From a virus: a stretch of DNA of 44,621 nt. The stretch lies in the IMG/VR virus record IMGVR_UViG_3300024259_000063, positions 1-44,621 of that record; one strand, written 5' to 3'. The position numbers and the translations under genes were made by a program. The notes below the pieces were generated by a model, which saw only the letters and a program-made list of their open reading frames with translations, had not been told where the DNA came from and did not search any database. Positions 1 to 44,621 of the stretch are shown piece by piece; position 1 is the first letter of the stretch; each line of letters begins with the position of its first letter.

Positions 1-73
1 CCTGATTTAATTGTCGCTTTGTAATTACATCTTCATCACAGAGTAACTTGCCTATTTTAATATCACCGTTCAT
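1..73 (-). CDS. Partial CDS, MshEN-like N-terminus
   Basis: Only the first 24 codons are inside the window; the gene runs off the left edge. The start ATG follows the stop of the barrel gene at 75 by one base. The visible peptide contains IGKLLCDEDVITKRQLNQ, which resembles the N-terminal MshEN/GspE-type pattern (G.lLve.g.It..qL..al) found in type II secretion and pilus ATPases and in c-di-GMP-binding modules. With so few residues this is only a suggestion. No Shine-Dalgarno sequence is obvious, so translation may be coupled to the upstream gene. Confidence 0.45.
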   Translation of the reverse strand, partial: MNGDIKIGKLLCDEDVITKRQLNQ

Positions 74-74
74 T

Positions 75-1361
75 TTAGAATCCCATAAATTGGTAATTAA
101 GTCCAAATTTTAAATCATAAGCTGGTCTTTCCCAATAGTAAAGATAACGACCTTCAGCAAATACACCTAAGTTGTCTTGTAGTTTAACACCAAAGATTGC
201 ACCAAAGTCGTAGTCATTCCAAGCCACAATACCAGGTTCAATAAATTCAAATTCATGAGCCTCTTTACCATCTTCTAAATGTTGTTGGTATCCAGCAGCG
301 TTATGATAAGAATATGTATCATGTCCATAATGAAGTGGTAAGTAATTACCCCAAGCATGAACCCACCAATTATCAGAATAATGATAAGCATCTATTCCTA
401 AAACTAATGAAGTTTCTTTTTGAAATCCAATATCCTTTTTAACATCTGAAATATAATCTTCTAACATACCTGGAAAGTGATATACGAAAAACTCTCTATC
501 AGTATAAGCGAATACTTTACCATCCGAATCTCTCCATAACCAATCATGTCCCCAATATTCTCCTTGACCATTCCAAAAAGGACCATCACCTTCAATCGGC
601 ACCCATTCACCATTTATGTATTCTAATAGTTCTTGATGAATCCAATCACCATTTTCATCAACGGCATTGGCATCACCCCATTGGTTATCATCAACACCTA
701 ATTTATCTTCAGCAAACGCCCACCATGAACCTCTGTACCATGTAGTATCCAACACCATAGCATCAAATCCATATACAGGATGTTGTCTATGTTTAGCACC
801 TACGCTGATATGGAATTTATCTTTAAGAATGCCGGGTGTCCATTTAAATCTTAAATCACCTTGTCCATAATTGATATCTTCCAATCCTAATTCTGTCCAA
901 CCGATTTTAGCCATAAACCAATCGCCAGTATATCTTAGCCAATACTCTTGATTGAGATAATCATCACCCCATTGGCGACCTTCTGACCACTTGATTAAAT
1001 ACTCATAACCCTTGACAGGTCCGAATGTTGCACTCTCGTTATAGTTTTCTTCAGAACCCTCGTACCAAGTACCGCCTTTACCAGCAGACTTAACACCACG
1101 TTTTGGTTCGTACTTAAAACGACCAATTTTTCTTAATCCAAATGATTTTTGAAAATCAGGTTTCAACTCACCCTCAGTTCTTTCTATTTCTAATTCACCA
1201 GTAGATATTCCACCAACAATAGCAAACTTATCATCCTGGTATCTTGGGGCATTTAAACTAAAACTAGCATACGCAGTTGAGTATTTGAAAAACTTCCAAA
1301 TTTCTGTTTCCGCAAACAAAGATGAGGTCAGTAATAAACCTAATATAATCTTCTTTAACAT
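75..1361 (-). CDS. Putative outer-membrane beta-barrel protein
   Basis: The 428-residue protein starts with a clear Sec signal peptide (MLKKIILGLLLTSSLFA, cleavage after FA). The mature part is rich in Trp, Tyr, Gly and Asp with alternating polar and aromatic residues, and it ends in an aromatic-rich strand with a terminal Phe (NYQFMGF). That is typical of substrates of the BAM outer-membrane assembly machine. No enzymatic motif was recognised. A good AGGAG ribosome site lies before the ATG. The protein would act in the host outer membrane, for example as a porin or a receptor-masking protein. A virion protein is less likely because of the signal peptide. The barrel class is inferred from composition and the C-terminus, not from recognised homology. 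Confidence 0.6.
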   Translation of the reverse strand: MLKKIILGLLLTSSLFAETEIWKFFKYSTAYASFSLNAPRYQDDKFAIVGGISTGELEIERTEGELKPDFQKSFGLRKIGRFKYEPKRGVKSAGKGGTWYEGSEENYNESATFGPVKGYEYLIKWSEGRQWGDDYLNQEYWLRYTGDWFMAKIGWTELGLEDINYGQGDLRFKWTPGILKDKFHISVGAKHRQHPVYGFDAMVLDTTWYRGSWWAFAEDKLGVDDNQWGDANAVDENGDWIHQELLEYINGEWVPIEGDGPFWNGQGEYWGHDWLWRDSDGKVFAYTDREFFVYHFPGMLEDYISDVKKDIGFQKETSLVLGIDAYHYSDNWWVHAWGNYLPLHYGHDTYSYHNAAGYQQHLEDGKEAHEFEFIEPGIVAWNDYDFGAIFGVKLQDNLGVFAEGRYLYYWERPAYDLKFGLNYQFMGF

Positions 1362-1387
1362 CTGTTTTCTCCTAATTAATTATTATG

Positions 1388-1690
1388 CTAAAATTGTAAG
1401 TAAACCATCCACCAAGCAGCACCTATCTCTACGAGTAGGTCAGCCCCAGTATTGTATGCCCACTTCTTTTTAGTACCATAGACTTCTTCTGTACCTTCTA
1501 CAAAGTACTCAAATATTTCCCATGCAACTCCAATTATGACCACCCATAAGACTGACCATAAATCGGAACAACCAAACCATTGGGCTGCCTTAGCAATAAA
1601 CAGACCAGCTGCTATATGATAGGATGTCCAATGGTCAAGTTGACCACTTGAAAGTTGCCAATTTACGAATTTTGCAATTGGACTATTCAT
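1388..1690 (-). CDS. Small polytopic membrane protein
   Basis: The 100-residue protein has about three hydrophobic segments (around residues 22-36, 44-58 and 84-99). Between them lie a WEIFEYF segment and an NTGADLLVE segment. The pattern of WE..E followed by NT..DL loosely resembles VanZ/YjdF-type small membrane proteins, but I would not assign a function. I chose the internal ATG (MNSPIAKFV) because it lies just after the stop of the upstream 37-residue gene; the longer frame would overlap that gene throughout. It is likely co-transcribed with the lysine-rich exported peptide upstream. Confidence 0.6.
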   Translation of the reverse strand: MNSPIAKFVNWQLSSGQLDHWTSYHIAAGLFIAKAAQWFGCSDLWSVLWVVIIGVAWEIFEYFVEGTEEVYGTKKKWAYNTGADLLVEIGAAWWMVYLQF

Positions 1691-1692
1691 GA

Positions 1693-1806
1693 TTAGAATC
1701 CAGTTAATATGCCGGCACTTGATGCCCAACCAGCTACTAAGAATCCAACTACAAATCCAATTCCAATTCCCCAAATTTTATCGAGGTGTTTCTTAAAGAA
1801 GTCCAT
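1693..1806 (-). CDS. 37-aa single-span membrane peptide
   Basis: This short gene begins one base after the stop of the lysine-rich gene at 1808 and ends two bases before the next start. It encodes a charged N-terminus (MDFFKKHLDKIWG) followed by one glycine-rich hydrophobic helix. No Shine-Dalgarno sequence is obvious, so translation is probably coupled. Its size and topology are compatible with a small inner-membrane peptide or a holin-like protein, but nothing specific supports that. Confidence 0.55.
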   Translation of the reverse strand: MDFFKKHLDKIWGIGIGFVVGFLVAGWASSAGILTGF

Positions 1807-1807
1807 G

Positions 1808-2002
1808 TTATTTAGCCCCCTTAAATTTGCTAAAGAAGCCTTTTTTCTTCTTCTTGCCTTTCTTTTTTATCTTCTTGCCTTTCTTCTTCTTTTTCTTTAT
1901 CTCTTCCATACCAGCTCCAGCCATACTATCGCTAGCTTGTGCTGTAGGGGTAGCTGCAAAAAAGATTAAAAGAGAAAGTACCCATTTGATTGTATTTTTC
2001 AT
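1808..2002 (-). CDS. Exported lysine-rich peptide
   Basis: The 64-residue product has a good Sec signal peptide (residues 1 to about 23, ending in AQAS). A short spacer follows (DSMAGAGMEEI). The last third is almost pure lysine with interspersed Gly (KKKKKKGKKIKKKGKKKKK) and ends GFFSKFKGAK. The start is supported by a GGAG ribosome site. After cleavage the mature peptide would be strongly cationic in the periplasm or outside the cell, where it could bind LPS, DNA or anionic glycans. The function is unknown. The A-rich stretch is prone to sequencing error, but the frame is closed cleanly by coupling to the next gene. Confidence 0.6.
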   Translation of the reverse strand: MKNTIKWVLSLLIFFAATPTAQASDSMAGAGMEEIKKKKKKGKKIKKKGKKKKKGFFSKFKGAK

Positions 2003-2067
2003 AATACACTCCGTGTTTTGTTATTTTAAAAAAAACTCTACATCTATAAATATAATAAACATTAATA

Positions 2068-2307
2068 TTAATTCAATTCTGGCACCATCTCATAATCTGA
2101 ATCGCATATTAAAAATTTTAATATCCACTTCTTATCTTCATCTTCATCCCACTCCTCGTAGCCTGATAGCTTACAGGTATCAGTAGACATTCTTTCTACT
2201 ACTTGATCCATCTGGGATTCTTTATCACATATTACATGGATTTCATCGCCGTTAGTTTTAACATAAACCATATTATCCCAATGATTGTATACTACATCAG
2301 ACTTCAT
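2068..2307 (-). CDS. Hypothetical small acidic protein
   Basis: The 79-residue protein starts MKSDVVYNHWDNM and has the acidic run EEWDEDEDKKW near its C-terminus. No family was recognised. The start is placed at the ATG that overlaps the end of the upstream gene (11-base overlap) rather than at the ORF's first ATG, which would lie largely inside that gene. It belongs to a run of small, compact genes of unknown role. Confidence 0.5.
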   Translation of the reverse strand: MKSDVVYNHWDNMVYVKTNGDEIHVICDKESQMDQVVERMSTDTCKLSGYEEWDEDEDKKWILKFLICDSDYEMVPELN

Positions 2308-2527
2308 CAACACGTTCACCATATAAATCCCACATTTTGGGCGGGGCTTTTGGTGCCGCTTTACCATCATCAATAAATATTTCACCAGCACCAGCATCCA
2401 CTTCAAACATAGTTACCCCCTCACTTAGAAATATCTGATTAAGACAATCAGTTAAGGATTCAAATAATTCATTTTTAATCTGCCACCTGTCGCCGGGTGG
2501 TAATCTCTTTGCGTACGCAACTTTCAT
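2297..2527 (-). CDS. Hypothetical protein
   Basis: The 76-residue protein has no recognised domain. The start ATG is preceded by AGGAG and by an AT-rich gap that contains the hexamer TATATT at 2550-2555, a possible -10 element. The C-terminal half contains EVDAGAGEIFIDDGKAAPKAPP, a flexible Ala/Pro stretch (partial quotation of the region near residues 42-63). It overlaps the following gene by 11 bases, which suggests coupled translation. Confidence 0.55.
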   Translation of the reverse strand: MKVAYAKRLPPGDRWQIKNELFESLTDCLNQIFLSEGVTMFEVDAGAGEIFIDDGKAAPKAPPKMWDLYGERVDEV

Positions 2528-2555
2528 AATAACTCCTATATATTACATAAATATA

Positions 2556-2765
2556 TTAGATAAAGTCAAAAACAATATTTCCTACCCTTTTTGATTTTCT
2601 TCTTTTGTTATTGATATGCTTATCTGCATTCTTTTTATCTAATGTGGATTGGAGTTTATTAAAAGAAATAATTGGATGTGTTTTATATTGTTTCTTTTTC
2701 CGATATTCTTCGTTCCGATATTGTTCGTCAAGCTGATACCATTGATCTTTAAGGTAGGATTCCAT
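2556..2765 (-). CDS. Hypothetical basic protein
   Basis: The 69-residue protein is rich in Lys, Arg, Asn and Tyr (EEYRKKKQYK, NNKRRKSKRVG) and is probably nucleic-acid binding or intrinsically disordered. The internal ATG (MESYLKDQ) has an AAGGAG site six bases upstream, so it is preferred over the ATG 13 codons earlier. No family was recognised. Confidence 0.5.
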   Translation of the reverse strand: MESYLKDQWYQLDEQYRNEEYRKKKQYKTHPIISFNKLQSTLDKKNADKHINNKRRKSKRVGNIVFDFI

Positions 2766-2839
2766 AACATTCTCCTTCATTTCAGGTTGGAAAAATAACA
2801 GCATTCCTTTCTATAAATAAATATTGTATATATTACAAT

Positions 2840-3094
2840 TTAAGATTCTATAAGTTCATTTTCTTCTAAGATTTTTACCATGTCCATAAATGTATCACAA
2901 TACTCTGGATATTTTGCGAATGACTTTAACAGATTTTCCATATATTCCATTGGCATATGATCTAAGTCATATTCACCTATTATAACTGCTTGTTGCATAA
3001 ACGCTTCTATAGCAACACCCAAATCTTTAGGTATATCATTTCTAACTTTAAGAGTCTTTATTCTCTCTAAACTTTTCTTATCTTCAGCTAACAT
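2840..3094 (-). CDS. Hypothetical helical protein
   Basis: The 84-residue protein is predicted to be largely alpha-helical (MLAEDKKSLERIKTLK, then ENLLKSFAKYPEYCDTF). I recognise no family. The ATG at 3094 has a TGGAG site and overlaps the end of the ASCH gene by 11 bases. The longer alternative start lies inside the ASCH gene with no ribosome site. Confidence 0.55.
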   Translation of the reverse strand: MLAEDKKSLERIKTLKVRNDIPKDLGVAIEAFMQQAVIIGEYDLDHMPMEYMENLLKSFAKYPEYCDTFMDMVKILEENELIES

Positions 3095-3356
3095 TCTTAA
3101 TCTCCAATATTTTTCCAAGTTCGATTGCATATGTAGGAGTAGTTTGAAAAGTTACAATACCCATACCTTTGAATTCCACTATCATCACCGGCGCTATTTT
3201 AGCATACCCATTTCTAAATTGTATAACATCATAGTGTCTACCCTCTAAACGTTTAGACCAATATGGTGTAACTTCTCTATACTCTATTGTTTTTTCGCCT
3301 TTAAGAATTTGATCGAAATACTTTCGATACAAGTTCAGATGTAAAACCTTTTTCAT
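3084..3356 (-). CDS. ASCH/PUA-like domain protein
   Basis: The 90-residue protein shows the ASCH signature: YRKYFDQILKGEKTIEYRE near residues 10-28, then the hydrophobic core DVIQFRNGY and a C-terminal beta segment MIVEFKGMG. ASCH domains are compact PUA-like beta-barrels implicated in RNA binding, and in some cases in hydrolysis of modified nucleosides. The conserved K (in LKGEKT) and E (in IEYRE) are present. The phage also encodes Mom-like and Nmad1 proteins, so a link to modified nucleotides is possible but is inference. It overlaps the next gene by 11 bases. Confidence 0.7.
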   Translation of the reverse strand: MKKVLHLNLYRKYFDQILKGEKTIEYREVTPYWSKRLEGRHYDVIQFRNGYAKIAPVMIVEFKGMGIVTFQTTPTYAIELGKILEIKNVS

Positions 3357-3385
3357 TTTCTATAACCTATTTTAACTTAATCATT

Positions 3386-3658
3386 TTATTTCCCACTGTG
3401 TTTCATTTCGGTTTCTAAAAATGATTTTAGAACACCACGTTTATATAATGCCGCATAAGCACTCTCAACCTTACCACTCTTTGCATACTTTGATACTTCA
3501 GCAATATATCTTTGAATACTATCCTGCATTTGTTTTCGTGTCATTACACCGTAGCCTGGTATCTGAACATTAGCATCTAGCTCAGTTTGTCTACCTCGTC
3601 TTGGTTTAGCAATCTTTGCTTCCCTAACATTTTTAACTAATTTTTTTAAACTAATCAT
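3386..3658 (-). CDS. Hypothetical basic phage protein
   Basis: The 90-residue, Lys/Arg-rich protein (REAKIAKPRRGRQTE) has a helical C-terminal half. It is the last of three genes joined by stop/start overlaps (TAATG at 3658). The N-terminus MISLKKLVKNVREAK resembles the short amphipathic leader of the 98-residue protein encoded just upstream (MIKLKEILTEKK). No known domain was recognised. Confidence 0.55.
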   Translation of the reverse strand: MISLKKLVKNVREAKIAKPRRGRQTELDANVQIPGYGVMTRKQMQDSIQRYIAEVSKYAKSGKVESAYAALYKRGVLKSFLETEMKHSGK

Positions 3659-3954
3659 TAGAATACTCCCTCAATTGCATCATAGTCACTATACACTCTC
3701 TTTGCACCAGTAAATAACATCTTATCTAATTTTTCTCTGACTTTCATCAAATCATTCATTTGATTCAGTTGGTTATGCAATACCATTAGTGCCTCATAAC
3801 TCTGTACTAATGGTGAATTTTTACCCAACATGGATTTAGCTAATTGTAATCTAGCTTCATTGTGATTATTACTATCAGTTAATCTATCAATTATATTAAT
3901 CATAGCTCCACCGAGTTCTTTCTTTTCTGTTAATATTTCTTTTAGTTTAATCAT
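3658..3954 (-). CDS. Hypothetical phage protein with MKLKELLTE-like leader
   Basis: The 98-residue all-helical protein begins MIKLKEILTEKK. This type of leader recurs at the N-terminus of unrelated proteins in marine T4-like phages, and the ILTE tetrapeptide resembles the LxxE/IxxE recognition sequence of the T4 gp21 prohead protease. The rest (ALMVLHNQLNQMNDLMK) looks like a coiled coil. It overlaps both neighbours by a few bases. A role in the head or as a packaged protein is possible but unproven. Confidence 0.55.
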   Translation of the reverse strand: MIKLKEILTEKKELGGAMINIIDRLTDSNNHNEARLQLAKSMLGKNSPLVQSYEALMVLHNQLNQMNDLMKVREKLDKMLFTGAKRVYSDYDAIEGVF

Positions 3955-4343
3955 TTCAATTTCCTATTAAATTCTTTTAAAAAATCTTTTTTAGCACCAC
4001 TACCATACTCTGTTTTGATTAAGAACGCAACGGCATATGCAACTTCCTCAACTCTATTACCACCTTTTTTCTCGGCCTTTTTCCATCCACCGAGTAAACC
4101 TTTGTATATCCAAGTCCAAGGAGATTCGTTTTCTTCATTTACGGATTCACCTTTAATTCTATTCTTTGCTAACATTGATACAAATTTTATATTAGCAGCT
4201 GCTAATTGTTTCAGTTGGTTTTTAGGTAGCTTACCTAAGAACTTAATAAATTTCTTGTAGGTAGGTGAAGATGGATCCATTCTATTCAGAGTTCCATACG
4301 CCTTCCTCATAATCTCTATTTGGTCTTTTGAAAATTTTCCCAT
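3951..4343 (-). CDS. Hypothetical phage protein
   Basis: The 130-residue protein has a helical N-terminal half (residues 5-65) and a C-terminal half with SPWTWIYKGLLGGWKKAEKK. I recognise no domain. The AT-rich gap upstream contains TATATT at 4376-4381, a possible -10 element 33 bases before the ATG. It is followed with a four-base overlap by the MIKLKEILTE-type protein, so the three genes 4343-3386 probably form one unit. Confidence 0.55.
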   Translation of the reverse strand: MGKFSKDQIEIMRKAYGTLNRMDPSSPTYKKFIKFLGKLPKNQLKQLAAANIKFVSMLAKNRIKGESVNEENESPWTWIYKGLLGGWKKAEKKGGNRVEEVAYAVAFLIKTEYGSGAKKDFLKEFNRKLK

Positions 4344-4388
4344 TATGCAAATCTCTCTTTACTATACAGTATATAAATATAACATCAA

Positions 4389-4733
4389 TCATAAATTCGT
4401 TATCTGTATTAAAATTATTGCTACCGCCAACATTAAACTAATGACAGTTTTAAGTGTTGGTATTTCTCCTATTAATAACCAAGCTAATAAACCAAATATT
4501 AAAGTTCCTACACCAAATCCAGCCAACCTCATATTCCAAAATGCACCAAAGTGTTCGTATGACCATTTAGTAGAATACCAAAATAGTGGAGCAATAATTA
4601 AACTCGTCCCATACACCCACCATATTGACTTTAGAAATTTGATTTCAGGCCAAACGTAATGACCTTGTAATTGGAAGAATGCTAAGATAGCAGCTACCGC
4701 TTGAGCAGAAATTGACCAATATAATTTTGTCAT
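4389..4733 (-). CDS. EmrE/EamA-like four-helix membrane protein
   Basis: The 114-residue protein has four hydrophobic helices (about 7-24, 35-53, 68-88 and 94-111). Its size and topology match small multidrug resistance or half-EamA transporters. The last two helices (GTLIFGLLAWLLIGEIPT, then LMLAVAIILIQI) carry the 'GE.P' turn common in EamA/SMR proteins. The conserved Glu in helix 1 of true EmrE (E14) is not visible, so export of cations is doubtful. The gene is directly coupled to the VOC-fold gene (four-base overlap). Confidence 0.5.
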   Translation of the reverse strand: MTKLYWSISAQAVAAILAFFQLQGHYVWPEIKFLKSIWWVYGTSLIIAPLFWYSTKWSYEHFGAFWNMRLAGFGVGTLIFGLLAWLLIGEIPTLKTVISLMLAVAIILIQITNL

Positions 4734-5020
4734 TTTGTTTCCTTTATATGTTCAACAATATTACCAAATCCATCATGAGTATAAGTGGAATGAGAACCAT
4801 CGTAGTTGACCTCCCCATCTTTCACATGATCCATATTGTATGCTATGTGCGCCGGTCCTTCACTTAATAGAACCAACACCAATTTAATATTTTCAAAACC
4901 CAGCACAACTTGAAACTCATCGTGATGTTCCACCTCGCAATTAAAATTTTTCTGATAATACTCAAGTGCCCTCTGTAAGTGAGCTACTGAAATACACACG
5001 TGGTTAATATTAGTTAGCAT
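4730..5020 (-). CDS. VOC superfamily (glyoxalase-fold) protein
   Basis: The 96-residue protein starts MLTNINHVCISVAHLQRALEYYQ when quoted in pieces (MLTNINHVCISV, then LQRALEYY). This is the classic VOC opening: a metal-ligand His in the first strand and the helix containing ALEYY..nF. It is shorter than a full glyoxalase/fosfomycin-resistance protein (about 120-130 residues) because the last strand is curtailed (ending GFGNIVEHIKETK, where GN.ve is the usual C-terminal metal-ligand strand). The internal ATG has GGAG six bases upstream. It could be a metal-dependent lyase, dioxygenase or resistance protein; the substrate is unknown. Confidence 0.65.
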   Translation of the reverse strand: MLTNINHVCISVAHLQRALEYYQKNFNCEVEHHDEFQVVLGFENIKLVLVLLSEGPAHIAYNMDHVKDGEVNYDGSHSTYTHDGFGNIVEHIKETK

Positions 5021-5141
5021 CATTATCTCCTTTCTTTTTACCAAAAATTTTATCCCAATTCTTATCAAATTGCTTCTTATCTGTTACTCGATTTTTGTCA
5101 CCCTTACCATTGGTTTGTTTAGCTTTTTTTTCTTTAGCCAT
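5010..5141 (-). CDS. 43-aa lysine-rich hypothetical protein
   Basis: This micro-gene starts in a TGATG overlap with the upstream stop and ends inside the VOC gene. The product is highly charged (MAKEKKAKQTNGKGDKN) and lacks a signal peptide, so it is presumably cytoplasmic and nucleic-acid binding. The tight overlap at both ends is the main evidence that it is translated. Confidence 0.5.
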   Translation of the reverse strand: MAKEKKAKQTNGKGDKNRVTDKKQFDKNWDKIFGKKKGDNDAN

Positions 5142-5536
5142 CATTCTTTAAAACCCATAGCTGGGTCACCCAATGTTACTTCATCTCCTATCTCACTCCA
5201 ATCCATATGTTGTATTTGGTCCCATTCAGATTCAAAGTTAGGATTTTGGATTTCGTGCCGCCCTTCTACCTTATATCTCTTCCACATTCTATTCCAAGTC
5301 TTTACGGTATCCTTATTAAAAGAATAGTCGTTACCGAATCCATCAGGACCATTAACTACAGCATTATACATACTATCCACATATTCCCAATCAGATAGTT
5401 TCCATGCTACTAACCCATCTTCGTTCTTAGTTTCTTTAATGTTATCCATATTCTTCCAACCGTACACATGTGTCCAATTTTCTATACGGCATCTTAATCG
5501 TAATAACTTTTCTAATAGTTCTTTGCGTTCAATCAT
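5141..5536 (-). CDS. Hypothetical Trp/Asp-rich protein
   Basis: The 131-residue protein begins MIERKELLEKLLRLRCRIENW. The helical N-terminus (residues 1-20) is followed by Trp-rich segments (HVYGWKNMDN, KTWNRMWKRYK) and an acidic tail. I recognise no family. The ATG is chosen because it overlaps the end of the previous gene by eight bases (AATGATTGA). The 33 extra upstream codons of the longer frame lie inside that gene. Confidence 0.55.
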   Translation of the reverse strand: MIERKELLEKLLRLRCRIENWTHVYGWKNMDNIKETKNEDGLVAWKLSDWEYVDSMYNAVVNGPDGFGNDYSFNKDTVKTWNRMWKRYKVEGRHEIQNPNFESEWDQIQHMDWSEIGDEVTLGDPAMGFKE

Positions 5537-5735
5537 TATCTGAAACCCATACATTACATTGATATCGCTCTGACCATTCGGAATGACCAACGATATCTCT
5601 TGTCTTAAATTGTTGTATCCAAAATGCCAATTCATCTTCGGTTGGAACTTTGATTAAGTGAAATACAGTATTTACTTTATCTTGCGTTTCCATTCGCTTC
5701 CGCAGATACTTAGCTAACTCTATGTTGTCAATCAT
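5529..5735 (-). CDS. Hypothetical small protein
   Basis: The 68-residue protein has an N-terminal helix (NIELAKYLRKRMETQ) and a C-terminal strand-rich segment ending VWVSDND. No family was recognised. The start overlaps the stop of the redoxin gene by four bases (ATGA), so it is probably translated by re-initiation from that gene. Confidence 0.5.
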   Translation of the reverse strand: MIDNIELAKYLRKRMETQDKVNTVFHLIKVPTEDELAFWIQQFKTRDIVGHSEWSERYQCNVWVSDND

Positions 5736-6868
5736 TTTAATAATGTAACTGTAACAGTTTCTCCGCTATTAATTATGTGGTAAATACCACTTGGTAAATT
5801 TCTTGTATCCCAAAGGTGATGTCCATTCAGATAATTATTATAAACTTCTTTACCTAACATATCGTATATCTGAACATATCCGTAGCCATTAATATTCATA
5901 ACGCTATTAGACGGATTAGGCCACACAAGTATCTTCGGTGCTTCTATCATAACTAATTCTTGTGTTAGTTGCTTAAACATAATTGGATCAAGTATACTTT
6001 CTAAGTACTGCATCGCTTGTTGTTGGTTACCACCTATTATTATTTGAATTAAACCTATAACGTCTAGAACATTTAAATAACCATCTTGTGTTAAATCCCC
6101 TGCCTCTTCTGCGCAAATATATGTATTCGGTTCTCCTAATATTATGTCAACTAAAAACGTTATATCAAAAATATCTAACGTACTATTCCCATCTACATCA
6201 CCGCCTGTCCATACTAAGTTATTACATGCATCACAAGCATCCCCATCTCCATCATCATCAATGTCTGCCTGTGTTGGGTTGTAATCTTCTGGACAATTAT
6301 CGCTATCATCTAATAAACCATCGTTGTCAGTATCCACTTCAAGATATGATAACCCATCTTCTATTGCTGCAACAATTGCGCTTAAATTGAAACCTGATGT
6401 AGAAAGTAATACTACTCCATCTCCATCGATTACTACATTGTGTGGTATGTATCCATCACCGAAAGCACCCCAAATTTCTCCACCAGTTGAACCACCATCT
6501 AATATTGGATAACTAATACCAAATGCATCCGCCCATCCTTCACAACTATAAGTTGACCAATCAAAGCCGTGTGCTATAATTACTACTGGTTGATCCATAT
6601 ATCCTTGCCATACACCTTCTGTCTGCGGAGCCTCCGCCTGACACGATGGTCACCACGATGTGAATATGTTTATCCACGTAATTTTGTTTAAACCATCTGT
6701 ATCGTAATCCCAGTAACCTTCTCCGTTAACACATACCTCTGCGCCAAAGGTGTCTACAGTATCGCCTACTGTGTAGGTTTGACTATTCAGTTGGTTACCA
6801 CATAATACTATTGCGGCTAATACCCAAATTACAACAGACCACCATTTTGGTGTTAGATTATATTTCAT
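5732..6868 (-). CDS. Redoxin with in-frame TGA at the CxxC site, dockerin-like repeats and T9SS sorting domain (putative selenoprotein)
   Basis: Read through the in-frame TGA at 6650-6652, the product is 378 residues. Seen: an N-terminal signal peptide (1 to about 30, ending NSQ); a TlpA/AhpC-type redoxin domain (about 32-165); a thrombospondin type 3-like segment (DTDNDGLLDDSDNCP, about 178-213); two dockerin-like Ca-binding repeats (GDVDGNSTLDIFDI and GDLTQDGYLNVLDV, about 222-280); and a C-terminal PNPS...NLPSGIYHI module typical of T9SS sorting domains. Residue 73, where WCxxC has its first Cys, is the TGA: FTSW-U-PSCQAEAP. The cis-Pro motif (YIPHNVVID) is intact. Known: Sec can replace Cys in thioredoxin-fold sites. 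Inferred: the TGA is decoded as Sec, and the protein is exported and surface-anchored. Alternatives are a nonsense mutation or a base-call error in a Cys codon. The gene is coupled to the lipase upstream (11-base overlap). Confidence 0.7.
6620..6643 (-). promoter_or_regulatory. SECIS-like hairpin downstream of the in-frame UGA
   Basis: On the coding strand, six bases after the UGA, TGTC pairs with GACA. After a small A/AG-A mismatch, GCGGA pairs with TCCGC around a GGC loop (equivalently GCGG-AGGCT-CCGC). The loop begins 16 nt after the UGA; in E. coli fdhF the AGGUCU loop begins 17 nt after the UGA. The GG in the apical loop fits the SelB-binding loop of bacterial SECIS elements. The coding sequence itself is constrained, so chance cannot be excluded. 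Confidence 0.5.
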
Positions 6869-7619
6869 TTGTTCCTTCTACATACTCAAGTAAGTTGTCT
6901 GCGTATCCTGTGATACTGTGATCTGACAGCCCATCGAAGTAGTCCTTGTTCTTAAAGCCATCCCACCTACCTTTCAACCTATCCCAAGATCTTTTCCATA
7001 CATTAGTACCGAGTTCAACTACACCATCGTGATTGATATATCTCAACTCTCCGTGGTGTCGGTATCCCCAATGGTAGAAAGGCATCTTGGTTACGTCATC
7101 TGAATTATTAACAAACCTATAATGAGTAATATCTAAACTCTTCTTAAACGATTCATTACCTACTCTTGGTGAACCATACGTGTATAGTCCATTAACATTC
7201 CATCCAGCCGTTTTCAATCTAGCCGCAACTATAGTAGCCATAGATGCTCCGAGTGAATGACCAGTAACGATTAACTTTCTATCCTTACATTGTTTTAATA
7301 CATAGTCTCGTATATGTGACCAAAGCTTATCAACTTCTTTCTCAAACCCCTTGTGTACCTTACCATAAGAATATTTTGCAATAACAGAATCAACATTCAA
7401 ATCAGCCTTAATATCAGACCATGACTTAACTTCCGTACCCCTGAATGCTAACACAAAGTATTCATCATTATATGTAGCGTGAGCTTGTGCTCCACTCTTA
7501 TCAAAGTACTTGTGTCTATTAAATCCTAAACCTTTATATAAGGGCTTAGCTTCCTTACCATTTAAATAAGCGGTCTCCGAACACTTAGCCATCACCCATC
7601 CAAAAGATTCTTTATTCAT
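6858..7619 (-). CDS. Class 3 lipase (alpha/beta hydrolase)
   Basis: The 253-residue protein matches the fungal-type Lipase_3 family. It shows AFRGTE (58-63, oxyanion region), the nucleophile elbow TGHSLGASMA (Ser122), YTYGSPRVGN (147-155), a candidate catalytic Asp in NNSDDVTKMP (171-180) and a candidate His in DHSITGY near residue 236. No signal peptide is visible, so it would act in the cytoplasm on host lipids or be released at lysis. The ATG has a strong AAGGAG site. Together with the secreted redoxin downstream it looks like host-derived cargo. Phospholipase or acylhydrolase activity is inferred from the family. Confidence 0.85.
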   Translation of the reverse strand: MNKESFGWVMAKCSETAYLNGKEAKPLYKGLGFNRHKYFDKSGAQAHATYNDEYFVLAFRGTEVKSWSDIKADLNVDSVIAKYSYGKVHKGFEKEVDKLWSHIRDYVLKQCKDRKLIVTGHSLGASMATIVAARLKTAGWNVNGLYTYGSPRVGNESFKKSLDITHYRFVNNSDDVTKMPFYHWGYRHHGELRYINHDGVVELGTNVWKRSWDRLKGRWDGFKNKDYFDGLSDHSITGYADNLLEYVEGTNEI

Positions 7620-7620
7620 T

Positions 7621-7716
7621 TTACTTCTCCTTACTTAAACTTGCTGATAATAACATCATCACTACTCCTATACATAGTACAACTTTCCAATATAAGATTA
7701 AATATTCTAAATCCAT
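7621..7716 (-). CDS. 31-aa membrane peptide
   Basis: This micro-gene ends immediately upstream of the lipase ribosome site. The product (MDLEYLILYWKVV and so on) is one transmembrane helix with a short polar C-terminus (SLSKEK). Upstream, at 7721-7757, a 17-bp word containing TATGAAAAACTG is directly repeated with a 20-bp period. No clear Shine-Dalgarno sequence was seen, so the call is tentative. Confidence 0.4.
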   Translation of the reverse strand: MDLEYLILYWKVVLCIGVVMMLLSASLSKEK

Positions 7717-7752
7717 GGCTTATGAAAAACTGTTACTGTGTATGAAAAACTG

Positions 7753-7920
7753 TTACTCATCATTATAATACAACAATACACTCATCATCGCAGTGGTAAA
7801 CGTACCGCTTAATAAAGTATACTGAACCCAATGTAATCCAGGTACCAAATACAACAATAGGTTGTACGCTACATTAACTATAGTACCACCTACTAATAAC
7901 AAACCAGCAGTATTTAACAT
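7753..7920 (-). CDS. 55-aa membrane protein
   Basis: The product has two hydrophobic segments (about 5-28 and 36-52) and overlaps the previous gene's stop (CGATGTTAA). It is part of a chain of coupled micro-genes from 8394 leftward. Two small spans are compatible with a holin or holin-regulator topology, but no endolysin is next to it, so no function is given. Confidence 0.5.
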   Translation of the reverse strand: MLNTAGLLLVGGTIVNVAYNLLLYLVPGLHWVQYTLLSGTFTTAMMSVLLYYNDE

Positions 7921-8147
7921 CGGTACTCTCTATATAACTTATTACACTCTATCATATGTATACGAGGCAATCTATCCATTACTCCATTCTCCTGTTTATT
8001 CTCTAACCGAGTAACATACTCAAATGCTTTCTTCCAATCTTCAGGTACTTCACACTGACCACGTAGTAAGGCTCTCTTATTAATTTCAGCCCAACGCAAC
8101 ATCATAGCTATAAGGCTTTTAAGTTTTTTTCTATGAAGGGCATTCAT
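7914..8147 (-). CDS. Hypothetical basic protein
   Basis: The 77-residue protein is rich in Lys/Arg and Leu (RKKLKSLIAMMLRWAEINKR) and probably helical. It ends in REYRC. The start shares an ATGA overlap with the upstream 40-residue frame. No family was recognised. Confidence 0.5.
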   Translation of the reverse strand: MNALHRKKLKSLIAMMLRWAEINKRALLRGQCEVPEDWKKAFEYVTRLENKQENGVMDRLPRIHMIECNKLYREYRC

Positions 8148-8266
8148 CTCTCAGCTCCAGGAGTCAACCCTATACGGTTGATAAGCAAAATATCAACCTT
8201 AGCAAGTCCAAATGATATAGGCTTAGTCAATATCTTAGTCACTGTCTTAGTCAATATCTTAGTCAC
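8144..8266 (-). CDS. 40-aa peptide with TKIL repeats (GTG start)
   Basis: The frame starts at a GTG that overlaps the previous stop (GTGA) and ends in an ATGA overlap with the next gene, so it fits exactly into a translationally coupled chain. Its first half is a repeated TKIL/TKTV heptad-like sequence encoded by the 12-bp tandem repeat; the second half is SFGLAKVDILLINRIGL. No family was recognised. Coupling is the main support. Confidence 0.4.
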   Translation of the reverse strand: MTKILTKTVTKILTKPISFGLAKVDILLINRIGLTPGAER

Positions 8267-8269
8267 TTG
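8222..8269. repeat. 12-bp tandem repeat, four units
   Basis: Four consecutive 12-base units share CTTAGTCA on the + strand, followed by ATAT, CTGT, ATAT and CTTG. Units 1+2 and 3+4 form a nearly exact 24-bp duplication. On the minus strand the repeat is in frame within the 40-aa gene and encodes TK-I/T-L/V units. It is too short and has no spacers, so it is not a CRISPR array. Confidence 0.85.
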
Positions 8270-8394
8270 ATATACAAGTTGTAAAATCCATTAATTAATA
8301 CTATTGTAAATATAGTAATCATAAGTATCTCATTCCAAGATAGAGTGAAGAGCTTAATCTGATTAGGCTTCGTATGCTGTTTATTTTTTATCAT
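8263..8394 (-). CDS. 43-aa membrane peptide
   Basis: The product has a basic N-terminus (MIKNKQHTKPNQIK) and a single hydrophobic helix (about 24-36). It begins in a TAATG overlap with a possible 15-codon leader frame (8394-8441) and ends in a GTGA overlap with the next gene. An AAAGG sequence precedes the ATG. Confidence 0.45.
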   Translation of the reverse strand: MIKNKQHTKPNQIKLFTLSWNEILMITIFTIVLINGFYNLYIK

Positions 8395-8466
8395 TATGAT
8401 ACCTTTATTCTATCAATTTCTATAGCTGGGCGATCGGTCATCTATTTAAAAACTGGTATGAGCCTC

Positions 8467-8537
8467 TGACAAAATGTCATACGATCAGCGGTTGACGGTT
8501 TTATGCCATGTGCCTCTTCTTCTATGTCATTTTGTCA
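8467..8537. promoter_or_regulatory. Paired TGWCA-WWW-TGWCA palindromes (operator-like) forming a long inverted repeat
   Basis: TGACAAAATGTCA at 8467-8479 is a perfect palindrome around its centre. TGTCATTTTGTCA at 8525-8537 is a variant. Extended by CATA/TATG they form 15-bp arms with one mismatch. A third copy, TGACATTTTGACA, lies at 10564-10576 just upstream of the helix-turn-helix gene. This looks like a family of operator sites; the cognate protein is unknown. The remaining DNA from 8395 to 8534 holds only very short frames. Confidence 0.45.
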
Positions 8538-8735
8538 AGCTTCTCCAATTACCATGCCTAGCGCTGTGAAATGGGACTTATCCATCATTACAGCCGTTAG
8601 TGACATCGCTACGTACTCCATATCTTTTTCTAGCCATTCCAGTATCTCACCTGTATAGTATAGGCTTACTAAGTCGTACTCCAGGTGTTCTACTAAATCG
8701 TGTATGTTACGTCTTTGTGTTGGTTTATCTTTCAT
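8535..8735 (-). CDS. Hypothetical protein
   Basis: The 66-residue protein has an acidic, hydrophobic helical centre (DLVEHLEYDLVSLYYTGEI) and a C-terminal SHFTALGMVIGEA. The ATG at 8735 is preferred over an upstream TTG; a GGAG site lies 12 bases upstream, somewhat far. No family was recognised. The stop overlaps one of the TGTCA palindromes. Confidence 0.45.
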   Translation of the reverse strand: MKDKPTQRRNIHDLVEHLEYDLVSLYYTGEILEWLEKDMEYVAMSLTAVMMDKSHFTALGMVIGEA

Positions 8736-8763
8736 ATGTATAAATATCTCCAAGCTAAATATT

Positions 8764-8896
8764 ATTCAGCGTACCGCTGAAATGTGGTTCTCCCAGCTTT
8801 CCGTCTGAGTCAGCCTATCCCACAAGGGGTCAAGGTAATCTCCCTATTGCTACGCGCAGAACGGTTAGCAATAGGTTGCGGGAAAGCTTGGGAGAA
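8764..8896. ncRNA. Structured element: three-way-junction fold plus flanking hairpin
   Basis: TTCTCCC-AGCTTTCC (8788-8802) pairs with GGAAAGCT-T-GGGAGAA (8881-8896), giving 15 bp with one bulged T. Inside are a perfect 10-bp hairpin CCTATTGCTA/TAGCAATAGG (8843-8852 with 8866-8875) and a smaller CCC-acaa-GGG hairpin at 8819-8828 with CCT/AGG below it. Next to it, TTCAGCG-TAC-CGCTGAA (8765-8781) forms a 7-bp hairpin. The element lies in the gap after the gene ending at 8903. Neighbouring genes read on the minus strand, so a 3'-UTR-derived RNA or terminator complex is the simplest view; a miniature mobile element with terminal inverted repeats is the alternative. It lacks a tRNA fold. Confidence 0.5.
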
Positions 8897-8902
8897 GTTT
8901 TG

Positions 8903-9166
8903 CTATGCTAATTCAAGCATTGCTAGCGGAACTCTATATGAACTAAATCTATTCTCAGTTGTTTCCACAATGGCTTTCTTGATCATTACCTTAGTAACCA
9001 CTCCAGCCGTTTTCTTGGTCTTCTGTACTATGTTAACCTTACTGCCTACCTTAATAGTGGCTTTTCCAAGATTCGTCTTACAGAGTGTCACATAGGAAGA
9101 CAAGGCATTTAAATCAGCCAAGTTGTCTATCTTCTTTATTTCTTTCATTAGTATTCTATTAGTCAT
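8903..9166 (-). CDS. Hypothetical KOW/SH3-like small protein
   Basis: The 87-residue protein has a basic beta-rich centre (VGSKVNIVQKTKKTAGVV) followed by MIKKAIVETTENRFSSYRVP when read in parts. This resembles a KOW/SH3-like barrel with the usual G-x-V and k..G.v spacing. Such folds often bind RNA. The assignment rests on pattern only. It has a good ribosome site (AAGGGAAAA) and its own promoter at 9192-9221. Confidence 0.5.
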   Translation of the reverse strand: MTNRILMKEIKKIDNLADLNALSSYVTLCKTNLGKATIKVGSKVNIVQKTKKTAGVVTKVMIKKAIVETTENRFSSYRVPLAMLELA

Positions 9167-9191
9167 CGATTTTCCCTTTTTTCGTTACCTG

Positions 9192-9221
9192 AATATACAC
9201 ACAAAACCCTATACGAGTCAA
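9192..9221 (-). promoter_or_regulatory. Sigma70-like promoter, TTGACT-N18-TATATT
   Basis: The -35 hexamer TTGACT is at 9221-9216 and the -10 TATATT at 9197-9192 on the minus strand, spacer 18, followed by CAGG. The start codon of the gene at 9166 is 26 bases from the -10. The same architecture occurs at four other minus-strand sites and one plus-strand site in the window. Confidence 0.7.
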
Positions 9222-9243
9222 GTCTTTTCTTCAATTAAATTTT

Positions 9244-9309
9244 AGCGGTGGGGAACAATAAGAGGGGAAGTAATGAGATAGAACCCCACAAAAAAACCCA
9301 CCGCTTTTT
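9244..9309 (+). terminator. Terminator-like hairpin with U-tract on the + strand
   Basis: AGCGGTGGG (9244-9252) pairs with CCCACCGCT (9297-9305), followed by TTTT on the + strand. A second, inner pairing of GTGGGG with CCCCAC is possible. The loop of about 44 nt is long for a simple terminator. On the minus strand the 3' flank is AAAATTT rather than a U-tract. It separates the gene ending at 9388 from the promoter at 9221. The word AGCGGTGGGGAA recurs at 10698-10709. Confidence 0.45.
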
Positions 9310-9387
9310 AAATTATTTACTTCCTGATACTTCCAGCATAGCACCCCATATAGTGGCTCTTAACCCTAGCCCCTCATATTACTTAAT

Positions 9388-9585
9388 TTATGGTAATGGT
9401 GTGCAGTCTGGATCTGGGCCAGAGATATAGAGCTTGAACAGCTCCGAATCCTTTTTGACTTCTTTATCTTCCTTTACTCTAATCTCCATCTTATGACCAC
9501 CCAAATCTACTACCTTATATGTAACGCCACGTTCAGTAACAAACTCTGGTTTAGTGGTGTTCTTAAATCTGACAGCTTTTCTCAT
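9388..9585 (-). CDS. Hypothetical small protein
   Basis: The 65-residue protein has an N-terminal basic start (MRKAVRFKNTTKPEF) and alternating strands (VTYKVVDLGGHKMEIRVKED in parts), so it is probably a small beta-barrel. No family was recognised. It has an AAGGAAA ribosome site and its own promoter (9610-9639), which suggests early, independent expression. Confidence 0.55.
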   Translation of the reverse strand: MRKAVRFKNTTKPEFVTERGVTYKVVDLGGHKMEIRVKEDKEVKKDSELFKLYISGPDPDCTPLP

Positions 9586-9609
9586 ATTGTTTCCTTTTGT
9601 TTACACCTA

Positions 9610-9639
9610 AATATAACACTAAATGCATATACAAGTCAA
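9610..9639 (-). promoter_or_regulatory. Sigma70-like promoter, TTGACT-N18-TATATT
   Basis: TTGACT at 9639-9634 and TATATT at 9615-9610, spacer 18, followed by TAGG. It lies 25 bases upstream of the ATG at 9585. Confidence 0.75.
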
Positions 9640-9692
9640 GGGTTATTTTTAAGTATTTACTAAGTTAGCTAACCCAAAATAGTGTTCCATAG

Positions 9693-9830
9693 TCAATACT
9701 CCACCAACATTTTTTTAATATTAACTTCTGAGCCCATGCGAGTTACTATTGTCTTGAACCAATCGGAGTTAATTGCTTTGTTAAACTCAACAGTTGGATT
9801 GTAATTCTTATTAGTTCTTTTATCTTTCAT
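9693..9830 (-). CDS. 45-aa hypothetical protein
   Basis: The start has a strong GGGGG ribosome site six bases upstream and a dedicated TTGACT-N18-TATATT promoter, so this micro-gene is well supported despite its size. The product (MKDKRTNKNYNPTVEFNKAI at the start) is polar and basic, with no recognised family. It stands alone between two small promoter-driven genes, as is typical of early-expressed host-takeover peptides. Confidence 0.6.
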   Translation of the reverse strand: MKDKRTNKNYNPTVEFNKAINSDWFKTIVTRMGSEVNIKKMLVEY

Positions 9831-9852
9831 GTTATGCCCCCTTTGTTACTTG

Positions 9853-9882
9853 AATATAACACTAAAAAGGCACATGAGTCAA
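9853..9882 (-). promoter_or_regulatory. Sigma70-like promoter, TTGACT-N18-TATATT
   Basis: TTGACT at 9882-9877 and TATATT at 9858-9853, spacer 18, followed by CAAG. It lies 23 bases upstream of the ATG at 9830. The sequence AAGAAAAGAC just upstream of the -35 is shared with the promoter at 9192-9221. Confidence 0.75.
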
Positions 9883-9965
9883 GTCTTTTCTTCAATTATC
9901 TTTGCCTCCCAGGCATATGATCATAACTCAGCACCGCTTAAATACACGATACTTTACGATTTCCC

Positions 9966-9995
9966 TTGACTTGTATTGCCTTTTTGTTGTATATT
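9966..9995 (+). promoter_or_regulatory. Plus-strand TTGACT-N18-TATATT promoter, antisense to the helix-turn-helix gene
   Basis: TTGACT at 9966-9971 and TATATT at 9990-9995, spacer 18, followed by AGG: the same design as the minus-strand promoters. It is the only such plus-strand copy seen. It faces into the 3' end of the gene 10045-10548, with no convincing plus-strand ORF after it, so an antisense or regulatory RNA is the natural product. Confidence 0.55.
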
Positions 9996-10044
9996 AGGCC
10001 GGGCGATCTACTAAAAAAAAGAATAAGATAAGAAGAAGCTTGGA

Positions 10045-10548
10045 TTACTCACTCTGATGTTTAAAAGCGTTATACACAGCCTTCTGAAAAGACTTGACAT
10101 TGGCTGGAGTAACCACATCTAACCTATCCAACTTCAGGAGATAGAAGCAATTGTAGCATAATAGCCTCAAATTCGCTAGATCTTTGTGAGTGGAGTCATC
10201 ATCCAGATAATCTAACATAAGCGGCTTAGACATGTCTCTTGCTCGGTATTCATCATATCCACAGTTACTACACTCTTCCGCTAGGAATCCTTCCTTGCAC
10301 AATCTATACTGAAGCTTGGCGTTCGAGTAATTAGGATTATCTCCAGCGAAAATGTCTACCAACTCTACTGGTTTCTGGCCAGCACCAGCGGTTTTTGGTT
10401 TATATGACGGCTGAGCCTCAAATACGTCATACATTTTAGCATATTTCTTAAAAGTATTATAGGCTACACGTAATAATTTAGCTGCGGAATGCATCGATTT
10501 AGTTTCATTAATAGCCCAAACTACTTTACTTTTACTTAATTTAACCAT
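10045..10548 (-). CDS. Helix-turn-helix protein with zinc-ribbon, degenerate HNH
   Basis: The 167-residue protein has an N-terminal helix-turn-helix (AAKLLRVAYNTFKKYAKMY, about 22-40), a linker, and a C-terminal Cys4 module: CSNCG (about 92-96), then LRLLCYNCFYLL. The arrangement follows HNH endonucleases that use a CxxC...CxxC zinc ribbon. However, the catalytic His that normally precedes the conserved Asp is Tyr here (LMLDYLDDD), and the usual CPNCH reads CYNCF. The nuclease is therefore probably inactive, and a DNA-binding regulator is more likely. The ATG at 10548 has AAGGAG upstream and replaces an ATG seven codons earlier. Confidence 0.65.
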   Translation of the reverse strand: MVKLSKSKVVWAINETKSMHSAAKLLRVAYNTFKKYAKMYDVFEAQPSYKPKTAGAGQKPVELVDIFAGDNPNYSNAKLQYRLCKEGFLAEECSNCGYDEYRARDMSKPLMLDYLDDDSTHKDLANLRLLCYNCFYLLKLDRLDVVTPANVKSFQKAVYNAFKHQSE

Positions 10549-10980
10549 AAAAAGCTCCTTTTGTGACATTTTGACAGGTTTATATTATTAGTTACTAAGG
10601 CTACAAAGTGTGACACGAAGACACATGCGCTGTATATAGTAGAATACTTAATAATATTAGTGTGTCAATAAATAGGTAGCAGTGTCAAAAAGTGGGTAGC
10701 GGTGGGGAATGTTACTTAATTGGAAAGTAAGGTAAGTAAGCTAAGTAAATAGAAAGCTGCTTAGCTTATATCAGAATACCATATAGAGAATGTGTTCGGT
10801 ATGGTATAATGAGTTGAAGTGGTTAGTAATACTAACCATTTGAATAAGGAGAATAGTATTACGCTAGTTTGCGTAACGCTAATTAGCGTATTAGCGGGTA
10901 ATTTAAGTACTTAACTTAGGTATTCTTATAGAATCCGATAAAAAGTAAAACAATTAGAATGAGCATCACCCATTCCAAGC
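10549..10980. other. Gene-free regulatory region with palindromes
   Basis: About 430 bases without a convincing gene. It contains TGACATTTTGACA (10564-10576), related to the palindromes near 8467; a GTGTCAA word repeated 20 bases apart (near 10659 and 10682); AGCGGTGGGGAA (10698-10709), also present at 9244; an ATACCATA/TATGGTAT hairpin (10776-10807); and the perfect 14-bp palindrome ACGCTAATTAGCGT (10876-10889). These suggest operators and an RNA hairpin, possibly autoregulation of the helix-turn-helix gene. Confidence 0.5.
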
Positions 10981-11160
10981 TTATTCAAGCTTACGTCTTA
11001 AATTGACTTCAATTGATTTTTCTTTTCTTCCGATGTGGTGGGGCTCTCCATAAGTAATTTCACCACTATATTCCAGCGCATTAAGTCGATCGCTCAATGT
11101 TTCTAACATAGAGTATATCTTATTATGAAGTAGATTAAGTTTATCAGTAATATCTTTCAT
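10981..11160 (-). CDS. 59-aa hypothetical coiled-coil protein
   Basis: The frame encodes MKDITDKLNLLHNKIYSMLE at the N-terminus, an amphipathic helix with heptad-spaced Leu/Ile. A Gly/Pro/His linker and a basic tail (RRKLE) follow. No ribosome site is visible, and TATATT at 11169-11174 is very close to the ATG, so the start is uncertain. No family was recognised. Confidence 0.4.
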   Translation of the reverse strand: MKDITDKLNLLHNKIYSMLETLSDRLNALEYSGEITYGEPHHIGRKEKSIEVNLRRKLE

Positions 11161-11200
11161 ACAAGATAAATATAGGCTAAGTCAAGTAAATAGTATACTT

Positions 11201-11249
11201 AATCAAGCTTACTCAATCAAGCTTACTCAACCAAGCTTACTCAACTAAG
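11201..11249. repeat. 14-bp tandem repeat (AATCAAGCTTACTC), 3.5 units
   Basis: Units lie at 11201-11214, 11215-11228 and 11229-11242 (AACC variant), with a partial unit to 11249. The preceding 18 bases, AAGTAAATAGTATACTTA, recur at 11586-11603 next to TTCAAGCTT, so the lipoprotein gene 11251-11607 is flanked by related repeats. Confidence 0.8.
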
Positions 11250-11250
11250 G

Positions 11251-11607
11251 CTATTGTTTTTTATTTCGGGTGACTATATAAGTCCACCTGTAATAATCCA
11301 TCTCTTCTCTATGTTCTATATTGGTTAAGTTACCACGTCTCCACACTATTTTAAGAGTTTCCCATTGAAAGTGGGATCCACAGTATAGAGTAAGCTTATC
11401 CGTGCTTGGATGAGTAATGCGTTTATATGTTTTATTATTTCTCTTATATTCGTGAAGTATACCACGATTGTCAAGTACGGAAATCGGTTCAGGCTTCACT
11501 ATGGGAGCTCCATTGTCTGTCCAACCTATTGTAGTACCACCCGTAGCACATCGGGTGAATAATACTAAGCTAATTAAAGCAGCTAAGTAAATAGTATACT
11601 TATTCAA
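11251..11607 (-). CDS. Putative lipoprotein
   Basis: The 118-residue protein has an N-terminal hydrophobic segment (IYLAALISLVLF) ending in LFTRC, a lipobox-like site with Arg just before the Cys, which is unusual. The mature part is basic with Trp/Tyr-rich strands and no recognised domain. It is flanked by direct repeats (11183-11249 and 11586-11612), which suggests local duplication or insertion. No good ribosome site was seen. Surface lipoproteins of phages can block superinfection, but nothing here shows that. Confidence 0.5.
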   Translation of the reverse strand: MNKYTIYLAALISLVLFTRCATGGTTIGWTDNGAPIVKPEPISVLDNRGILHEYKRNNKTYKRITHPSTDKLTLYCGSHFQWETLKIVWRRGNLTNIEHREEMDYYRWTYIVTRNKKQ

Positions 11608-11644
11608 GCTTTTATTTCCACCATACTTGTATACTCATTCAAGC

Positions 11645-11746
11645 TTACTTTCGGTCTATCCAATCCGTTAGCTCCATCATTAAAAAGCTTATTAAGAATA
11701 TTATGTACAAGTCTAAATTATAATTAAATGCTACTGCTTCTATCAT
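11645..11746 (-). CDS. 33-aa membrane peptide
   Basis: This micro-gene has AAGGAAT upstream of its ATG. The product is a single transmembrane helix (about 12-24) with a charged C-terminus (TDWIDRK). The WxxDK/R ending resembles that of the 36-aa peptide at 37790-37900. The stretch from here to 11947 holds no gene, only a hairpin (GGTGAAATCT with AGATTTTACC, 11846-11873) and two imperfect CTAATTGAGG-type repeats near 11770. Confidence 0.4.
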   Translation of the reverse strand: MIEAVAFNYNLDLYIIFLISFLMMELTDWIDRK

Positions 11747-11947
11747 ACTTTGATTCCTTGGTTAATTGAGATAAGCATTCTCTAATTGAGGTAGGCTGTA
11801 TCTCTAATGAGGAGGAGGCTATCTGATACTAAGGTACTACTTTCTGGTGAAATCTACGTTAGGAGATTTTACCTCTGGTGTTAATTTATTTAAGCGACAC
11901 ACGTATCCCACGCGTTTCCGTTTCACGCGTTCTGACACCCCGCATTT

Positions 11948-12232
11948 TTATGTATTGAATATATCGTACAGCTGTTTGAAAAATAACCCTACGAAACCAG
12001 CGCCAACCATAGTCCTCCACTTACCAGCGGATTCCCTAAATTGACTATTCTGCTTTGTTTCAGCCCACAAGCCTTCATTGGGATTGAATAGATTTCCTTT
12101 AATGAAACTGAGAGAGTCATCTGTTTTGAGATGAGCCTTTTCCATATCTGTTTGTATTTTAAAAATGTCTTTTTTGAGTTCATCTATCTTTAAATGTACA
12201 ATCTCAAATTCCTTGCGGTCTTGTTGATTCAT
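11948..12232 (-). CDS. Coiled-coil membrane protein
   Basis: The 94-residue protein has a coiled-coil N-terminal half (FEIVHLKIDELKKDIFKIQ) and a weakly hydrophobic C-terminal segment (MVGAGFVGLFFKQLYDIF). This layout resembles XhlA-type hemolysin/holin accessory proteins and small phage membrane anchors, but the similarity is only architectural. TATATT at 12290-12295 is a possible -10 element. Confidence 0.5.
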   Translation of the reverse strand: MNQQDRKEFEIVHLKIDELKKDIFKIQTDMEKAHLKTDDSLSFIKGNLFNPNEGLWAETKQNSQFRESAGKWRTMVGAGFVGLFFKQLYDIFNT

Positions 12233-12306
12233 TCTATTCGATCTCCATTTAAGTTATTACCTTGCAAGTTTGTAACTTATTTGATAATAAATATAGAGAT
12301 GTTTAG

Positions 12307-12546
12307 TTATTTACCAATTTTGACCTTCTTTGCCCGAATATTTCTTCTCTTACGGGGTTTAGGTTTAGATTGGTTTTCTAATCTGAATATCTCTTCCTTT
12401 AGTGAGTCTCTTACAAATATCAGATGTAAGTTCTCAGCTTCCATTTCAGAATGTTTGTTATTAGCCATTACAGTAGTTATTACCATACCAACTAACATTC
12501 CAACTATTATACCTAACCATACCCAGCCTATTATTGTTATATCCAT
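12307..12546 (-). CDS. Membrane-anchored coiled-coil protein
   Basis: The 79-residue protein has one N-terminal transmembrane helix (6-27), an acidic/basic coiled coil (SEMEAENLHLIF, DSLKEEIFRLENQ) and a very basic tail (KPKPRKRRNIRAKKVK). The tail would face the cytoplasm and could bind nucleic acid. It begins in a TAATG overlap with the Mom-like gene upstream and has an AGGAG site. Confidence 0.55.
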   Translation of the reverse strand: MDITIIGWVWLGIIVGMLVGMVITTVMANNKHSEMEAENLHLIFVRDSLKEEIFRLENQSKPKPRKRRNIRAKKVKIGK

Positions 12547-13292
12547 TACTTACTCCTTACGTTTATTTTTATTACTTCTGGTTCTACTATATCCGCTGTC
12601 TTTGGATACGGAAATAGTGGATGTTTTAAATTCTTTAGAGCCGTCCTCTTTTCATTTTTACTACCGAGCAGATACACATACCTATGCTTTCTCAATTCTT
12701 TCTTTACCCAAAAATCTTTCTCCACCAAGCTCTTCATCTTCTCTATATCATTTGTTCCATAATACGGAAATATCGTTCTACCATGCTGAAATTTACCATT
12801 CTCATCAAACTTAAATAACCAGCTATCATTCGGCCTTATTCTATTACCCTGATATAACCAATTGGTTGCTTGGTATATTGTACCGACATGACCCTGCTGT
12901 GGGTCTGAATATGATATGAGAGCCTTTATATCTTTTCTATTCTCCTTTAACCAATTGAAGCCTTCACCTATTAGATTTGACTCTATATTACTACCATACC
13001 CATCGTGTATAAATAACCTTACTAATTCATATACTGACTCACGTGGTATAGCCGCTGATACTGAAGCACCTGAATGTCTACCTATTGGATCACCATAGCA
13101 TATTGTACCGATTAGTTTTTCTTCTGGCTCATCAAAGAATTGGTGTTCATTACCTGTAGTATAATATAATCCCAAAGCAACACTACATTTAGTCCATTGT
13201 TTCGAGTAGTGGTATTTAACCACCATATTTTTAGCAACCTTCCTATCTATTTCCCTAACCGATAATCGTGATGTATCTACATAATCATTCAT
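12546..13292 (-). CDS. Mom-like DNA modification acyltransferase (long form, copy 1)
   Basis: The 248-residue protein belongs to the Mom family of GNAT-fold proteins. Seen: YVDTSRLSVREI near the start; KYHYSKQW (about 27-34); an acceptor-like segment EPEEKLIGTICYGDP; ELVRLFIHDGYGSNIESN; and SYSDPQQGHVGTIYQATNW (about 134-152). Known: phage Mu Mom converts adenine to N6-(methylcarbamoyl)adenine in DNA, which protects against restriction. It is clearly paralogous to 40797-41561, with which it shares most of these motifs. Here it lies among small accessory genes rather than in the replisome operon. Its exact modification is unknown. Confidence 0.7.
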   Translation of the reverse strand: MNDYVDTSRLSVREIDRKVAKNMVVKYHYSKQWTKCSVALGLYYTTGNEHQFFDEPEEKLIGTICYGDPIGRHSGASVSAAIPRESVYELVRLFIHDGYGSNIESNLIGEGFNWLKENRKDIKALISYSDPQQGHVGTIYQATNWLYQGNRIRPNDSWLFKFDENGKFQHGRTIFPYYGTNDIEKMKSLVEKDFWVKKELRKHRYVYLLGSKNEKRTALKNLKHPLFPYPKTADIVEPEVIKINVRSK

Positions 13293-13500
13293 CAACTATT
13301 TCTATTGAAAGAACTTCGTCATGGCCAGGTTTATCATAATGGTAATCCCAATCTAAATCATCCATCCATTCAGGTTCCCACTCATTTCTTTCAGCACCAT
13401 TCTCTTTCCAATCTTCGTATTCTTTGGCTTGTTCATCTGTAATCTCAGCACGATACCATATATGATTTTCCTGTACTTCAAATTTTTCTATTATAGGCAT
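13285..13500 (-). CDS. Hypothetical acidic protein
   Basis: The 71-residue protein is very acidic and Trp-rich (DWKENGAERNEWEPEWMDD). Such acidic proteins can act as DNA mimics, but no evidence beyond composition exists. It starts in a TAATG overlap and ends in an eight-base overlap with the Mom-like gene, so it is co-translated with that gene. Confidence 0.55.
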   Translation of the reverse strand: MPIIEKFEVQENHIWYRAEITDEQAKEYEDWKENGAERNEWEPEWMDDLDWDYHYDKPGHDEVLSIEIVDE

Positions 13501-13670
13501 TATTCTTCCTCTTCTTCTAAAAATTCTGATTCTTGGTGGATTACAACTATACTCCCACTTTCTTCTGTTGGATTCGTTTCATAGTCCAACTTCATTTGTA
13601 TAGCCTCCGCCTCTATCTCAGCTGCTAATATTTCTAATTCCTTTTGTTGTTCTTTTGTTAAATCTTTCAT
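13500..13670 (-). CDS. 56-aa acidic protein
   Basis: The frame is coupled at both ends (ATGA at 13667-13670 and TAATG at 13498-13502). The product is helical and acidic (EQQKELEILAAEIEAEAI), ending in a Glu run (FLEEEEE). No family was recognised. With its acidic neighbour it forms a pair immediately before the Mom-like gene. Confidence 0.55.
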   Translation of the reverse strand: MKDLTKEQQKELEILAAEIEAEAIQMKLDYETNPTEESGSIVVIHQESEFLEEEEE

Positions 13671-13930
13671 ACCTTTAACTCATCATCCGATATTTCACTA
13701 TCTTCTTTCCACCATTCTACTTGTCCATGTGATGATGGCTTTCTTAACCCCATCTCCAGTTTTTTATCATATTCAGTTCTTGTCATTACTTTCCATAAAT
13801 TATCAAACTCTTTTTGGTCTATTCGTTTAATACCACGAAAGTATGTTTTTGCACCACTAAGACCTACATTACTGGCAAGGTCAACTGTGGTGATAACATT
13901 ATCCCCCCTATCCACCAATACATATTTCAT
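13667..13930 (-). CDS. Hypothetical protein
   Basis: The 87-residue protein starts with a beta-rich segment (MKYVLVDRGDNVITTVDLAS), followed by GAKTYFRGIKRIDQKEFDNL and an acidic C-terminus. No family was recognised. It has a good AGGAG ribosome site and heads the coupled group 13930-12307, which includes a Mom-like gene. Confidence 0.55.
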   Translation of the reverse strand: MKYVLVDRGDNVITTVDLASNVGLSGAKTYFRGIKRIDQKEFDNLWKVMTRTEYDKKLEMGLRKPSSHGQVEWWKEDSEISDDELKV

Positions 13931-13941
13931 AACTTAATCTC

Positions 13942-14466
13942 CTAATCAAATATCAAATGAAACTCGCCATAGGTTTCTTCATACAGCCAATTGTCATAAT
14001 AACCATAAAATATTGTAGCCGTATCACCTCTCATTGTTTTAACGGGCGCAATCATAGTATTTACTTCTCCATCTTCTCTACTATATGAAGAGCCATTAAC
14101 AATTGGAACTTCATACCCATTAAACCCCGTTACATAACTTGTATCATAACTTACATATATCAAATCATCTGTAAGCCCACGTCTAATAATATACCCAAGA
14201 GTATCTCCTAACATCCAATAATGTGAGCTAGACCACCCAAACTTTATTACATTAACTGGATTACCATTTCTATATACATTCCCACTTATTCTATGAAGTG
14301 TTTGCCATTTAGTAGTATCAATCGATACATGGTAATAACCGTTAATATCAATTTCTGATTCTAATTGTAGTTCAAATCTAATAGGTGCAATCGGTTCAGC
14401 TGATTCACACCCGATAAATAAACTAAACCCTATTAGGGTGATTAGACCAACTATTTTTCTTATCAC
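13942..14466 (-). CDS. Putative lipoprotein (GTG start)
   Basis: The 174-residue protein has a lipoprotein signal peptide with lipobox LFIGC (Cys about 20), followed by ESAEPIAP and a beta-rich C-terminal domain full of Tyr, Ser, Thr and Asp. No known domain was recognised. An AAGGAA site precedes the GTG, which overlaps the previous gene. It would be anchored in the outer membrane or on the cell surface of the host. Confidence 0.6.
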   Translation of the reverse strand: MIRKIVGLITLIGFSLFIGCESAEPIAPIRFELQLESEIDINGYYHVSIDTTKWQTLHRISGNVYRNGNPVNVIKFGWSSSHYWMLGDTLGYIIRRGLTDDLIYVSYDTSYVTGFNGYEVPIVNGSSYSREDGEVNTMIAPVKTMRGDTATIFYGYYDNWLYEETYGEFHLIFD

Positions 14467-14590
14467 GAGTCGTTTCCTTTTTCTTTACGTCTTTCCAAGA
14501 CTTTTTTTGTTTCTTTGGTTTCTTTTTTGGTTCTACAACTTCACGAAAAGCTTCTTCTTCAAGCTCATCATAATACTCATATTTTCCCAC
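14423..14590 (-). CDS. 55-aa lysine-rich protein (GTG start)
   Basis: The GTG at 14590 has AGGAG seven bases upstream and gives MGKYEYYDELEEEAFREVVE, then a lysine-rich tail (PKKKPKKQKKSWKDVKKK). The half acidic, half basic layout is suitable for protein or nucleic-acid interactions. Oddly, the promoter at 14604-14633 would start transcription close to, or inside, the ribosome site, so initiation may be weak or the promoter may serve the next genes. Confidence 0.45.
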   Translation of the reverse strand: MGKYEYYDELEEEAFREVVEPKKKPKKQKKSWKDVKKKETTRDKKNSWSNHPNRV

Positions 14591-14603
14591 TTTCCTTCTC
14601 CTA

Positions 14604-14633
14604 AATATACTCAACTTATACCATACAAGTCAA
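14604..14633 (-). promoter_or_regulatory. Sigma70-like promoter, TTGACT-N18-TATATT
   Basis: TTGACT at 14633-14628 and TATATT at 14609-14604, spacer 18, followed by TAGG. It is located between the end of the 78-aa gene (14630) and the lysine-rich gene, and could drive the group 14590-12307. Confidence 0.65.
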
Positions 14634-14866
14634 GACATTATTTTCCATTTTTTAATTAAATCTAAAAATTCTTCTACTGAATAAGGGTTCTTTTTCTCAT
14701 CTATAATTGCTATAGATTCTAACGCTTCGGGTTCTCTTATAACCATATTGTGAAATGCTTGAAACCCCCGCCCCGTATACAGAGTACCGAATGACTCTTC
14801 ACCTAATATATTCTCGTCCCAAATATCTTCAACAGTATCATTATCCATTAATATATAGTATGTCAT
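14630..14866 (-). CDS. Hypothetical protein
   Basis: The 78-residue protein has MTYYILMDNDTVEDIWDENI at its N-terminus and a C-terminal EEFLDLIKKWKIMS. No family was recognised. It is separated from the glycan island (ending at 14883) by a short AT-rich gap containing AATAAATA, which resembles the T4-type late promoter -10 (TATAAATA). Confidence 0.5.
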   Translation of the reverse strand: MTYYILMDNDTVEDIWDENILGEESFGTLYTGRGFQAFHNMVIREPEALESIAIIDEKKNPYSVEEFLDLIKKWKIMS

Positions 14867-14882
14867 AGTAATATATATGTAT

Positions 14883-16673
14883 TTATTTTACTAAAATCAA
14901 ATCTTTTTCATATGTATCTAAAGATTTAATATCAAGTTCAAATATCTCCAATTGCATAATTCCTATCTCACCACTATCTTGTAGTATCTCTGATAGATTA
15001 ACTAATATCTGGAAATTTTGGGATGTAAGTTTGCCAGCATCAAATCTGACCACTATATTGTTCTTTGGTTCAATGTGCTGAGAGTGTATCTTCTTACTCA
15101 AATTAAACTGGGTATCTTTCTGCTCATCTTCAATGTAATTGTTTACACCATAGCCTTTATGTCCAACCCAATCACCATAGATATCACTACACCACGGCTC
15201 TAATTCTTTCAACATATTCGTATCACAATTTTCAACTACAAATCCTATATCATATTTCGGTGGGATTATAGGTTTCAAATATTCATCATGTTTTACCATA
15301 TGCCCCCATTTACGAATGAAGTTACGAGTACTCCTTAGATTTTGAGCCAACCACTCTGAACTCTCCCTACCTTTCATAAACACTTGACCTGCTGGATTTC
15401 TCATAGCCCCATCCTTAAATCTACTACCCCTACAAGTCATATGATATACCAACCCCTTCCAAGTCTGTATTGTCTCGTAACCTGCAAGAATGAACCGATT
15501 AAATATGTCCGAATCCTCTTTCGACTGAGGTGCGTATAGGGGATCGTGCCCACCGATTGCCAAGAAGTCATCTTTGTATATTGCCCAAGGTGCGAATATA
15601 CCTTGAGTGGTTTCATGATTTAATGCTAGTGGTCCATATAATATTCCAACGCCCGATTGGATTTCATCTACTAACTCTAAAAGCTTATCCTCTTTGAATT
15701 CCTCGGGTTCTATTCCAAAATCTTTAAGTATCTTCTCAGGGCCATCCGGATGTAATGGTGGTTCTATTCTAGTGGCACTTACTACCTTACCTCGCTCCAA
15801 ATGCTTCAATACTTCCACATCCATATTAGGGCAAGCATACATATCTGCATGGTATATCATAATGATATCATTGGTAGCCATATCTACTAACGTATCGTAC
15901 AGTATCGTATGACCTAACCGTGTGGGTCCTTCGTTTCTATGTATCTTTACATTTATATCTTTTTCAGCAATCTCTTGCATCCATTCCCAAGTCCCATCAT
16001 CAGAGAAATCGTCCGCCCAGCATATCTCATGCCTATATCCCAAATTCTTTCTGATACTATTGTATGACCACTTTAGGTATTTTAGATTGTTTCTACTGGG
16101 CTGAATAAAACTTATTACTTTCATATTTTCCTTCCATAACTTTTCTAATTCTGTAAAATAATAATCGGGCTTAACTTTAGCACTATGTTTACTTATAGTA
16201 TACAGTTCATCCAAATTATAAACACTTTCCAAATCAATTAGACTTAACTCACCATCCTTTGTACGAATAATATTGGATGCCACCAAATCATAGAAGAACA
16301 TTTTTGTCTCTTTAGCTTTACTCAGTACCCTTTCGTAAAACCTTAACTCTTTTAGTATATCATCAAACTCTGTACCCAATGGAGTTCCAGCTTCTGTTGC
16401 GTAACCTACTATTTCATCATTCAATTCTGGATGTACAATTACCGAATGTAATGCTGGTGCTAACCCATCAAAGAATCCCAATCGAAGAGCCCTTTCAAAA
16501 TTCTCTCTCCGACAATAATCATCATCAAATATCTTATAGTATAAATCCTTCTCTTCATCGTGTAGAACCTGTCTGCCATGATTTACACCATCTACTACTC
16601 TACCAGCTTTATCTAATACTACCCTACAATGAGTAGTGTCTATGTCGTTAATATTTATTCTACTAATAAGCAT
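14883..16673 (-). CDS. Kinase-like domain fused to GT2 glycosyltransferase
   Basis: The 596-residue protein has two parts. Residues 1 to about 180 look like an atypical (RIO/LPS-kinase or APH-like) kinase, with FFYDLVASNIIRTKDGELSL followed by IDLESV (the HxDxxxxN/D-x-E core with His replaced). From about 183, FIQPSRNNLKYLKWSYNSI, WADDFSDDGTWEW and the DxD-like HADMYACPN mark a GT-A, family 2 glycosyltransferase domain. The C-terminal 100 residues are unassigned. A kinase joined to a transferase suggests combined sugar phosphorylation and transfer onto a glycan. The ATG at 16673, with an 11-base overlap, is preferred over the one 33 bases upstream; neither has a clear ribosome site. Confidence 0.65.
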   Translation of the reverse strand: MLISRININDIDTTHCRVVLDKAGRVVDGVNHGRQVLHDEEKDLYYKIFDDDYCRRENFERALRLGFFDGLAPALHSVIVHPELNDEIVGYATEAGTPLGTEFDDILKELRFYERVLSKAKETKMFFYDLVASNIIRTKDGELSLIDLESVYNLDELYTISKHSAKVKPDYYFTELEKLWKENMKVISFIQPSRNNLKYLKWSYNSIRKNLGYRHEICWADDFSDDGTWEWMQEIAEKDINVKIHRNEGPTRLGHTILYDTLVDMATNDIIMIYHADMYACPNMDVEVLKHLERGKVVSATRIEPPLHPDGPEKILKDFGIEPEEFKEDKLLELVDEIQSGVGILYGPLALNHETTQGIFAPWAIYKDDFLAIGGHDPLYAPQSKEDSDIFNRFILAGYETIQTWKGLVYHMTCRGSRFKDGAMRNPAGQVFMKGRESSEWLAQNLRSTRNFIRKWGHMVKHDEYLKPIIPPKYDIGFVVENCDTNMLKELEPWCSDIYGDWVGHKGYGVNNYIEDEQKDTQFNLSKKIHSQHIEPKNNIVVRFDAGKLTSQNFQILVNLSEILQDSGEIGIMQLEIFELDIKSLDTYEKDLILVK

Positions 16674-17328
16674 ATGGATACAAATCCCGGTCGTTAGAAT
16701 GTTCATCTATAAAATCTATAGGAACTGATTTAAAATTATCTTCATCTATAAATTCATTGCCAGCCTTTTTAAGAGCACAATAAATCATAACACCCCCATC
16801 AGCATTATGTTCAAATAATTCCAAGACTTCATAGTTACATAGCTCTGCTAAGACTTTGAATGAGTCCATAGTATAATAATATTTACAGTGTTTAGGAAAG
16901 TATCCGACTTTAGGCAAAATGTGGATCATTAAGCCACCATCCCTTGTTATATTATGGATATTTTTTAAACACATATACTGATTATCAACGTGCTCTGCAG
17001 TTCCCCCATCGTACACAACATCAAATTCTTTTGAAAAGTGATCAGCAACATCATTTCTCAAATCTAACTTTAAAGAACCATCGTACCCATTCAGATCAAT
17101 TGAAGTATGATTGAATCCAATGTGAGTCCAGAATGTCTTTGAGACAACACCATATTTATGTTGTTGACCACCGATAGGGAAATTAAAGTTCTGAAGCTTG
17201 AACCACTCAACCATCTCATCACCTTTCATATAATTGTTACCCAACTCACAAAAGCTTAAATTCTCTTTACCATCCAAGCTCTCAAGACTATTCATTAAAG
17301 GTATAATTTCTTTATATCCAATTGCCAT
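16663..17328 (-). CDS. SAM-dependent methyltransferase-like protein
   Basis: The 221-residue protein has a degenerate Rossmann methyltransferase layout: NLSFCELGNNYMKGD (motif I-like), SIDLNGYDGSLKLDLR (motif II-like), FDVVYDGGTAEHVDN (motif IV, usually D..i...vlEHv) and a GGLMIHILP segment (motif V-like). It is probably a sugar O- or N-methyltransferase, or a relative that has lost activity, since the motif I glycines differ from E.G.G.G. The start overlaps the upstream methyltransferase in TAATG. The C-terminus DRDLYPYAY is Tyr-rich. Confidence 0.6.
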   Translation of the reverse strand: MAIGYKEIIPLMNSLESLDGKENLSFCELGNNYMKGDEMVEWFKLQNFNFPIGGQQHKYGVVSKTFWTHIGFNHTSIDLNGYDGSLKLDLRNDVADHFSKEFDVVYDGGTAEHVDNQYMCLKNIHNITRDGGLMIHILPKVGYFPKHCKYYYTMDSFKVLAELCNYEVLELFEHNADGGVMIYCALKKAGNEFIDEDNFKSVPIDFIDEHSNDRDLYPYAY

Positions 17329-18131
17329 TACATTCCCTTTCTAAATAATTGTTTAGACCCAATTCCCACACCACATTCTAAGTAATAACTATTATCACTT
17401 ATATTCACATATCCCATCTCAGCAAATTCTTTCCGTAACAACGATAAATCGGGAGTCACGTGCATAAAATCTTCTTTATGATCTTTAATATTTGTAATCA
17501 TTAAGCCACCATCCTTAATGTACCCATCCATTAACCTGAAATAGTCTATGGGATTATACAAGTGTTCAAAAACTTCAACAGTTATAGCTACATCACATTC
17601 ACCGATATCTGGAAAGAAAGCGCCGCTATCTTTGGGTGGAGCATAAAATTCAAACTCTATTTCTAAATTAGCACACACATATTCTAAAAATTGCTGTCTG
17701 ATAGTAGGTATATCTATAAGATGGAGTTTAACCTTAACCCCCACATCTTTCAATCGGATAGCATACGCTATAGAGTAAGGCGCTATACCACACCCATAAT
17801 CAAAAATATGTACATCATCTCTACCCTTAACTTCATTATAAACAGTATCCCTTTCTAATATCTGAGGAGTTGGTAGTGACAGCATTCTCAAAAAGTGCAT
17901 GTAGCTATGGTACTGATAAGCTTCGTATACTAAATCTTTACTATCAGCTGAAAATGGATAGTATAAGTCGTGTGATGTGCCACAGAACTCTTTAAATTTG
18001 CCGCTGTGATGACCACCCACAGCATTAAAAGATTTTTTAAATCTATCCAAACTTTCTTCTACTGAAATATTTAATCTTTCAGAATTCCAATAGACGAAAT
18101 AGCCCTGCATCATATTCAGTTCAATTTCCAT
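17328..18131 (-). CDS. Class I SAM-dependent methyltransferase
   Basis: The 267-residue protein has a good motif I (VHIFDYGCGIAPYSIAYA, about 107-124), motif II (KLHLIDIP), motif IV (CDVAITVEVFEHLYNPIDYF) and motif V (DGGLMITNIKDH). This is typical of class I methyltransferases that modify sugars or lipids. An N-terminal helical region (about 1-90) precedes the domain. It sits between a glycosyltransferase-like gene and a second methyltransferase with TAATG overlaps on both sides, consistent with O-methylation of the glycan. Confidence 0.75.
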   Translation of the reverse strand: MEIELNMMQGYFVYWNSERLNISVEESLDRFKKSFNAVGGHHSGKFKEFCGTSHDLYYPFSADSKDLVYEAYQYHSYMHFLRMLSLPTPQILERDTVYNEVKGRDDVHIFDYGCGIAPYSIAYAIRLKDVGVKVKLHLIDIPTIRQQFLEYVCANLEIEFEFYAPPKDSGAFFPDIGECDVAITVEVFEHLYNPIDYFRLMDGYIKDGGLMITNIKDHKEDFMHVTPDLSLLRKEFAEMGYVNISDNSYYLECGVGIGSKQLFRKGM

Positions 18132-18892
18132 TATGTATTATCTCCAAAATAAAGCCATTTTACAAGTGGCATATCGCTGTATTTTAACATATGATAATTC
18201 ATAGTAAACTTTAATTTATTAGGAATTATACCCATCTTCTTTAATTTATAATAAAGCAATCTGTGATTTGAAATACCCTTATACTTAGTTATTTCAGAAT
18301 TTTCTAAGCAAAATTGCGATATATTATCGTACATATTAGCAACATCATCCATATACTCTGAATTTGAAAAGAACCAGATGTCTTGTAGCGACATATTATA
18401 TTCCCCATCAGGGTAACCCATAGGTTGACCCGTATGATGCTGATGCCAGTTAGCAACATAGAAACTATCTCCATCGTAATCCGAAAAACGTATTTCTTTT
18501 TGCCAAGCTATATCCTGTCTAGCTAACATCACAAAATCGTATTTTAAATTATTATCAGATTCATAAGATTTTTTTAAATTCAAACTTTCTTTACAAGAAT
18601 ACCATCTACTGAAATGATTTTGTACTCTTTGTGTTTTCTCTATGTGATCTGGGATATCGAATGTTAGCTGTGGTTCAAAGTGGGATAACTTAGGTTTATA
18701 ATTTTCCAATACATCATTTTCTATTTCAGTATCCCACGAATGTATAAACACATCAACATCATTAGTATCCAATATAAATTTCTTATAATGTGGAAATGCG
18801 TGTTGAAATACATCAAGTTTATTACCTTTCTTCTCACCCGCTTTACCCGTTGTTCCACCTATAGTTCCATATAAACACAAAGCTACTTTCAT
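18131..18892 (-). CDS. Glycosyltransferase-like protein (DVFIHSWD type)
   Basis: The 253-residue protein begins MKVALCLYGTIGG and contains NDVDVFIHSWDTEIEN (about 44-59). Later it has YDFVMLARQDIAWQKEI with a possible DxxW metal site, and SLQDIWFFSNSEYMD. The RxAxxLxG...DVFIHxW opening is shared by a group of small GT-A-like transferases in viral and bacterial polysaccharide clusters. The donor and acceptor are unknown. Confidence 0.6.
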   Translation of the reverse strand: MKVALCLYGTIGGTTGKAGEKKGNKLDVFQHAFPHYKKFILDTNDVDVFIHSWDTEIENDVLENYKPKLSHFEPQLTFDIPDHIEKTQRVQNHFSRWYSCKESLNLKKSYESDNNLKYDFVMLARQDIAWQKEIRFSDYDGDSFYVANWHQHHTGQPMGYPDGEYNMSLQDIWFFSNSEYMDDVANMYDNISQFCLENSEITKYKGISNHRLLYYKLKKMGIIPNKLKFTMNYHMLKYSDMPLVKWLYFGDNT

Positions 18893-19828
18893 CTATGTCA
18901 ACATCTTCAATTTATTAATAATAACTTCTCTAATTTTATCATCTATATCCGGCTTAATTAATTCAAACCCACTATCTGAAAATACATAATGACCACATAT
19001 CTTTATTAGCTCTCTCTTATTATCTTCTGGCACAAAATCCTTATCAACCCATTTTTCCCATCGTTTTGATTCGTAACATATCTGATAGTAATCTTCAATG
19101 TCATCGCCCATCTCATCTAAGTAACATAGCGTTTCTAATTGACCAAACTCAGGTGCTATATTTATTGAATCCAATCCCATATCAAATCTAACTTTGTATT
19201 CATCATTAGATAAATAATCTCCATTATGTTCTTTACTCTTTTTACCAAACTTCTTACAAACACCAATCATCTTCTCTAATCTATCGGGATCGAATTTACC
19301 TGTATTGTTCTGTTTGCCCAAATCCAATCCTACTCCTGATTGTACAACAGCATATTCTATATTCTCAAATATTTCTGGTTCTAACTTTCCCTTTAAATGT
19401 CTTAGCAAGTTTTCTAACTCTTCAACCCCAAACCGTCTAATAGATTCTTCTGTTCCTACCTCAAATTTTACATTAGGATTATTCAAATATATATATCTCA
19501 TATTGAGTAAGGTTTCTTCCAACCCACTTTCAAAATCACTATAATATCTCCATGGATCAATATGAACAATATCAAAATACATAGAATCGTGTAAGTATGA
19601 ATCCATACCATTATCTGGCCTATATCCCTGACCAATACCTCCGTGATCTCTTTCTATTGGAACTCTACCATTTACATAGGTAGCAAATTCACCAGTAGTC
19701 CATCTATTAACATACCCACCATTATAATCTACTTGCCGTCTTGATGGTATAAATCCAAAATTACCATTAAATTCAATAACAGCATCAACAACATTCTTAC
19801 TCATAGGACCAATATAATATTTAATCAA
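18893..19828 (-). CDS. GatZ/KbaZ-type TIM-barrel (tagatose-bisphosphate aldolase Z-like)
   Basis: The 311-residue protein follows the GatZ/KbaZ pattern in order: SRRQVDYNGGYVNRWTTGEF (GatZ SNQVNQ.GGYTGMTP.dF), IERDHGGIG (GGDHLGP), IVHIDPW (IHLDAS), FEVGTEES (IGTEVP), AVVQSGVGLD (IVVQPGVEFD), KEHNGDYLS (eaHSTDY) and INIAPEFGQLET (lkVGPalTfaLrE). It is shorter than GatZ (about 420 residues). Known: GatZ/KbaZ support the class II aldolases GatY/KbaY; related proteins occur alone in sugar clusters. It overlaps the AroE-like gene by eight bases, which suggests joint action on a small sugar or cyclitol precursor. The real substrate is unknown. Confidence 0.7.
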   Translation of the reverse strand: MIKYYIGPMSKNVVDAVIEFNGNFGFIPSRRQVDYNGGYVNRWTTGEFATYVNGRVPIERDHGGIGQGYRPDNGMDSYLHDSMYFDIVHIDPWRYYSDFESGLEETLLNMRYIYLNNPNVKFEVGTEESIRRFGVEELENLLRHLKGKLEPEIFENIEYAVVQSGVGLDLGKQNNTGKFDPDRLEKMIGVCKKFGKKSKEHNGDYLSNDEYKVRFDMGLDSINIAPEFGQLETLCYLDEMGDDIEDYYQICYESKRWEKWVDKDFVPEDNKRELIKICGHYVFSDSGFELIKPDIDDKIREVIINKLKMLT

Positions 19829-20441
19829 TCTGTACTCCCGTATAAATTTTAAATTGTTCTTTTGCTTGATATAATGCCATTTCTTTTCCTGTATCCGTAT
19901 GTGGTCTACCGTCTATTAAAAAATTATCTGTCTTTATATCAACAGGAGTGGCATTAAAAAGAACTTTATCATTAAGTTTATCTATTAATCTCCAATCTTT
20001 TCTTGTAATAATATTAAACTTAATATCCATAATATTACAGGTATATTGAACAGCCTTACTAAAACCACCATTACCTATAATATATATTGAATCAAATCTT
20101 CTTATTTCAAAATACTTTTTTACACCAATCCAATCTGTATTGTATCCTCTTAAATACCCATTAGTATTCACTACCGTATTAACAGATCCAATTTTATTTG
20201 CTGAACTTTCTACTCCATCTAGATAATTTAACGCTTCAATCTTAAATGGCATACTTAAAGCAAATCCTTTTATATCAAGACTCTTTACTGCATCTATGGA
20301 TTTTTTAATATCATCTGAATAAAAAGATTTATATATGGCATCAATGCCATTTCTTTCAAATTTACCATTAAAAAATTTACAGCCATTATTTCCTGGATTA
20401 GACGAAAACGAACAATATATTTTAGTGTCTTTATTAATCAT
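19821..20441 (-). CDS. Shikimate dehydrogenase (AroE)-like protein
   Basis: The 206-residue protein carries the AroE signature: KGFALSMPFKIEAL (catalytic Lys of GxxVTxPxK, about 58-71), KIGSVNTVVN (GAVNTv), GYNTDWIGVKKY (GxNTDxxG with catalytic Asp, about 96-107), a nucleotide-binding IGNGGFSKAV (GaGGaskA), FNATPV (iNaTpvG) and a C-terminal YQAKEQFKIYTGV (QaaeqF.lwtG). It is about 65 residues shorter than typical AroE, mainly in the N-terminal substrate domain. The Thr of VTxPxK is Ser-Met here. In the middle of a glycan cluster it probably acts on a polyol or cyclitol rather than feeding aromatic synthesis. Confidence 0.75.
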   Translation of the reverse strand: MINKDTKIYCSFSSNPGNNGCKFFNGKFERNGIDAIYKSFYSDDIKKSIDAVKSLDIKGFALSMPFKIEALNYLDGVESSANKIGSVNTVVNTNGYLRGYNTDWIGVKKYFEIRRFDSIYIIGNGGFSKAVQYTCNIMDIKFNIITRKDWRLIDKLNDKVLFNATPVDIKTDNFLIDGRPHTDTGKEMALYQAKEQFKIYTGVQID

Positions 20442-22329
20442 TTAATTCCTGTAACATCTTTTTTGATTTAAAAAATAATAAATCTCCGAGCTCCTTTTCG
20501 TGTAATGGGGCCATATTCAAAAATATAAGAGAAGTAATAGTCTTGACCTTATCTAAATCATATCCACTATCTACAATCCACTTTTCATACACCAACTTAA
20601 ACTGATCCAACTTAGATTCAGATTTATAATCATAAGTTACCATACCACCATCAGCATAACAAGAAAAATTGTTGCTATCCTTCATTAATTTATATGACAT
20701 TAAGATACCACCATACATTTTTGCCAAATCATAATATACGTCACCTACATTACTACCAGCAAAATCTTGTCTCCAATCCAATAAACAAAAATCTCTATCT
20801 TCTGTATAAATAACATTATCAAATTGTAAATCACCATGGAACAATTTAGTTGGTGTCCCGTCACTCAAACTATCCCAATTCCGGTTCGATAATAAGCTGT
20901 CAATGGGGGGTGCCGTAATACCATTAATTATATGGCTACCCAAATACGATTCATCTCTAACTGATAAAAACTTATCCAATCTATCTCTAGTTTTATCTTT
21001 ATAAAACTTTAAACAATCCTTTTTAAACTCGTTCACACGAACAGATTTCCACATTTTATCTTTCATAAACTTCAAAAACTCTATCCAGACATCAATATCA
21101 TTACAGTCATACAAAGTGTTACCATCTACCCATTTATAAGAATACAGGCTCTTTCCACTATAATTTAACTCGGGTACTAAATCTCCCAGTTCCGAAGACC
21201 TTTTTATCCTACCTCCAATAAAACTTTTATCCGAAGATAATTTTATAAAGTTATCATTAACTTTATATAAAAATTCACCATTAGTTTTTGGGATGCTATA
21301 ATCTACCGATGTTTCGAATATTTTTTTGGCTCTAAAATAATTATCAATTGTGCCTACATCATACCAATCAAAATTATTACTTCTTATACTTGAATATTTA
21401 TCAACATCGTAATAAGCGCTTACAATCTCATTACCATTCAACTCTTCCCAAAAAGTTTTATAATCATAAACTCCTGCCAATCCAATAAATGCATAATCGT
21501 ACCCACCCTTAGACTTATTCTTAAAATCTATTACATTCCCATCTATAATATTTGCTGTAGAATATAATTCAGGCATACTGGTTGGATACACACCCATCCA
21601 ATTATAATCAGCTGATGGTAAATCATCCGTAACAACGGTGTCTGCTGTTACCCAAATAAATGGTCGTTGTAAATGTTTCTTTGCCTGTCTAATTGAATAT
21701 CCAGGTCCAGTTCCTTCCCCTTCATATTCATCAACTGTAACGTAAATAAAATTTCTATCTGGATGAGCTACCTCACAATATTCTTTAACCATTTCACTTT
21801 TATATCCTAAAACCATAACAACATCATAATCTTCTGATGTTTTATCAATAAGATGAGATATAATTGCCTGGTTATTTAATGGTAACAATCCCTTATTTAT
21901 ATGTTCTGAAAAATTCTCTAATCTACTACCAATACCAGCCGCTAATATACACAGAGCAGGTTTCATATGTTCGTGTTCTATTTTTCCAGAACCACGATCT
22001 GAGTCATCTGAAATTCTAATCACATCATCAACTTCAGGGGTAGAAACTTCCTGTAAAATTATATCAGTGATCGCAATTACTCTATGTTTCTTTGGTGGTT
22101 CTACGGTGAAGAAGTCTCCAGCCTTCATAATTTTTTTATCTACCACACCGTCATCATTTTCCAACCAAACTTCCGCAGTACCTTCAATTATATAATTTGT
22201 TTCTAACTTTTGGTTATGGTATTGATAACTTGTCTTTGTTCCGGCATTAATGTATATTCTTTTATAACAATATTTATCATTCAGCTCTAACCAATCCTCT
22301 CTTCCCCAAGGTTTATATATCGTTTTCAT
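20434..22329 (-). CDS. Cupin-nucleotidyltransferase-APH kinase fusion
   Basis: The 631-residue protein has three parts. Residues 1-110 form a cupin like the mannose-6-phosphate isomerase half of type II enzymes (KPWGREDWLEL, KTSYQYHNQKLETNYIIEG in pieces, GDFFTVEPPKKHRV). Residues about 123-345 form a sugar-phosphate nucleotidyltransferase (ALCILAAGIGSRL, NKGLLPLNNQAII, FIWVTADTVV, FDWYDVGTIDNY). Residues about 355-631 form a choline/aminoglycoside-kinase-like domain (LFHGDLQFDNVIY, FCLLDWRQDFAG). It could phosphorylate, activate and isomerise one sugar or alcohol, analogous to LicA/LicC or FKP. The HAD gene upstream overlaps it by 17 bases. The ATG at 22329 is used rather than the TTG before it. 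Confidence 0.8.
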   Translation of the reverse strand: MKTIYKPWGREDWLELNDKYCYKRIYINAGTKTSYQYHNQKLETNYIIEGTAEVWLENDDGVVDKKIMKAGDFFTVEPPKKHRVIAITDIILQEVSTPEVDDVIRISDDSDRGSGKIEHEHMKPALCILAAGIGSRLENFSEHINKGLLPLNNQAIISHLIDKTSEDYDVVMVLGYKSEMVKEYCEVAHPDRNFIYVTVDEYEGEGTGPGYSIRQAKKHLQRPFIWVTADTVVTDDLPSADYNWMGVYPTSMPELYSTANIIDGNVIDFKNKSKGGYDYAFIGLAGVYDYKTFWEELNGNEIVSAYYDVDKYSSIRSNNFDWYDVGTIDNYFRAKKIFETSVDYSIPKTNGEFLYKVNDNFIKLSSDKSFIGGRIKRSSELGDLVPELNYSGKSLYSYKWVDGNTLYDCNDIDVWIEFLKFMKDKMWKSVRVNEFKKDCLKFYKDKTRDRLDKFLSVRDESYLGSHIINGITAPPIDSLLSNRNWDSLSDGTPTKLFHGDLQFDNVIYTEDRDFCLLDWRQDFAGSNVGDVYYDLAKMYGGILMSYKLMKDSNNFSCYADGGMVTYDYKSESKLDQFKLVYEKWIVDSGYDLDKVKTITSLIFLNMAPLHEKELGDLLFFKSKKMLQELND

Positions 22330-22675
22330 CAATTAGCCCCTTATTTCTTTCTAAGTTAATTGCGTATGCTGTGTCTCTAACGCTACCAGATTTTCTATCA
22401 TTAATTAATATTCTATCTCCACCACCAAATCCCATTATCAATTGGTCATAATTGATACCAGCTCTTTGCATTTGTTTAATAGTCGATTCTCGCGCACTCT
22501 CTTTTCTACCCGTAGTTATTATTACTCTATAACCTTTTGTGTCCCATTCAACTAACTTATCATGTACACCAGGCAAAACTTCTAACCGCAAATCTGGATT
22601 TTGTATTTCAATTGGATTTGAATGTTTTACTAAAGTCCCATCTAAATCACAAAATATTGTTTTTGGTTTTTCCAT
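22313..22675 (-). CDS. HAD-superfamily phosphatase
   Basis: The 120-residue protein has motif I FCDLDGTLV (Asp nucleophile and acid/base Asp), motif II VIITTGR, and a C-terminal ILINDRKSG (motif IV-like ND). It lacks a large cap, like KdsC/GmhB-type sugar-phosphate phosphatases. It lies between the sugar reductase and the cupin-nucleotidyltransferase-kinase gene and probably removes a phosphate during sugar-nucleotide synthesis. Confidence 0.8.
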   Translation of the reverse strand: MEKPKTIFCDLDGTLVKHSNPIEIQNPDLRLEVLPGVHDKLVEWDTKGYRVIITTGRKESARESTIKQMQRAGINYDQLIMGFGGGDRILINDRKSGSVRDTAYAINLERNKGLIDENDI

Positions 22676-22696
22676 ATTAAACCTTCTCCCAAATAA

Positions 22697-23410
22697 TTAA
22701 CTACAAAACTCTTTTAACTCTCTCAACTGAATATCAATTGGTGGGATTTTTATACCACCCACTAAACATTTATTTACAGCAATGGAATTATATTTTCTAA
22801 TAACTACATCTTTATTATAAACTTTTGATATTATTTTTAATAAAGTATATTTCGATATACATTCAGATTGTAGAATATTTTCAATATCATAATCATCCCA
22901 ATTCAACATCATATCCATACATTTTTTAGACCACTCCAATGTTGTAGCGCCGTTCCAATAAGCTTTAGCATAACCTGAAACCTCGCCCTCGGTATTTAAA
23001 AACCACTCTAATAAGCCAAATGAAGTTTCTAACTCATGACCTATTATAGATGCTTTTATTATCTTAGTATTTTTACCATCTATTTTTATAAAATCTGAAG
23101 CGTTCCTTTTTGATGTGCCGTAATGATCATTATCCATTTCACAATCAGTACCGGGATGTATAACTCTACATTTAGCATTTTTATCTAGCCAAATTGGCAA
23201 ATCATAATTTATCTCAAAATGGTCAGTTTTTTGTGGTATAGCACCTATACAATTTACTATATAGTCCCCATTAAAACTTAAAACACCTTTAATAAATTCT
23301 TCAGTTGACCACTTCCCGTGCGCCTCCTCAACATTAATATTGTTTTCCAATAAATAATTAACCACTATATGACCTAACATACCCCCATGACCTAAAACTA
23401 ATACTTTCAT
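22697..23410 (-). CDS. SDR sugar reductase (RfbD/CapF/WbjC-like)
   Basis: The 237-residue protein has an N-terminal NAD(P)-binding VLVLGHGGMLGHIV (GxxGxxG variant), DYIVNCIGAIPQ (VNCiG), and the catalytic pair Y-x-x-x-K in HYGTSKRNA (about 97-105). That is the layout of dTDP-4-dehydrorhamnose reductase and of the CapF/FnlB N-terminal half. It lacks the C-terminal cupin of CapF. It directly follows a CapE-like dehydratase (ATGA overlap), so the two probably make a deoxy-amino-sugar nucleotide such as a 6-deoxy-talose or FucNAc relative. Confidence 0.7.
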   Translation of the reverse strand: MKVLVLGHGGMLGHIVVNYLLENNINVEEAHGKWSTEEFIKGVLSFNGDYIVNCIGAIPQKTDHFEINYDLPIWLDKNAKCRVIHPGTDCEMDNDHYGTSKRNASDFIKIDGKNTKIIKASIIGHELETSFGLLEWFLNTEGEVSGYAKAYWNGATTLEWSKKCMDMMLNWDDYDIENILQSECISKYTLLKIISKVYNKDVVIRKYNSIAVNKCLVGGIKIPPIDIQLRELKEFCS

Positions 23411-24351
23411 TGTATCACTCCACTTTTTTGTAAAAAATTACAAGCTTCCGAACTATCCATTAAGTAATCTAATGAATTATATGAATGATGGTTGCTATTG
23501 ACGTGTTCGTGACCTATTAAAAAGAAATCTTCAAGCTCTTCCGATCTCATCCATTCCTCAGAAGAAACCATCTCTTCGTGTAGTTTCTCTCCTGGTCTAA
23601 TTCCAATTTCCCTTAACTTTACATCCAAACCATAACTATCTATCAAAACATTAGCTATATCTACAACCTTTAATGATTTAACTTTAGGCACTGCTATCTT
23701 ACCATGTGAATCATTATATTGATAAGCCCATTCAACTAAATCAGTAGCCTGTTCTAAAGTTAATAAAAACCTTGTCATATCAAAATGAGTTATTGGTAAG
23801 TGGGCTGTATTATTATTTAATAAATTTTTAAAATATGGTATAACTGATCCAGTAGATTCCAGTACATTACCGTATCTAACCAATACAACTTTAGTATTTT
23901 CTTGCTGTTTAGCATAACTGATATATAATTGTTCACTTATAGCTTTACACATACCATAGACATTAATTGGCTTACATGCCTTATCAGTTGATACAAATAT
24001 TAATGATTCCAAATCACCATACAGGTTAACACATTCTATTACATTTTGATGCCCAATTATATTAGTCTTTACACTTTCATATGGATTTTCCTCACATATC
24101 GGCACGTGTTTTAGAGCAGCTGTATTTATTACAATTTGTGGTTTATATCTAAGTAAAGTATTCATAATAGAATCTTTATCTTTTATATCACCAATGACCG
24201 ATATTACATTTGGATATTCTTTTAATAAGTGATAATGCTTATGCTCATCTCTTGAAAATACAATTATGGTATTATCTTTCCAATATCTTTTAATTAAAGT
24301 TTTACCCAAAGCACCTGTACCGCCGAGTATTAATATAGTTTTATTTTTCAT
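23407..24351 (-). CDS. UDP-HexNAc 4,6-dehydratase/epimerase (CapE/WbjB/FlaA1-like)
   Basis: The 314-residue extended SDR has ILILGGTGALGKTLI (GxxGxxG, 6-20), SVIGDIKDKDSI, NTAALKHVPICEENPYES (typical of the FlaA1/CapD group), SLIFVSTDKACKPINVYGMCK in two parts (STDKA and Y-G-M-C-K, the catalytic YxxxK) and RPGEKLHEEM near residue 248. Known family members convert UDP-GlcNAc to 4-keto-6-deoxy intermediates, some with C5 epimerisation. The neighbouring reductase would complete synthesis. The exact donor sugar cannot be read from sequence. Confidence 0.85.
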   Translation of the reverse strand: MKNKTILILGGTGALGKTLIKRYWKDNTIIVFSRDEHKHYHLLKEYPNVISVIGDIKDKDSIMNTLLRYKPQIVINTAALKHVPICEENPYESVKTNIIGHQNVIECVNLYGDLESLIFVSTDKACKPINVYGMCKAISEQLYISYAKQQENTKVVLVRYGNVLESTGSVIPYFKNLLNNNTAHLPITHFDMTRFLLTLEQATDLVEWAYQYNDSHGKIAVPKVKSLKVVDIANVLIDSYGLDVKLREIGIRPGEKLHEEMVSSEEWMRSEELEDFFLIGHEHVNSNHHSYNSLDYLMDSSEACNFLQKSGVIQ

Positions 24352-24352
24352 C

Positions 24353-24925
24353 TTAAAATTGTTCCATAAATTCCACAGTGGATTTCACATTCATCAATAA
24401 TTTTTTATTTTTTTTAAAGTAACCCCAATCATTGCTGAAATTTTCATCTTCATATAAGTTTTGTGTCCCCCGCCTAATAACACCACACCCATAATCAGAA
24501 TTTACCACATACATTTCTAATTTTTTATTTGTCATTCTCAAATGAGCAAAGGCTTCCCAACCATTACCGCATTTATTTGATGCAAGCATATTTTCCGCGG
24601 GCGGTAGCATATCATGACATACTATTGTACCATTTTCATTTAAGTGTTCTAAACTATTCTCTATATCCCGCAACATCTGATTGAATTCGTGATCAGCATC
24701 AATAAAAATTATATCCCACTTTTCATTTTTGGGCATTGATTCAAATGCTTCGTCTGATGTGAGTTTGTATGTTACACCATCATAATGTGGGTCTATAGAT
24801 TGCTTATCCTCACCTGGCAATTTTATATTATTGAGACATTCAAAATGCCTAATCCCTATTTCCAAATATCTTTTAGAATCATATTTTTCTATAAGTTTAT
24901 TTATAATTTCAAATCGTTGCATCAT
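24353..24925 (-). CDS. Class I SAM methyltransferase (Methyltransf_24 type)
   Basis: The 190-residue protein shows KRYLEIGIRHFECL (motif I, less Gly-rich), WDIIFIDADHEFNQML (the D-x-D/H-x-Y motif typical of the family) and NENGTIVCHDMLPP. The family modifies sugars, phenols or small molecules. Alternatively it may bind a nucleotide sugar without methylating. The ATG pair at 24925/24922 has AGGAG upstream and overlaps the formyltransferase end by 17 bases. Confidence 0.7.
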   Translation of the reverse strand: MMQRFEIINKLIEKYDSKRYLEIGIRHFECLNNIKLPGEDKQSIDPHYDGVTYKLTSDEAFESMPKNEKWDIIFIDADHEFNQMLRDIENSLEHLNENGTIVCHDMLPPAENMLASNKCGNGWEAFAHLRMTNKKLEMYVVNSDYGCGVIRRGTQNLYEDENFSNDWGYFKKNKKLLMNVKSTVEFMEQF

Positions 24926-25583
24926 CTTTAATCTCCTGAATATTTGTGCTTTGTATAAATAATTTAGAACCATCTTTACACCATATAAAAGAATTTGGAT
25001 AAGGATCTTGTAATGACCTTATTTTATTATGTAACTCCTTGGCTGTAAAATTACTAAAATCTTCCAATTTAATTTCGCTCATACTTGGATTTCTTCTTTT
25101 GTAAAAGGTAGCTTTATTTTCATTTTGTTTAGTGCGAGATCGATAACCATTTTCTATAATATCAATAACGCCTACAGTTCCTCTATCCGTTATTTGATTA
25201 TAAATATCGTCTAAATCGCCTAAAAGTGAAAATTTCTTTTGGAATAAAATATCACCTGTATCTATCCCATCATCCATTCTAAATAAGGTTACAGCACTTT
25301 CCGTTTCCCCATTAATTATTTGATGCTGCAGTGGCGAACCGCCTCTATATTTTGGTAATGGGGATGGGTGTAAACAAATACAAGGATAATTGTTAATTAT
25401 ATCTTCCTCAACAATCCAACTCCAACCTATAAAAAATATGTAAGTGGGATTATATTCATCTATCATCTCTTCCAACAAATCTGGATCATCCATATAGATA
25501 CATTTTTCACTTACTGCGTTATTTACATTATGAAATAATTGATATGCCCAATCTCTATAACCACATATTAATATAGTTTTCAC
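24909..25583 (-). CDS. Sugar N-formyltransferase
   Basis: The 224-residue protein belongs to the formyl_transf family that uses N10-formyltetrahydrofolate: LHPSPLPKYRGGSPLQHQI (HxSxLPxxRG with catalytic His, about 77-95), ITDRG, and DGIDTGDILFQKKF (catalytic Asp, about 108-121). It lacks the large C-terminal domain of Met-tRNA formyltransferase, and fits the small sugar enzymes (ArnA N-terminal half, WlaRD type). The GTG at 25583 overlaps the upstream PIG-L stop (TTAGTG). It should formylate an amino group exposed by the deacetylase just before it. Confidence 0.8.
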   Translation of the reverse strand: MKTILICGYRDWAYQLFHNVNNAVSEKCIYMDDPDLLEEMIDEYNPTYIFFIGWSWIVEEDIINNYPCICLHPSPLPKYRGGSPLQHQIINGETESAVTLFRMDDGIDTGDILFQKKFSLLGDLDDIYNQITDRGTVGVIDIIENGYRSRTKQNENKATFYKRRNPSMSEIKLEDFSNFTAKELHNKIRSLQDPYPNSFIWCKDGSKLFIQSTNIQEIKDDATI

Positions 25584-26200
25584 TAACCTACCCACCTTAA
25601 TATTTTATATGCTTCGGCGTAATCGCAATTACTTTGACCACCTCTCAATTTGGCAATCGATCTTAGATGATCAGAACTTCTAAAAGTTCTTATCTGAGTT
25701 TTCATCAATTCATATAATTTTACTTTTCTTTCTATGTCAATAGGTACAAAATAATTTGGTTTAAAATCTTTATCATCCCAAAATAACATATGCGGTTGCT
25801 CATACACAAAAACCCTTTTAACAAAATGATTCAAATCGTGTGGTCTTAAAGAAGTTAATGCGGCATCGTATACTGTTCTGTGGTCTTGATTATAAGACGG
25901 GTGTGGTATGTAAATTTCAGAAGGTTTGAATTCATTGATATATTTTTCAAAGTATCCTATCAAATCTTGCAAAATATAATAATTTACTTTGTTTTCTAAA
26001 ATTTTATAATTATGCTTAGTTATAGAGATTACAGATTTTAATTCTTTTATTCTCTCTTCCCTTTCTGGTCTATCCCTAACCCAATCTCCCTGAATATGGG
26101 ATTCATCCAAGCCACAATAAATAACAAGAGTATCCTTGTCCAATGTCCCACCACAACCTAAAACTTCATCATCTATATGGGGAGATAATATTATTTTCAT
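25583..26200 (-). CDS. PIG-L family N-deacetylase
   Basis: The 205-residue protein has the LmbE/PIG-L zinc site: LSPHIDDEVLGCGG (PHxDDE, residues 6-19) and HPSYNQDHRTVYDAAL (third zinc His in xxDH, about 99-114). Known members deacetylate GlcNAc residues of lipids, sugar nucleotides or thiols. The I in HIDDE replaces the usual P. It is immediately followed by a formyltransferase, which suggests HexNAc to HexN to N-formyl-HexN. Confidence 0.85.
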   Translation of the reverse strand: MKIILSPHIDDEVLGCGGTLDKDTLVIYCGLDESHIQGDWVRDRPEREERIKELKSVISITKHNYKILENKVNYYILQDLIGYFEKYINEFKPSEIYIPHPSYNQDHRTVYDAALTSLRPHDLNHFVKRVFVYEQPHMLFWDDKDFKPNYFVPIDIERKVKLYELMKTQIRTFRSSDHLRSIAKLRGGQSNCDYAEAYKILRWVG

Positions 26201-27129
26201 ATGTATTCCACTCCTCTCACAAAATTTCCACTTTTAAATGGTCTTTCTCTTTTTTTGCCAACCAACTTCTCCCCATGAATTGATGTGTAAGTTGTGTGAG
26301 CTAAAACATAACTCTTAGAATATTTTGCGGTCCATAGAGACATACCCGTTTCATTACCAAAGTTTACCACCGCGTTAGATTTTAAACATTGCTGTTGTCT
26401 AACACTTAATCCCATTGATTTCAATTCAATAACATTCTCCAATCCCAAGCCAGCATAGACAGAGTTTTCAAATTCAGACTCGCCATAGTAGTACCAATTA
26501 TCAATACTATTTTTATATTCGTCAATAACACCTAAAAGATTTTCAACTGGATCTCCATTATCCACCGAAGATGAAGCTAGAAGATAGCCATACTTATCAA
26601 ACTCATTGAATTTAAAAAACCAGTCTTGTTCTTTATCTGTAGGGTAGAAGTCGGGTGATGAATCATTGGACTCGTCTGGTATGAATTGCCAAAAATCTAA
26701 CATTTGTTCAACTAGCGGGATTTCATCTTTATTTTCATCAAATATTTTGTAGTGATCATGAAAAATCTCCATATCATGAGAATCTACAAAGCCATCTACA
26801 TATGGATTGGATTCAAATACCATTTCCGGCACTTTAGATGCATCGAATGTACCATAGCCCCAATTATTTAACATATCACCAAAGACACTCCTTAACATAA
26901 CACTACTGGGAACATAAACCTTACAGTCTGGATATTTCTGTTTAAGTAATCTTGGCATGCCAGAAAGTAAAACCCAGTCTCCTATACCATGGCAAGTTCG
27001 CATAACCATAAACTCTTTCTTTTCCAAATACTCATCTGGTATGTATGATGGATCAGTTGATGGGAAACCAATATCATCTACGTCAATACTATGTAATTTA
27101 TTATTAAATATTCTAAAGAATGTTTTCAT
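26197..27129 (-). CDS. GT9-like (heptosyltransferase-fold) protein
   Basis: The 310-residue protein has CHGIGDWVLLSGMPRLLKQK (about 46-65). This matches the start of GT9 heptosyltransferases (R...GDvll.tP.lr.lk..yP), and is followed by KVYVPSS. In the C-terminal half NAVVNFGNETGMSLWTAKYS parallels the ADP-heptose site (v..DtG..HlAaal). It is probably a GT-B glycosyltransferase or an ancestral relative. It overlaps neighbours by ATGA. Confidence 0.6.
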   Translation of the reverse strand: MKTFFRIFNNKLHSIDVDDIGFPSTDPSYIPDEYLEKKEFMVMRTCHGIGDWVLLSGMPRLLKQKYPDCKVYVPSSVMLRSVFGDMLNNWGYGTFDASKVPEMVFESNPYVDGFVDSHDMEIFHDHYKIFDENKDEIPLVEQMLDFWQFIPDESNDSSPDFYPTDKEQDWFFKFNEFDKYGYLLASSSVDNGDPVENLLGVIDEYKNSIDNWYYYGESEFENSVYAGLGLENVIELKSMGLSVRQQQCLKSNAVVNFGNETGMSLWTAKYSKSYVLAHTTYTSIHGEKLVGKKRERPFKSGNFVRGVEYI

Positions 27130-28052
27130 AAACTATCCACGACTTTATTAAAGTGTTTCACAAAAACTTCTTCTGTATAATATTGTTCGTATCGTTTCCG
27201 TGTAGTTTCCATGCACAACTTATAAAATTTATCATCCTTTAACTTTCTTGCAATTTCTTTAGCCTTATCTATCTCTCCAAGTTCAACTGTAGTCAATGGG
27301 TGTAGTATTCTTTGAGTATTTGAATTTGAATAAGCAATACAAGGTATCCCATGAAAGCTACAATTAAGATTAAACGTCCCAGCAGCTGCTGTTCCCAACT
27401 GAACACCCACATTGAATTGTGATAGGATGTCTATCCACTCTCTCCACATAACCCATGGAATATGATTTAATACTTGCTCTTCTTCTGGCTTCATTCTACC
27501 TGTAGTAACTGCTGTTATGGGATTACCTAACTCCTGTGCTACTTGATAAGAATCAAAACCACCATAGTCCTTAACCCAATTACCACCAATTATAGTCCCA
27601 TCACCCCATTCATTTCTCTGTACAATTCCATCTACAATCATAACAGTAGGCATCAATTCGGTTCTTACATTTGTCAGACCATTATAATAATGCAAGTCAA
27701 TATCATTATGACAAAAAATTAAATCCATTGATGCAATAAAATTGAAATACCATATCTGTTCTGCTATAGGACTATCATGCCAATAGTTATAATAACTCTC
27801 TTGCATCACAGTAACCTTTTTACATACCCTACGATATTGTTCCAATAGCGGATACTCTAATAACATCTCTCTTTTCTTAGGTAGTATCATTACACCTACA
27901 TCATATAAGTTATCGGGCAATGTTTCTATCTTAGGTAGTGGATGATGAGTGGCGTCTAACGCACATACCCAAGCCACATCAGTTCTCATATTAGGATGGT
28001 TTCTCGATACTTTACCCTCATAGCCAGCTTCTGAAAAGAATCCTATGTTCAT
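27126..28052 (-). CDS. GT-B glycosyltransferase-like protein
   Basis: The 308-residue protein starts MNIGFFSEAGYEGKVSRNH and contains AVTTGRMKPEEEQVLN, then GVQLGTAAAGTFNLNCSFHG and IPCIAYSNSN near residues 236-265. This resembles the second Rossmann domain of GT4-type transferases (g...sEg.....ea...G.Pvi). The usual EX7E is not intact. It ends with a KEIARKLKDD helix typical of GT4 C-termini. The donor and acceptor are unknown. Confidence 0.6.
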   Translation of the reverse strand: MNIGFFSEAGYEGKVSRNHPNMRTDVAWVCALDATHHPLPKIETLPDNLYDVGVMILPKKREMLLEYPLLEQYRRVCKKVTVMQESYYNYWHDSPIAEQIWYFNFIASMDLIFCHNDIDLHYYNGLTNVRTELMPTVMIVDGIVQRNEWGDGTIIGGNWVKDYGGFDSYQVAQELGNPITAVTTGRMKPEEEQVLNHIPWVMWREWIDILSQFNVGVQLGTAAAGTFNLNCSFHGIPCIAYSNSNTQRILHPLTTVELGEIDKAKEIARKLKDDKFYKLCMETTRKRYEQYYTEEVFVKHFNKVVDSL

Positions 28053-28678
28053 CCGTAGACTCTTTCTACTCTAAATGACTCTACATACCCAGCCCCGACT
28101 TTAGAACATAAATAATTGGTATGAAAATCAAGAATACTATCTTCTTGAAAATACAGTTTATCTCTCTGTGAAACAAAGTTGCGTCTAAGTATATCTACCT
28201 TTTCATCTATCTCATTATCCACACTTACATGGTAATTCGGAATCCACTCTTCCAATGTTGAAGGCGTCTTATATGTTACGATCCCACATTTACTTCCCCT
28301 CACCAACGCATAAGCTATATGATTAACCATTCTATGTTCAAAGTGTGAGTCGTGTTTTGGTAACGTTAATATACAATCATAATTACTTATATTATATTTC
28401 TGCTCAATAAGATTAACCCATTCATCTTCGGGTGTATCTTTGACATGAGTTTTTGGAAAAAACCTACCATTAACATTAAATTGCACTCTATCCCAAATGG
28501 CCATACATTCTTTTTGTCTACTCTCTCCCGTAGTCTTATCAAAATCACCACCGTTAGATAATACCAAAACATCAAATGTAGTTTCTTCAAATTTCATCAT
28601 TGAACCCAGCATACCATATTCAGTATCATCTGGGTGTGAAGATAAACATAATACTTTATTTAAATTTAAAAATTTCAT
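28049..28678 (-). CDS. PIG-L family deacetylase-like protein
   Basis: The 209-residue protein has LCLSSHPDDTEYGMLG (HPDD, residues 11-26; a Thr stands between DD and Glu), DVLVLSNGGDFD, RQKECMAIW, and HDSHFEHRMV at the third metal position. The family is clear, but this copy belongs to a different subgroup from the one at 25583-26200. A sugar N-deacetylase role fits the neighbouring hexapeptide acyltransferase, which could add another acyl group. Confidence 0.8.
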   Translation of the reverse strand: MKFLNLNKVLCLSSHPDDTEYGMLGSMMKFEETTFDVLVLSNGGDFDKTTGESRQKECMAIWDRVQFNVNGRFFPKTHVKDTPEDEWVNLIEQKYNISNYDCILTLPKHDSHFEHRMVNHIAYALVRGSKCGIVTYKTPSTLEEWIPNYHVSVDNEIDEKVDILRRNFVSQRDKLYFQEDSILDFHTNYLCSKVGAGYVESFRVERVYG

Positions 28679-29472
28679 ATTGACTTAAAAAACCTCTCAG
28701 CATATATTTTTATACCTCTTCTTCTCAAATAATCTCTCAAATCTTCTGACACATCATTTGTATAACCTTCTATTTTCTTATCTACCACATAATAAATAGT
28801 TTTATTATTTCCTTGAATCAAAATTATTTTGCCATCTTCATATTTAGTTTTTACATCTTTTATATTTTTACTCTCGTGCAATTTATACCAATCTTCTACA
28901 ATTCCCCAGCCCAGCTTTTCTTGTTGTTCTTCATTAAGTGGTCTCGGATAGACATTTTCTTTAATAACTTTGCAAGGTGAACCAGCGGCGAAACAACCAC
29001 TTGGTAGGTCTCTATTAATAATTGAATTGATTCCTATAACTACATCATTACCAATAGTTACGTTAGGTAAAACTACACTTCTCGCTGGTAACCACACATT
29101 CTTACCTATCTTGACTGGTCCAAAATCTGATGGGAATCCTTGTGTAATATCCAACCAAGCTCCATGAGTCCATATCATAACTTCAGCACCTATACCACAA
29201 TTATCTCCTATCTCTATTGAGTCTGATGGATTGATTATTGTATCCTCAAATATACCAACACCATTACCAATCTTAACAGTTGAGTTCGGACCTGTACAGC
29301 CACCCCTTCCAATCTCTACGCCATCAGCCATAAAGAAGTGTTCGCCGATCACTAACTCTTTACATTTAATCTTAACATTATTTCCTATTTTAGAGTATTT
29401 ACCTATTGTAACTTTCTCACAATCTATAGTAGTATTTTCTCCTATTATAACTGAACTGTGTATGCTACGCAT
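28675..29472 (-). CDS. Hexapeptide-repeat acyltransferase
   Basis: The 265-residue protein is a left-handed beta-helix acyltransferase (WbbJ/CysE class). Hexapeptide repeats run from about residue 5 to 165 (SVIIGENTTIDCEKVTIG, KIGNGVGIFEDTIIN, KIGKNVWLPARSVVLP). WTHGAWLDITQGFP supplies the catalytic-loop His, and the typical end FAAGSPCKVIKE closes the domain. About 80 extra residues follow with no assignment. It should O- or N-acylate a sugar. The ATG at 29472 (GAGG six bases upstream) is chosen over the one at 29484. Confidence 0.85.
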   Translation of the reverse strand: MRSIHSSVIIGENTTIDCEKVTIGKYSKIGNNVKIKCKELVIGEHFFMADGVEIGRGGCTGPNSTVKIGNGVGIFEDTIINPSDSIEIGDNCGIGAEVMIWTHGAWLDITQGFPSDFGPVKIGKNVWLPARSVVLPNVTIGNDVVIGINSIINRDLPSGCFAAGSPCKVIKENVYPRPLNEEQQEKLGWGIVEDWYKLHESKNIKDVKTKYEDGKIILIQGNNKTIYYVVDKKIEGYTNDVSEDLRDYLRRRGIKIYAERFFKSI

Positions 29473-30229
29473 ATAATTCCTCATAAGTTCTTTCTATCCA
29501 ATAATTAGCATCTCTTCCCATATCATTTTGTGGTATTGCATTAAAGTGATATATCCATCCATTTTTAAGATAATGAAGTTCATCCGTCCACCAATGCTGT
29601 GGGTGGAAATACATCAAATTCTTACGAGATAAATCTTGTAGGTTGTAACATACTGGCAGAATAGTCATATCCAATTTTTGTTCCTCTCTGTATAAATTAA
29701 TACAGGTTTGGTCTCTAGAATTCCACTTACCAAATACTTGCGCCAATTCATTAACATTTTCATTATACCATTCGAGTAAACCTTTCAGATAATCTTTGTG
29801 ACTCTCATTAAATATTTGAAACCCACCATTGACATATCTCCAAGTAGGAAAAGTGTCCCTATTAAAAAACTGTGTGCCATATTGAAAAATACTCTTATTA
29901 ACCCATTCATAGTCACCATCATTCATCACAGCTGTATACTTACCGTCCGTTTCATTAAAGAAGTTCGGACAATCAGGATGGATTATAGTATCCGCGTCAA
30001 CTAATAATACTTGACCATAATCTATATCATTAGCATCTAATATATCAAATACATAATAACGTTGCCAAACTATTGGCATTTGTTCTACGGGTAATAGTAA
30101 ATCTTCTAATACAAATAATTCACAATCATTCTTATCACACCATTTTTTCCAACTATCAATACAATAACTATATTTAGCATTTCTACCATTCCCCAAATCT
30201 ATGTTTGGTATAAAAACTATGTTTTTCAT
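29465..30229 (-). CDS. GT-A glycosyltransferase (GT8/GT34-like)
   Basis: The 254-residue protein has a central QVLLVDADTIIHPDCPNF (DxD metal site, about 74-91), GGFQIFNESH, SRDQTCINLY (Asp-Gln motif) and a C-terminal MYFHPQHWWTDE, YHFNAIPQND with candidate metal His. This is the layout of retaining GT8/GT34-like transferases. It has an ATGA overlap with the gene upstream. The donor sugar is unknown. Confidence 0.75.
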   Translation of the reverse strand: MKNIVFIPNIDLGNGRNAKYSYCIDSWKKWCDKNDCELFVLEDLLLPVEQMPIVWQRYYVFDILDANDIDYGQVLLVDADTIIHPDCPNFFNETDGKYTAVMNDGDYEWVNKSIFQYGTQFFNRDTFPTWRYVNGGFQIFNESHKDYLKGLLEWYNENVNELAQVFGKWNSRDQTCINLYREEQKLDMTILPVCYNLQDLSRKNLMYFHPQHWWTDELHYLKNGWIYHFNAIPQNDMGRDANYWIERTYEELYA

Positions 30230-31818
30230 AGGTATTCAAATCCCCAATTATCAAACTCACACTCTGAAAATGGGTGTCCCTTATAAGACTCCCCTTCATA
30301 AAAATCTTTGATTCCTTGCCAATCTTTTATATTCTTTTCCCCGTCCCTACGCTTTCTACTAAAATAAAATCTTGGTTCTAAAAACCTATATCCTTCAAAT
30401 TGAAATGTGTAATTCCGAATAATGTCATCATCATTTTCAGCGCCATTAATCATGAACTTATCATAGTTAGGTGAAAATATTTCAACGTCACCAATTTTAC
30501 GATAGCCGCTACCAATATTATGTTCCGCTCTTAACTTTGAACTTATTATTATATCTAAATCATCATTTTTCCTTATTCCCATCAGAGCTAAAATACTTGA
30601 TTGCGTTAAACAATAATCATCTTTACTAAACTCATCCAATTGATGTAAATTTCTTAGATTTAATAATGGATTAGAAGTTCTGATTTTATTATCATTCTCC
30701 CACGGTACATTATATATCCTTTCTTCTCTCATATAAAATGGTATGTATGACTTTCCCTTTATTAACCTACCAATCATAGCATAGCCTCTATGGTATCCAT
30801 GTTTCATAAAGCCGTTATCAAAATCTACTGGGAGTTGTCTATTAAATTCAGCTATTTCATCATCACTCATAATATCCAACGACTCATAGTATTCCTTTGT
30901 CATATTTTCCCAACCAAGCTTATGGTGATCTTCAACATTATGTCTAAACTCTGCTAACATGCAATTAAAATATTGCCAATTATTCGGCTGGAGTTCTTTA
31001 CTGACTAAATTAATATTTTCCTCTTTAGAATAAAACTCAACTATATCTCGTACTGTTTTTAACTTATCATTTCTATTAAGAATAGTTTTACTTATACCCC
31101 CACTAGCCACTTCCATATTTAAAAAGTATTCTAATGAGATCGGCTTAAACTTTTTTTTTACTCCATCCCTAACTAACAAATCCCTACTGAAATTATCCAT
31201 ATAAAATTTGTTCTGTGCTTCTTGCTTCTCTTTTGTTTTAGGATGATACAAACTCAACTCTTCCTGTGGTGGTAGGTGAGCATAAGTTTTGCAACCTGTA
31301 ATGTATTCATGAAGTGGCCTTGTCCATCTTACACTTTTATCGTTACGAAATACACGAGCTTGGTAGTCTGGATAATTCACCCAACCCTTTTCTGATATTT
31401 TCCATCCCCACCTTTGAACATCTTCACTAGTAAATCCACTGACCGTATTTACTCGAGGTATCCAAATTAAATCAACACCCTCATTCATTTCTATAATCTG
31501 TTTAAGCTGTAGAAGTAATATCTCGTGTGGATACTCATCAGCGTCTATGTGAAAGATGTAATCGCCTGTTGAGTTTTCTATAACTGAATTCTTTTGAGCT
31601 GCAAAGTCACCATCAAGTTTTCGTTGATAAACTTTAAACATCTTCGCATGTGCATATTGCTGAGTCCAACTATCTAATACAAACCTAACTCCATCATCAT
31701 CGCCATCTACACAAATTACTATTTCATCATCTGGGTCTGTCTTATGTACTAATATTTCTAATAACTTATTGAGTTCATCTGCTTCATTGTGGACTGTAAT
31801 GCCAAAGCTAATTTTCAC
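30226..31818 (-). CDS. GT2 glycosyltransferase with a C-terminal nucleotidyltransferase-like domain (GTG start)
   Basis: The 530-residue protein begins with a WaaE/KdtX-type GT2 domain: SFGITVHNEADELNKLLEIL, IVICVDGDDDG, YIFHIDADEYP (DxD, about 91-101) and KGWVNYPDYQARVF. From about 340 a second module follows: HGYHRGYAMIGRLI, DDYCLTQSSILALMGIRKND, DLDIIIS, resembling LicD/nucleotidyltransferase-fold proteins with a D-x-D-I core. The GTG overlaps the previous stop by 11 bases. The C-terminal assignment is tentative. Confidence 0.7.
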   Translation of the reverse strand: MKISFGITVHNEADELNKLLEILVHKTDPDDEIVICVDGDDDGVRFVLDSWTQQYAHAKMFKVYQRKLDGDFAAQKNSVIENSTGDYIFHIDADEYPHEILLLQLKQIIEMNEGVDLIWIPRVNTVSGFTSEDVQRWGWKISEKGWVNYPDYQARVFRNDKSVRWTRPLHEYITGCKTYAHLPPQEELSLYHPKTKEKQEAQNKFYMDNFSRDLLVRDGVKKKFKPISLEYFLNMEVASGGISKTILNRNDKLKTVRDIVEFYSKEENINLVSKELQPNNWQYFNCMLAEFRHNVEDHHKLGWENMTKEYYESLDIMSDDEIAEFNRQLPVDFDNGFMKHGYHRGYAMIGRLIKGKSYIPFYMREERIYNVPWENDNKIRTSNPLLNLRNLHQLDEFSKDDYCLTQSSILALMGIRKNDDLDIIISSKLRAEHNIGSGYRKIGDVEIFSPNYDKFMINGAENDDDIIRNYTFQFEGYRFLEPRFYFSRKRRDGEKNIKDWQGIKDFYEGESYKGHPFSECEFDNWGFEYL

Positions 31819-32275
31819 CAGTCAATTCCTTTATAAATAATGGTGGGAGAATAAGAGGTTCAAGATATACACCATACTTCCGCGCAGTTTCATAATCATA
31901 AGTTCTATAAATAGCTTCTGATTTCAATAACCCTTTTAATTTATCCCCATCTGCAGAAATTTTGTTACTAGCAGATTTCGTCCCAACAAATTTTACAATA
32001 GCCTCATTTGTTTTTATAACTTCAACCAATTCTATTTCCCCGACCTGCTGTAATGCGCTTATAACCCTCTGTGACGCTACTACTGGCATATTTCGTTCTT
32101 CTAATTTCATACCCACTAAATGAAATGTATCAGACCCATCTTTCTTTTTGTATGGAACTTTACTACCAAAAACTAATAAAGTGTGTAATTTAAGGCCAGA
32201 TGGTTTACTTGGGTATCTGAATGATATTATGTCACCCGGCAGAACCTTATTCCAATTATATGATTTTCTAGACAT
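31808..32275 (-). CDS. Hypothetical protein
   Basis: The 155-residue protein begins with a strand-rich, SH3-like stretch (VLPGDIISFRYPSKP, LHTLLVFGSK). A helical C-terminal half follows (KLKGLLKSEAIYRTYDYETA). I recognise no family. It and the next zinc-ribbon protein interrupt the run of glycan enzymes, so they may be phage genes around which the island was built. Confidence 0.55.
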   Translation of the reverse strand: MSRKSYNWNKVLPGDIISFRYPSKPSGLKLHTLLVFGSKVPYKKKDGSDTFHLVGMKLEERNMPVVASQRVISALQQVGEIELVEVIKTNEAIVKFVGTKSASNKISADGDKLKGLLKSEAIYRTYDYETARKYGVYLEPLILPPLFIKELTGEN

Positions 32276-32723
32276 TATCTTTTACTATCCCCATAGCCAT
32301 ACACGCATCCATAAACTCAAACTGACCAAAAATTTGTGGATTTTCAATATCCAATCTTTTGTCATGACCATCATATTGATCTCTCTCTTCTTCTGGTACA
32401 TCTATTACCGCTGCATAATTCCAATGCCAGTCAGTCATACTCCCATCTGGATAAATAATGCCCTTTTCTCCCATATTGATTACAGATGGGAACCAGACAA
32501 TACCCCTTTCCTCATCTATGAATTTTAAATCATTCATAAGTTGAGTGTTATTTTCTGTAGCTTTCTCTAAGTGCTCGCTATCCAACGCAAAATAAGAATT
32601 ACTTGTCAACCCACATTCAAAACATATATATGATTCGAATGGTAAACCATCAACCTCTGTTTTTTCTACTACACAATTATTATGTAAGTCTTTACATATT
32701 GGACAGGGCGTTTTTGATTCCAT
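32268..32723 (-). CDS. Hypothetical zinc-ribbon protein
   Basis: The 151-residue protein has CPICKDLHNNC (7-17) and YICFECGLTS (32-41), which can form a zinc ribbon. The remainder is acidic and Trp/Tyr-rich (EKGIIYPDGSMTDWHWNYAA). No family was recognised. It overlaps the downstream gene by eight bases. Confidence 0.55.
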   Translation of the reverse strand: MESKTPCPICKDLHNNCVVEKTEVDGLPFESYICFECGLTSNSYFALDSEHLEKATENNTQLMNDLKFIDEERGIVWFPSVINMGEKGIIYPDGSMTDWHWNYAAVIDVPEEERDQYDGHDKRLDIENPQIFGQFEFMDACMAMGIVKDNV

Positions 32724-32724
32724 A

Positions 32725-34053
32725 TTACACCTTCTTTAGTTTTGGAAGTTTAATCTTTTTCATATCCCCCACCCTTTTTAACTTTGGTAATTTTAAATTA
32801 ACCGCTTGTGGTTGTTCTTCAAATTTAGGTAGGTTCTGATTCAATATACTTTCAAATTGTTTTTTCATATTAGTTAATGAAAATTTTGATTTATTGACCT
32901 TACCTAACTTTTTAGCATTAAGAGAATACTTACGGTAGTTTTTAAACATATCTTGCATTATCCGTGATGCATATTGATAATTAACAGTAAACCAGTGAGC
33001 TCCATCAACCAACATTTCTTTAGGTAAGGCTGATTTATGCACCTTTGTTAAAGCCCCACTCAATAATATCGCCTGATTCTTATTTAAAAAATCTAAATGA
33101 CCACTCCAATCCGATGCAATAACAGGTTTTTCTGACAGCGTTGCCTCTAATAATGGTCTACCAAATCCTTCTCCGTGTGTAAATGTAATATGTGCCTTTA
33201 CCTTTGGATGATTATATAACCCATTCATTTCTTCATCTTCTAAATCACCATGAAGTATATAAATGTTCGGTAGTTTACTTGCATCCACACTATCTTTAAT
33301 CCTATTCACCTTTTCTAATATCTCATTTCTATCAATCACAGAAAAAGTAGCAGAGCTGGTTTTCAAAATCAAAGCTGGTTGCTGTTTCTTATCCTTAAAA
33401 GTTTCCAAGAATGTTTTTATTAACATCCCAGTATCTTTTCTATCTTGTCCCAATTCGCCCTGTAACCAATGTCCTACATAAAGAAAACACCATTTTTCTT
33501 TAATCTTATCCAACTCACCAATCAAATCGGTTGAGAATTCCTTAGTCAATTTATAAATATCAGTATCCGCGCCTTCAAATAAAACAGTAATAGGCTTTAA
33601 TGATTTTAGCTCTCCAACTTTCTGTTTATTCTCATTCATTCGTTCATATGTAACCGATTCGAATATACCCTTTACAAATTTAGACGGAACTATATTCATA
33701 TCCATCTGGTTCATGCCCTCAATCCATTCGGGTTTAGGAGCAGTATTTTCCATACCAGCCGTAATTCCAATGTTGTATTTAGCCATTGGAGTAAATTCAT
33801 TCGGAACACTAACTTGTATATGAATATCAGGCTGCCTCTCTAAATTTGGTGCATCTAAAAATTTATCAAGAATCTCTTTATGATCCGGATTGTTAGGACT
33901 CAAGGCATTCATTGGAGTACTCCCCCACCGTAGTGAATTTATCTTAATATCAAATTTATCCATATCTATAAGTGATCTAACTAAATCTCTACTATGTGCT
34001 CCGTATCCACTCCTAGTAGCTACTGGTCCTGTAAATAATAATAATGGTTTCAT
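32725..34053 (-). CDS. GT4-type glycosyltransferase
   Basis: The 442-residue GT-B protein begins LLLFTGPVATRSGYGAHSRD (glycine-rich loop). Later it has NIVPSKFVKGIFES, FLYVGHWLQGELGQ (second Rossmann start) and THGEGFGRPLLEATLSEKP with the EX7E catalytic pair (about 298-315), then VIASDWSGHLDFL. This is a classical retaining GT4. The C-terminus has KLPKLKRVGDMKKIKLPKLK, a duplicated KLPKLK sequence of unknown purpose. It has a TAA-ATG junction with the 56-aa gene. Confidence 0.85.
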   Translation of the reverse strand: MKPLLLFTGPVATRSGYGAHSRDLVRSLIDMDKFDIKINSLRWGSTPMNALSPNNPDHKEILDKFLDAPNLERQPDIHIQVSVPNEFTPMAKYNIGITAGMENTAPKPEWIEGMNQMDMNIVPSKFVKGIFESVTYERMNENKQKVGELKSLKPITVLFEGADTDIYKLTKEFSTDLIGELDKIKEKWCFLYVGHWLQGELGQDRKDTGMLIKTFLETFKDKKQQPALILKTSSATFSVIDRNEILEKVNRIKDSVDASKLPNIYILHGDLEDEEMNGLYNHPKVKAHITFTHGEGFGRPLLEATLSEKPVIASDWSGHLDFLNKNQAILLSGALTKVHKSALPKEMLVDGAHWFTVNYQYASRIMQDMFKNYRKYSLNAKKLGKVNKSKFSLTNMKKQFESILNQNLPKFEEQPQAVNLKLPKLKRVGDMKKIKLPKLKKV

Positions 34054-34224
34054 TTATCCCCCAAACTCCTCTATAAATTCTTCGGCTAGTTTATATTTAC
34101 CATCCAAAGAATTTAGATTTAAAAACCAACCTTTCTTCCCAATTAGACGAGCTAACTCAATGTTAGTTATCTTCTTTCTTTTAGTATTGTATTTATCCAA
34201 TACCTCTTTAATTAACTTTTCCAC
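34054..34224 (-). CDS. 56-aa hypothetical protein (GTG start)
   Basis: The frame fills the gap between the two GT4 genes. A GGAG site lies six bases before the GTG, and its stop directly abuts the next ATG. The product (MEKLIKEVLDKYNTKRKKIT at the N-terminus) has RLIGKKGWFLNLNSLDGKYK and an acidic tail; it may be a small helical adaptor. No family was recognised. Confidence 0.6.
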   Translation of the reverse strand: MEKLIKEVLDKYNTKRKKITNIELARLIGKKGWFLNLNSLDGKYKLAEEFIEEFGG

Positions 34225-34232
34225 TTCAACTC

Positions 34233-35624
34233 CTATGCTTTAAACATTGTAAAACGTTTTCTTGGTTTCCATTCATCTATTCCCACTTCCATATGATCAA
34301 TAAAGTTCTGACACATAGCTGTACCAGACATCATAGCATCACTACTCATAACAAACTCATGACCCAACTGACCACATTCTTTTCGTTTCTCTGGTCCCAT
34401 ATCATACCATTCTTTAAGAGCACCAGCAAAATCTTCAAAGCTTGGTCTGTCATCAAAAATGTATGGTGTGGGTATTGAACCTTGTAAACTACGATTGGAA
34501 GGCCAAACCGGTTTAGCCCACTCGCCCCAAGTTAAATCTTCATTGTCTTTCCATTTCTTCGCATCATGTAGTGAATGTACCCAACTATAATCCTCATAAG
34601 TTAACAACTTATCTTTATATCTAAATCCACATTGGTCTTGCATCCCACCAGTAACATTTACTGAAATTGGCGTTCCACACATTAGAGCTTCACAAGTTCC
34701 CAATCCGAATCCTTCATTGGATGCCATGTTAATTGTAACGTCAGCTATATTGTAGAGATAACACAATTCTATATCTTCTAATTTCTTATGAGAAAAAGCT
34801 ACGTCATAATCTGGACAAACATGCTTAACAACTTCAGGCAAATCTGTACCATTATCGTCACGAGGTTGGGTGTGCATCACCAATAAACATCTCTTCGCCT
34901 TTTCCATAGGTAACATATCACAAAATGTTTTGTAAGCCATTATCACATCACCAGGAAGTTTTCTACGAATGTTACGGTTATTCCAAAATACTATGAAATC
35001 ATAATCGTCACCTTCAGTAAGAATACGTTTGAACTGTAATAAATCACCCCATTCTTTTATATCAAGTTCACTAATAGGATAAAAGTTTTTTTCATTAATA
35101 CCATGCGGAATATATGTGTTATCCGTTTTTGTCCGAGGTTTATTTTGACATACATTATCTACAATATTAACTGTTTGTTTAGAGATATTCATAATTAAAT
35201 CACAAGACTCATAGAATGGTTCATTCCACATTGGATAAGGTAAGTCGTCCCATATATTATAGTAAAATATAGGCATTTCCATTCTTATCTCGTGCTCCAT
35301 CTGATATAACCACTGCCAAAATCTTGGATCAGTATAGTGAAGAATAGCATCAGGTTTCTCAATCGATAAAATCTGTCGTAACATTTCTTGATTCCCATAT
35401 CCATCAGTAGGATAAATCTTTAAACTAGCATCCGGAATACCAAAATCTTTCCTACACGATTCAGACATATCCACTATTTTACCAGCCTCTGGATGTTTAA
35501 TAGCCCCACCTATTTGTACCCAGTCATAGTGCTTTAATGTTCCCAACACAAAGGTACGGGACATCGTAGCTATCCCACTGTTCATCCGTAAATCATCCGA
35601 TAATAATAATATTTTTCTTTTCAT
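34233..35624 (-). CDS. GT4-type glycosyltransferase
   Basis: The 463-residue GT-B protein starts MKRKILLLSDDLRMNSGIAT. It has YNIWDDLPYPMWNEPFYESC, FWNNRNIRRKLPGDVIMAYK, and NEGFGLGTCEALMCGTPISV with the EX7E pair (about 301-318), then TGGMQDQCGF. It heads the glycan island in the direction of transcription. Similar large GT4s occur in marine phages with no host sugar cluster, so this one may glycosylate a virion component or DNA rather than LPS. Confidence 0.85.
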   Translation of the reverse strand: MKRKILLLSDDLRMNSGIATMSRTFVLGTLKHYDWVQIGGAIKHPEAGKIVDMSESCRKDFGIPDASLKIYPTDGYGNQEMLRQILSIEKPDAILHYTDPRFWQWLYQMEHEIRMEMPIFYYNIWDDLPYPMWNEPFYESCDLIMNISKQTVNIVDNVCQNKPRTKTDNTYIPHGINEKNFYPISELDIKEWGDLLQFKRILTEGDDYDFIVFWNNRNIRRKLPGDVIMAYKTFCDMLPMEKAKRCLLVMHTQPRDDNGTDLPEVVKHVCPDYDVAFSHKKLEDIELCYLYNIADVTINMASNEGFGLGTCEALMCGTPISVNVTGGMQDQCGFRYKDKLLTYEDYSWVHSLHDAKKWKDNEDLTWGEWAKPVWPSNRSLQGSIPTPYIFDDRPSFEDFAGALKEWYDMGPEKRKECGQLGHEFVMSSDAMMSGTAMCQNFIDHMEVGIDEWKPRKRFTMFKA

Positions 35625-35639
35625 AATAACCTTACAATT

Positions 35640-35756
35640 TTAATCATTCAATAACTTCTTTTCCCCATCTTCTGGATCAAGATTCTTTTTTATATCCAAC
35701 AAGCATGCCTCCATTCGACACAATACTGTAAGAATTTCTAGAAGTAATTCCTTCAT
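35640..35756 (-). CDS. 38-aa hypothetical protein
   Basis: The frame starts in an ATGA overlap with the RHH-like gene. The product is helical and acidic (MKELLLEILTVLCRMEACLL, then KKNLDPEDGEKK). No ribosome site is visible, so coupled translation is the support. Confidence 0.45.
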   Translation of the reverse strand: MKELLLEILTVLCRMEACLLDIKKNLDPEDGEKKLLND

Positions 35757-35941
35757 AACCTGCTGCCGCTGGATATGAGATTTTTATACTCTGATATCGT
35801 AGATCTAAATTTTTCATCATGAACATACAAGTCCATAGATCGATTTATTAGCTTTTGTAGTGTAAAGTTATCATCTAAATTACTTATTTTGAATTTTTTG
35901 TATAGATTGTCTAATAACTTCACGGATGTCAATTTCAACAT
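35753..35941 (-). CDS. Ribbon-helix-helix-like small protein
   Basis: The 62-residue protein has LKLTSVKLLDNLYKKFKI (strand then helix) and NFTLQKLINRSMDLY (second helix). This fits the MetJ/Arc ribbon-helix-helix pattern often seen in small phage regulators. GGAGG lies seven bases upstream of the ATG. It may regulate the island or the replication genes. Confidence 0.6.
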   Translation of the reverse strand: MLKLTSVKLLDNLYKKFKISNLDDNFTLQKLINRSMDLYVHDEKFRSTISEYKNLISSGSRL

Positions 35942-35979
35942 AACATTTCCTCCGTATATATATATATAAATAGTAAAAA

Positions 35980-36381
35980 CTAATTTATTATTACATATTT
36001 TTTTTCATTTTTCTTAGCTTCTCTCAAAGCGCTTTCAGTTCCTTTGGATGCGATTCCCTTTGGTATAAAGGCAACTACAACATCACTATACTCGACCAGA
36101 TGTTTATTTCTATCGTGATAATGCCAAACAGCATAAGGTCTGCTATATTTATAACTTTCAAGAACACAATGTTGATTGTAAGTATAATGAACGGGTGGAA
36201 ACTCTGAATATTTAGTATCAAACTCTAAAGCGTATTTTTTAGCATATCCATCAGCCCCATCTTTTTGTCCACCACTCACTATTTCTAATTTATCTCCGTA
36301 CTTTTCCTTTAACTTAAAGATAAACTCTTGGATACGTCTTTTATTTGTATACTGCCTGCTTCCCACTATTGCTACTCTCAT
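35980..36381 (-). CDS. SLOG-fold (YspA/DprA-like) protein
   Basis: The 133-residue protein starts MRVAIVGSRQYTNKRRIQEF and has IVSGGQKDGADGYAKKYAL, then DVVVAFIPKGIASKGTESAL. The GSR, SGGxxGAD and G(S/T)xxxL motifs define SLOG nucleotide-binding proteins. These bind nucleotide-derived ligands, and some act in phage-host conflict. The internal ATG has AGAGGA upstream; the longer frame lies inside the previous gene. Confidence 0.75.
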   Translation of the reverse strand: MRVAIVGSRQYTNKRRIQEFIFKLKEKYGDKLEIVSGGQKDGADGYAKKYALEFDTKYSEFPPVHYTYNQHCVLESYKYSRPYAVWHYHDRNKHLVEYSDVVVAFIPKGIASKGTESALREAKKNEKKYVIIN

Positions 36382-36790
36382 AATCGTTCCTCTTTTGTTT
36401 TTTAGCTGGTTTATCAGATGTACAGAATTTAGCACACTTATGAAACTCATCCAATCCTTTTAAAATATCTTCTTTACTACTATAAGTATGTCGGAATCGA
36501 ATCCTATTTGAAGTATCATCATTATTTTGACCAATAATATCAAACCACACAAAGTCATTTACTTTAATCTCACTACCAACCTTTACAGTTGAACTAAAAT
36601 GTAATTTGGATTCATATTTTAATAAAAATTGTTTTAAATCTTTGTTAGAGACTTCCCCCGCTTCATACCACAATATTAAATAAAATTTAATAGAATCACG
36701 ATGGATATCTTCTAATTTTTTCATAACCGCTTCTTCATGTGGCATTTTCAAAAAATCAAATAGATTCATTCTTAAAGTTATTTTGACCAT
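36341..36790 (-). CDS. Hypothetical protein
   Basis: The 149-residue protein has a helical N-terminal part (HEEAVMKKLEDIHRDSIKFY) and a C-terminal GLDEFHKCAKFCTSDKPAK. No family was recognised. It has a TAATG junction with the nuclease and overlaps the SLOG gene by 41 bases, consistent with coupling to both. Confidence 0.55.
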   Translation of the reverse strand: MVKITLRMNLFDFLKMPHEEAVMKKLEDIHRDSIKFYLILWYEAGEVSNKDLKQFLLKYESKLHFSSTVKVGSEIKVNDFVWFDIIGQNNDDTSNRIRFRHTYSSKEDILKGLDEFHKCAKFCTSDKPAKKQKRNDYESSNSGKQAVYK

Positions 36791-37656
36791 TATTTAACTC
36801 CCGCGTCACAAAATTCCGTTTGATTGAAGTCACACCACTTACAGTTTTTCTTAGATGCCACTTTACTATAAGTATGTTCAGTATTGTATTCTCCATTAGA
36901 ATCAAAACACTCTTCTACAAATTCACCCAATCTCTTTGTTACTTGATTGATTGATGGTTTACCATTAGCTGGAATAAACTTCTGAACTCTCTTTTGTGGG
37001 AAGTCCAAGTTCTCATATAACTTTCTCTTCACAATAAAGTATTCAACTTCTATTTTGTCTAGCGGGTGGTTAAATTGCTTTGAGTAGAATTGTTTGTATA
37101 ACAATAGTTGGTCACTCTTTAACTTATCAGCCTTCTGCCACTTGTTCCAACCCATAGTAGATGTTTTAATATCATAAATCTTAATCACATCTCTTACTGT
37201 ATCTCTAATTACTACATCCAAATAACCTACAAACTTAATACCACCAGGTAAATCAAAGTCAAGTGGTACTTCTATTCCAATAAGTTCATAGCCCTTCTTA
37301 CTAAAATACTGAGCTCTCTTCTTTCGCAGGAACTCTAATATTAATAGACCATGGTCATAGAACTCTACCATATCAGCTTGCGTGCAAAACTCAACTCCAC
37401 CATTTTTTGTCATAGCAGACTCGTAATTTCTCTTCATTCTGATTCTCAACATTTCCGGTAATGGTAAGGCTTCAGCAGCCTTTGCTGTGTCCTCATACAT
37501 TACAGTTAGAAATGTTTGTATCACTTCGTGCATCGCCTTTCCGAAAAGGGTATGAATTGACTCTGTAAACTCTCTCTTCTTATCTATATATGATAACTTC
37601 CATCTATGCGGACATTGAGCCCACATTGAGTATTGACTGTATGATATTCTACCCAT
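36790..37656 (-). CDS. PD-(D/E)XK nuclease, RecB/AddB/Cas4-like with four Cys
   Basis: The 288-residue protein starts MGRISYSQYSMWAQCPHRWK (RecB/Cas4 entry motif S.l..f..CP..y). GKAMHEVIQTFL carries the conserved His. KFVGYLDVVIRD (catalytic D), IKIYDIKTSTMGW (D-x-K) and SDQLLLYKQF (QxxxY) complete the nuclease core. One Cys near residue 14 and NCKWCDFNQTEFC near 272-285 fit the AddB/Cas4 Fe-S pattern (C...CxxC...C). Known: such enzymes resect DNA ends. It probably works in recombination-dependent replication. The ATG in a TAATG overlap is chosen over an upstream GTG. Confidence 0.8.
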   Translation of the reverse strand: MGRISYSQYSMWAQCPHRWKLSYIDKKREFTESIHTLFGKAMHEVIQTFLTVMYEDTAKAAEALPLPEMLRIRMKRNYESAMTKNGGVEFCTQADMVEFYDHGLLILEFLRKKRAQYFSKKGYELIGIEVPLDFDLPGGIKFVGYLDVVIRDTVRDVIKIYDIKTSTMGWNKWQKADKLKSDQLLLYKQFYSKQFNHPLDKIEVEYFIVKRKLYENLDFPQKRVQKFIPANGKPSINQVTKRLGEFVEECFDSNGEYNTEHTYSKVASKKNCKWCDFNQTEFCDAGVK

Positions 37657-37790
37657 TAATCTACCCACCTACCGTGTTTAATTAAATGCCAAGTTCTATG
37701 TAATAATATTTGACATACTAAAAAGAGTAGATTGTCATTCTCATAAAACCCCTCTTCTACTTCTAATTTATACTTAGGTTTGTAAGCCAC
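37656..37790 (-). CDS. 44-aa hypothetical protein (GTG start)
   Basis: The frame exactly fills the gap between the 36-aa membrane peptide and the nuclease: GTG overlaps the previous stop by one base and its TAA overlaps the next ATG. The product (MAYKPKYKLEVEEGFYENDN, then LLHRTWHLIKHGRWV) is basic at the C-terminus. No ribosome site was seen. Confidence 0.45.
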   Translation of the reverse strand: MAYKPKYKLEVEEGFYENDNLLFLVCQILLHRTWHLIKHGRWVD

Positions 37791-37900
37791 TATTTTAACC
37801 ACTTATCTACTATCCAATCTACAATATCTGTCAGCCACACTAATCCTATAATGACTACCATCCACCACCATTCTGATGTATAATGTAATAATCCTTCCAT
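37790..37900 (-). CDS. 36-aa membrane peptide
   Basis: The ATG follows the previous stop by one base. The product MEGLLHYTSEWWWMVVIIG plus a charged tail is a single transmembrane span with a Trp cluster at the interface. Similar micro-peptides occur at 1693, 7621 and 11645. Confidence 0.5.
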   Translation of the reverse strand: MEGLLHYTSEWWWMVVIIGLVWLTDIVDWIVDKWLK

Positions 37901-37901
37901 A

Positions 37902-38084
37902 CTATTCCCAAATCCTTGCTACTCTACGAATGAAACCTAAAGTGGCTCCAAACCCAAAGGCTATCGCGGCGATTTGTAAATCACCCAAATACATGGCTAT
38001 TGAGGCCATTAAGTATGATGCGAATCTAAATACACCATAAATTGAAAATTCATTTTGTGAATTCAAATGTTCTCTTCTTGTCAT
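37902..38084 (-). CDS. 60-aa membrane protein
   Basis: The product starts MTRREHLNSQNEFSIYG, followed by hydrophobic segments FASYLMASIAMYLG and IAAIAFGFGATLG and a basic end (IRRVARIWE). The ATG just after the Nmad1 stop is preferred to one seven codons earlier. The function is unknown. Confidence 0.5.
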   Translation of the reverse strand: MTRREHLNSQNEFSIYGVFRFASYLMASIAMYLGDLQIAAIAFGFGATLGFIRRVARIWE

Positions 38085-38085
38085 A

Positions 38086-38520
38086 TTATTTACCCCACTT
38101 ACCATTCTTTACGATTGTTGCCATAATTCCATAATTAGCTATATCAAGAAACGCATCTTCCATTGGTTCATTTTCTACTGCATTTTTACGACCACTCATT
38201 AAGAGATTCTTTAATCGTTGTATCTTATCGTTCATTCTGAACCACAAACCTGTAAGTGATAAGTGAACTTCTTCTTTTGTTTGTAATTGTGTTCCAACTG
38301 AAATGTTACCAGGACCATAATCATGTTGTTTGTGTAGAAACAACTCATATTGTTCCCTTTGTAATCTTTTAAATTCTTTGGTCATTTGTGGCCACTCTTG
38401 TTCCATCATAGTTACAATATCACCGTGGTCACCCGTTAAATAAGAATTTACTTCTTTTTTATTTCCATAGTGATTGGTATATTTCTCTTTTGTTTTAGAT
38501 TCTTTTATTATATCACTCAT
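38086..38520 (-). CDS. Nmad1 (DUF1599-like) nucleotide-modification-associated protein
   Basis: The 144-residue protein contains KQHDYGPGNISVGTQL, then LTGLWFRMNDKIQRLKNLLM, NEPMEDAFLDIANYGIMATI. This is the Nmad1/DUF1599 pattern (K..DYG..N, R..DK..RL..L, E...D...DlanY). Iyer and colleagues proposed that the family acts with modified DNA bases. It is placed directly after a Mom-like gene and has its own TTGACT-N18-TATATT promoter. GGAGGAG lies four bases upstream of the chosen ATG. Its activity is uncharacterised. Confidence 0.75.
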   Translation of the reverse strand: MSDIIKESKTKEKYTNHYGNKKEVNSYLTGDHGDIVTMMEQEWPQMTKEFKRLQREQYELFLHKQHDYGPGNISVGTQLQTKEEVHLSLTGLWFRMNDKIQRLKNLLMSGRKNAVENEPMEDAFLDIANYGIMATIVKNGKWGK

Positions 38521-38543
38521 CAATCTCCTCCAAGTTAGATGCA

Positions 38544-38573
38544 AATATACACATTTTTTAGTATATTAGTCAA
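38544..38573 (-). promoter_or_regulatory. Sigma70-like promoter, TTGACT-N18-TATATT
   Basis: TTGACT at 38573-38568 and TATATT at 38549-38544, spacer 18. The -35 lies in the 3' end of the Mom-like gene, and the Nmad1 ATG is 24 bases from the -10. It would give internal transcription of the nuclease/SLOG part of the block. Confidence 0.7.
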
Positions 38574-39189
38574 GGTTTTTTATTTGTCTTTTAATTTTTT
38601 TATTTAGATAGTATGTATAAATATGTTTGGGTTTTCTCTTAACAAAAAATACATTTGGATCTTTCGCATCATATCTTCTTTTTAACTCTCTACCATACGG
38701 CCTTTTATCTTGATTCAGAGACCGAGTATGCATTTCTCTCCCATCAACCATTAGCACTCTAGCCGAACCAGTTTCTCCTAAATAATCAAAGTTACTAGCC
38801 TTATAAATTGTTCCAGAATGACCATAGTGTTGATCAGCAAATGAAACTATAACCTCTATATCTGTATTGTGCTTTAGCCACCTTAAAGTTTTACCGATAA
38901 AATAACTTTCCGTATTCTTTGGTGTATCATCAATACAAACCAATCTTCGTAGCTCCATACACCTATCGGGATTAATTGGATTGTACTTAGCAGCCGTATG
39001 TGGCATCGATGGCATAGCATACATCATAGCCCCAATCATCTTAGGTAATCCAAAGTTGCCATCTGTATATAAGCCAAAGTGATGGTAAGATTGAATACCA
39101 TTTACATTCTGTGAATAGTGATGCTTCTCTATGAAACTGACAAGCGCCTTTCGATTTATGTATTCAACTGTGAAGTCGGTTACAGACAT
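38566..39189 (-). CDS. Mom-like DNA modification acyltransferase (short form)
   Basis: The 207-residue protein has EKHHYSQNVNG (about 20-30), an ELRRLVCIDDTPKNTESYF segment, and SFADQHYGHSGTIYKASNF (about 117-135), all hallmarks of the Mom/GNAT family. It is closer in length to Mu Mom (231 residues) than the two long copies, and less similar to them than they are to each other. It lies between gp62 and the Nmad1 gene, so modification of replicating DNA is the obvious hypothesis. No ribosome site was seen. Confidence 0.7.
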   Translation of the reverse strand: MSVTDFTVEYINRKALVSFIEKHHYSQNVNGIQSYHHFGLYTDGNFGLPKMIGAMMYAMPSMPHTAAKYNPINPDRCMELRRLVCIDDTPKNTESYFIGKTLRWLKHNTDIEVIVSFADQHYGHSGTIYKASNFDYLGETGSARVLMVDGREMHTRSLNQDKRPYGRELKRRYDAKDPNVFFVKRKPKHIYTYYLNKKIKRQIKNLD

Positions 39190-39192
39190 TTT

Positions 39193-39648
39193 TTACGATA
39201 TTAAGCCGAGCTTTCGAATTTCTTTTTGTTCAATTCCATACCTACCTAAAATATCAGCTAATTCTGCTTGACCACCTGCTGAGATTTCATACATCTCTAC
39301 AGCATCGTCAGCTTCTCTCATACTAACCTGTAAGTGTTTGGCTACGATATCATAGACCCATTTTGGATATTTCATTTTCTTATCTCCTTTGATATATTTC
39401 AACCATTGTTTTTTCTTTGGTAAAATATCTATATAAACTTTATACAATTCTTTTGGCTGTAATGGATACTTCTGAACTTCGTTTACAAATTCAATCCAAT
39501 CAGGCTTCATTGAAAGAAACCTATTAACCATATAATTTGACCACGACTTCTTATCATCATCAGAAATCTCATCCCAATAATTAGGATTTTGTTGAGATGT
39601 TATAGCACTTATATGATCAAATAAATTTTTTCTTTTAACCTTCGGCAT
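39193..39648 (-). CDS. 62: Clamp-loader small subunit, gp62-like
   Basis: The 151-residue protein starts MPKVKRKNLFDHISAITSQQ and contains WDEISDDDKKSWSNYMVNRF, the typical N-terminal region of T4 gp62 homologues (d.k.ws.ymvnRfls). It is shorter than T4 gp62 (187 residues). Known: one gp62 with four gp44 subunits loads the gp45 clamp. It overlaps the zinc-ribbon gene by 14 bases. Confidence 0.85.
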   Translation of the reverse strand: MPKVKRKNLFDHISAITSQQNPNYWDEISDDDKKSWSNYMVNRFLSMKPDWIEFVNEVQKYPLQPKELYKVYIDILPKKKQWLKYIKGDKKMKYPKWVYDIVAKHLQVSMREADDAVEMYEISAGGQAELADILGRYGIEQKEIRKLGLIS

Positions 39649-39874
39649 TTTGCTTTAATTTATCTGGCACCTTACCGCAATTCCCACAACTATATACCTG
39701 GATTGGTATAAGTGCTTCTTGTCCTGTTGGAGACATTAGAGCTGATAATCTTCTTAAAAAGAAAGCTTGTATAAATACAGCATTACCACAATCATCACAT
39801 GACATTGTTTCTGTATCATTAATATCTATTTGTGGTTGTTGTTTGCTTAAAGATTTCTGTGCTTTCATATTCAT
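39635..39874 (-). CDS. Conserved zinc-ribbon protein between gp44 and gp62
   Basis: The 79-residue protein has MSCDDCGNAVF (24-34) and VYSCGNCGKVP (60-70), a CxxC...CxxC ribbon, with GQEALIPIQVY between. Small proteins of this type lie at the same place in other marine T4-like phages, so they are probably linked to the replisome. The function is unknown. Confidence 0.7.
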   Translation of the reverse strand: MNMKAQKSLSKQQPQIDINDTETMSCDDCGNAVFIQAFFLRRLSALMSPTGQEALIPIQVYSCGNCGKVPDKLKQNAEG

Positions 39875-40809
39875 TTTATAACTCCTAATAATTCTATTAA
39901 CATAGCCATAGCATTTATCTCTTTATCAACCACCTGCGCATCTGATAACTGATATTTAGCTATGGTTAAAATACATTCTGCTACATGCCCTTTACCATAA
40001 TTATCAACTTCATCGTACAGTAAACGAAATACGTCAGCAAAGTCTGATATTTGATTATCTCCCAACATTTTTCTGATGGTGATAAAAGCATCTTTTTTAT
40101 TTTGAGTTTTCAATACATTAACTACCTGTGTAGAAAATACATTGACATTCAAATCAGTTGCGAGTAAATTGTTTTGGTCGATTGACAACTTACCATCAAC
40201 TACCTGTCTTTGAGCAAAGTTGATAACTCTACGGATATCAGGATAGCCACCATTAACTAATGTAGCTACATCATCCATCTTAAACTCTACCTTTTCTTGT
40301 TTAAGGATATTGTTTAGATGGACAGCAACTTCTTTTCTCGATGGCGGCACTATCTGAAATGGTTGGCAACGACTCTGTATTGGATCGATTATTCTTTCTA
40401 CAAAGTTACAGGTCAAGATGAACCTACAATGCTTTGAGAAAGTCTCCATAACGTTACGCAAAGCGGCTTGTGCGTTAGGTGTGATGTAATCACACTCATC
40501 TAAGATGATGATTTTAAAATCTTTGAAACCCATCGTAGAAGCAAACCCACGAACTTTATTGCGGACTGTATCAACACTATTCTCATCAGAAGCATTAATA
40601 TACAAATAATCACATTCTATATTATTAACTAATAACTTAGCGAGAGTGGTTTTACCTGTACCAGCTCTTCCATACAAAAGGAGATGTGGCAAATCACCAC
40701 TTTTTAAATAAACCTCAACCTTACTCTTGAGATGTTTATTCCCAATGTAAGTATCTAATGATGTAGGCCGGTACTTCTCTACCCACAAGCTATGTTCTAT
40801 TTTTTCCAT
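39871..40809 (-). CDS. 44: Clamp-loader ATPase, gp44-like
   Basis: The 312-residue AAA+ ATPase has WVEKYRPTSLDTYIGNKHLK, Walker A GRAGTGKTT (47-55), Walker B IILDECDYIT (101-110), sensor 1 ILTCN and the SRC motif (146-148) with the trans-acting Arg. T4 gp44 is 319 residues. The ATG overlaps the Mom-like gene by 13 bases. Confidence 0.95.
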   Translation of the reverse strand: MEKIEHSLWVEKYRPTSLDTYIGNKHLKSKVEVYLKSGDLPHLLLYGRAGTGKTTLAKLLVNNIECDYLYINASDENSVDTVRNKVRGFASTMGFKDFKIIILDECDYITPNAQAALRNVMETFSKHCRFILTCNFVERIIDPIQSRCQPFQIVPPSRKEVAVHLNNILKQEKVEFKMDDVATLVNGGYPDIRRVINFAQRQVVDGKLSIDQNNLLATDLNVNVFSTQVVNVLKTQNKKDAFITIRKMLGDNQISDFADVFRLLYDEVDNYGKGHVAECILTIAKYQLSDAQVVDKEINAMAMLIELLGVIK

Positions 40810-41561
40810 TTATCGTCATCAACCTCTATTTTTCTTATTTCAATATTGTGTTTATAGTTCTTAGGATACTCCATTTGTGGGTGTTTCATCACACTATGAA
40901 ATTTCCTATTTTCTTTTTTGTCACCCAAAAAGTAAATGTATCTATGCTTACTAGCTTCTTTCTTCAGCCAAAATGTATGACCAATAGATTTTACCATCTT
41001 CTTTGGATCAGCCGAACCAAATTTTGAATACACACTTCGACTATGCATCCAATCCCCATCTTCCGTAAGTCTAAGTGAATATGTAGGTGCTAACTGAAAA
41101 TCGCCACAGCCTTGATATATCCAATTAGTAGCTTGATAGATAGCACCATCATGAGATTGTTCGGGATCAGCATATGATATTAGAACCTTTATGCCTTTGG
41201 CATTTTCTTTCATCCATTTGAATGTTAGACCCAACGCCAAAGACTCAATGTTCTTACCATATCCATCGTGAATGAAGAGTCTCGTTAGTTCTAATATGTT
41301 TCTATTTCCCAAAATTTCTTCTGAGAATATAGAACCAAGAACTCTTCTCCCAACAGGAAAACCATAACAAGCAACTCCTATAAGTTTCTCTTCAGGTTCC
41401 GCAAAGAATTTATGTTCATTATCAGTTTGATAAAAAATTCCAAGCGGATACCTACAAGAAGATAGTCTGCCGCTATAATGATATTTCTCTATCATATCCC
41501 TAGCCAATGGTTTGAAGATTGGTCTAACAGAAACTCTAGACTTATCTACATACTCTTCCAT
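40797..41561 (-). CDS. Mom-like DNA modification acyltransferase (long form, copy 2)
   Basis: The 254-residue protein shares with copy 1 (12546-13292) YVDKSRVSVRPI, KYHYSGRL (26-33), NEHKFFAEPEEKLIG, LTRLFIHDGYGKNIES and SYADPEQSHDGAIYQATNW (about 129-147), plus a KHRYIYFLG end. These are Mom-family GNAT motifs. The gene sits between the clamp (one base apart) and the clamp loader (13-base overlap), which is an unusual place. The likely role is replication-coupled adenine modification to evade restriction; the chemistry is inferred from Mu Mom. Confidence 0.7.
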   Translation of the reverse strand: MEEYVDKSRVSVRPIFKPLARDMIEKYHYSGRLSSCRYPLGIFYQTDNEHKFFAEPEEKLIGVACYGFPVGRRVLGSIFSEEILGNRNILELTRLFIHDGYGKNIESLALGLTFKWMKENAKGIKVLISYADPEQSHDGAIYQATNWIYQGCGDFQLAPTYSLRLTEDGDWMHSRSVYSKFGSADPKKMVKSIGHTFWLKKEASKHRYIYFLGDKKENRKFHSVMKHPQMEYPKNYKHNIEIRKIEVDDDKWKK

Positions 41562-42278
41562 TTATACATCTTGTTCAGCAACAAGATAGTAAGTAGCATC
41601 GTACTCATCAATCTTAAAATTGATACGAGCTAAACCACCTGAACTTACTTCTAATGTAGCGCTCTCACATTCTTTATTAGCAACCAATACATCTCTGAAT
41701 AGGTTAGCATTAAAAGAAACATTGTCAATGACATCATACGATTCGGTTTCTACAGGAAGAGTAACACGGTTAGTGTTAATTTCTGCATAACCAATTACAA
41801 CCTTTACTCCATCATCACTAGTCAATACTGTAAAGTTATCCGTATCAGCTAAAGCACCTTTACCAGCAACAAACTTAGTCATAAAAGATTTGTCTACTTT
41901 TATTTTCACTTCAAAATCAGGTATTGATTTTAAGTTAGGTGGTGAACTAATAACAGATAGATCCGATAACATATAATTTATGTTTGACGAGCTATCTGAT
42001 ATCTTTAAAGACACTGCCTTGTCTCCAGCTTTCGTGAGATTCATTGTGATATTATCTGACATAACTGAAAGTAGTTTAACCAACTGCTCTGTGTTATAAA
42101 CACCAAGTTCAGCGTTATCAAATTTCCAATCTGTCATTGTTAGTTCACCGAGCAAATTCTTATCTCCGGTAATAAAGCGAGTGGAAAGTTTATCCCCATC
42201 ACTCTTAATTACAACTGACGAACAGTTGCCACCAAGATAATATTTTTCAATGAAACGATTTAATGAATGTTTATTCAT
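41562..42278 (-). CDS. 45: Sliding clamp, gp45-like
   Basis: The 238-residue protein matches T4 gp45 (228 residues) in length and in having two repeats of the clamp fold. It has ELGVYNTEQLVKLLSVMSDN in the first half, and FMTKFVAGKGALADTDNF and DNVSFNANLFRDVLVANKEC in the second. Known: it is a trimeric ring for polymerase processivity, and in T4 also a late-transcription activator. A TTGACA promoter lies upstream. Confidence 0.9.
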   Translation of the reverse strand: MNKHSLNRFIEKYYLGGNCSSVVIKSDGDKLSTRFITGDKNLLGELTMTDWKFDNAELGVYNTEQLVKLLSVMSDNITMNLTKAGDKAVSLKISDSSSNINYMLSDLSVISSPPNLKSIPDFEVKIKVDKSFMTKFVAGKGALADTDNFTVLTSDDGVKVVIGYAEINTNRVTLPVETESYDVIDNVSFNANLFRDVLVANKECESATLEVSSGGLARINFKIDEYDATYYLVAEQDV

Positions 42279-42304
42279 TTATTACTCCTTATTTGTTAAT
42301 ATGA

Positions 42305-42335
42305 TATATACATATATATCAAAGTTATTTGTCAA
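42305..42335 (-). promoter_or_regulatory. Promoter-like sequence before gp45
   Basis: TTGACA at 42335-42330 with an AT-rich -10 region (TATATA at 42310-42305, spacer 19). It is less regular than the other sites but well placed before the clamp gene, overlapping the end of the polymerase gene. Confidence 0.45.
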
Positions 42336-42337
42336 AA

Positions 42338-44621
42338 TCAAAAAAATCTTTCCATAGATGTCTTTTTATTTACTGGCTCATTCCACTTCAATGTTTCATA
42401 GAACATCATAATCTTTTTCTCTAGCATTTGAGTATACATCTTTTTATAGTTAATGTGCTTTTTAATAAAATCTATTATTTGTGGTGGATCTTCATATCCC
42501 TTATAAGCACAAGACTCCAATCCCAATTCATTCTGCTTTAAATAGACCCATCTAATTTTTTCGGATGATGTTATCTTCTCATACTTTTTAGTTAGACCAA
42601 AGTGACCAATCAAATCATTGTATGTTATAGCGGCTTTAACGTGCGCTGGCGACCCTTTCGCAAAATTAGTAAACTTACCTACCTTCCCATTAGAGTACTT
42701 TTTTAGATTCTTTACTCCTGTGGGCATCGCTATTCTATCAAAGTCCAATAATTTCATAGACTCTTTAAAGTTAATAATTCTTTCATCTATCTTATCCTTC
42801 GGTACAGTAGCAAGAATATCTTCCAATACACTTTTCAATAACTCACCCATAGCCTTTGGAAAGTTACTACGAACCAAGTCTAAACCTTTAACGTGCAGTT
42901 TATTTACCTTAACTCCATTGTCGTTAATAATCTTCAAACCATATCGTTTCTTCACAATGAATAAGCCTGATTTAGCTATCAACTCCTGCTTTATCTCAAA
43001 CCTATGCTTATCTAAGTTTAAGAACTTCTTAGCAAAGTAATCATATGAGCCATTCATAAACTTTTGTATCTCATCAGCTACATCTAATATCCTCTTACTC
43101 ATTAGAGTTTCGCTATCGTAATCCATAGTAGGAAATCTATTTTTAATGAGTGGAAGCGCTGAATAAAAGACCGAATCCGTATCAATATATATACAGTAAT
43201 CCTCATCATCACCCAACTCTTTATTGTAGAAATGATTACCAATTTTCTTAGTAAACTTAATCAACTCTTGACCTGTGAGTGTAGTAGCCTCCGCATTATC
43301 TAAATCATAAAACCTAAATACTGGCAAACCCAACACGCCATACAATGAGTTTAGAACCACCTTCTGAATCAACTGACGACTTTTAAAGTATGTGTATTTT
43401 TCATTATCTCCAGCATCACCAAACTTCTTCATCAACTTTCTATACTCAACACGAGTGTCAAACCATTTAGATAATAGAGCTGGTATTAAACCTGGCTTAT
43501 CACTACGATATATAACACCATTAGAAGATATAGAAACTTCATTATTGTCAAAGAAATCTTTAAGTTCTGTTTCTGTAAGCTTTCCTCTTTCTTTACCGTT
43601 GGATTCGAGCGTATAAGTTTTTGGCGTGCCCTTCATAAACTCTTCTGCGTCCCAACCATTTAACTTACCTATCTTAGTTTCCGGCGAAATATTAAGAGAC
43701 ATAATAACAGATGGATACATACTCGTAATATCCAAATCGAATACCCAATCGTGCTTTCCTCTTTGTGGTGATTGTACATAAGCACCAGCAAATTTATCTC
43801 CACTACTCATATTCGGCTTCGATGGTTTATTAGGAGCAACCACACCCAAATTCTTTAAATACACCAATATAGCACCTTCTAAATACCGAGATGAAAAATA
43901 TACATCCTCATAAGGAACATGACCTACATGACACACACCCCTAGCCATATCAATGAAATCTAATTTATCGTGCATCTTCTTTACTAACCTAACATCATGG
44001 ATATTATACTCTACATACTTATTGATATCATTTTCATATAAATCAGTTAACGTACCATTGTATTCTATTTTGTTCTCACTCAATTCAAATTCTGCTACAG
44101 CATCCAATCTGTAAGATGACAATTGGGTATATGTAAATAACTTATATAAAGCAAGATAATCCAAACAACTAACACCTGCAAACATATACCTTTTTCTGTG
44201 CTTATTCCATTGAACTATTTGAATGGGTGATATCATAGCAGCAACATTTTTACCGGCCACCTTGCAAATCCTATTATATAGATACGGCATATCAAATGTA
44301 TCTATATTCCAACCTGTAATAATTGTTGGTTTAAATTCTAAATATTTTACTAAAAATCTTTGCAGTAATGAAAACTCATTTTCAAAACTTTCTATAACAA
44401 TATTATCCTTTGATTGTAATGTTAGCTTCTTTTTCTCATCCAACACAAATGCATAATAGGTATCGCTGTTGGAATCAAAAACAGCTATAGATGTAATCTT
44501 ATTATTAGCATCTTCGGGATATGGGAATCCCTCTGTAACTTCTACCTCGATATCAATCATCATTATATTATGATTGGTAGATAATTCTTCTGAATCTTTG
44601 TATGTATCCACTAATACACGA
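42338..44621 (-). CDS. 43: Family B DNA polymerase, gp43-like (5' end outside window)
   Basis: The visible 760 codons run to the right edge without a stop. The GTG at 44611 is not the real start, since in-frame codons RVL precede it and the N-terminal domain (about 100 residues in T4 gp43, 898 total) is missing. Seen: Exo I DIEVE (about 20), Exo II NIDTFDMPYLYNR, Exo III YNIHDVRLVKKM, Pol A DLDITSMYPSVIMSLN, Pol B KVVLNSLYGVLG, Pol C YIDTDSVFY, and the KKRYGLK Lys-Tyr motif. All catalytic Asp and Glu residues are present, so both synthesis and 3'-5' proofreading should be active. The gene order 43-45-44-62 in transcription differs from T4 (45-44-62-regA-43). Confidence 0.95.
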   Translation of the reverse strand, partial: RVLVDTYKDSEELSTNHNIMMIDIEVEVTEGFPYPEDANNKITSIAVFDSNSDTYYAFVLDEKKKLTLQSKDNIVIESFENEFSLLQRFLVKYLEFKPTIITGWNIDTFDMPYLYNRICKVAGKNVAAMISPIQIVQWNKHRKRYMFAGVSCLDYLALYKLFTYTQLSSYRLDAVAEFELSENKIEYNGTLTDLYENDINKYVEYNIHDVRLVKKMHDKLDFIDMARGVCHVGHVPYEDVYFSSRYLEGAILVYLKNLGVVAPNKPSKPNMSSGDKFAGAYVQSPQRGKHDWVFDLDITSMYPSVIMSLNISPETKIGKLNGWDAEEFMKGTPKTYTLESNGKERGKLTETELKDFFDNNEVSISSNGVIYRSDKPGLIPALLSKWFDTRVEYRKLMKKFGDAGDNEKYTYFKSRQLIQKVVLNSLYGVLGLPVFRFYDLDNAEATTLTGQELIKFTKKIGNHFYNKELGDDEDYCIYIDTDSVFYSALPLIKNRFPTMDYDSETLMSKRILDVADEIQKFMNGSYDYFAKKFLNLDKHRFEIKQELIAKSGLFIVKKRYGLKIINDNGVKVNKLHVKGLDLVRSNFPKAMGELLKSVLEDILATVPKDKIDERIINFKESMKLLDFDRIAMPTGVKNLKKYSNGKVGKFTNFAKGSPAHVKAAITYNDLIGHFGLTKKYEKITSSEKIRWVYLKQNELGLESCAYKGYEDPPQIIDFIKKHINYKKMYTQMLEKKIMMFYETLKWNEPVNKKTSMERFF

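Follow-up and report, generated by a model that had tools for sequence, protein, structure and literature searches.

A T4-like phage carries a probable selenocysteine-containing redoxin gene related to those of Marinimicrobia

The window, a stretch of 44,621 nucleotides that makes up IMG/VR virus record IMGVR_UViG_3300024259_000063, contains a redoxin gene whose reading frame is interrupted by a single TGA at the active site. Comparison with related sequences makes it highly probable that this Sec-redoxin gene encodes a genuine selenoprotein and is functional, and that a marine T4-like phage acquired it from Marinimicrobia (Fidelibacterota), which are very probably the hosts of this phage. Judged across phage and host genomes, selenocysteine (Sec) is left as the sole good reading of the UGA at 6652-6650.

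Results

The Sec-redoxin gene and its product

A sequence-only reading of the window had described an in-frame TGA on the first Cys of a redoxin WCxxC motif, followed by a SECIS-like hairpin. Both observations are real; the strand, which had not been given, is the minus strand (Table 1). The TGA occupies a ResA/TlpA-type active site, in the context KITWINIFTSW-U-PSCQAEAP. The translated protein matches the Pfam family Redoxin (PF08534) with 28.2 bits (cut-off 26.6) and ResA in a sequence profile comparison (E 1e-15). Its repeat region matches Thrombospondin-2 chains (E 8.6e-13), while the Pfam models TSP_3 and Dockerin_1 both score under their cut-offs. The C-terminal sorting domain is recognised by PF18962 (34.4 bits, cut-off 27) and TIGR04183 (31.1, cut-off 23). 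Since three of the nine phage relatives (L004, L005 and L014) lack this type IX secretion system (T9SS) tail, surface anchoring is not general among the phage proteins. An AAGGA motif sits ahead of the start codon, and the start of the gene overlaps the end of the esterase/lipase gene by 11 nt, which may reflect translational coupling. A gene for a small multi-pass membrane protein recurs near the Sec-redoxin gene in three phages (window 4392-4733, L010:8920-9261 and L120:8311-8655).

Table 1. Coordinates of the Sec-redoxin gene, its parts and its upstream neighbour in the window.
Feature	Position	Strand	Basis or remark
Sec-redoxin gene	5732..6868	minus	ATG 6868-6866, terminal TGA 5734-5732; open on both sides of one TGA; translates (6868-5732) as one 378-aa chain when that TGA is taken as a residue
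UGA codon, residue 73 (U73), first residue of the WUPSC active site	6650..6652	minus	TGA conserved in relatives
bSECIS-like hairpin GCGGA-GGC-UCCGC, AGGCU apical loop, 12 nt after the UGA	6625..6637	minus	conservation, compensatory pairs
Outer UGUC/GACA stem proposed earlier	6620..6643	minus	present in the minimum-energy fold of the window; not conserved beyond chance
N-terminal hydrophobic helix, residues 8-24, likely signal peptide	6797..6847	minus	translation and predicted model
Redoxin domain, residues 24-178, ResA/TlpA fold	6335..6799	minus	AlphaFold2, PDB fold matches, HMM alignment
Thrombospondin type 3-like Ca-binding repeat (~178-215) and dockerin-like repeats (~223-279)	6032..6337	minus	sequence matches
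C-terminal type IX secretion sorting domain, residues 315-370	5759..5926	minus	PF18962, TIGR04183
Esterase/lipase gene, directly upstream of the redoxin gene	6858..7619	minus	ORF table; PHROG 21992 esterase/lipase, E 1.7e-26

In a first model of the full protein, built from nine sequences, the active site was predicted with low confidence. Repredicted with 19 sequences, the redoxin domain was modelled by AlphaFold2 with a pLDDT of 86.9 and a pTM of 0.84. The model has a ResA/TlpA-like fold and active-site geometry, and its best PDB matches are ResA structures (TM-score 0.75-0.84), so that fold and sequence agree in ranking ResA first among the PDB matches. In the profile alignment to ResA, U73 and C76 take the places of the first and second active-site Cys, E79 takes that of the Glu in CxxCxxE, and P142 lies within the cis-Pro loop; the ResA residues at these positions act as the active-site Cys pair, Glu and cis-Pro. 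A selenol at such a site usually means faster nucleophilic catalysis.

The TGA is shared by phage and Marinimicrobia genes

A protein-based scan of IMG/VR yielded five contigs, and pattern and follow-up scans brought the set to 15 contigs plus the window. In these 16 contigs, which stem from separate datasets, 13 distinct phage genes carry a TGA at the U73 column and none carries a Cys codon. Several phage members were recruited by the TGA-plus-hairpin pattern, so that their having both is not independent evidence; the five IMG/VR contigs of the protein scan, as well as the host genomes, were recruited by protein patterns. The nine full-length aligned phage genes share 49-70% amino acid identity with the window copy, and four of the phage genes are of a WUGPC type. 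Random stops elsewhere in the related genes, which the sequence-only reading had named as a sign against a selenoprotein, are not seen: all have the TGA at exactly this codon. An alignment-driven scan of viral contigs, able to match Cys codons at the site (N[LI]FTSWC), returned no Cys relative. Five further contigs from a motif-only scan (TTYACNNCNTGGTGACC...) were rejected as chance matches that lack long open frames. When the window and five other phage contigs, the latter with about 370 kb, were searched for further UGA-Sec genes, only the redoxin gene was plausible, and INPHARED phages contain no close homolog (a single match at 24% identity). Type IV pilin/pseudopilin-like operons (GFTLIELIMVTIILGILAAVAIPRY), unusual for phages, occur near the Sec-redoxin gene at L013:8448-10752, L017:2466-4411 and L120:11649-12764, and a gene judged by its sequence to be peptide deformylase-like stands directly upstream of it at L125:3192-3812 and L168:1984-2604.

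With the phage alignment as query, a scan of about 85,000 species genomes gave 13 loci, and in all of them the TGA stands at this same codon, followed by the same hairpin. Those of the 13 whose titles name a taxon belong to Marinimicrobia/Neomarinimicrobiota (Fidelibacterota), the others being labelled as (uncultured) bacteria. The patterns used for these 13 host genomes were made from protein only and required neither element. All 13 loci were also recovered in a search of 245 Marinimicrobia/Neomarinimicrobiota (Fidelibacterota) genomes, which added members with WUGPC, WUSPC and other variants of the motif. Every TGA member inspected in the phylum has the hairpin except L096 (genome G084), a WUPDC homolog that lacks the GGAGGCTCC hairpin and may use another SECIS or be decaying. 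A Cys at this column, for which the sequence-only reading had proposed to look, was found in three more distant orthologs (L089, L090 and L094); they read TGT at this position, and the hairpin element is missing from their DNA there. The family thus combines a conserved in-frame UGA at the redox position with Cys in homologs, as in bacterial selenoproteins.

Several further selenoprotein-like genes were seen in the Marinimicrobia contigs. Tandem arrays flank the Sec-redoxin gene at L033:2246-16107 and in the same region of L038 and L032. They contain several DFTGL[QN]-U-PYC genes, which resemble the Omp28-related family and carry a CGCGAGTTTCGCG hairpin, as well as a TSW-U-GYC redoxin gene. 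In genome G105, L093 (~1501-1983) shows two consecutive in-frame stops at the active site (ATW-U-U-PC, scored as 2 TGA), possibly a double-Sec motif.

A conserved, covarying hairpin follows the UGA

Downstream of the UGA the elements CCAUCG, UGUC, AG, GCGGA-GGC-UCCGC, A and GACA follow each other, so that CCAUCGUGUCAG stands between the UGA and GCGGA-GGC-UCCGC. With its A-U pair opened, the AGGCU apical loop starts 16 nt past the UGA, as had been described from the window, and the inner hairpin is conserved and covaries. The outer UGUC/GACA stem of that description fared differently, its positions being paired in 71.3% of cases compared with 71.4% in shuffles, which is chance level. GGAGGCTCC stands exactly 14 nt after the TGA, with identical spacing, in 30 of the 31 TGA members and in none of the three Cys orthologs. 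Among 27 distinct sequences the hairpin shows 15 double-change cells (4.8 in shuffles) and 90.1% pairing (80.3% in shuffles), and for neither value did any of 500 shuffles reach as high. In the inner hairpin, both partners of each of the three outer pairs change, for example to GTGG/CCAC in L032, ATCGG/CCGAT in L039 and ACAGG/CCTGT in L010; sliding the stem partner as a control destroyed the covariation signal. The tip of the hairpin encodes E79-A80, two invariant amino acids that are fixed as GAG-GCT in the nine phages; in the genes of the window GAG makes up 34% of Glu codons and GCT 58% of Ala codons.

The AGGCU loop and the 16-nt spacing, on a GCGG/CCGC stem, fit the published bSECIS pattern (PMC13188914). 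The same model asks for a minimum free energy (MFE) of -7.5 kcal/mol or lower, and the window reaches -12.2 to -15.0, depending on the length folded. At 57 nt, nine of the 13 phage copies pass this threshold and four are weaker than -7.5 kcal/mol; in 4/13 copies the hairpin differs from the 40-nt minimum-energy fold. The z-score of the window is -1.24 for a 61-nt fold and -2.81 for a 40-nt fold, whose -16.9 kcal/mol is beaten by only one of 200 shuffles. The fold alone is modestly unusual; the proof is the conservation. An Rfam search gave no SECIS match, and no family at all reached threshold.

Sec decoding genes are found in the likely hosts

The sequence-only reading had pointed out that such a phage would depend on the Sec machinery of its host, and the likely host lineage does contain selA, selB, selD and tRNA-Sec. 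Above cut-off, selA is found in 11, selB in 10 and selD in 9 of the 13 host assemblies, and tRNA-Sec with anticodon UCA, which passes the Rfam cut-off and has ARAGORN confirmation, in 6/13. Assemblies short of a component are draft metagenome-assembled (MAG) or single-cell genomes. In the hosts selA adjoins selB, and host selD itself has an in-frame TGA. The phages themselves do not look like Sec-decoding entities: in ten phage records, all of them fragments, neither selA nor selB was found and no tRNA-Sec passed the cut-off, selD was not found in the six records checked (also fragments), and ARAGORN detected zero tRNAs in the window. Weak matches to the tRNA-Sec model in four phage records fell below cut-off, and those that ARAGORN could call are ordinary tRNAs (Tyr, Gly and Ala). 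From this gene content the phages appear to borrow the Sec machinery of the host, and, since none was detectable in the phages, the protein should be made only in Sec-decoding hosts.

Origin of the gene and host of the phage

The window is phage DNA, with a T4-like DNA polymerase, a sliding clamp, a clamp loader, an exonuclease and Mom-like genes. Its right part matches C72, a 31.8-kb phage contig (L195-L196) in the assembly of the Fidelibacterota genome G182, over about 15 kb at about 76% nucleotide identity; gene order is largely conserved, and C72 stops short of the redoxin region. This match, in a bin that is possibly contaminated, ties close relatives of the window phage to Fidelibacterota; for the window itself the link to a host is indirect. 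A second, weaker match to window DNA was found in G016. The window gene at 75-1361 was unmatched in Marinimicrobia genomes, as was the positive control. Taken together, we regard Marinimicrobia as very probably the hosts of the window phage.

In a tree of 34 redoxin domains, the copy on L018, a phage contig of 131 kb, falls beside one set of host genes, and the window and most other phages group with another. A single phage clade is rejected (p-AU 0.001), and the gene must therefore have passed between phages and hosts two or more times, by captures or exchanges. Its presence on phage contigs and the interleaving of phages with hosts in the tree are what is expected of a host-captured phage auxiliary gene.

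Alternative explanations of the TGA

A lone stop in an otherwise open frame looks like a sequencing or assembly error, or like a nonsense mutation in a phage pseudogene, and standard gene callers do report two ORFs. An assembly error is excluded by the presence of the identical TGA in 16 contigs, and the same codon recurs in the 13 host genomes. Moreover, dN/dS downstream of the TGA is as low as upstream, and pN/pS is about equal before and after it (window versus L018: 0.24/0.62 and 0.18/0.56), which makes both halves one selected protein. We regard the probability of an error or a pseudogene as practically negligible. It is also very unlikely that the UGA is decoded as another amino acid, be it Trp by a recoded code of phage or host, or through near-cognate read-through. 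Stop codon recoding occurs in some phages, and the codon stands in a UGAC context, which is a leaky stop context. In the window, however, TGA acts as an ordinary stop, as had been noted before: it ends 10 of the 37 ORFs checked and also this same gene, whose terminal TGA is a real stop with no such hairpin after it. Genome-wide recoding can therefore be set aside. Read-through of a leaky UGAC is further opposed by the UGAG and UGAA contexts that WUGPC and WUSPC members have at this codon. Finally, the site is that of the redox Cys, distant orthologs have Cys there and have lost the hairpin, and the hosts possess Sec genes, all of which speaks for Sec and against any other residue.

The frame might instead encode two proteins, a 72-aa secreted peptide that ends at the TGA and a re-initiated downstream protein, with the hairpin serving as a termination or attenuation element. 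In the window an ATG (M91) does open a downstream ORF of 288 aa, but M91 is a Met in only one of nine phages, and conservation is unbroken across the TGA. The point made earlier, that a start after the TGA would cost the protein its signal peptide and its catalytic residue, also stands, and we consider two products extremely unlikely. The remaining alternative accepts a selenoprotein but sees its gene as a host copy that is carried along as a passenger and plays no part in infection. Phage genomes contain many host-derived genes, the gene neighbourhood varies between the phages, and the secretion tail is missing from three of the phage proteins. In phage lineages, however, the gene is under purifying selection before as well as after the TGA; this, the repeated acquisition (AU p = 0.001) and a SECIS maintained against synonymous drift argue against a passenger, which we think unlikely. 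Those follow-up checks proposed from the sequence of the window that were run all came out in favour of the selenoprotein reading.

Discussion

UxxC proteins of the redoxin, Prx-like and Trx-like kinds are established marine bacterial selenoproteins, known from the GOS and Sargasso Sea selenoproteomes and, for PF08534, from a UxxC entry in PMC13188914. The Sec-redoxin shares with them the redoxin domain, Sec in place of the first Cys, a bacterial-type SECIS after the UGA and a marine bacterial origin; the window subfamily, however, has an architecture of its own, with a signal, the redoxin domain, TSP3/dockerin-like repeats and a T9SS tail. As it falls under every curated NCBIfam selenoprotein cut-off, we treat it as a distinct subfamily. 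NF045500 gives 85.7 bits on the window protein (cut-off 200), its C-terminal part aligning with the repeat region, and NF041054 gives 29.6 (cut-off 300), on the host protein L041 only. The Omp28-related selenoprotein described by NF045500 (GOS_C) has in common with the Sec-redoxin a UxxC Sec motif and the C-terminal repeat region, and genes with similar motifs stand in tandem beside the Sec-redoxin gene in Marinimicrobia. Only its C-terminal half matches, however; the N-terminal domain is another one, and the neighbouring host Omp28-like genes carry a different SECIS (CGCGAGTTTCGCG). The oxidoreductases ResA, TlpA and CcmG agree with the Sec-redoxin in fold, in the position of the CxxC motif, in the Glu three residues past the second Cys and in the cis-Pro loop, whereas the Sec-redoxin has Sec for the first Cys, PS rather than EP between the two redox residues, and extra extracellular repeats. 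No cytochrome maturation genes were recognised beside it within the window.

The open-access reports that link phages with selenocysteine concern tRNA-Sec genes only, in Basilisk-like Bacillus phages (PMC6145125) and in huge wastewater phages (PMC10747093). Going by the accessible parts of these two papers, such phages have a tRNA-Sec reported without a selenoprotein gene, whereas the window phages have a conserved selenoprotein gene and no detected tRNA-Sec. The selenoproteome lists name no phage or virus, and a 2026 review of prokaryotic selenoproteomes uses the words 'phage' and 'virus' zero times. What looks new here is thus carriage by bacteriophages, together with a subfamily under every NCBIfam cut-off, the UxxC redoxin selenoprotein being a known kind. 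We consider it likely that these genes encode the first recognised bacteriophage selenoproteins, and that several phage lineages independently captured Marinimicrobia Sec-redoxins, keep their SECIS under selection and parasitise the Sec machinery of the host.

The conserved anatomy of the element and the gene content of the hosts suggest how such a protein would be made. Host SelB with Sec-tRNA-Sec would bind the GCGG-AGGCU-CCGC hairpin downstream of the UGA and insert selenocysteine, and the 378-residue protein would be exported via its signal peptide and probably be anchored or released by the type IX secretion system of the host. Besides the Por sorting domain of the window protein, which scores above cut-off, PorU sortase is found above cut-off in 11/13 hosts, which makes T9SS surface delivery plausible for those copies that keep the tail. 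At the surface or in the periplasm the ResA-like domain, with U73 and C76 as a selenol-thiol pair, may act as a fast thiol-disulfide oxidoreductase or as a peroxide-handling enzyme, as its fold and motif suggest. We infer that the Sec-redoxin would be secreted and would work as a selenol/thiol oxidoreductase at the surface of the infected cell, either maintaining or remodelling disulfides there or dealing with peroxides.

Because standard gene callers split such genes, phage selenoproteins would be missed systematically, and the TGA-plus-hairpin pattern recovers them. A UGA-Sec codon in a phage would mean reliance on a host decoding system that is not universal, which is unusual for a virus and may restrict its host range. 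If this is true, the selenium status of the host is a determinant of phage biology, and the finding would connect marine selenium and exported redox chemistry with the phages of Marinimicrobia, a group that is abundant and uncultured.

Follow-up and report, generated by a model that had tools for sequence, protein, structure and literature searches.

A lineage of uncultured T4-like viruses carries three diverged genes of the Mom family of DNA modification proteins. The family itself is known, and the variation on it is a conserved lineage of viruses that holds several of its members at once. The window analyzed here, a linear IMG/VR fragment of 44,621 bases, encodes exactly three Mom proteins in a six-frame search, and because the record is a linear fragment, further copies could lie outside of it. 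On balance, and with modest confidence, we favor a reading in which all three are active transferases that would act on the N6 position of adenine in the DNA of the phage itself, that would block host restriction in this way, and that would not be redundant with one another.

The presence of three Mom-family genes in one phage was first proposed from the sequence of the window, at coordinates that proved to be right; all three genes lie on the minus strand.

12546-13292, minus strand: MomA, a long Mom-family protein of 248 amino acids (PF25680, 150.5 bits)
40797-41561, minus strand: MomB, a long Mom-family protein of 254 amino acids (PF25680, 144.7 bits)
38566-39189, minus strand: MomC, a short Mom-family protein of 207 amino acids (PF25680, 148.9 bits)

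All of these reading frames are intact and in frame; that of MomA begins with ATG and has an in-frame TTG one codon upstream. The Pfam profile for Mom, PF25680, covers each protein over its full length at 145-151 bits (E values of 4e-42 to 6e-44), far above the curated cut-off of 27.1 bits, and the PHROGs family phrog_1384, described as 'Mom-like DNA modification protein', matches each at an E value of 2e-47 or better. Mom-nuclease fusions have been described in jumbo phages (PMC7824862), but the proteins examined here differ from such restriction-coupled Moms in that no nuclease or other domain scores above cut-off in any of them in Pfam and PHROGs searches, and the Mom domain spans each one. 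The initial annotation also regarded the two long copies as paralogues and the short copy as more diverged, and pairwise identities agree on both points: MomA and MomB are 49% identical, whereas MomC shares 30-31% with each of them.

To our knowledge, work on Mom has centered almost exclusively on phage Mu, which has one enzyme with one described product. This product is N6-methylcarbamoyladenine (PMC8281217), and the modification renders DNA refractory to restriction (PMC4461284). The structure of Mu Mom, PDB entry 8bv8, names the protein a 'methylcarbamoylase' and is entitled 'phage Mu protein Mom inactive mutant S124A'. When 101 Moms are aligned and numbered according to the 241 amino acids of Mu Mom, the S124 column, which corresponds to S105 of MomA, S107 of MomB, and S95 of MomC, is invariant in the MomA, MomB, and MomC groups, in the tandem and cultured-phage groups described below, and in Mu. 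Also fixed throughout these groups and in Mu are H58, Y59, E108, R111, D116, E123, S146, D149, G156, Y159, N163, H183, and Y217, and N121 is present in 90% of the cultured-phage group. The invariant residues of an 85-sequence alignment, which was used for folding, agree with this list. An active-site comparison, which had been suggested at the outset, thus does not find catalytic residues missing from two or more copies, as S124 and the surrounding core are intact in all three.

This invariance, which includes both S124 and D149, argues against the idea that one or two of the copies act away from DNA, either on a host RNA or protein substrate or in a regulatory role. That idea takes its encouragement from relatives in which a weakly Mom-like, DruA-matching protein adjoins MomC or MomA and has Ala at the position of Mom's core Asp, and we consider it very unlikely to hold for the copies in the window.

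The structural comparison also leads back to Mu Mom. MomA was the one copy of the three that was modelled, and the AF2 prediction made with the 85-sequence alignment (pLDDT 92, pTM 0.84) supersedes an earlier model made with an alignment of 13 close orthologues (pLDDT 51). When this model was compared with the PDB by Foldseek, 8bv8 ranked first among 350,542 chains (E value of 1.1e-12; TM scores of 0.60-0.63 on the query and 0.70-0.72 on the target), and the next matches were ordinary GNAT acetyltransferases with E values of 1e-4. MomA is thus predicted by its model to have the GNAT-type fold of Mu Mom. For the other two proteins, 8bv8 is the sole significant match among PDB sequences in phmmer searches, with E values of 1.7e-8 for MomB and 5e-15 for MomC. 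Likeness to Mu Mom therefore extends from the full-length family match to the conserved core and, for the MomA model, to the fold, but identity to the Mu protein is only 25-28%, and Mu has one copy where the present phage has three.

All three genes are under strong purifying selection. Median dN/dS values among orthologues are 0.12 for MomA, 0.09 for MomB, and 0.12 for MomC, and no usable pair exceeds 0.26. Copies that are diverged and yet constrained, and that have been retained for a long time across a lineage, argue for non-redundancy, of which different target motifs would be a plausible and the simplest form. There are some fixed differences that might bear on specificity. The column of Mu Y87 holds Asp in the MomA group and Phe in the MomB group, and the loop that follows an N-x-x-x-x-G motif also differs between these groups. 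These are candidate specificity positions and no more.

The same differences could be taken to mean that each copy attaches a different acyl group, such that no single modification-sensing defence would hit the genome. The paralogous alpha- and beta-glucosyltransferases of T4 are hypermodifying enzymes that follow such a logic (PMC13216743). However, the core is dominated by residues that are fixed in all Moms, and a division of labor by acyl group is, in our estimation, improbable.

The favored reading, with non-redundant copies acting on adenine, gains from the observation that the three-gene set recurs. Genes of the A, B, and C types occur together in eight further viral contigs (G001, G002, and G004-G009), and G054 also has all three types in another arrangement, so the trio is present in at least nine other IMG/VR contigs. 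Gene by gene, the window and the 165-kb contig G001 are 93% identical for MomA, 67% for MomB, and 75% for MomC, as compared with 85% for the DNA polymerase and 89% for the sliding clamp. Dozens of related viruses carry A- and B-type genes in tandem and make up most of the remaining contigs of the Mom-similarity set, although these contigs were chosen by their similarity to Mom and the proportions of the arrangements are therefore not frequencies. One contig, G090, has three Moms in a row. In addition, a MomA at 87% is found in a contig of the metagenome-assembled genome TMED198, which presumably derives from a Mediterranean Sea sample, to judge from its name.

Cultured phages present a different picture. 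In tblastn searches, MomB finds 317 Mom sites in 317 records, MomA 263 sites in 263 records, and MomC 282 sites in 281 records. A profile search of 15 Mom-bearing phages returned one Mom each, except for RaK2, in which a second, weak match falls within a 584-amino-acid frame. Essentially all of the approximately 260-320 cultured phages with Mom are thus single-copy. The author of the initial annotation knew of no described phage with such a set, and cultured phages do nearly always have one Mom, but the set is a lineage trait of uncultured viruses and is not unique to one phage. No earlier report of a multi-Mom lineage was found in the literature searched, and since most subscription journals were outside its coverage, priority is not established.

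Because cultured phages are almost always single-Mom, the three-Mom lineage offers a natural test of division of labor among Mom enzymes. The three clades, which have long been separated, form an enzyme set for asking what determines the target motif and the acyl donor. Furthermore, the lineage allows one to ask whether phages combine several adenine modifications to counter restriction and modification-sensing defences that occur together, in the way that T4 uses its two glucosyltransferases.

A phylogeny of the three proteins, which had also been proposed earlier, was inferred with care from the 101 Mom sequences and places them in three separate clades. One clade unites MomA with the genes that come first in the tandem pairs (support 100/100). 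A second unites MomB with the genes that come second in these pairs and with the Moms of the triple arrays (100/97), and in the third, MomC joins the single Moms known from cultured phages, among them ICP1, RaK2, S-SSM7, and Phynn (100/99). Since MomA and MomB each group with one member of the tandem pairs, the duplication that gave rise to them predates the divergence of the dispersed lineage from the tandem one, and this old duplication has been kept in two different gene arrangements. MomC is placed as a separate, older branch, with the proviso that the deep branches, such as those of Mu and HGTV-1, are long and their exact placement is unsure. MomC is 38-46% identical to the Moms of ICP1, RaK2, S-SSM7, Phynn, and Enterococcus Alamo, but these phages have one Mom each, apart from the weak second match in RaK2. 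The closest cultured relative of MomA and MomB is the Mom of Polaribacter phage P12002L, at 43-46%, which differs in being single-copy and in adjoining a DNA methylase gene. No methylase of the Dam type (PF02086) that could serve as a partner was detected among 15 multi-Mom records.

The genomic setting of two of the copies suggests when they might be made. MomB and MomC lie within a T4-type replication cluster, and MomA is located approximately 25 kb away from them. The other genes of this region, together with a distant ASCH-domain gene, are as follows.

42338-44620, minus strand: family B DNA polymerase (polB), which runs past the end of the window (47% to the PolB of Microcystis phage Mel-JY01 by tblastn)
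41562-42278, minus strand: T4-type sliding clamp (phrog_223, E value of 6e-14)
39871-40809, minus strand: gp44-like clamp loader ATPase, assigned by sequence (41% to a Mel-JY01 gene annotated as HolB ATPase)
39635-39874, minus strand: small CxxC/CxxC zinc-ribbon protein, superficially Com-like, assigned by sequence (38% to a Mel-JY01 homologue)
39193-39648, minus strand: gp62-like clamp loader small subunit (phrog_225, E value of 2e-15)
38086-38544, minus strand: DUF1599, or Nmad1 (PF07659, 32.1 bits; cut-off 25)
36790-37668, minus strand: PD-(D/E)XK nuclease (PF12705, 74 bits; 44% to a Mel-JY01 homologue)
3084-3356: ASCH-domain protein, a marginal match (22.5 bits; cut-off 21.2)

The order of the cluster is polB, clamp, MomB, gp44-like, zinc-ribbon, gp62-like, MomC, DUF1599, PD-(D/E)XK nuclease, and then glycosyltransferases. 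The start of MomB abuts the stop of the clamp gene, and its stop overlaps the start of the gp44-like gene by 13 bp. Similarly, MomC starts 3 bp past the gp62-like gene and ends 21 bp upstream of DUF1599. Such abutments within a replication operon suggest that MomB and MomC are probably co-expressed with the replisome. Across the related viruses, the Moms vary in position around an otherwise conserved gene order, and can be found in the gap between the clamp and gp44, before polB, beside the PD-(D/E)XK gene, or in the interval that separates gp44 from the small gene. By their placement, the Moms behave as movable cargo of the replication cluster.

This setting differs from that in Mu, in which mom is a late gene of the com-mom operon under the control of C and Com, and in which untimely or excessive expression is lethal to the cell (PMC4461284, PMC6483171). 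No Mu-type operon with a dedicated Com surrounds MomB or MomC, which sit among clamp and clamp loader genes. The zinc-ribbon protein was considered as a Com and rejected, because Mel-JY01 encodes a homologue despite having no Mom; the protein is thus not tied to Mom. Tethering of the Moms to the clamp was considered as well. The C-terminus of the polymerase, SMERFF, is a plausible clamp-binding end, but none of the three Moms has a similar end, and tethering is not supported.

According to the mechanism that we favor, MomA, MomB, and MomC would, like Mu Mom, be GNAT-fold transferases that modify adenines of the phage DNA at the N6 position, and the modified adenine would keep host restriction enzymes from cutting. 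MomB and MomC would probably be made together with the replisome. The copies would persist through their non-redundancy, most likely because they prefer different target sequences and perhaps also because they act at different times. A more specific proposal is that this T4-like lineage has Moms specialized by motif, and possibly by attached group, whose products add up to a combined adenine protection made alongside the replisome. We offer this version tentatively, as something that falls slightly short of an even bet.

T4 provides the nearest functional analogy. Its alpha- and beta-glucosyltransferases likewise constitute more than one enzyme that modifies the DNA of the phage after replication, an arrangement that is rare in cultured phages, but they place glucose on 5-hmC and have another fold (PMC13216743). 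A single T4 glucosyltransferase is enough unless glucosylation falls below 80%, and the second one matters when the DNA glycosylase Brig1 co-occurs with restriction systems, which shows that two DNA-modifying enzymes can benefit a phage confronted with several defences simultaneously (PMC13216743). The 80% figure could serve as a precedent for a different explanation, in which all copies share one reaction and one set of sites, and extra copies either bring the modified fraction past the threshold needed for protection or cover different stages of infection. The identity of the conserved core in all three proteins and their different operon positions are consistent with such an effect of dosage or timing. 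Redundant copies, however, rarely reach identities of 49% and 30% with fixed differences while they remain constrained in separate lineages, and on these grounds we judge this explanation to be unlikely.

The position of MomC directly upstream of the Nmad1/DUF1599 gene was confirmed, but the partnership that had been read into it was not. The initial annotation hinted at a possible multi-step hypermodification pathway in which Mom would act with Nmad1 and perhaps with the ASCH-domain protein, and MomC does adjoin DUF1599 both in the window and in its kin. Judged by its polymerase (47%), Mel-JY01 is the closest relative in culture; it has no Mom in a profile search and yet has the run polB-clamp-gp44-small-gp62-DUF1599, with DUF1599 at 45%, as well as the PD-(D/E)XK gene, so the same slot is filled where there is no Mom to serve. 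Conversely, DUF1599 lies 8-14 kb away from the Moms in several tandem-Mom viruses, and none was found in the Mom-adjacent cluster of the multi-Mom viruses G055 and G090. The adjacency of MomC and DUF1599 is thus most simply inherited from the replication cluster, and by its gene context, Nmad1 is judged to be an independent member of this cluster that stands outside any Mom system. Likewise, there is no evidence for a role of the ASCH-domain protein, whose marginal match has no link to the Moms, or for multi-step hypermodification in general. Such a pathway can be set aside as highly implausible.

If the Moms protect DNA, their targets might leave a footprint in the genome. Mu Mom targets the sequence S-A-S-N-Y. 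In a first contrast among multi-Mom contigs, 6-bp palindromes that contain this motif seemed to be spared and composition-matched palindromes were depleted. Controls, however, confined the depletion to palindromes with a central AT or TA, and kin without Mom on the contig exhibit the same depletion (observed/expected of 0.08 for SSWWSS, from small numbers), and WSSSSW palindromes are spared too. The depletion tracks lineage or host and not the presence of Mom, and a palindrome footprint of Mom modification was dropped.

The sequence GATC gives a clearer indication of how far any protection may reach. Seen versus expected counts are 66/172 in the window, 85/669 in G001, and 27/3386 in the tandem-Mom group, as compared with 26/267 in kin contigs without Mom and 935/1527 in other T4-like contigs. 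Since GATC is strongly avoided despite the Moms, their protection cannot be general, and a blanket protection of adenines is unlikely. That the Moms leave the pressure on GATC in place fits the reported observation that DpnI still cuts Mom-modified Mu DNA at Dam-methylated GATC (PMC8281217).

The protein that stands beside Mom in several related loci matches the Druantia protein DruA (PF14236) at 31 bits against a cut-off of 27 in L126 and L016, with the L164 copy scoring slightly below that cut-off.

L126:10293-10886, DruA-matching protein, PF14236 above cut-off
L164:6558-7172, DruA-matching protein, PF14236 just below cut-off
L016:8916-9503, DruA-matching protein, PF14236 above cut-off

This protein also weakly resembles Mom, and it retains G-x-x-Y-x-A-x-N-W with the core Asp of Mom replaced by Ala. 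The protein suggests that DruA and Mom are related to each other and that phages carry a DruA-matching protein alongside Mom. No such protein is found in the window. In the relatives, the DruA-matching protein (about 200 amino acids) is a fourth protein that comes immediately after MomC in L126, L164, L148, L150, L183, L185, L189, and L190; in L016, it follows MomA rather than MomC.

Two T4-like viral contigs carry a distant Mom match broken by three TGA codons, which is either a pseudogene or a gene in which TGA is decoded as an amino acid.

G106:C1:24877-25443, TGA-interrupted distant Mom match
G108:C1:7491-8057, TGA-interrupted distant Mom match

In Synechococcus phage DSL-LC03 (L136:2424-3594), a gene annotated as a type II restriction endonuclease overlaps a Mom gene at its start, possibly forming a phage-borne restriction-plus-Mom unit. 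Single Mom genes adjoin a DNA methylase gene in the cultured phages P12002L, Phynn, and Vibrio 1.187.O.

L134:2155-3666, L138:800-2073, and L141:1501-2855, Mom and DNA methylase gene neighbours in these three phages

Viral contig G090 has a direct tandem of three Mom genes (L312:6569-8879), flanked by gp44 and a small zinc-ribbon gene. The CxxC/CxxC protein of the window is kept with the T4-type replication cluster even where Mom is lacking. Sugar genes, among them glycosyltransferase-like ones, form an extended island (window 14883-35624) with MomA on one side and this cluster on the other; they may serve glycosylation of either the surface or the DNA.

Window 39635-39874, 79-amino-acid CxxC/CxxC protein flanked by gp44 and gp62
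Window 20434-22332, cysteine-dioxygenase-like N-terminus within the sugar-gene island

GATC is extremely avoided in the window and its relatives (including G001 and the tandem-Mom loci L017-L084, L302-L307, and L313), which points to host restriction that would act at this site. Observed versus expected counts are 27 versus 3386 in the tandem-Mom viruses (707 kb), 85 versus 669 in viral contig G001, and 0 versus 91 in the Mom-free Microcystis phage Mel-JY01 (42 kb). CTAG and CATG are likewise depleted.
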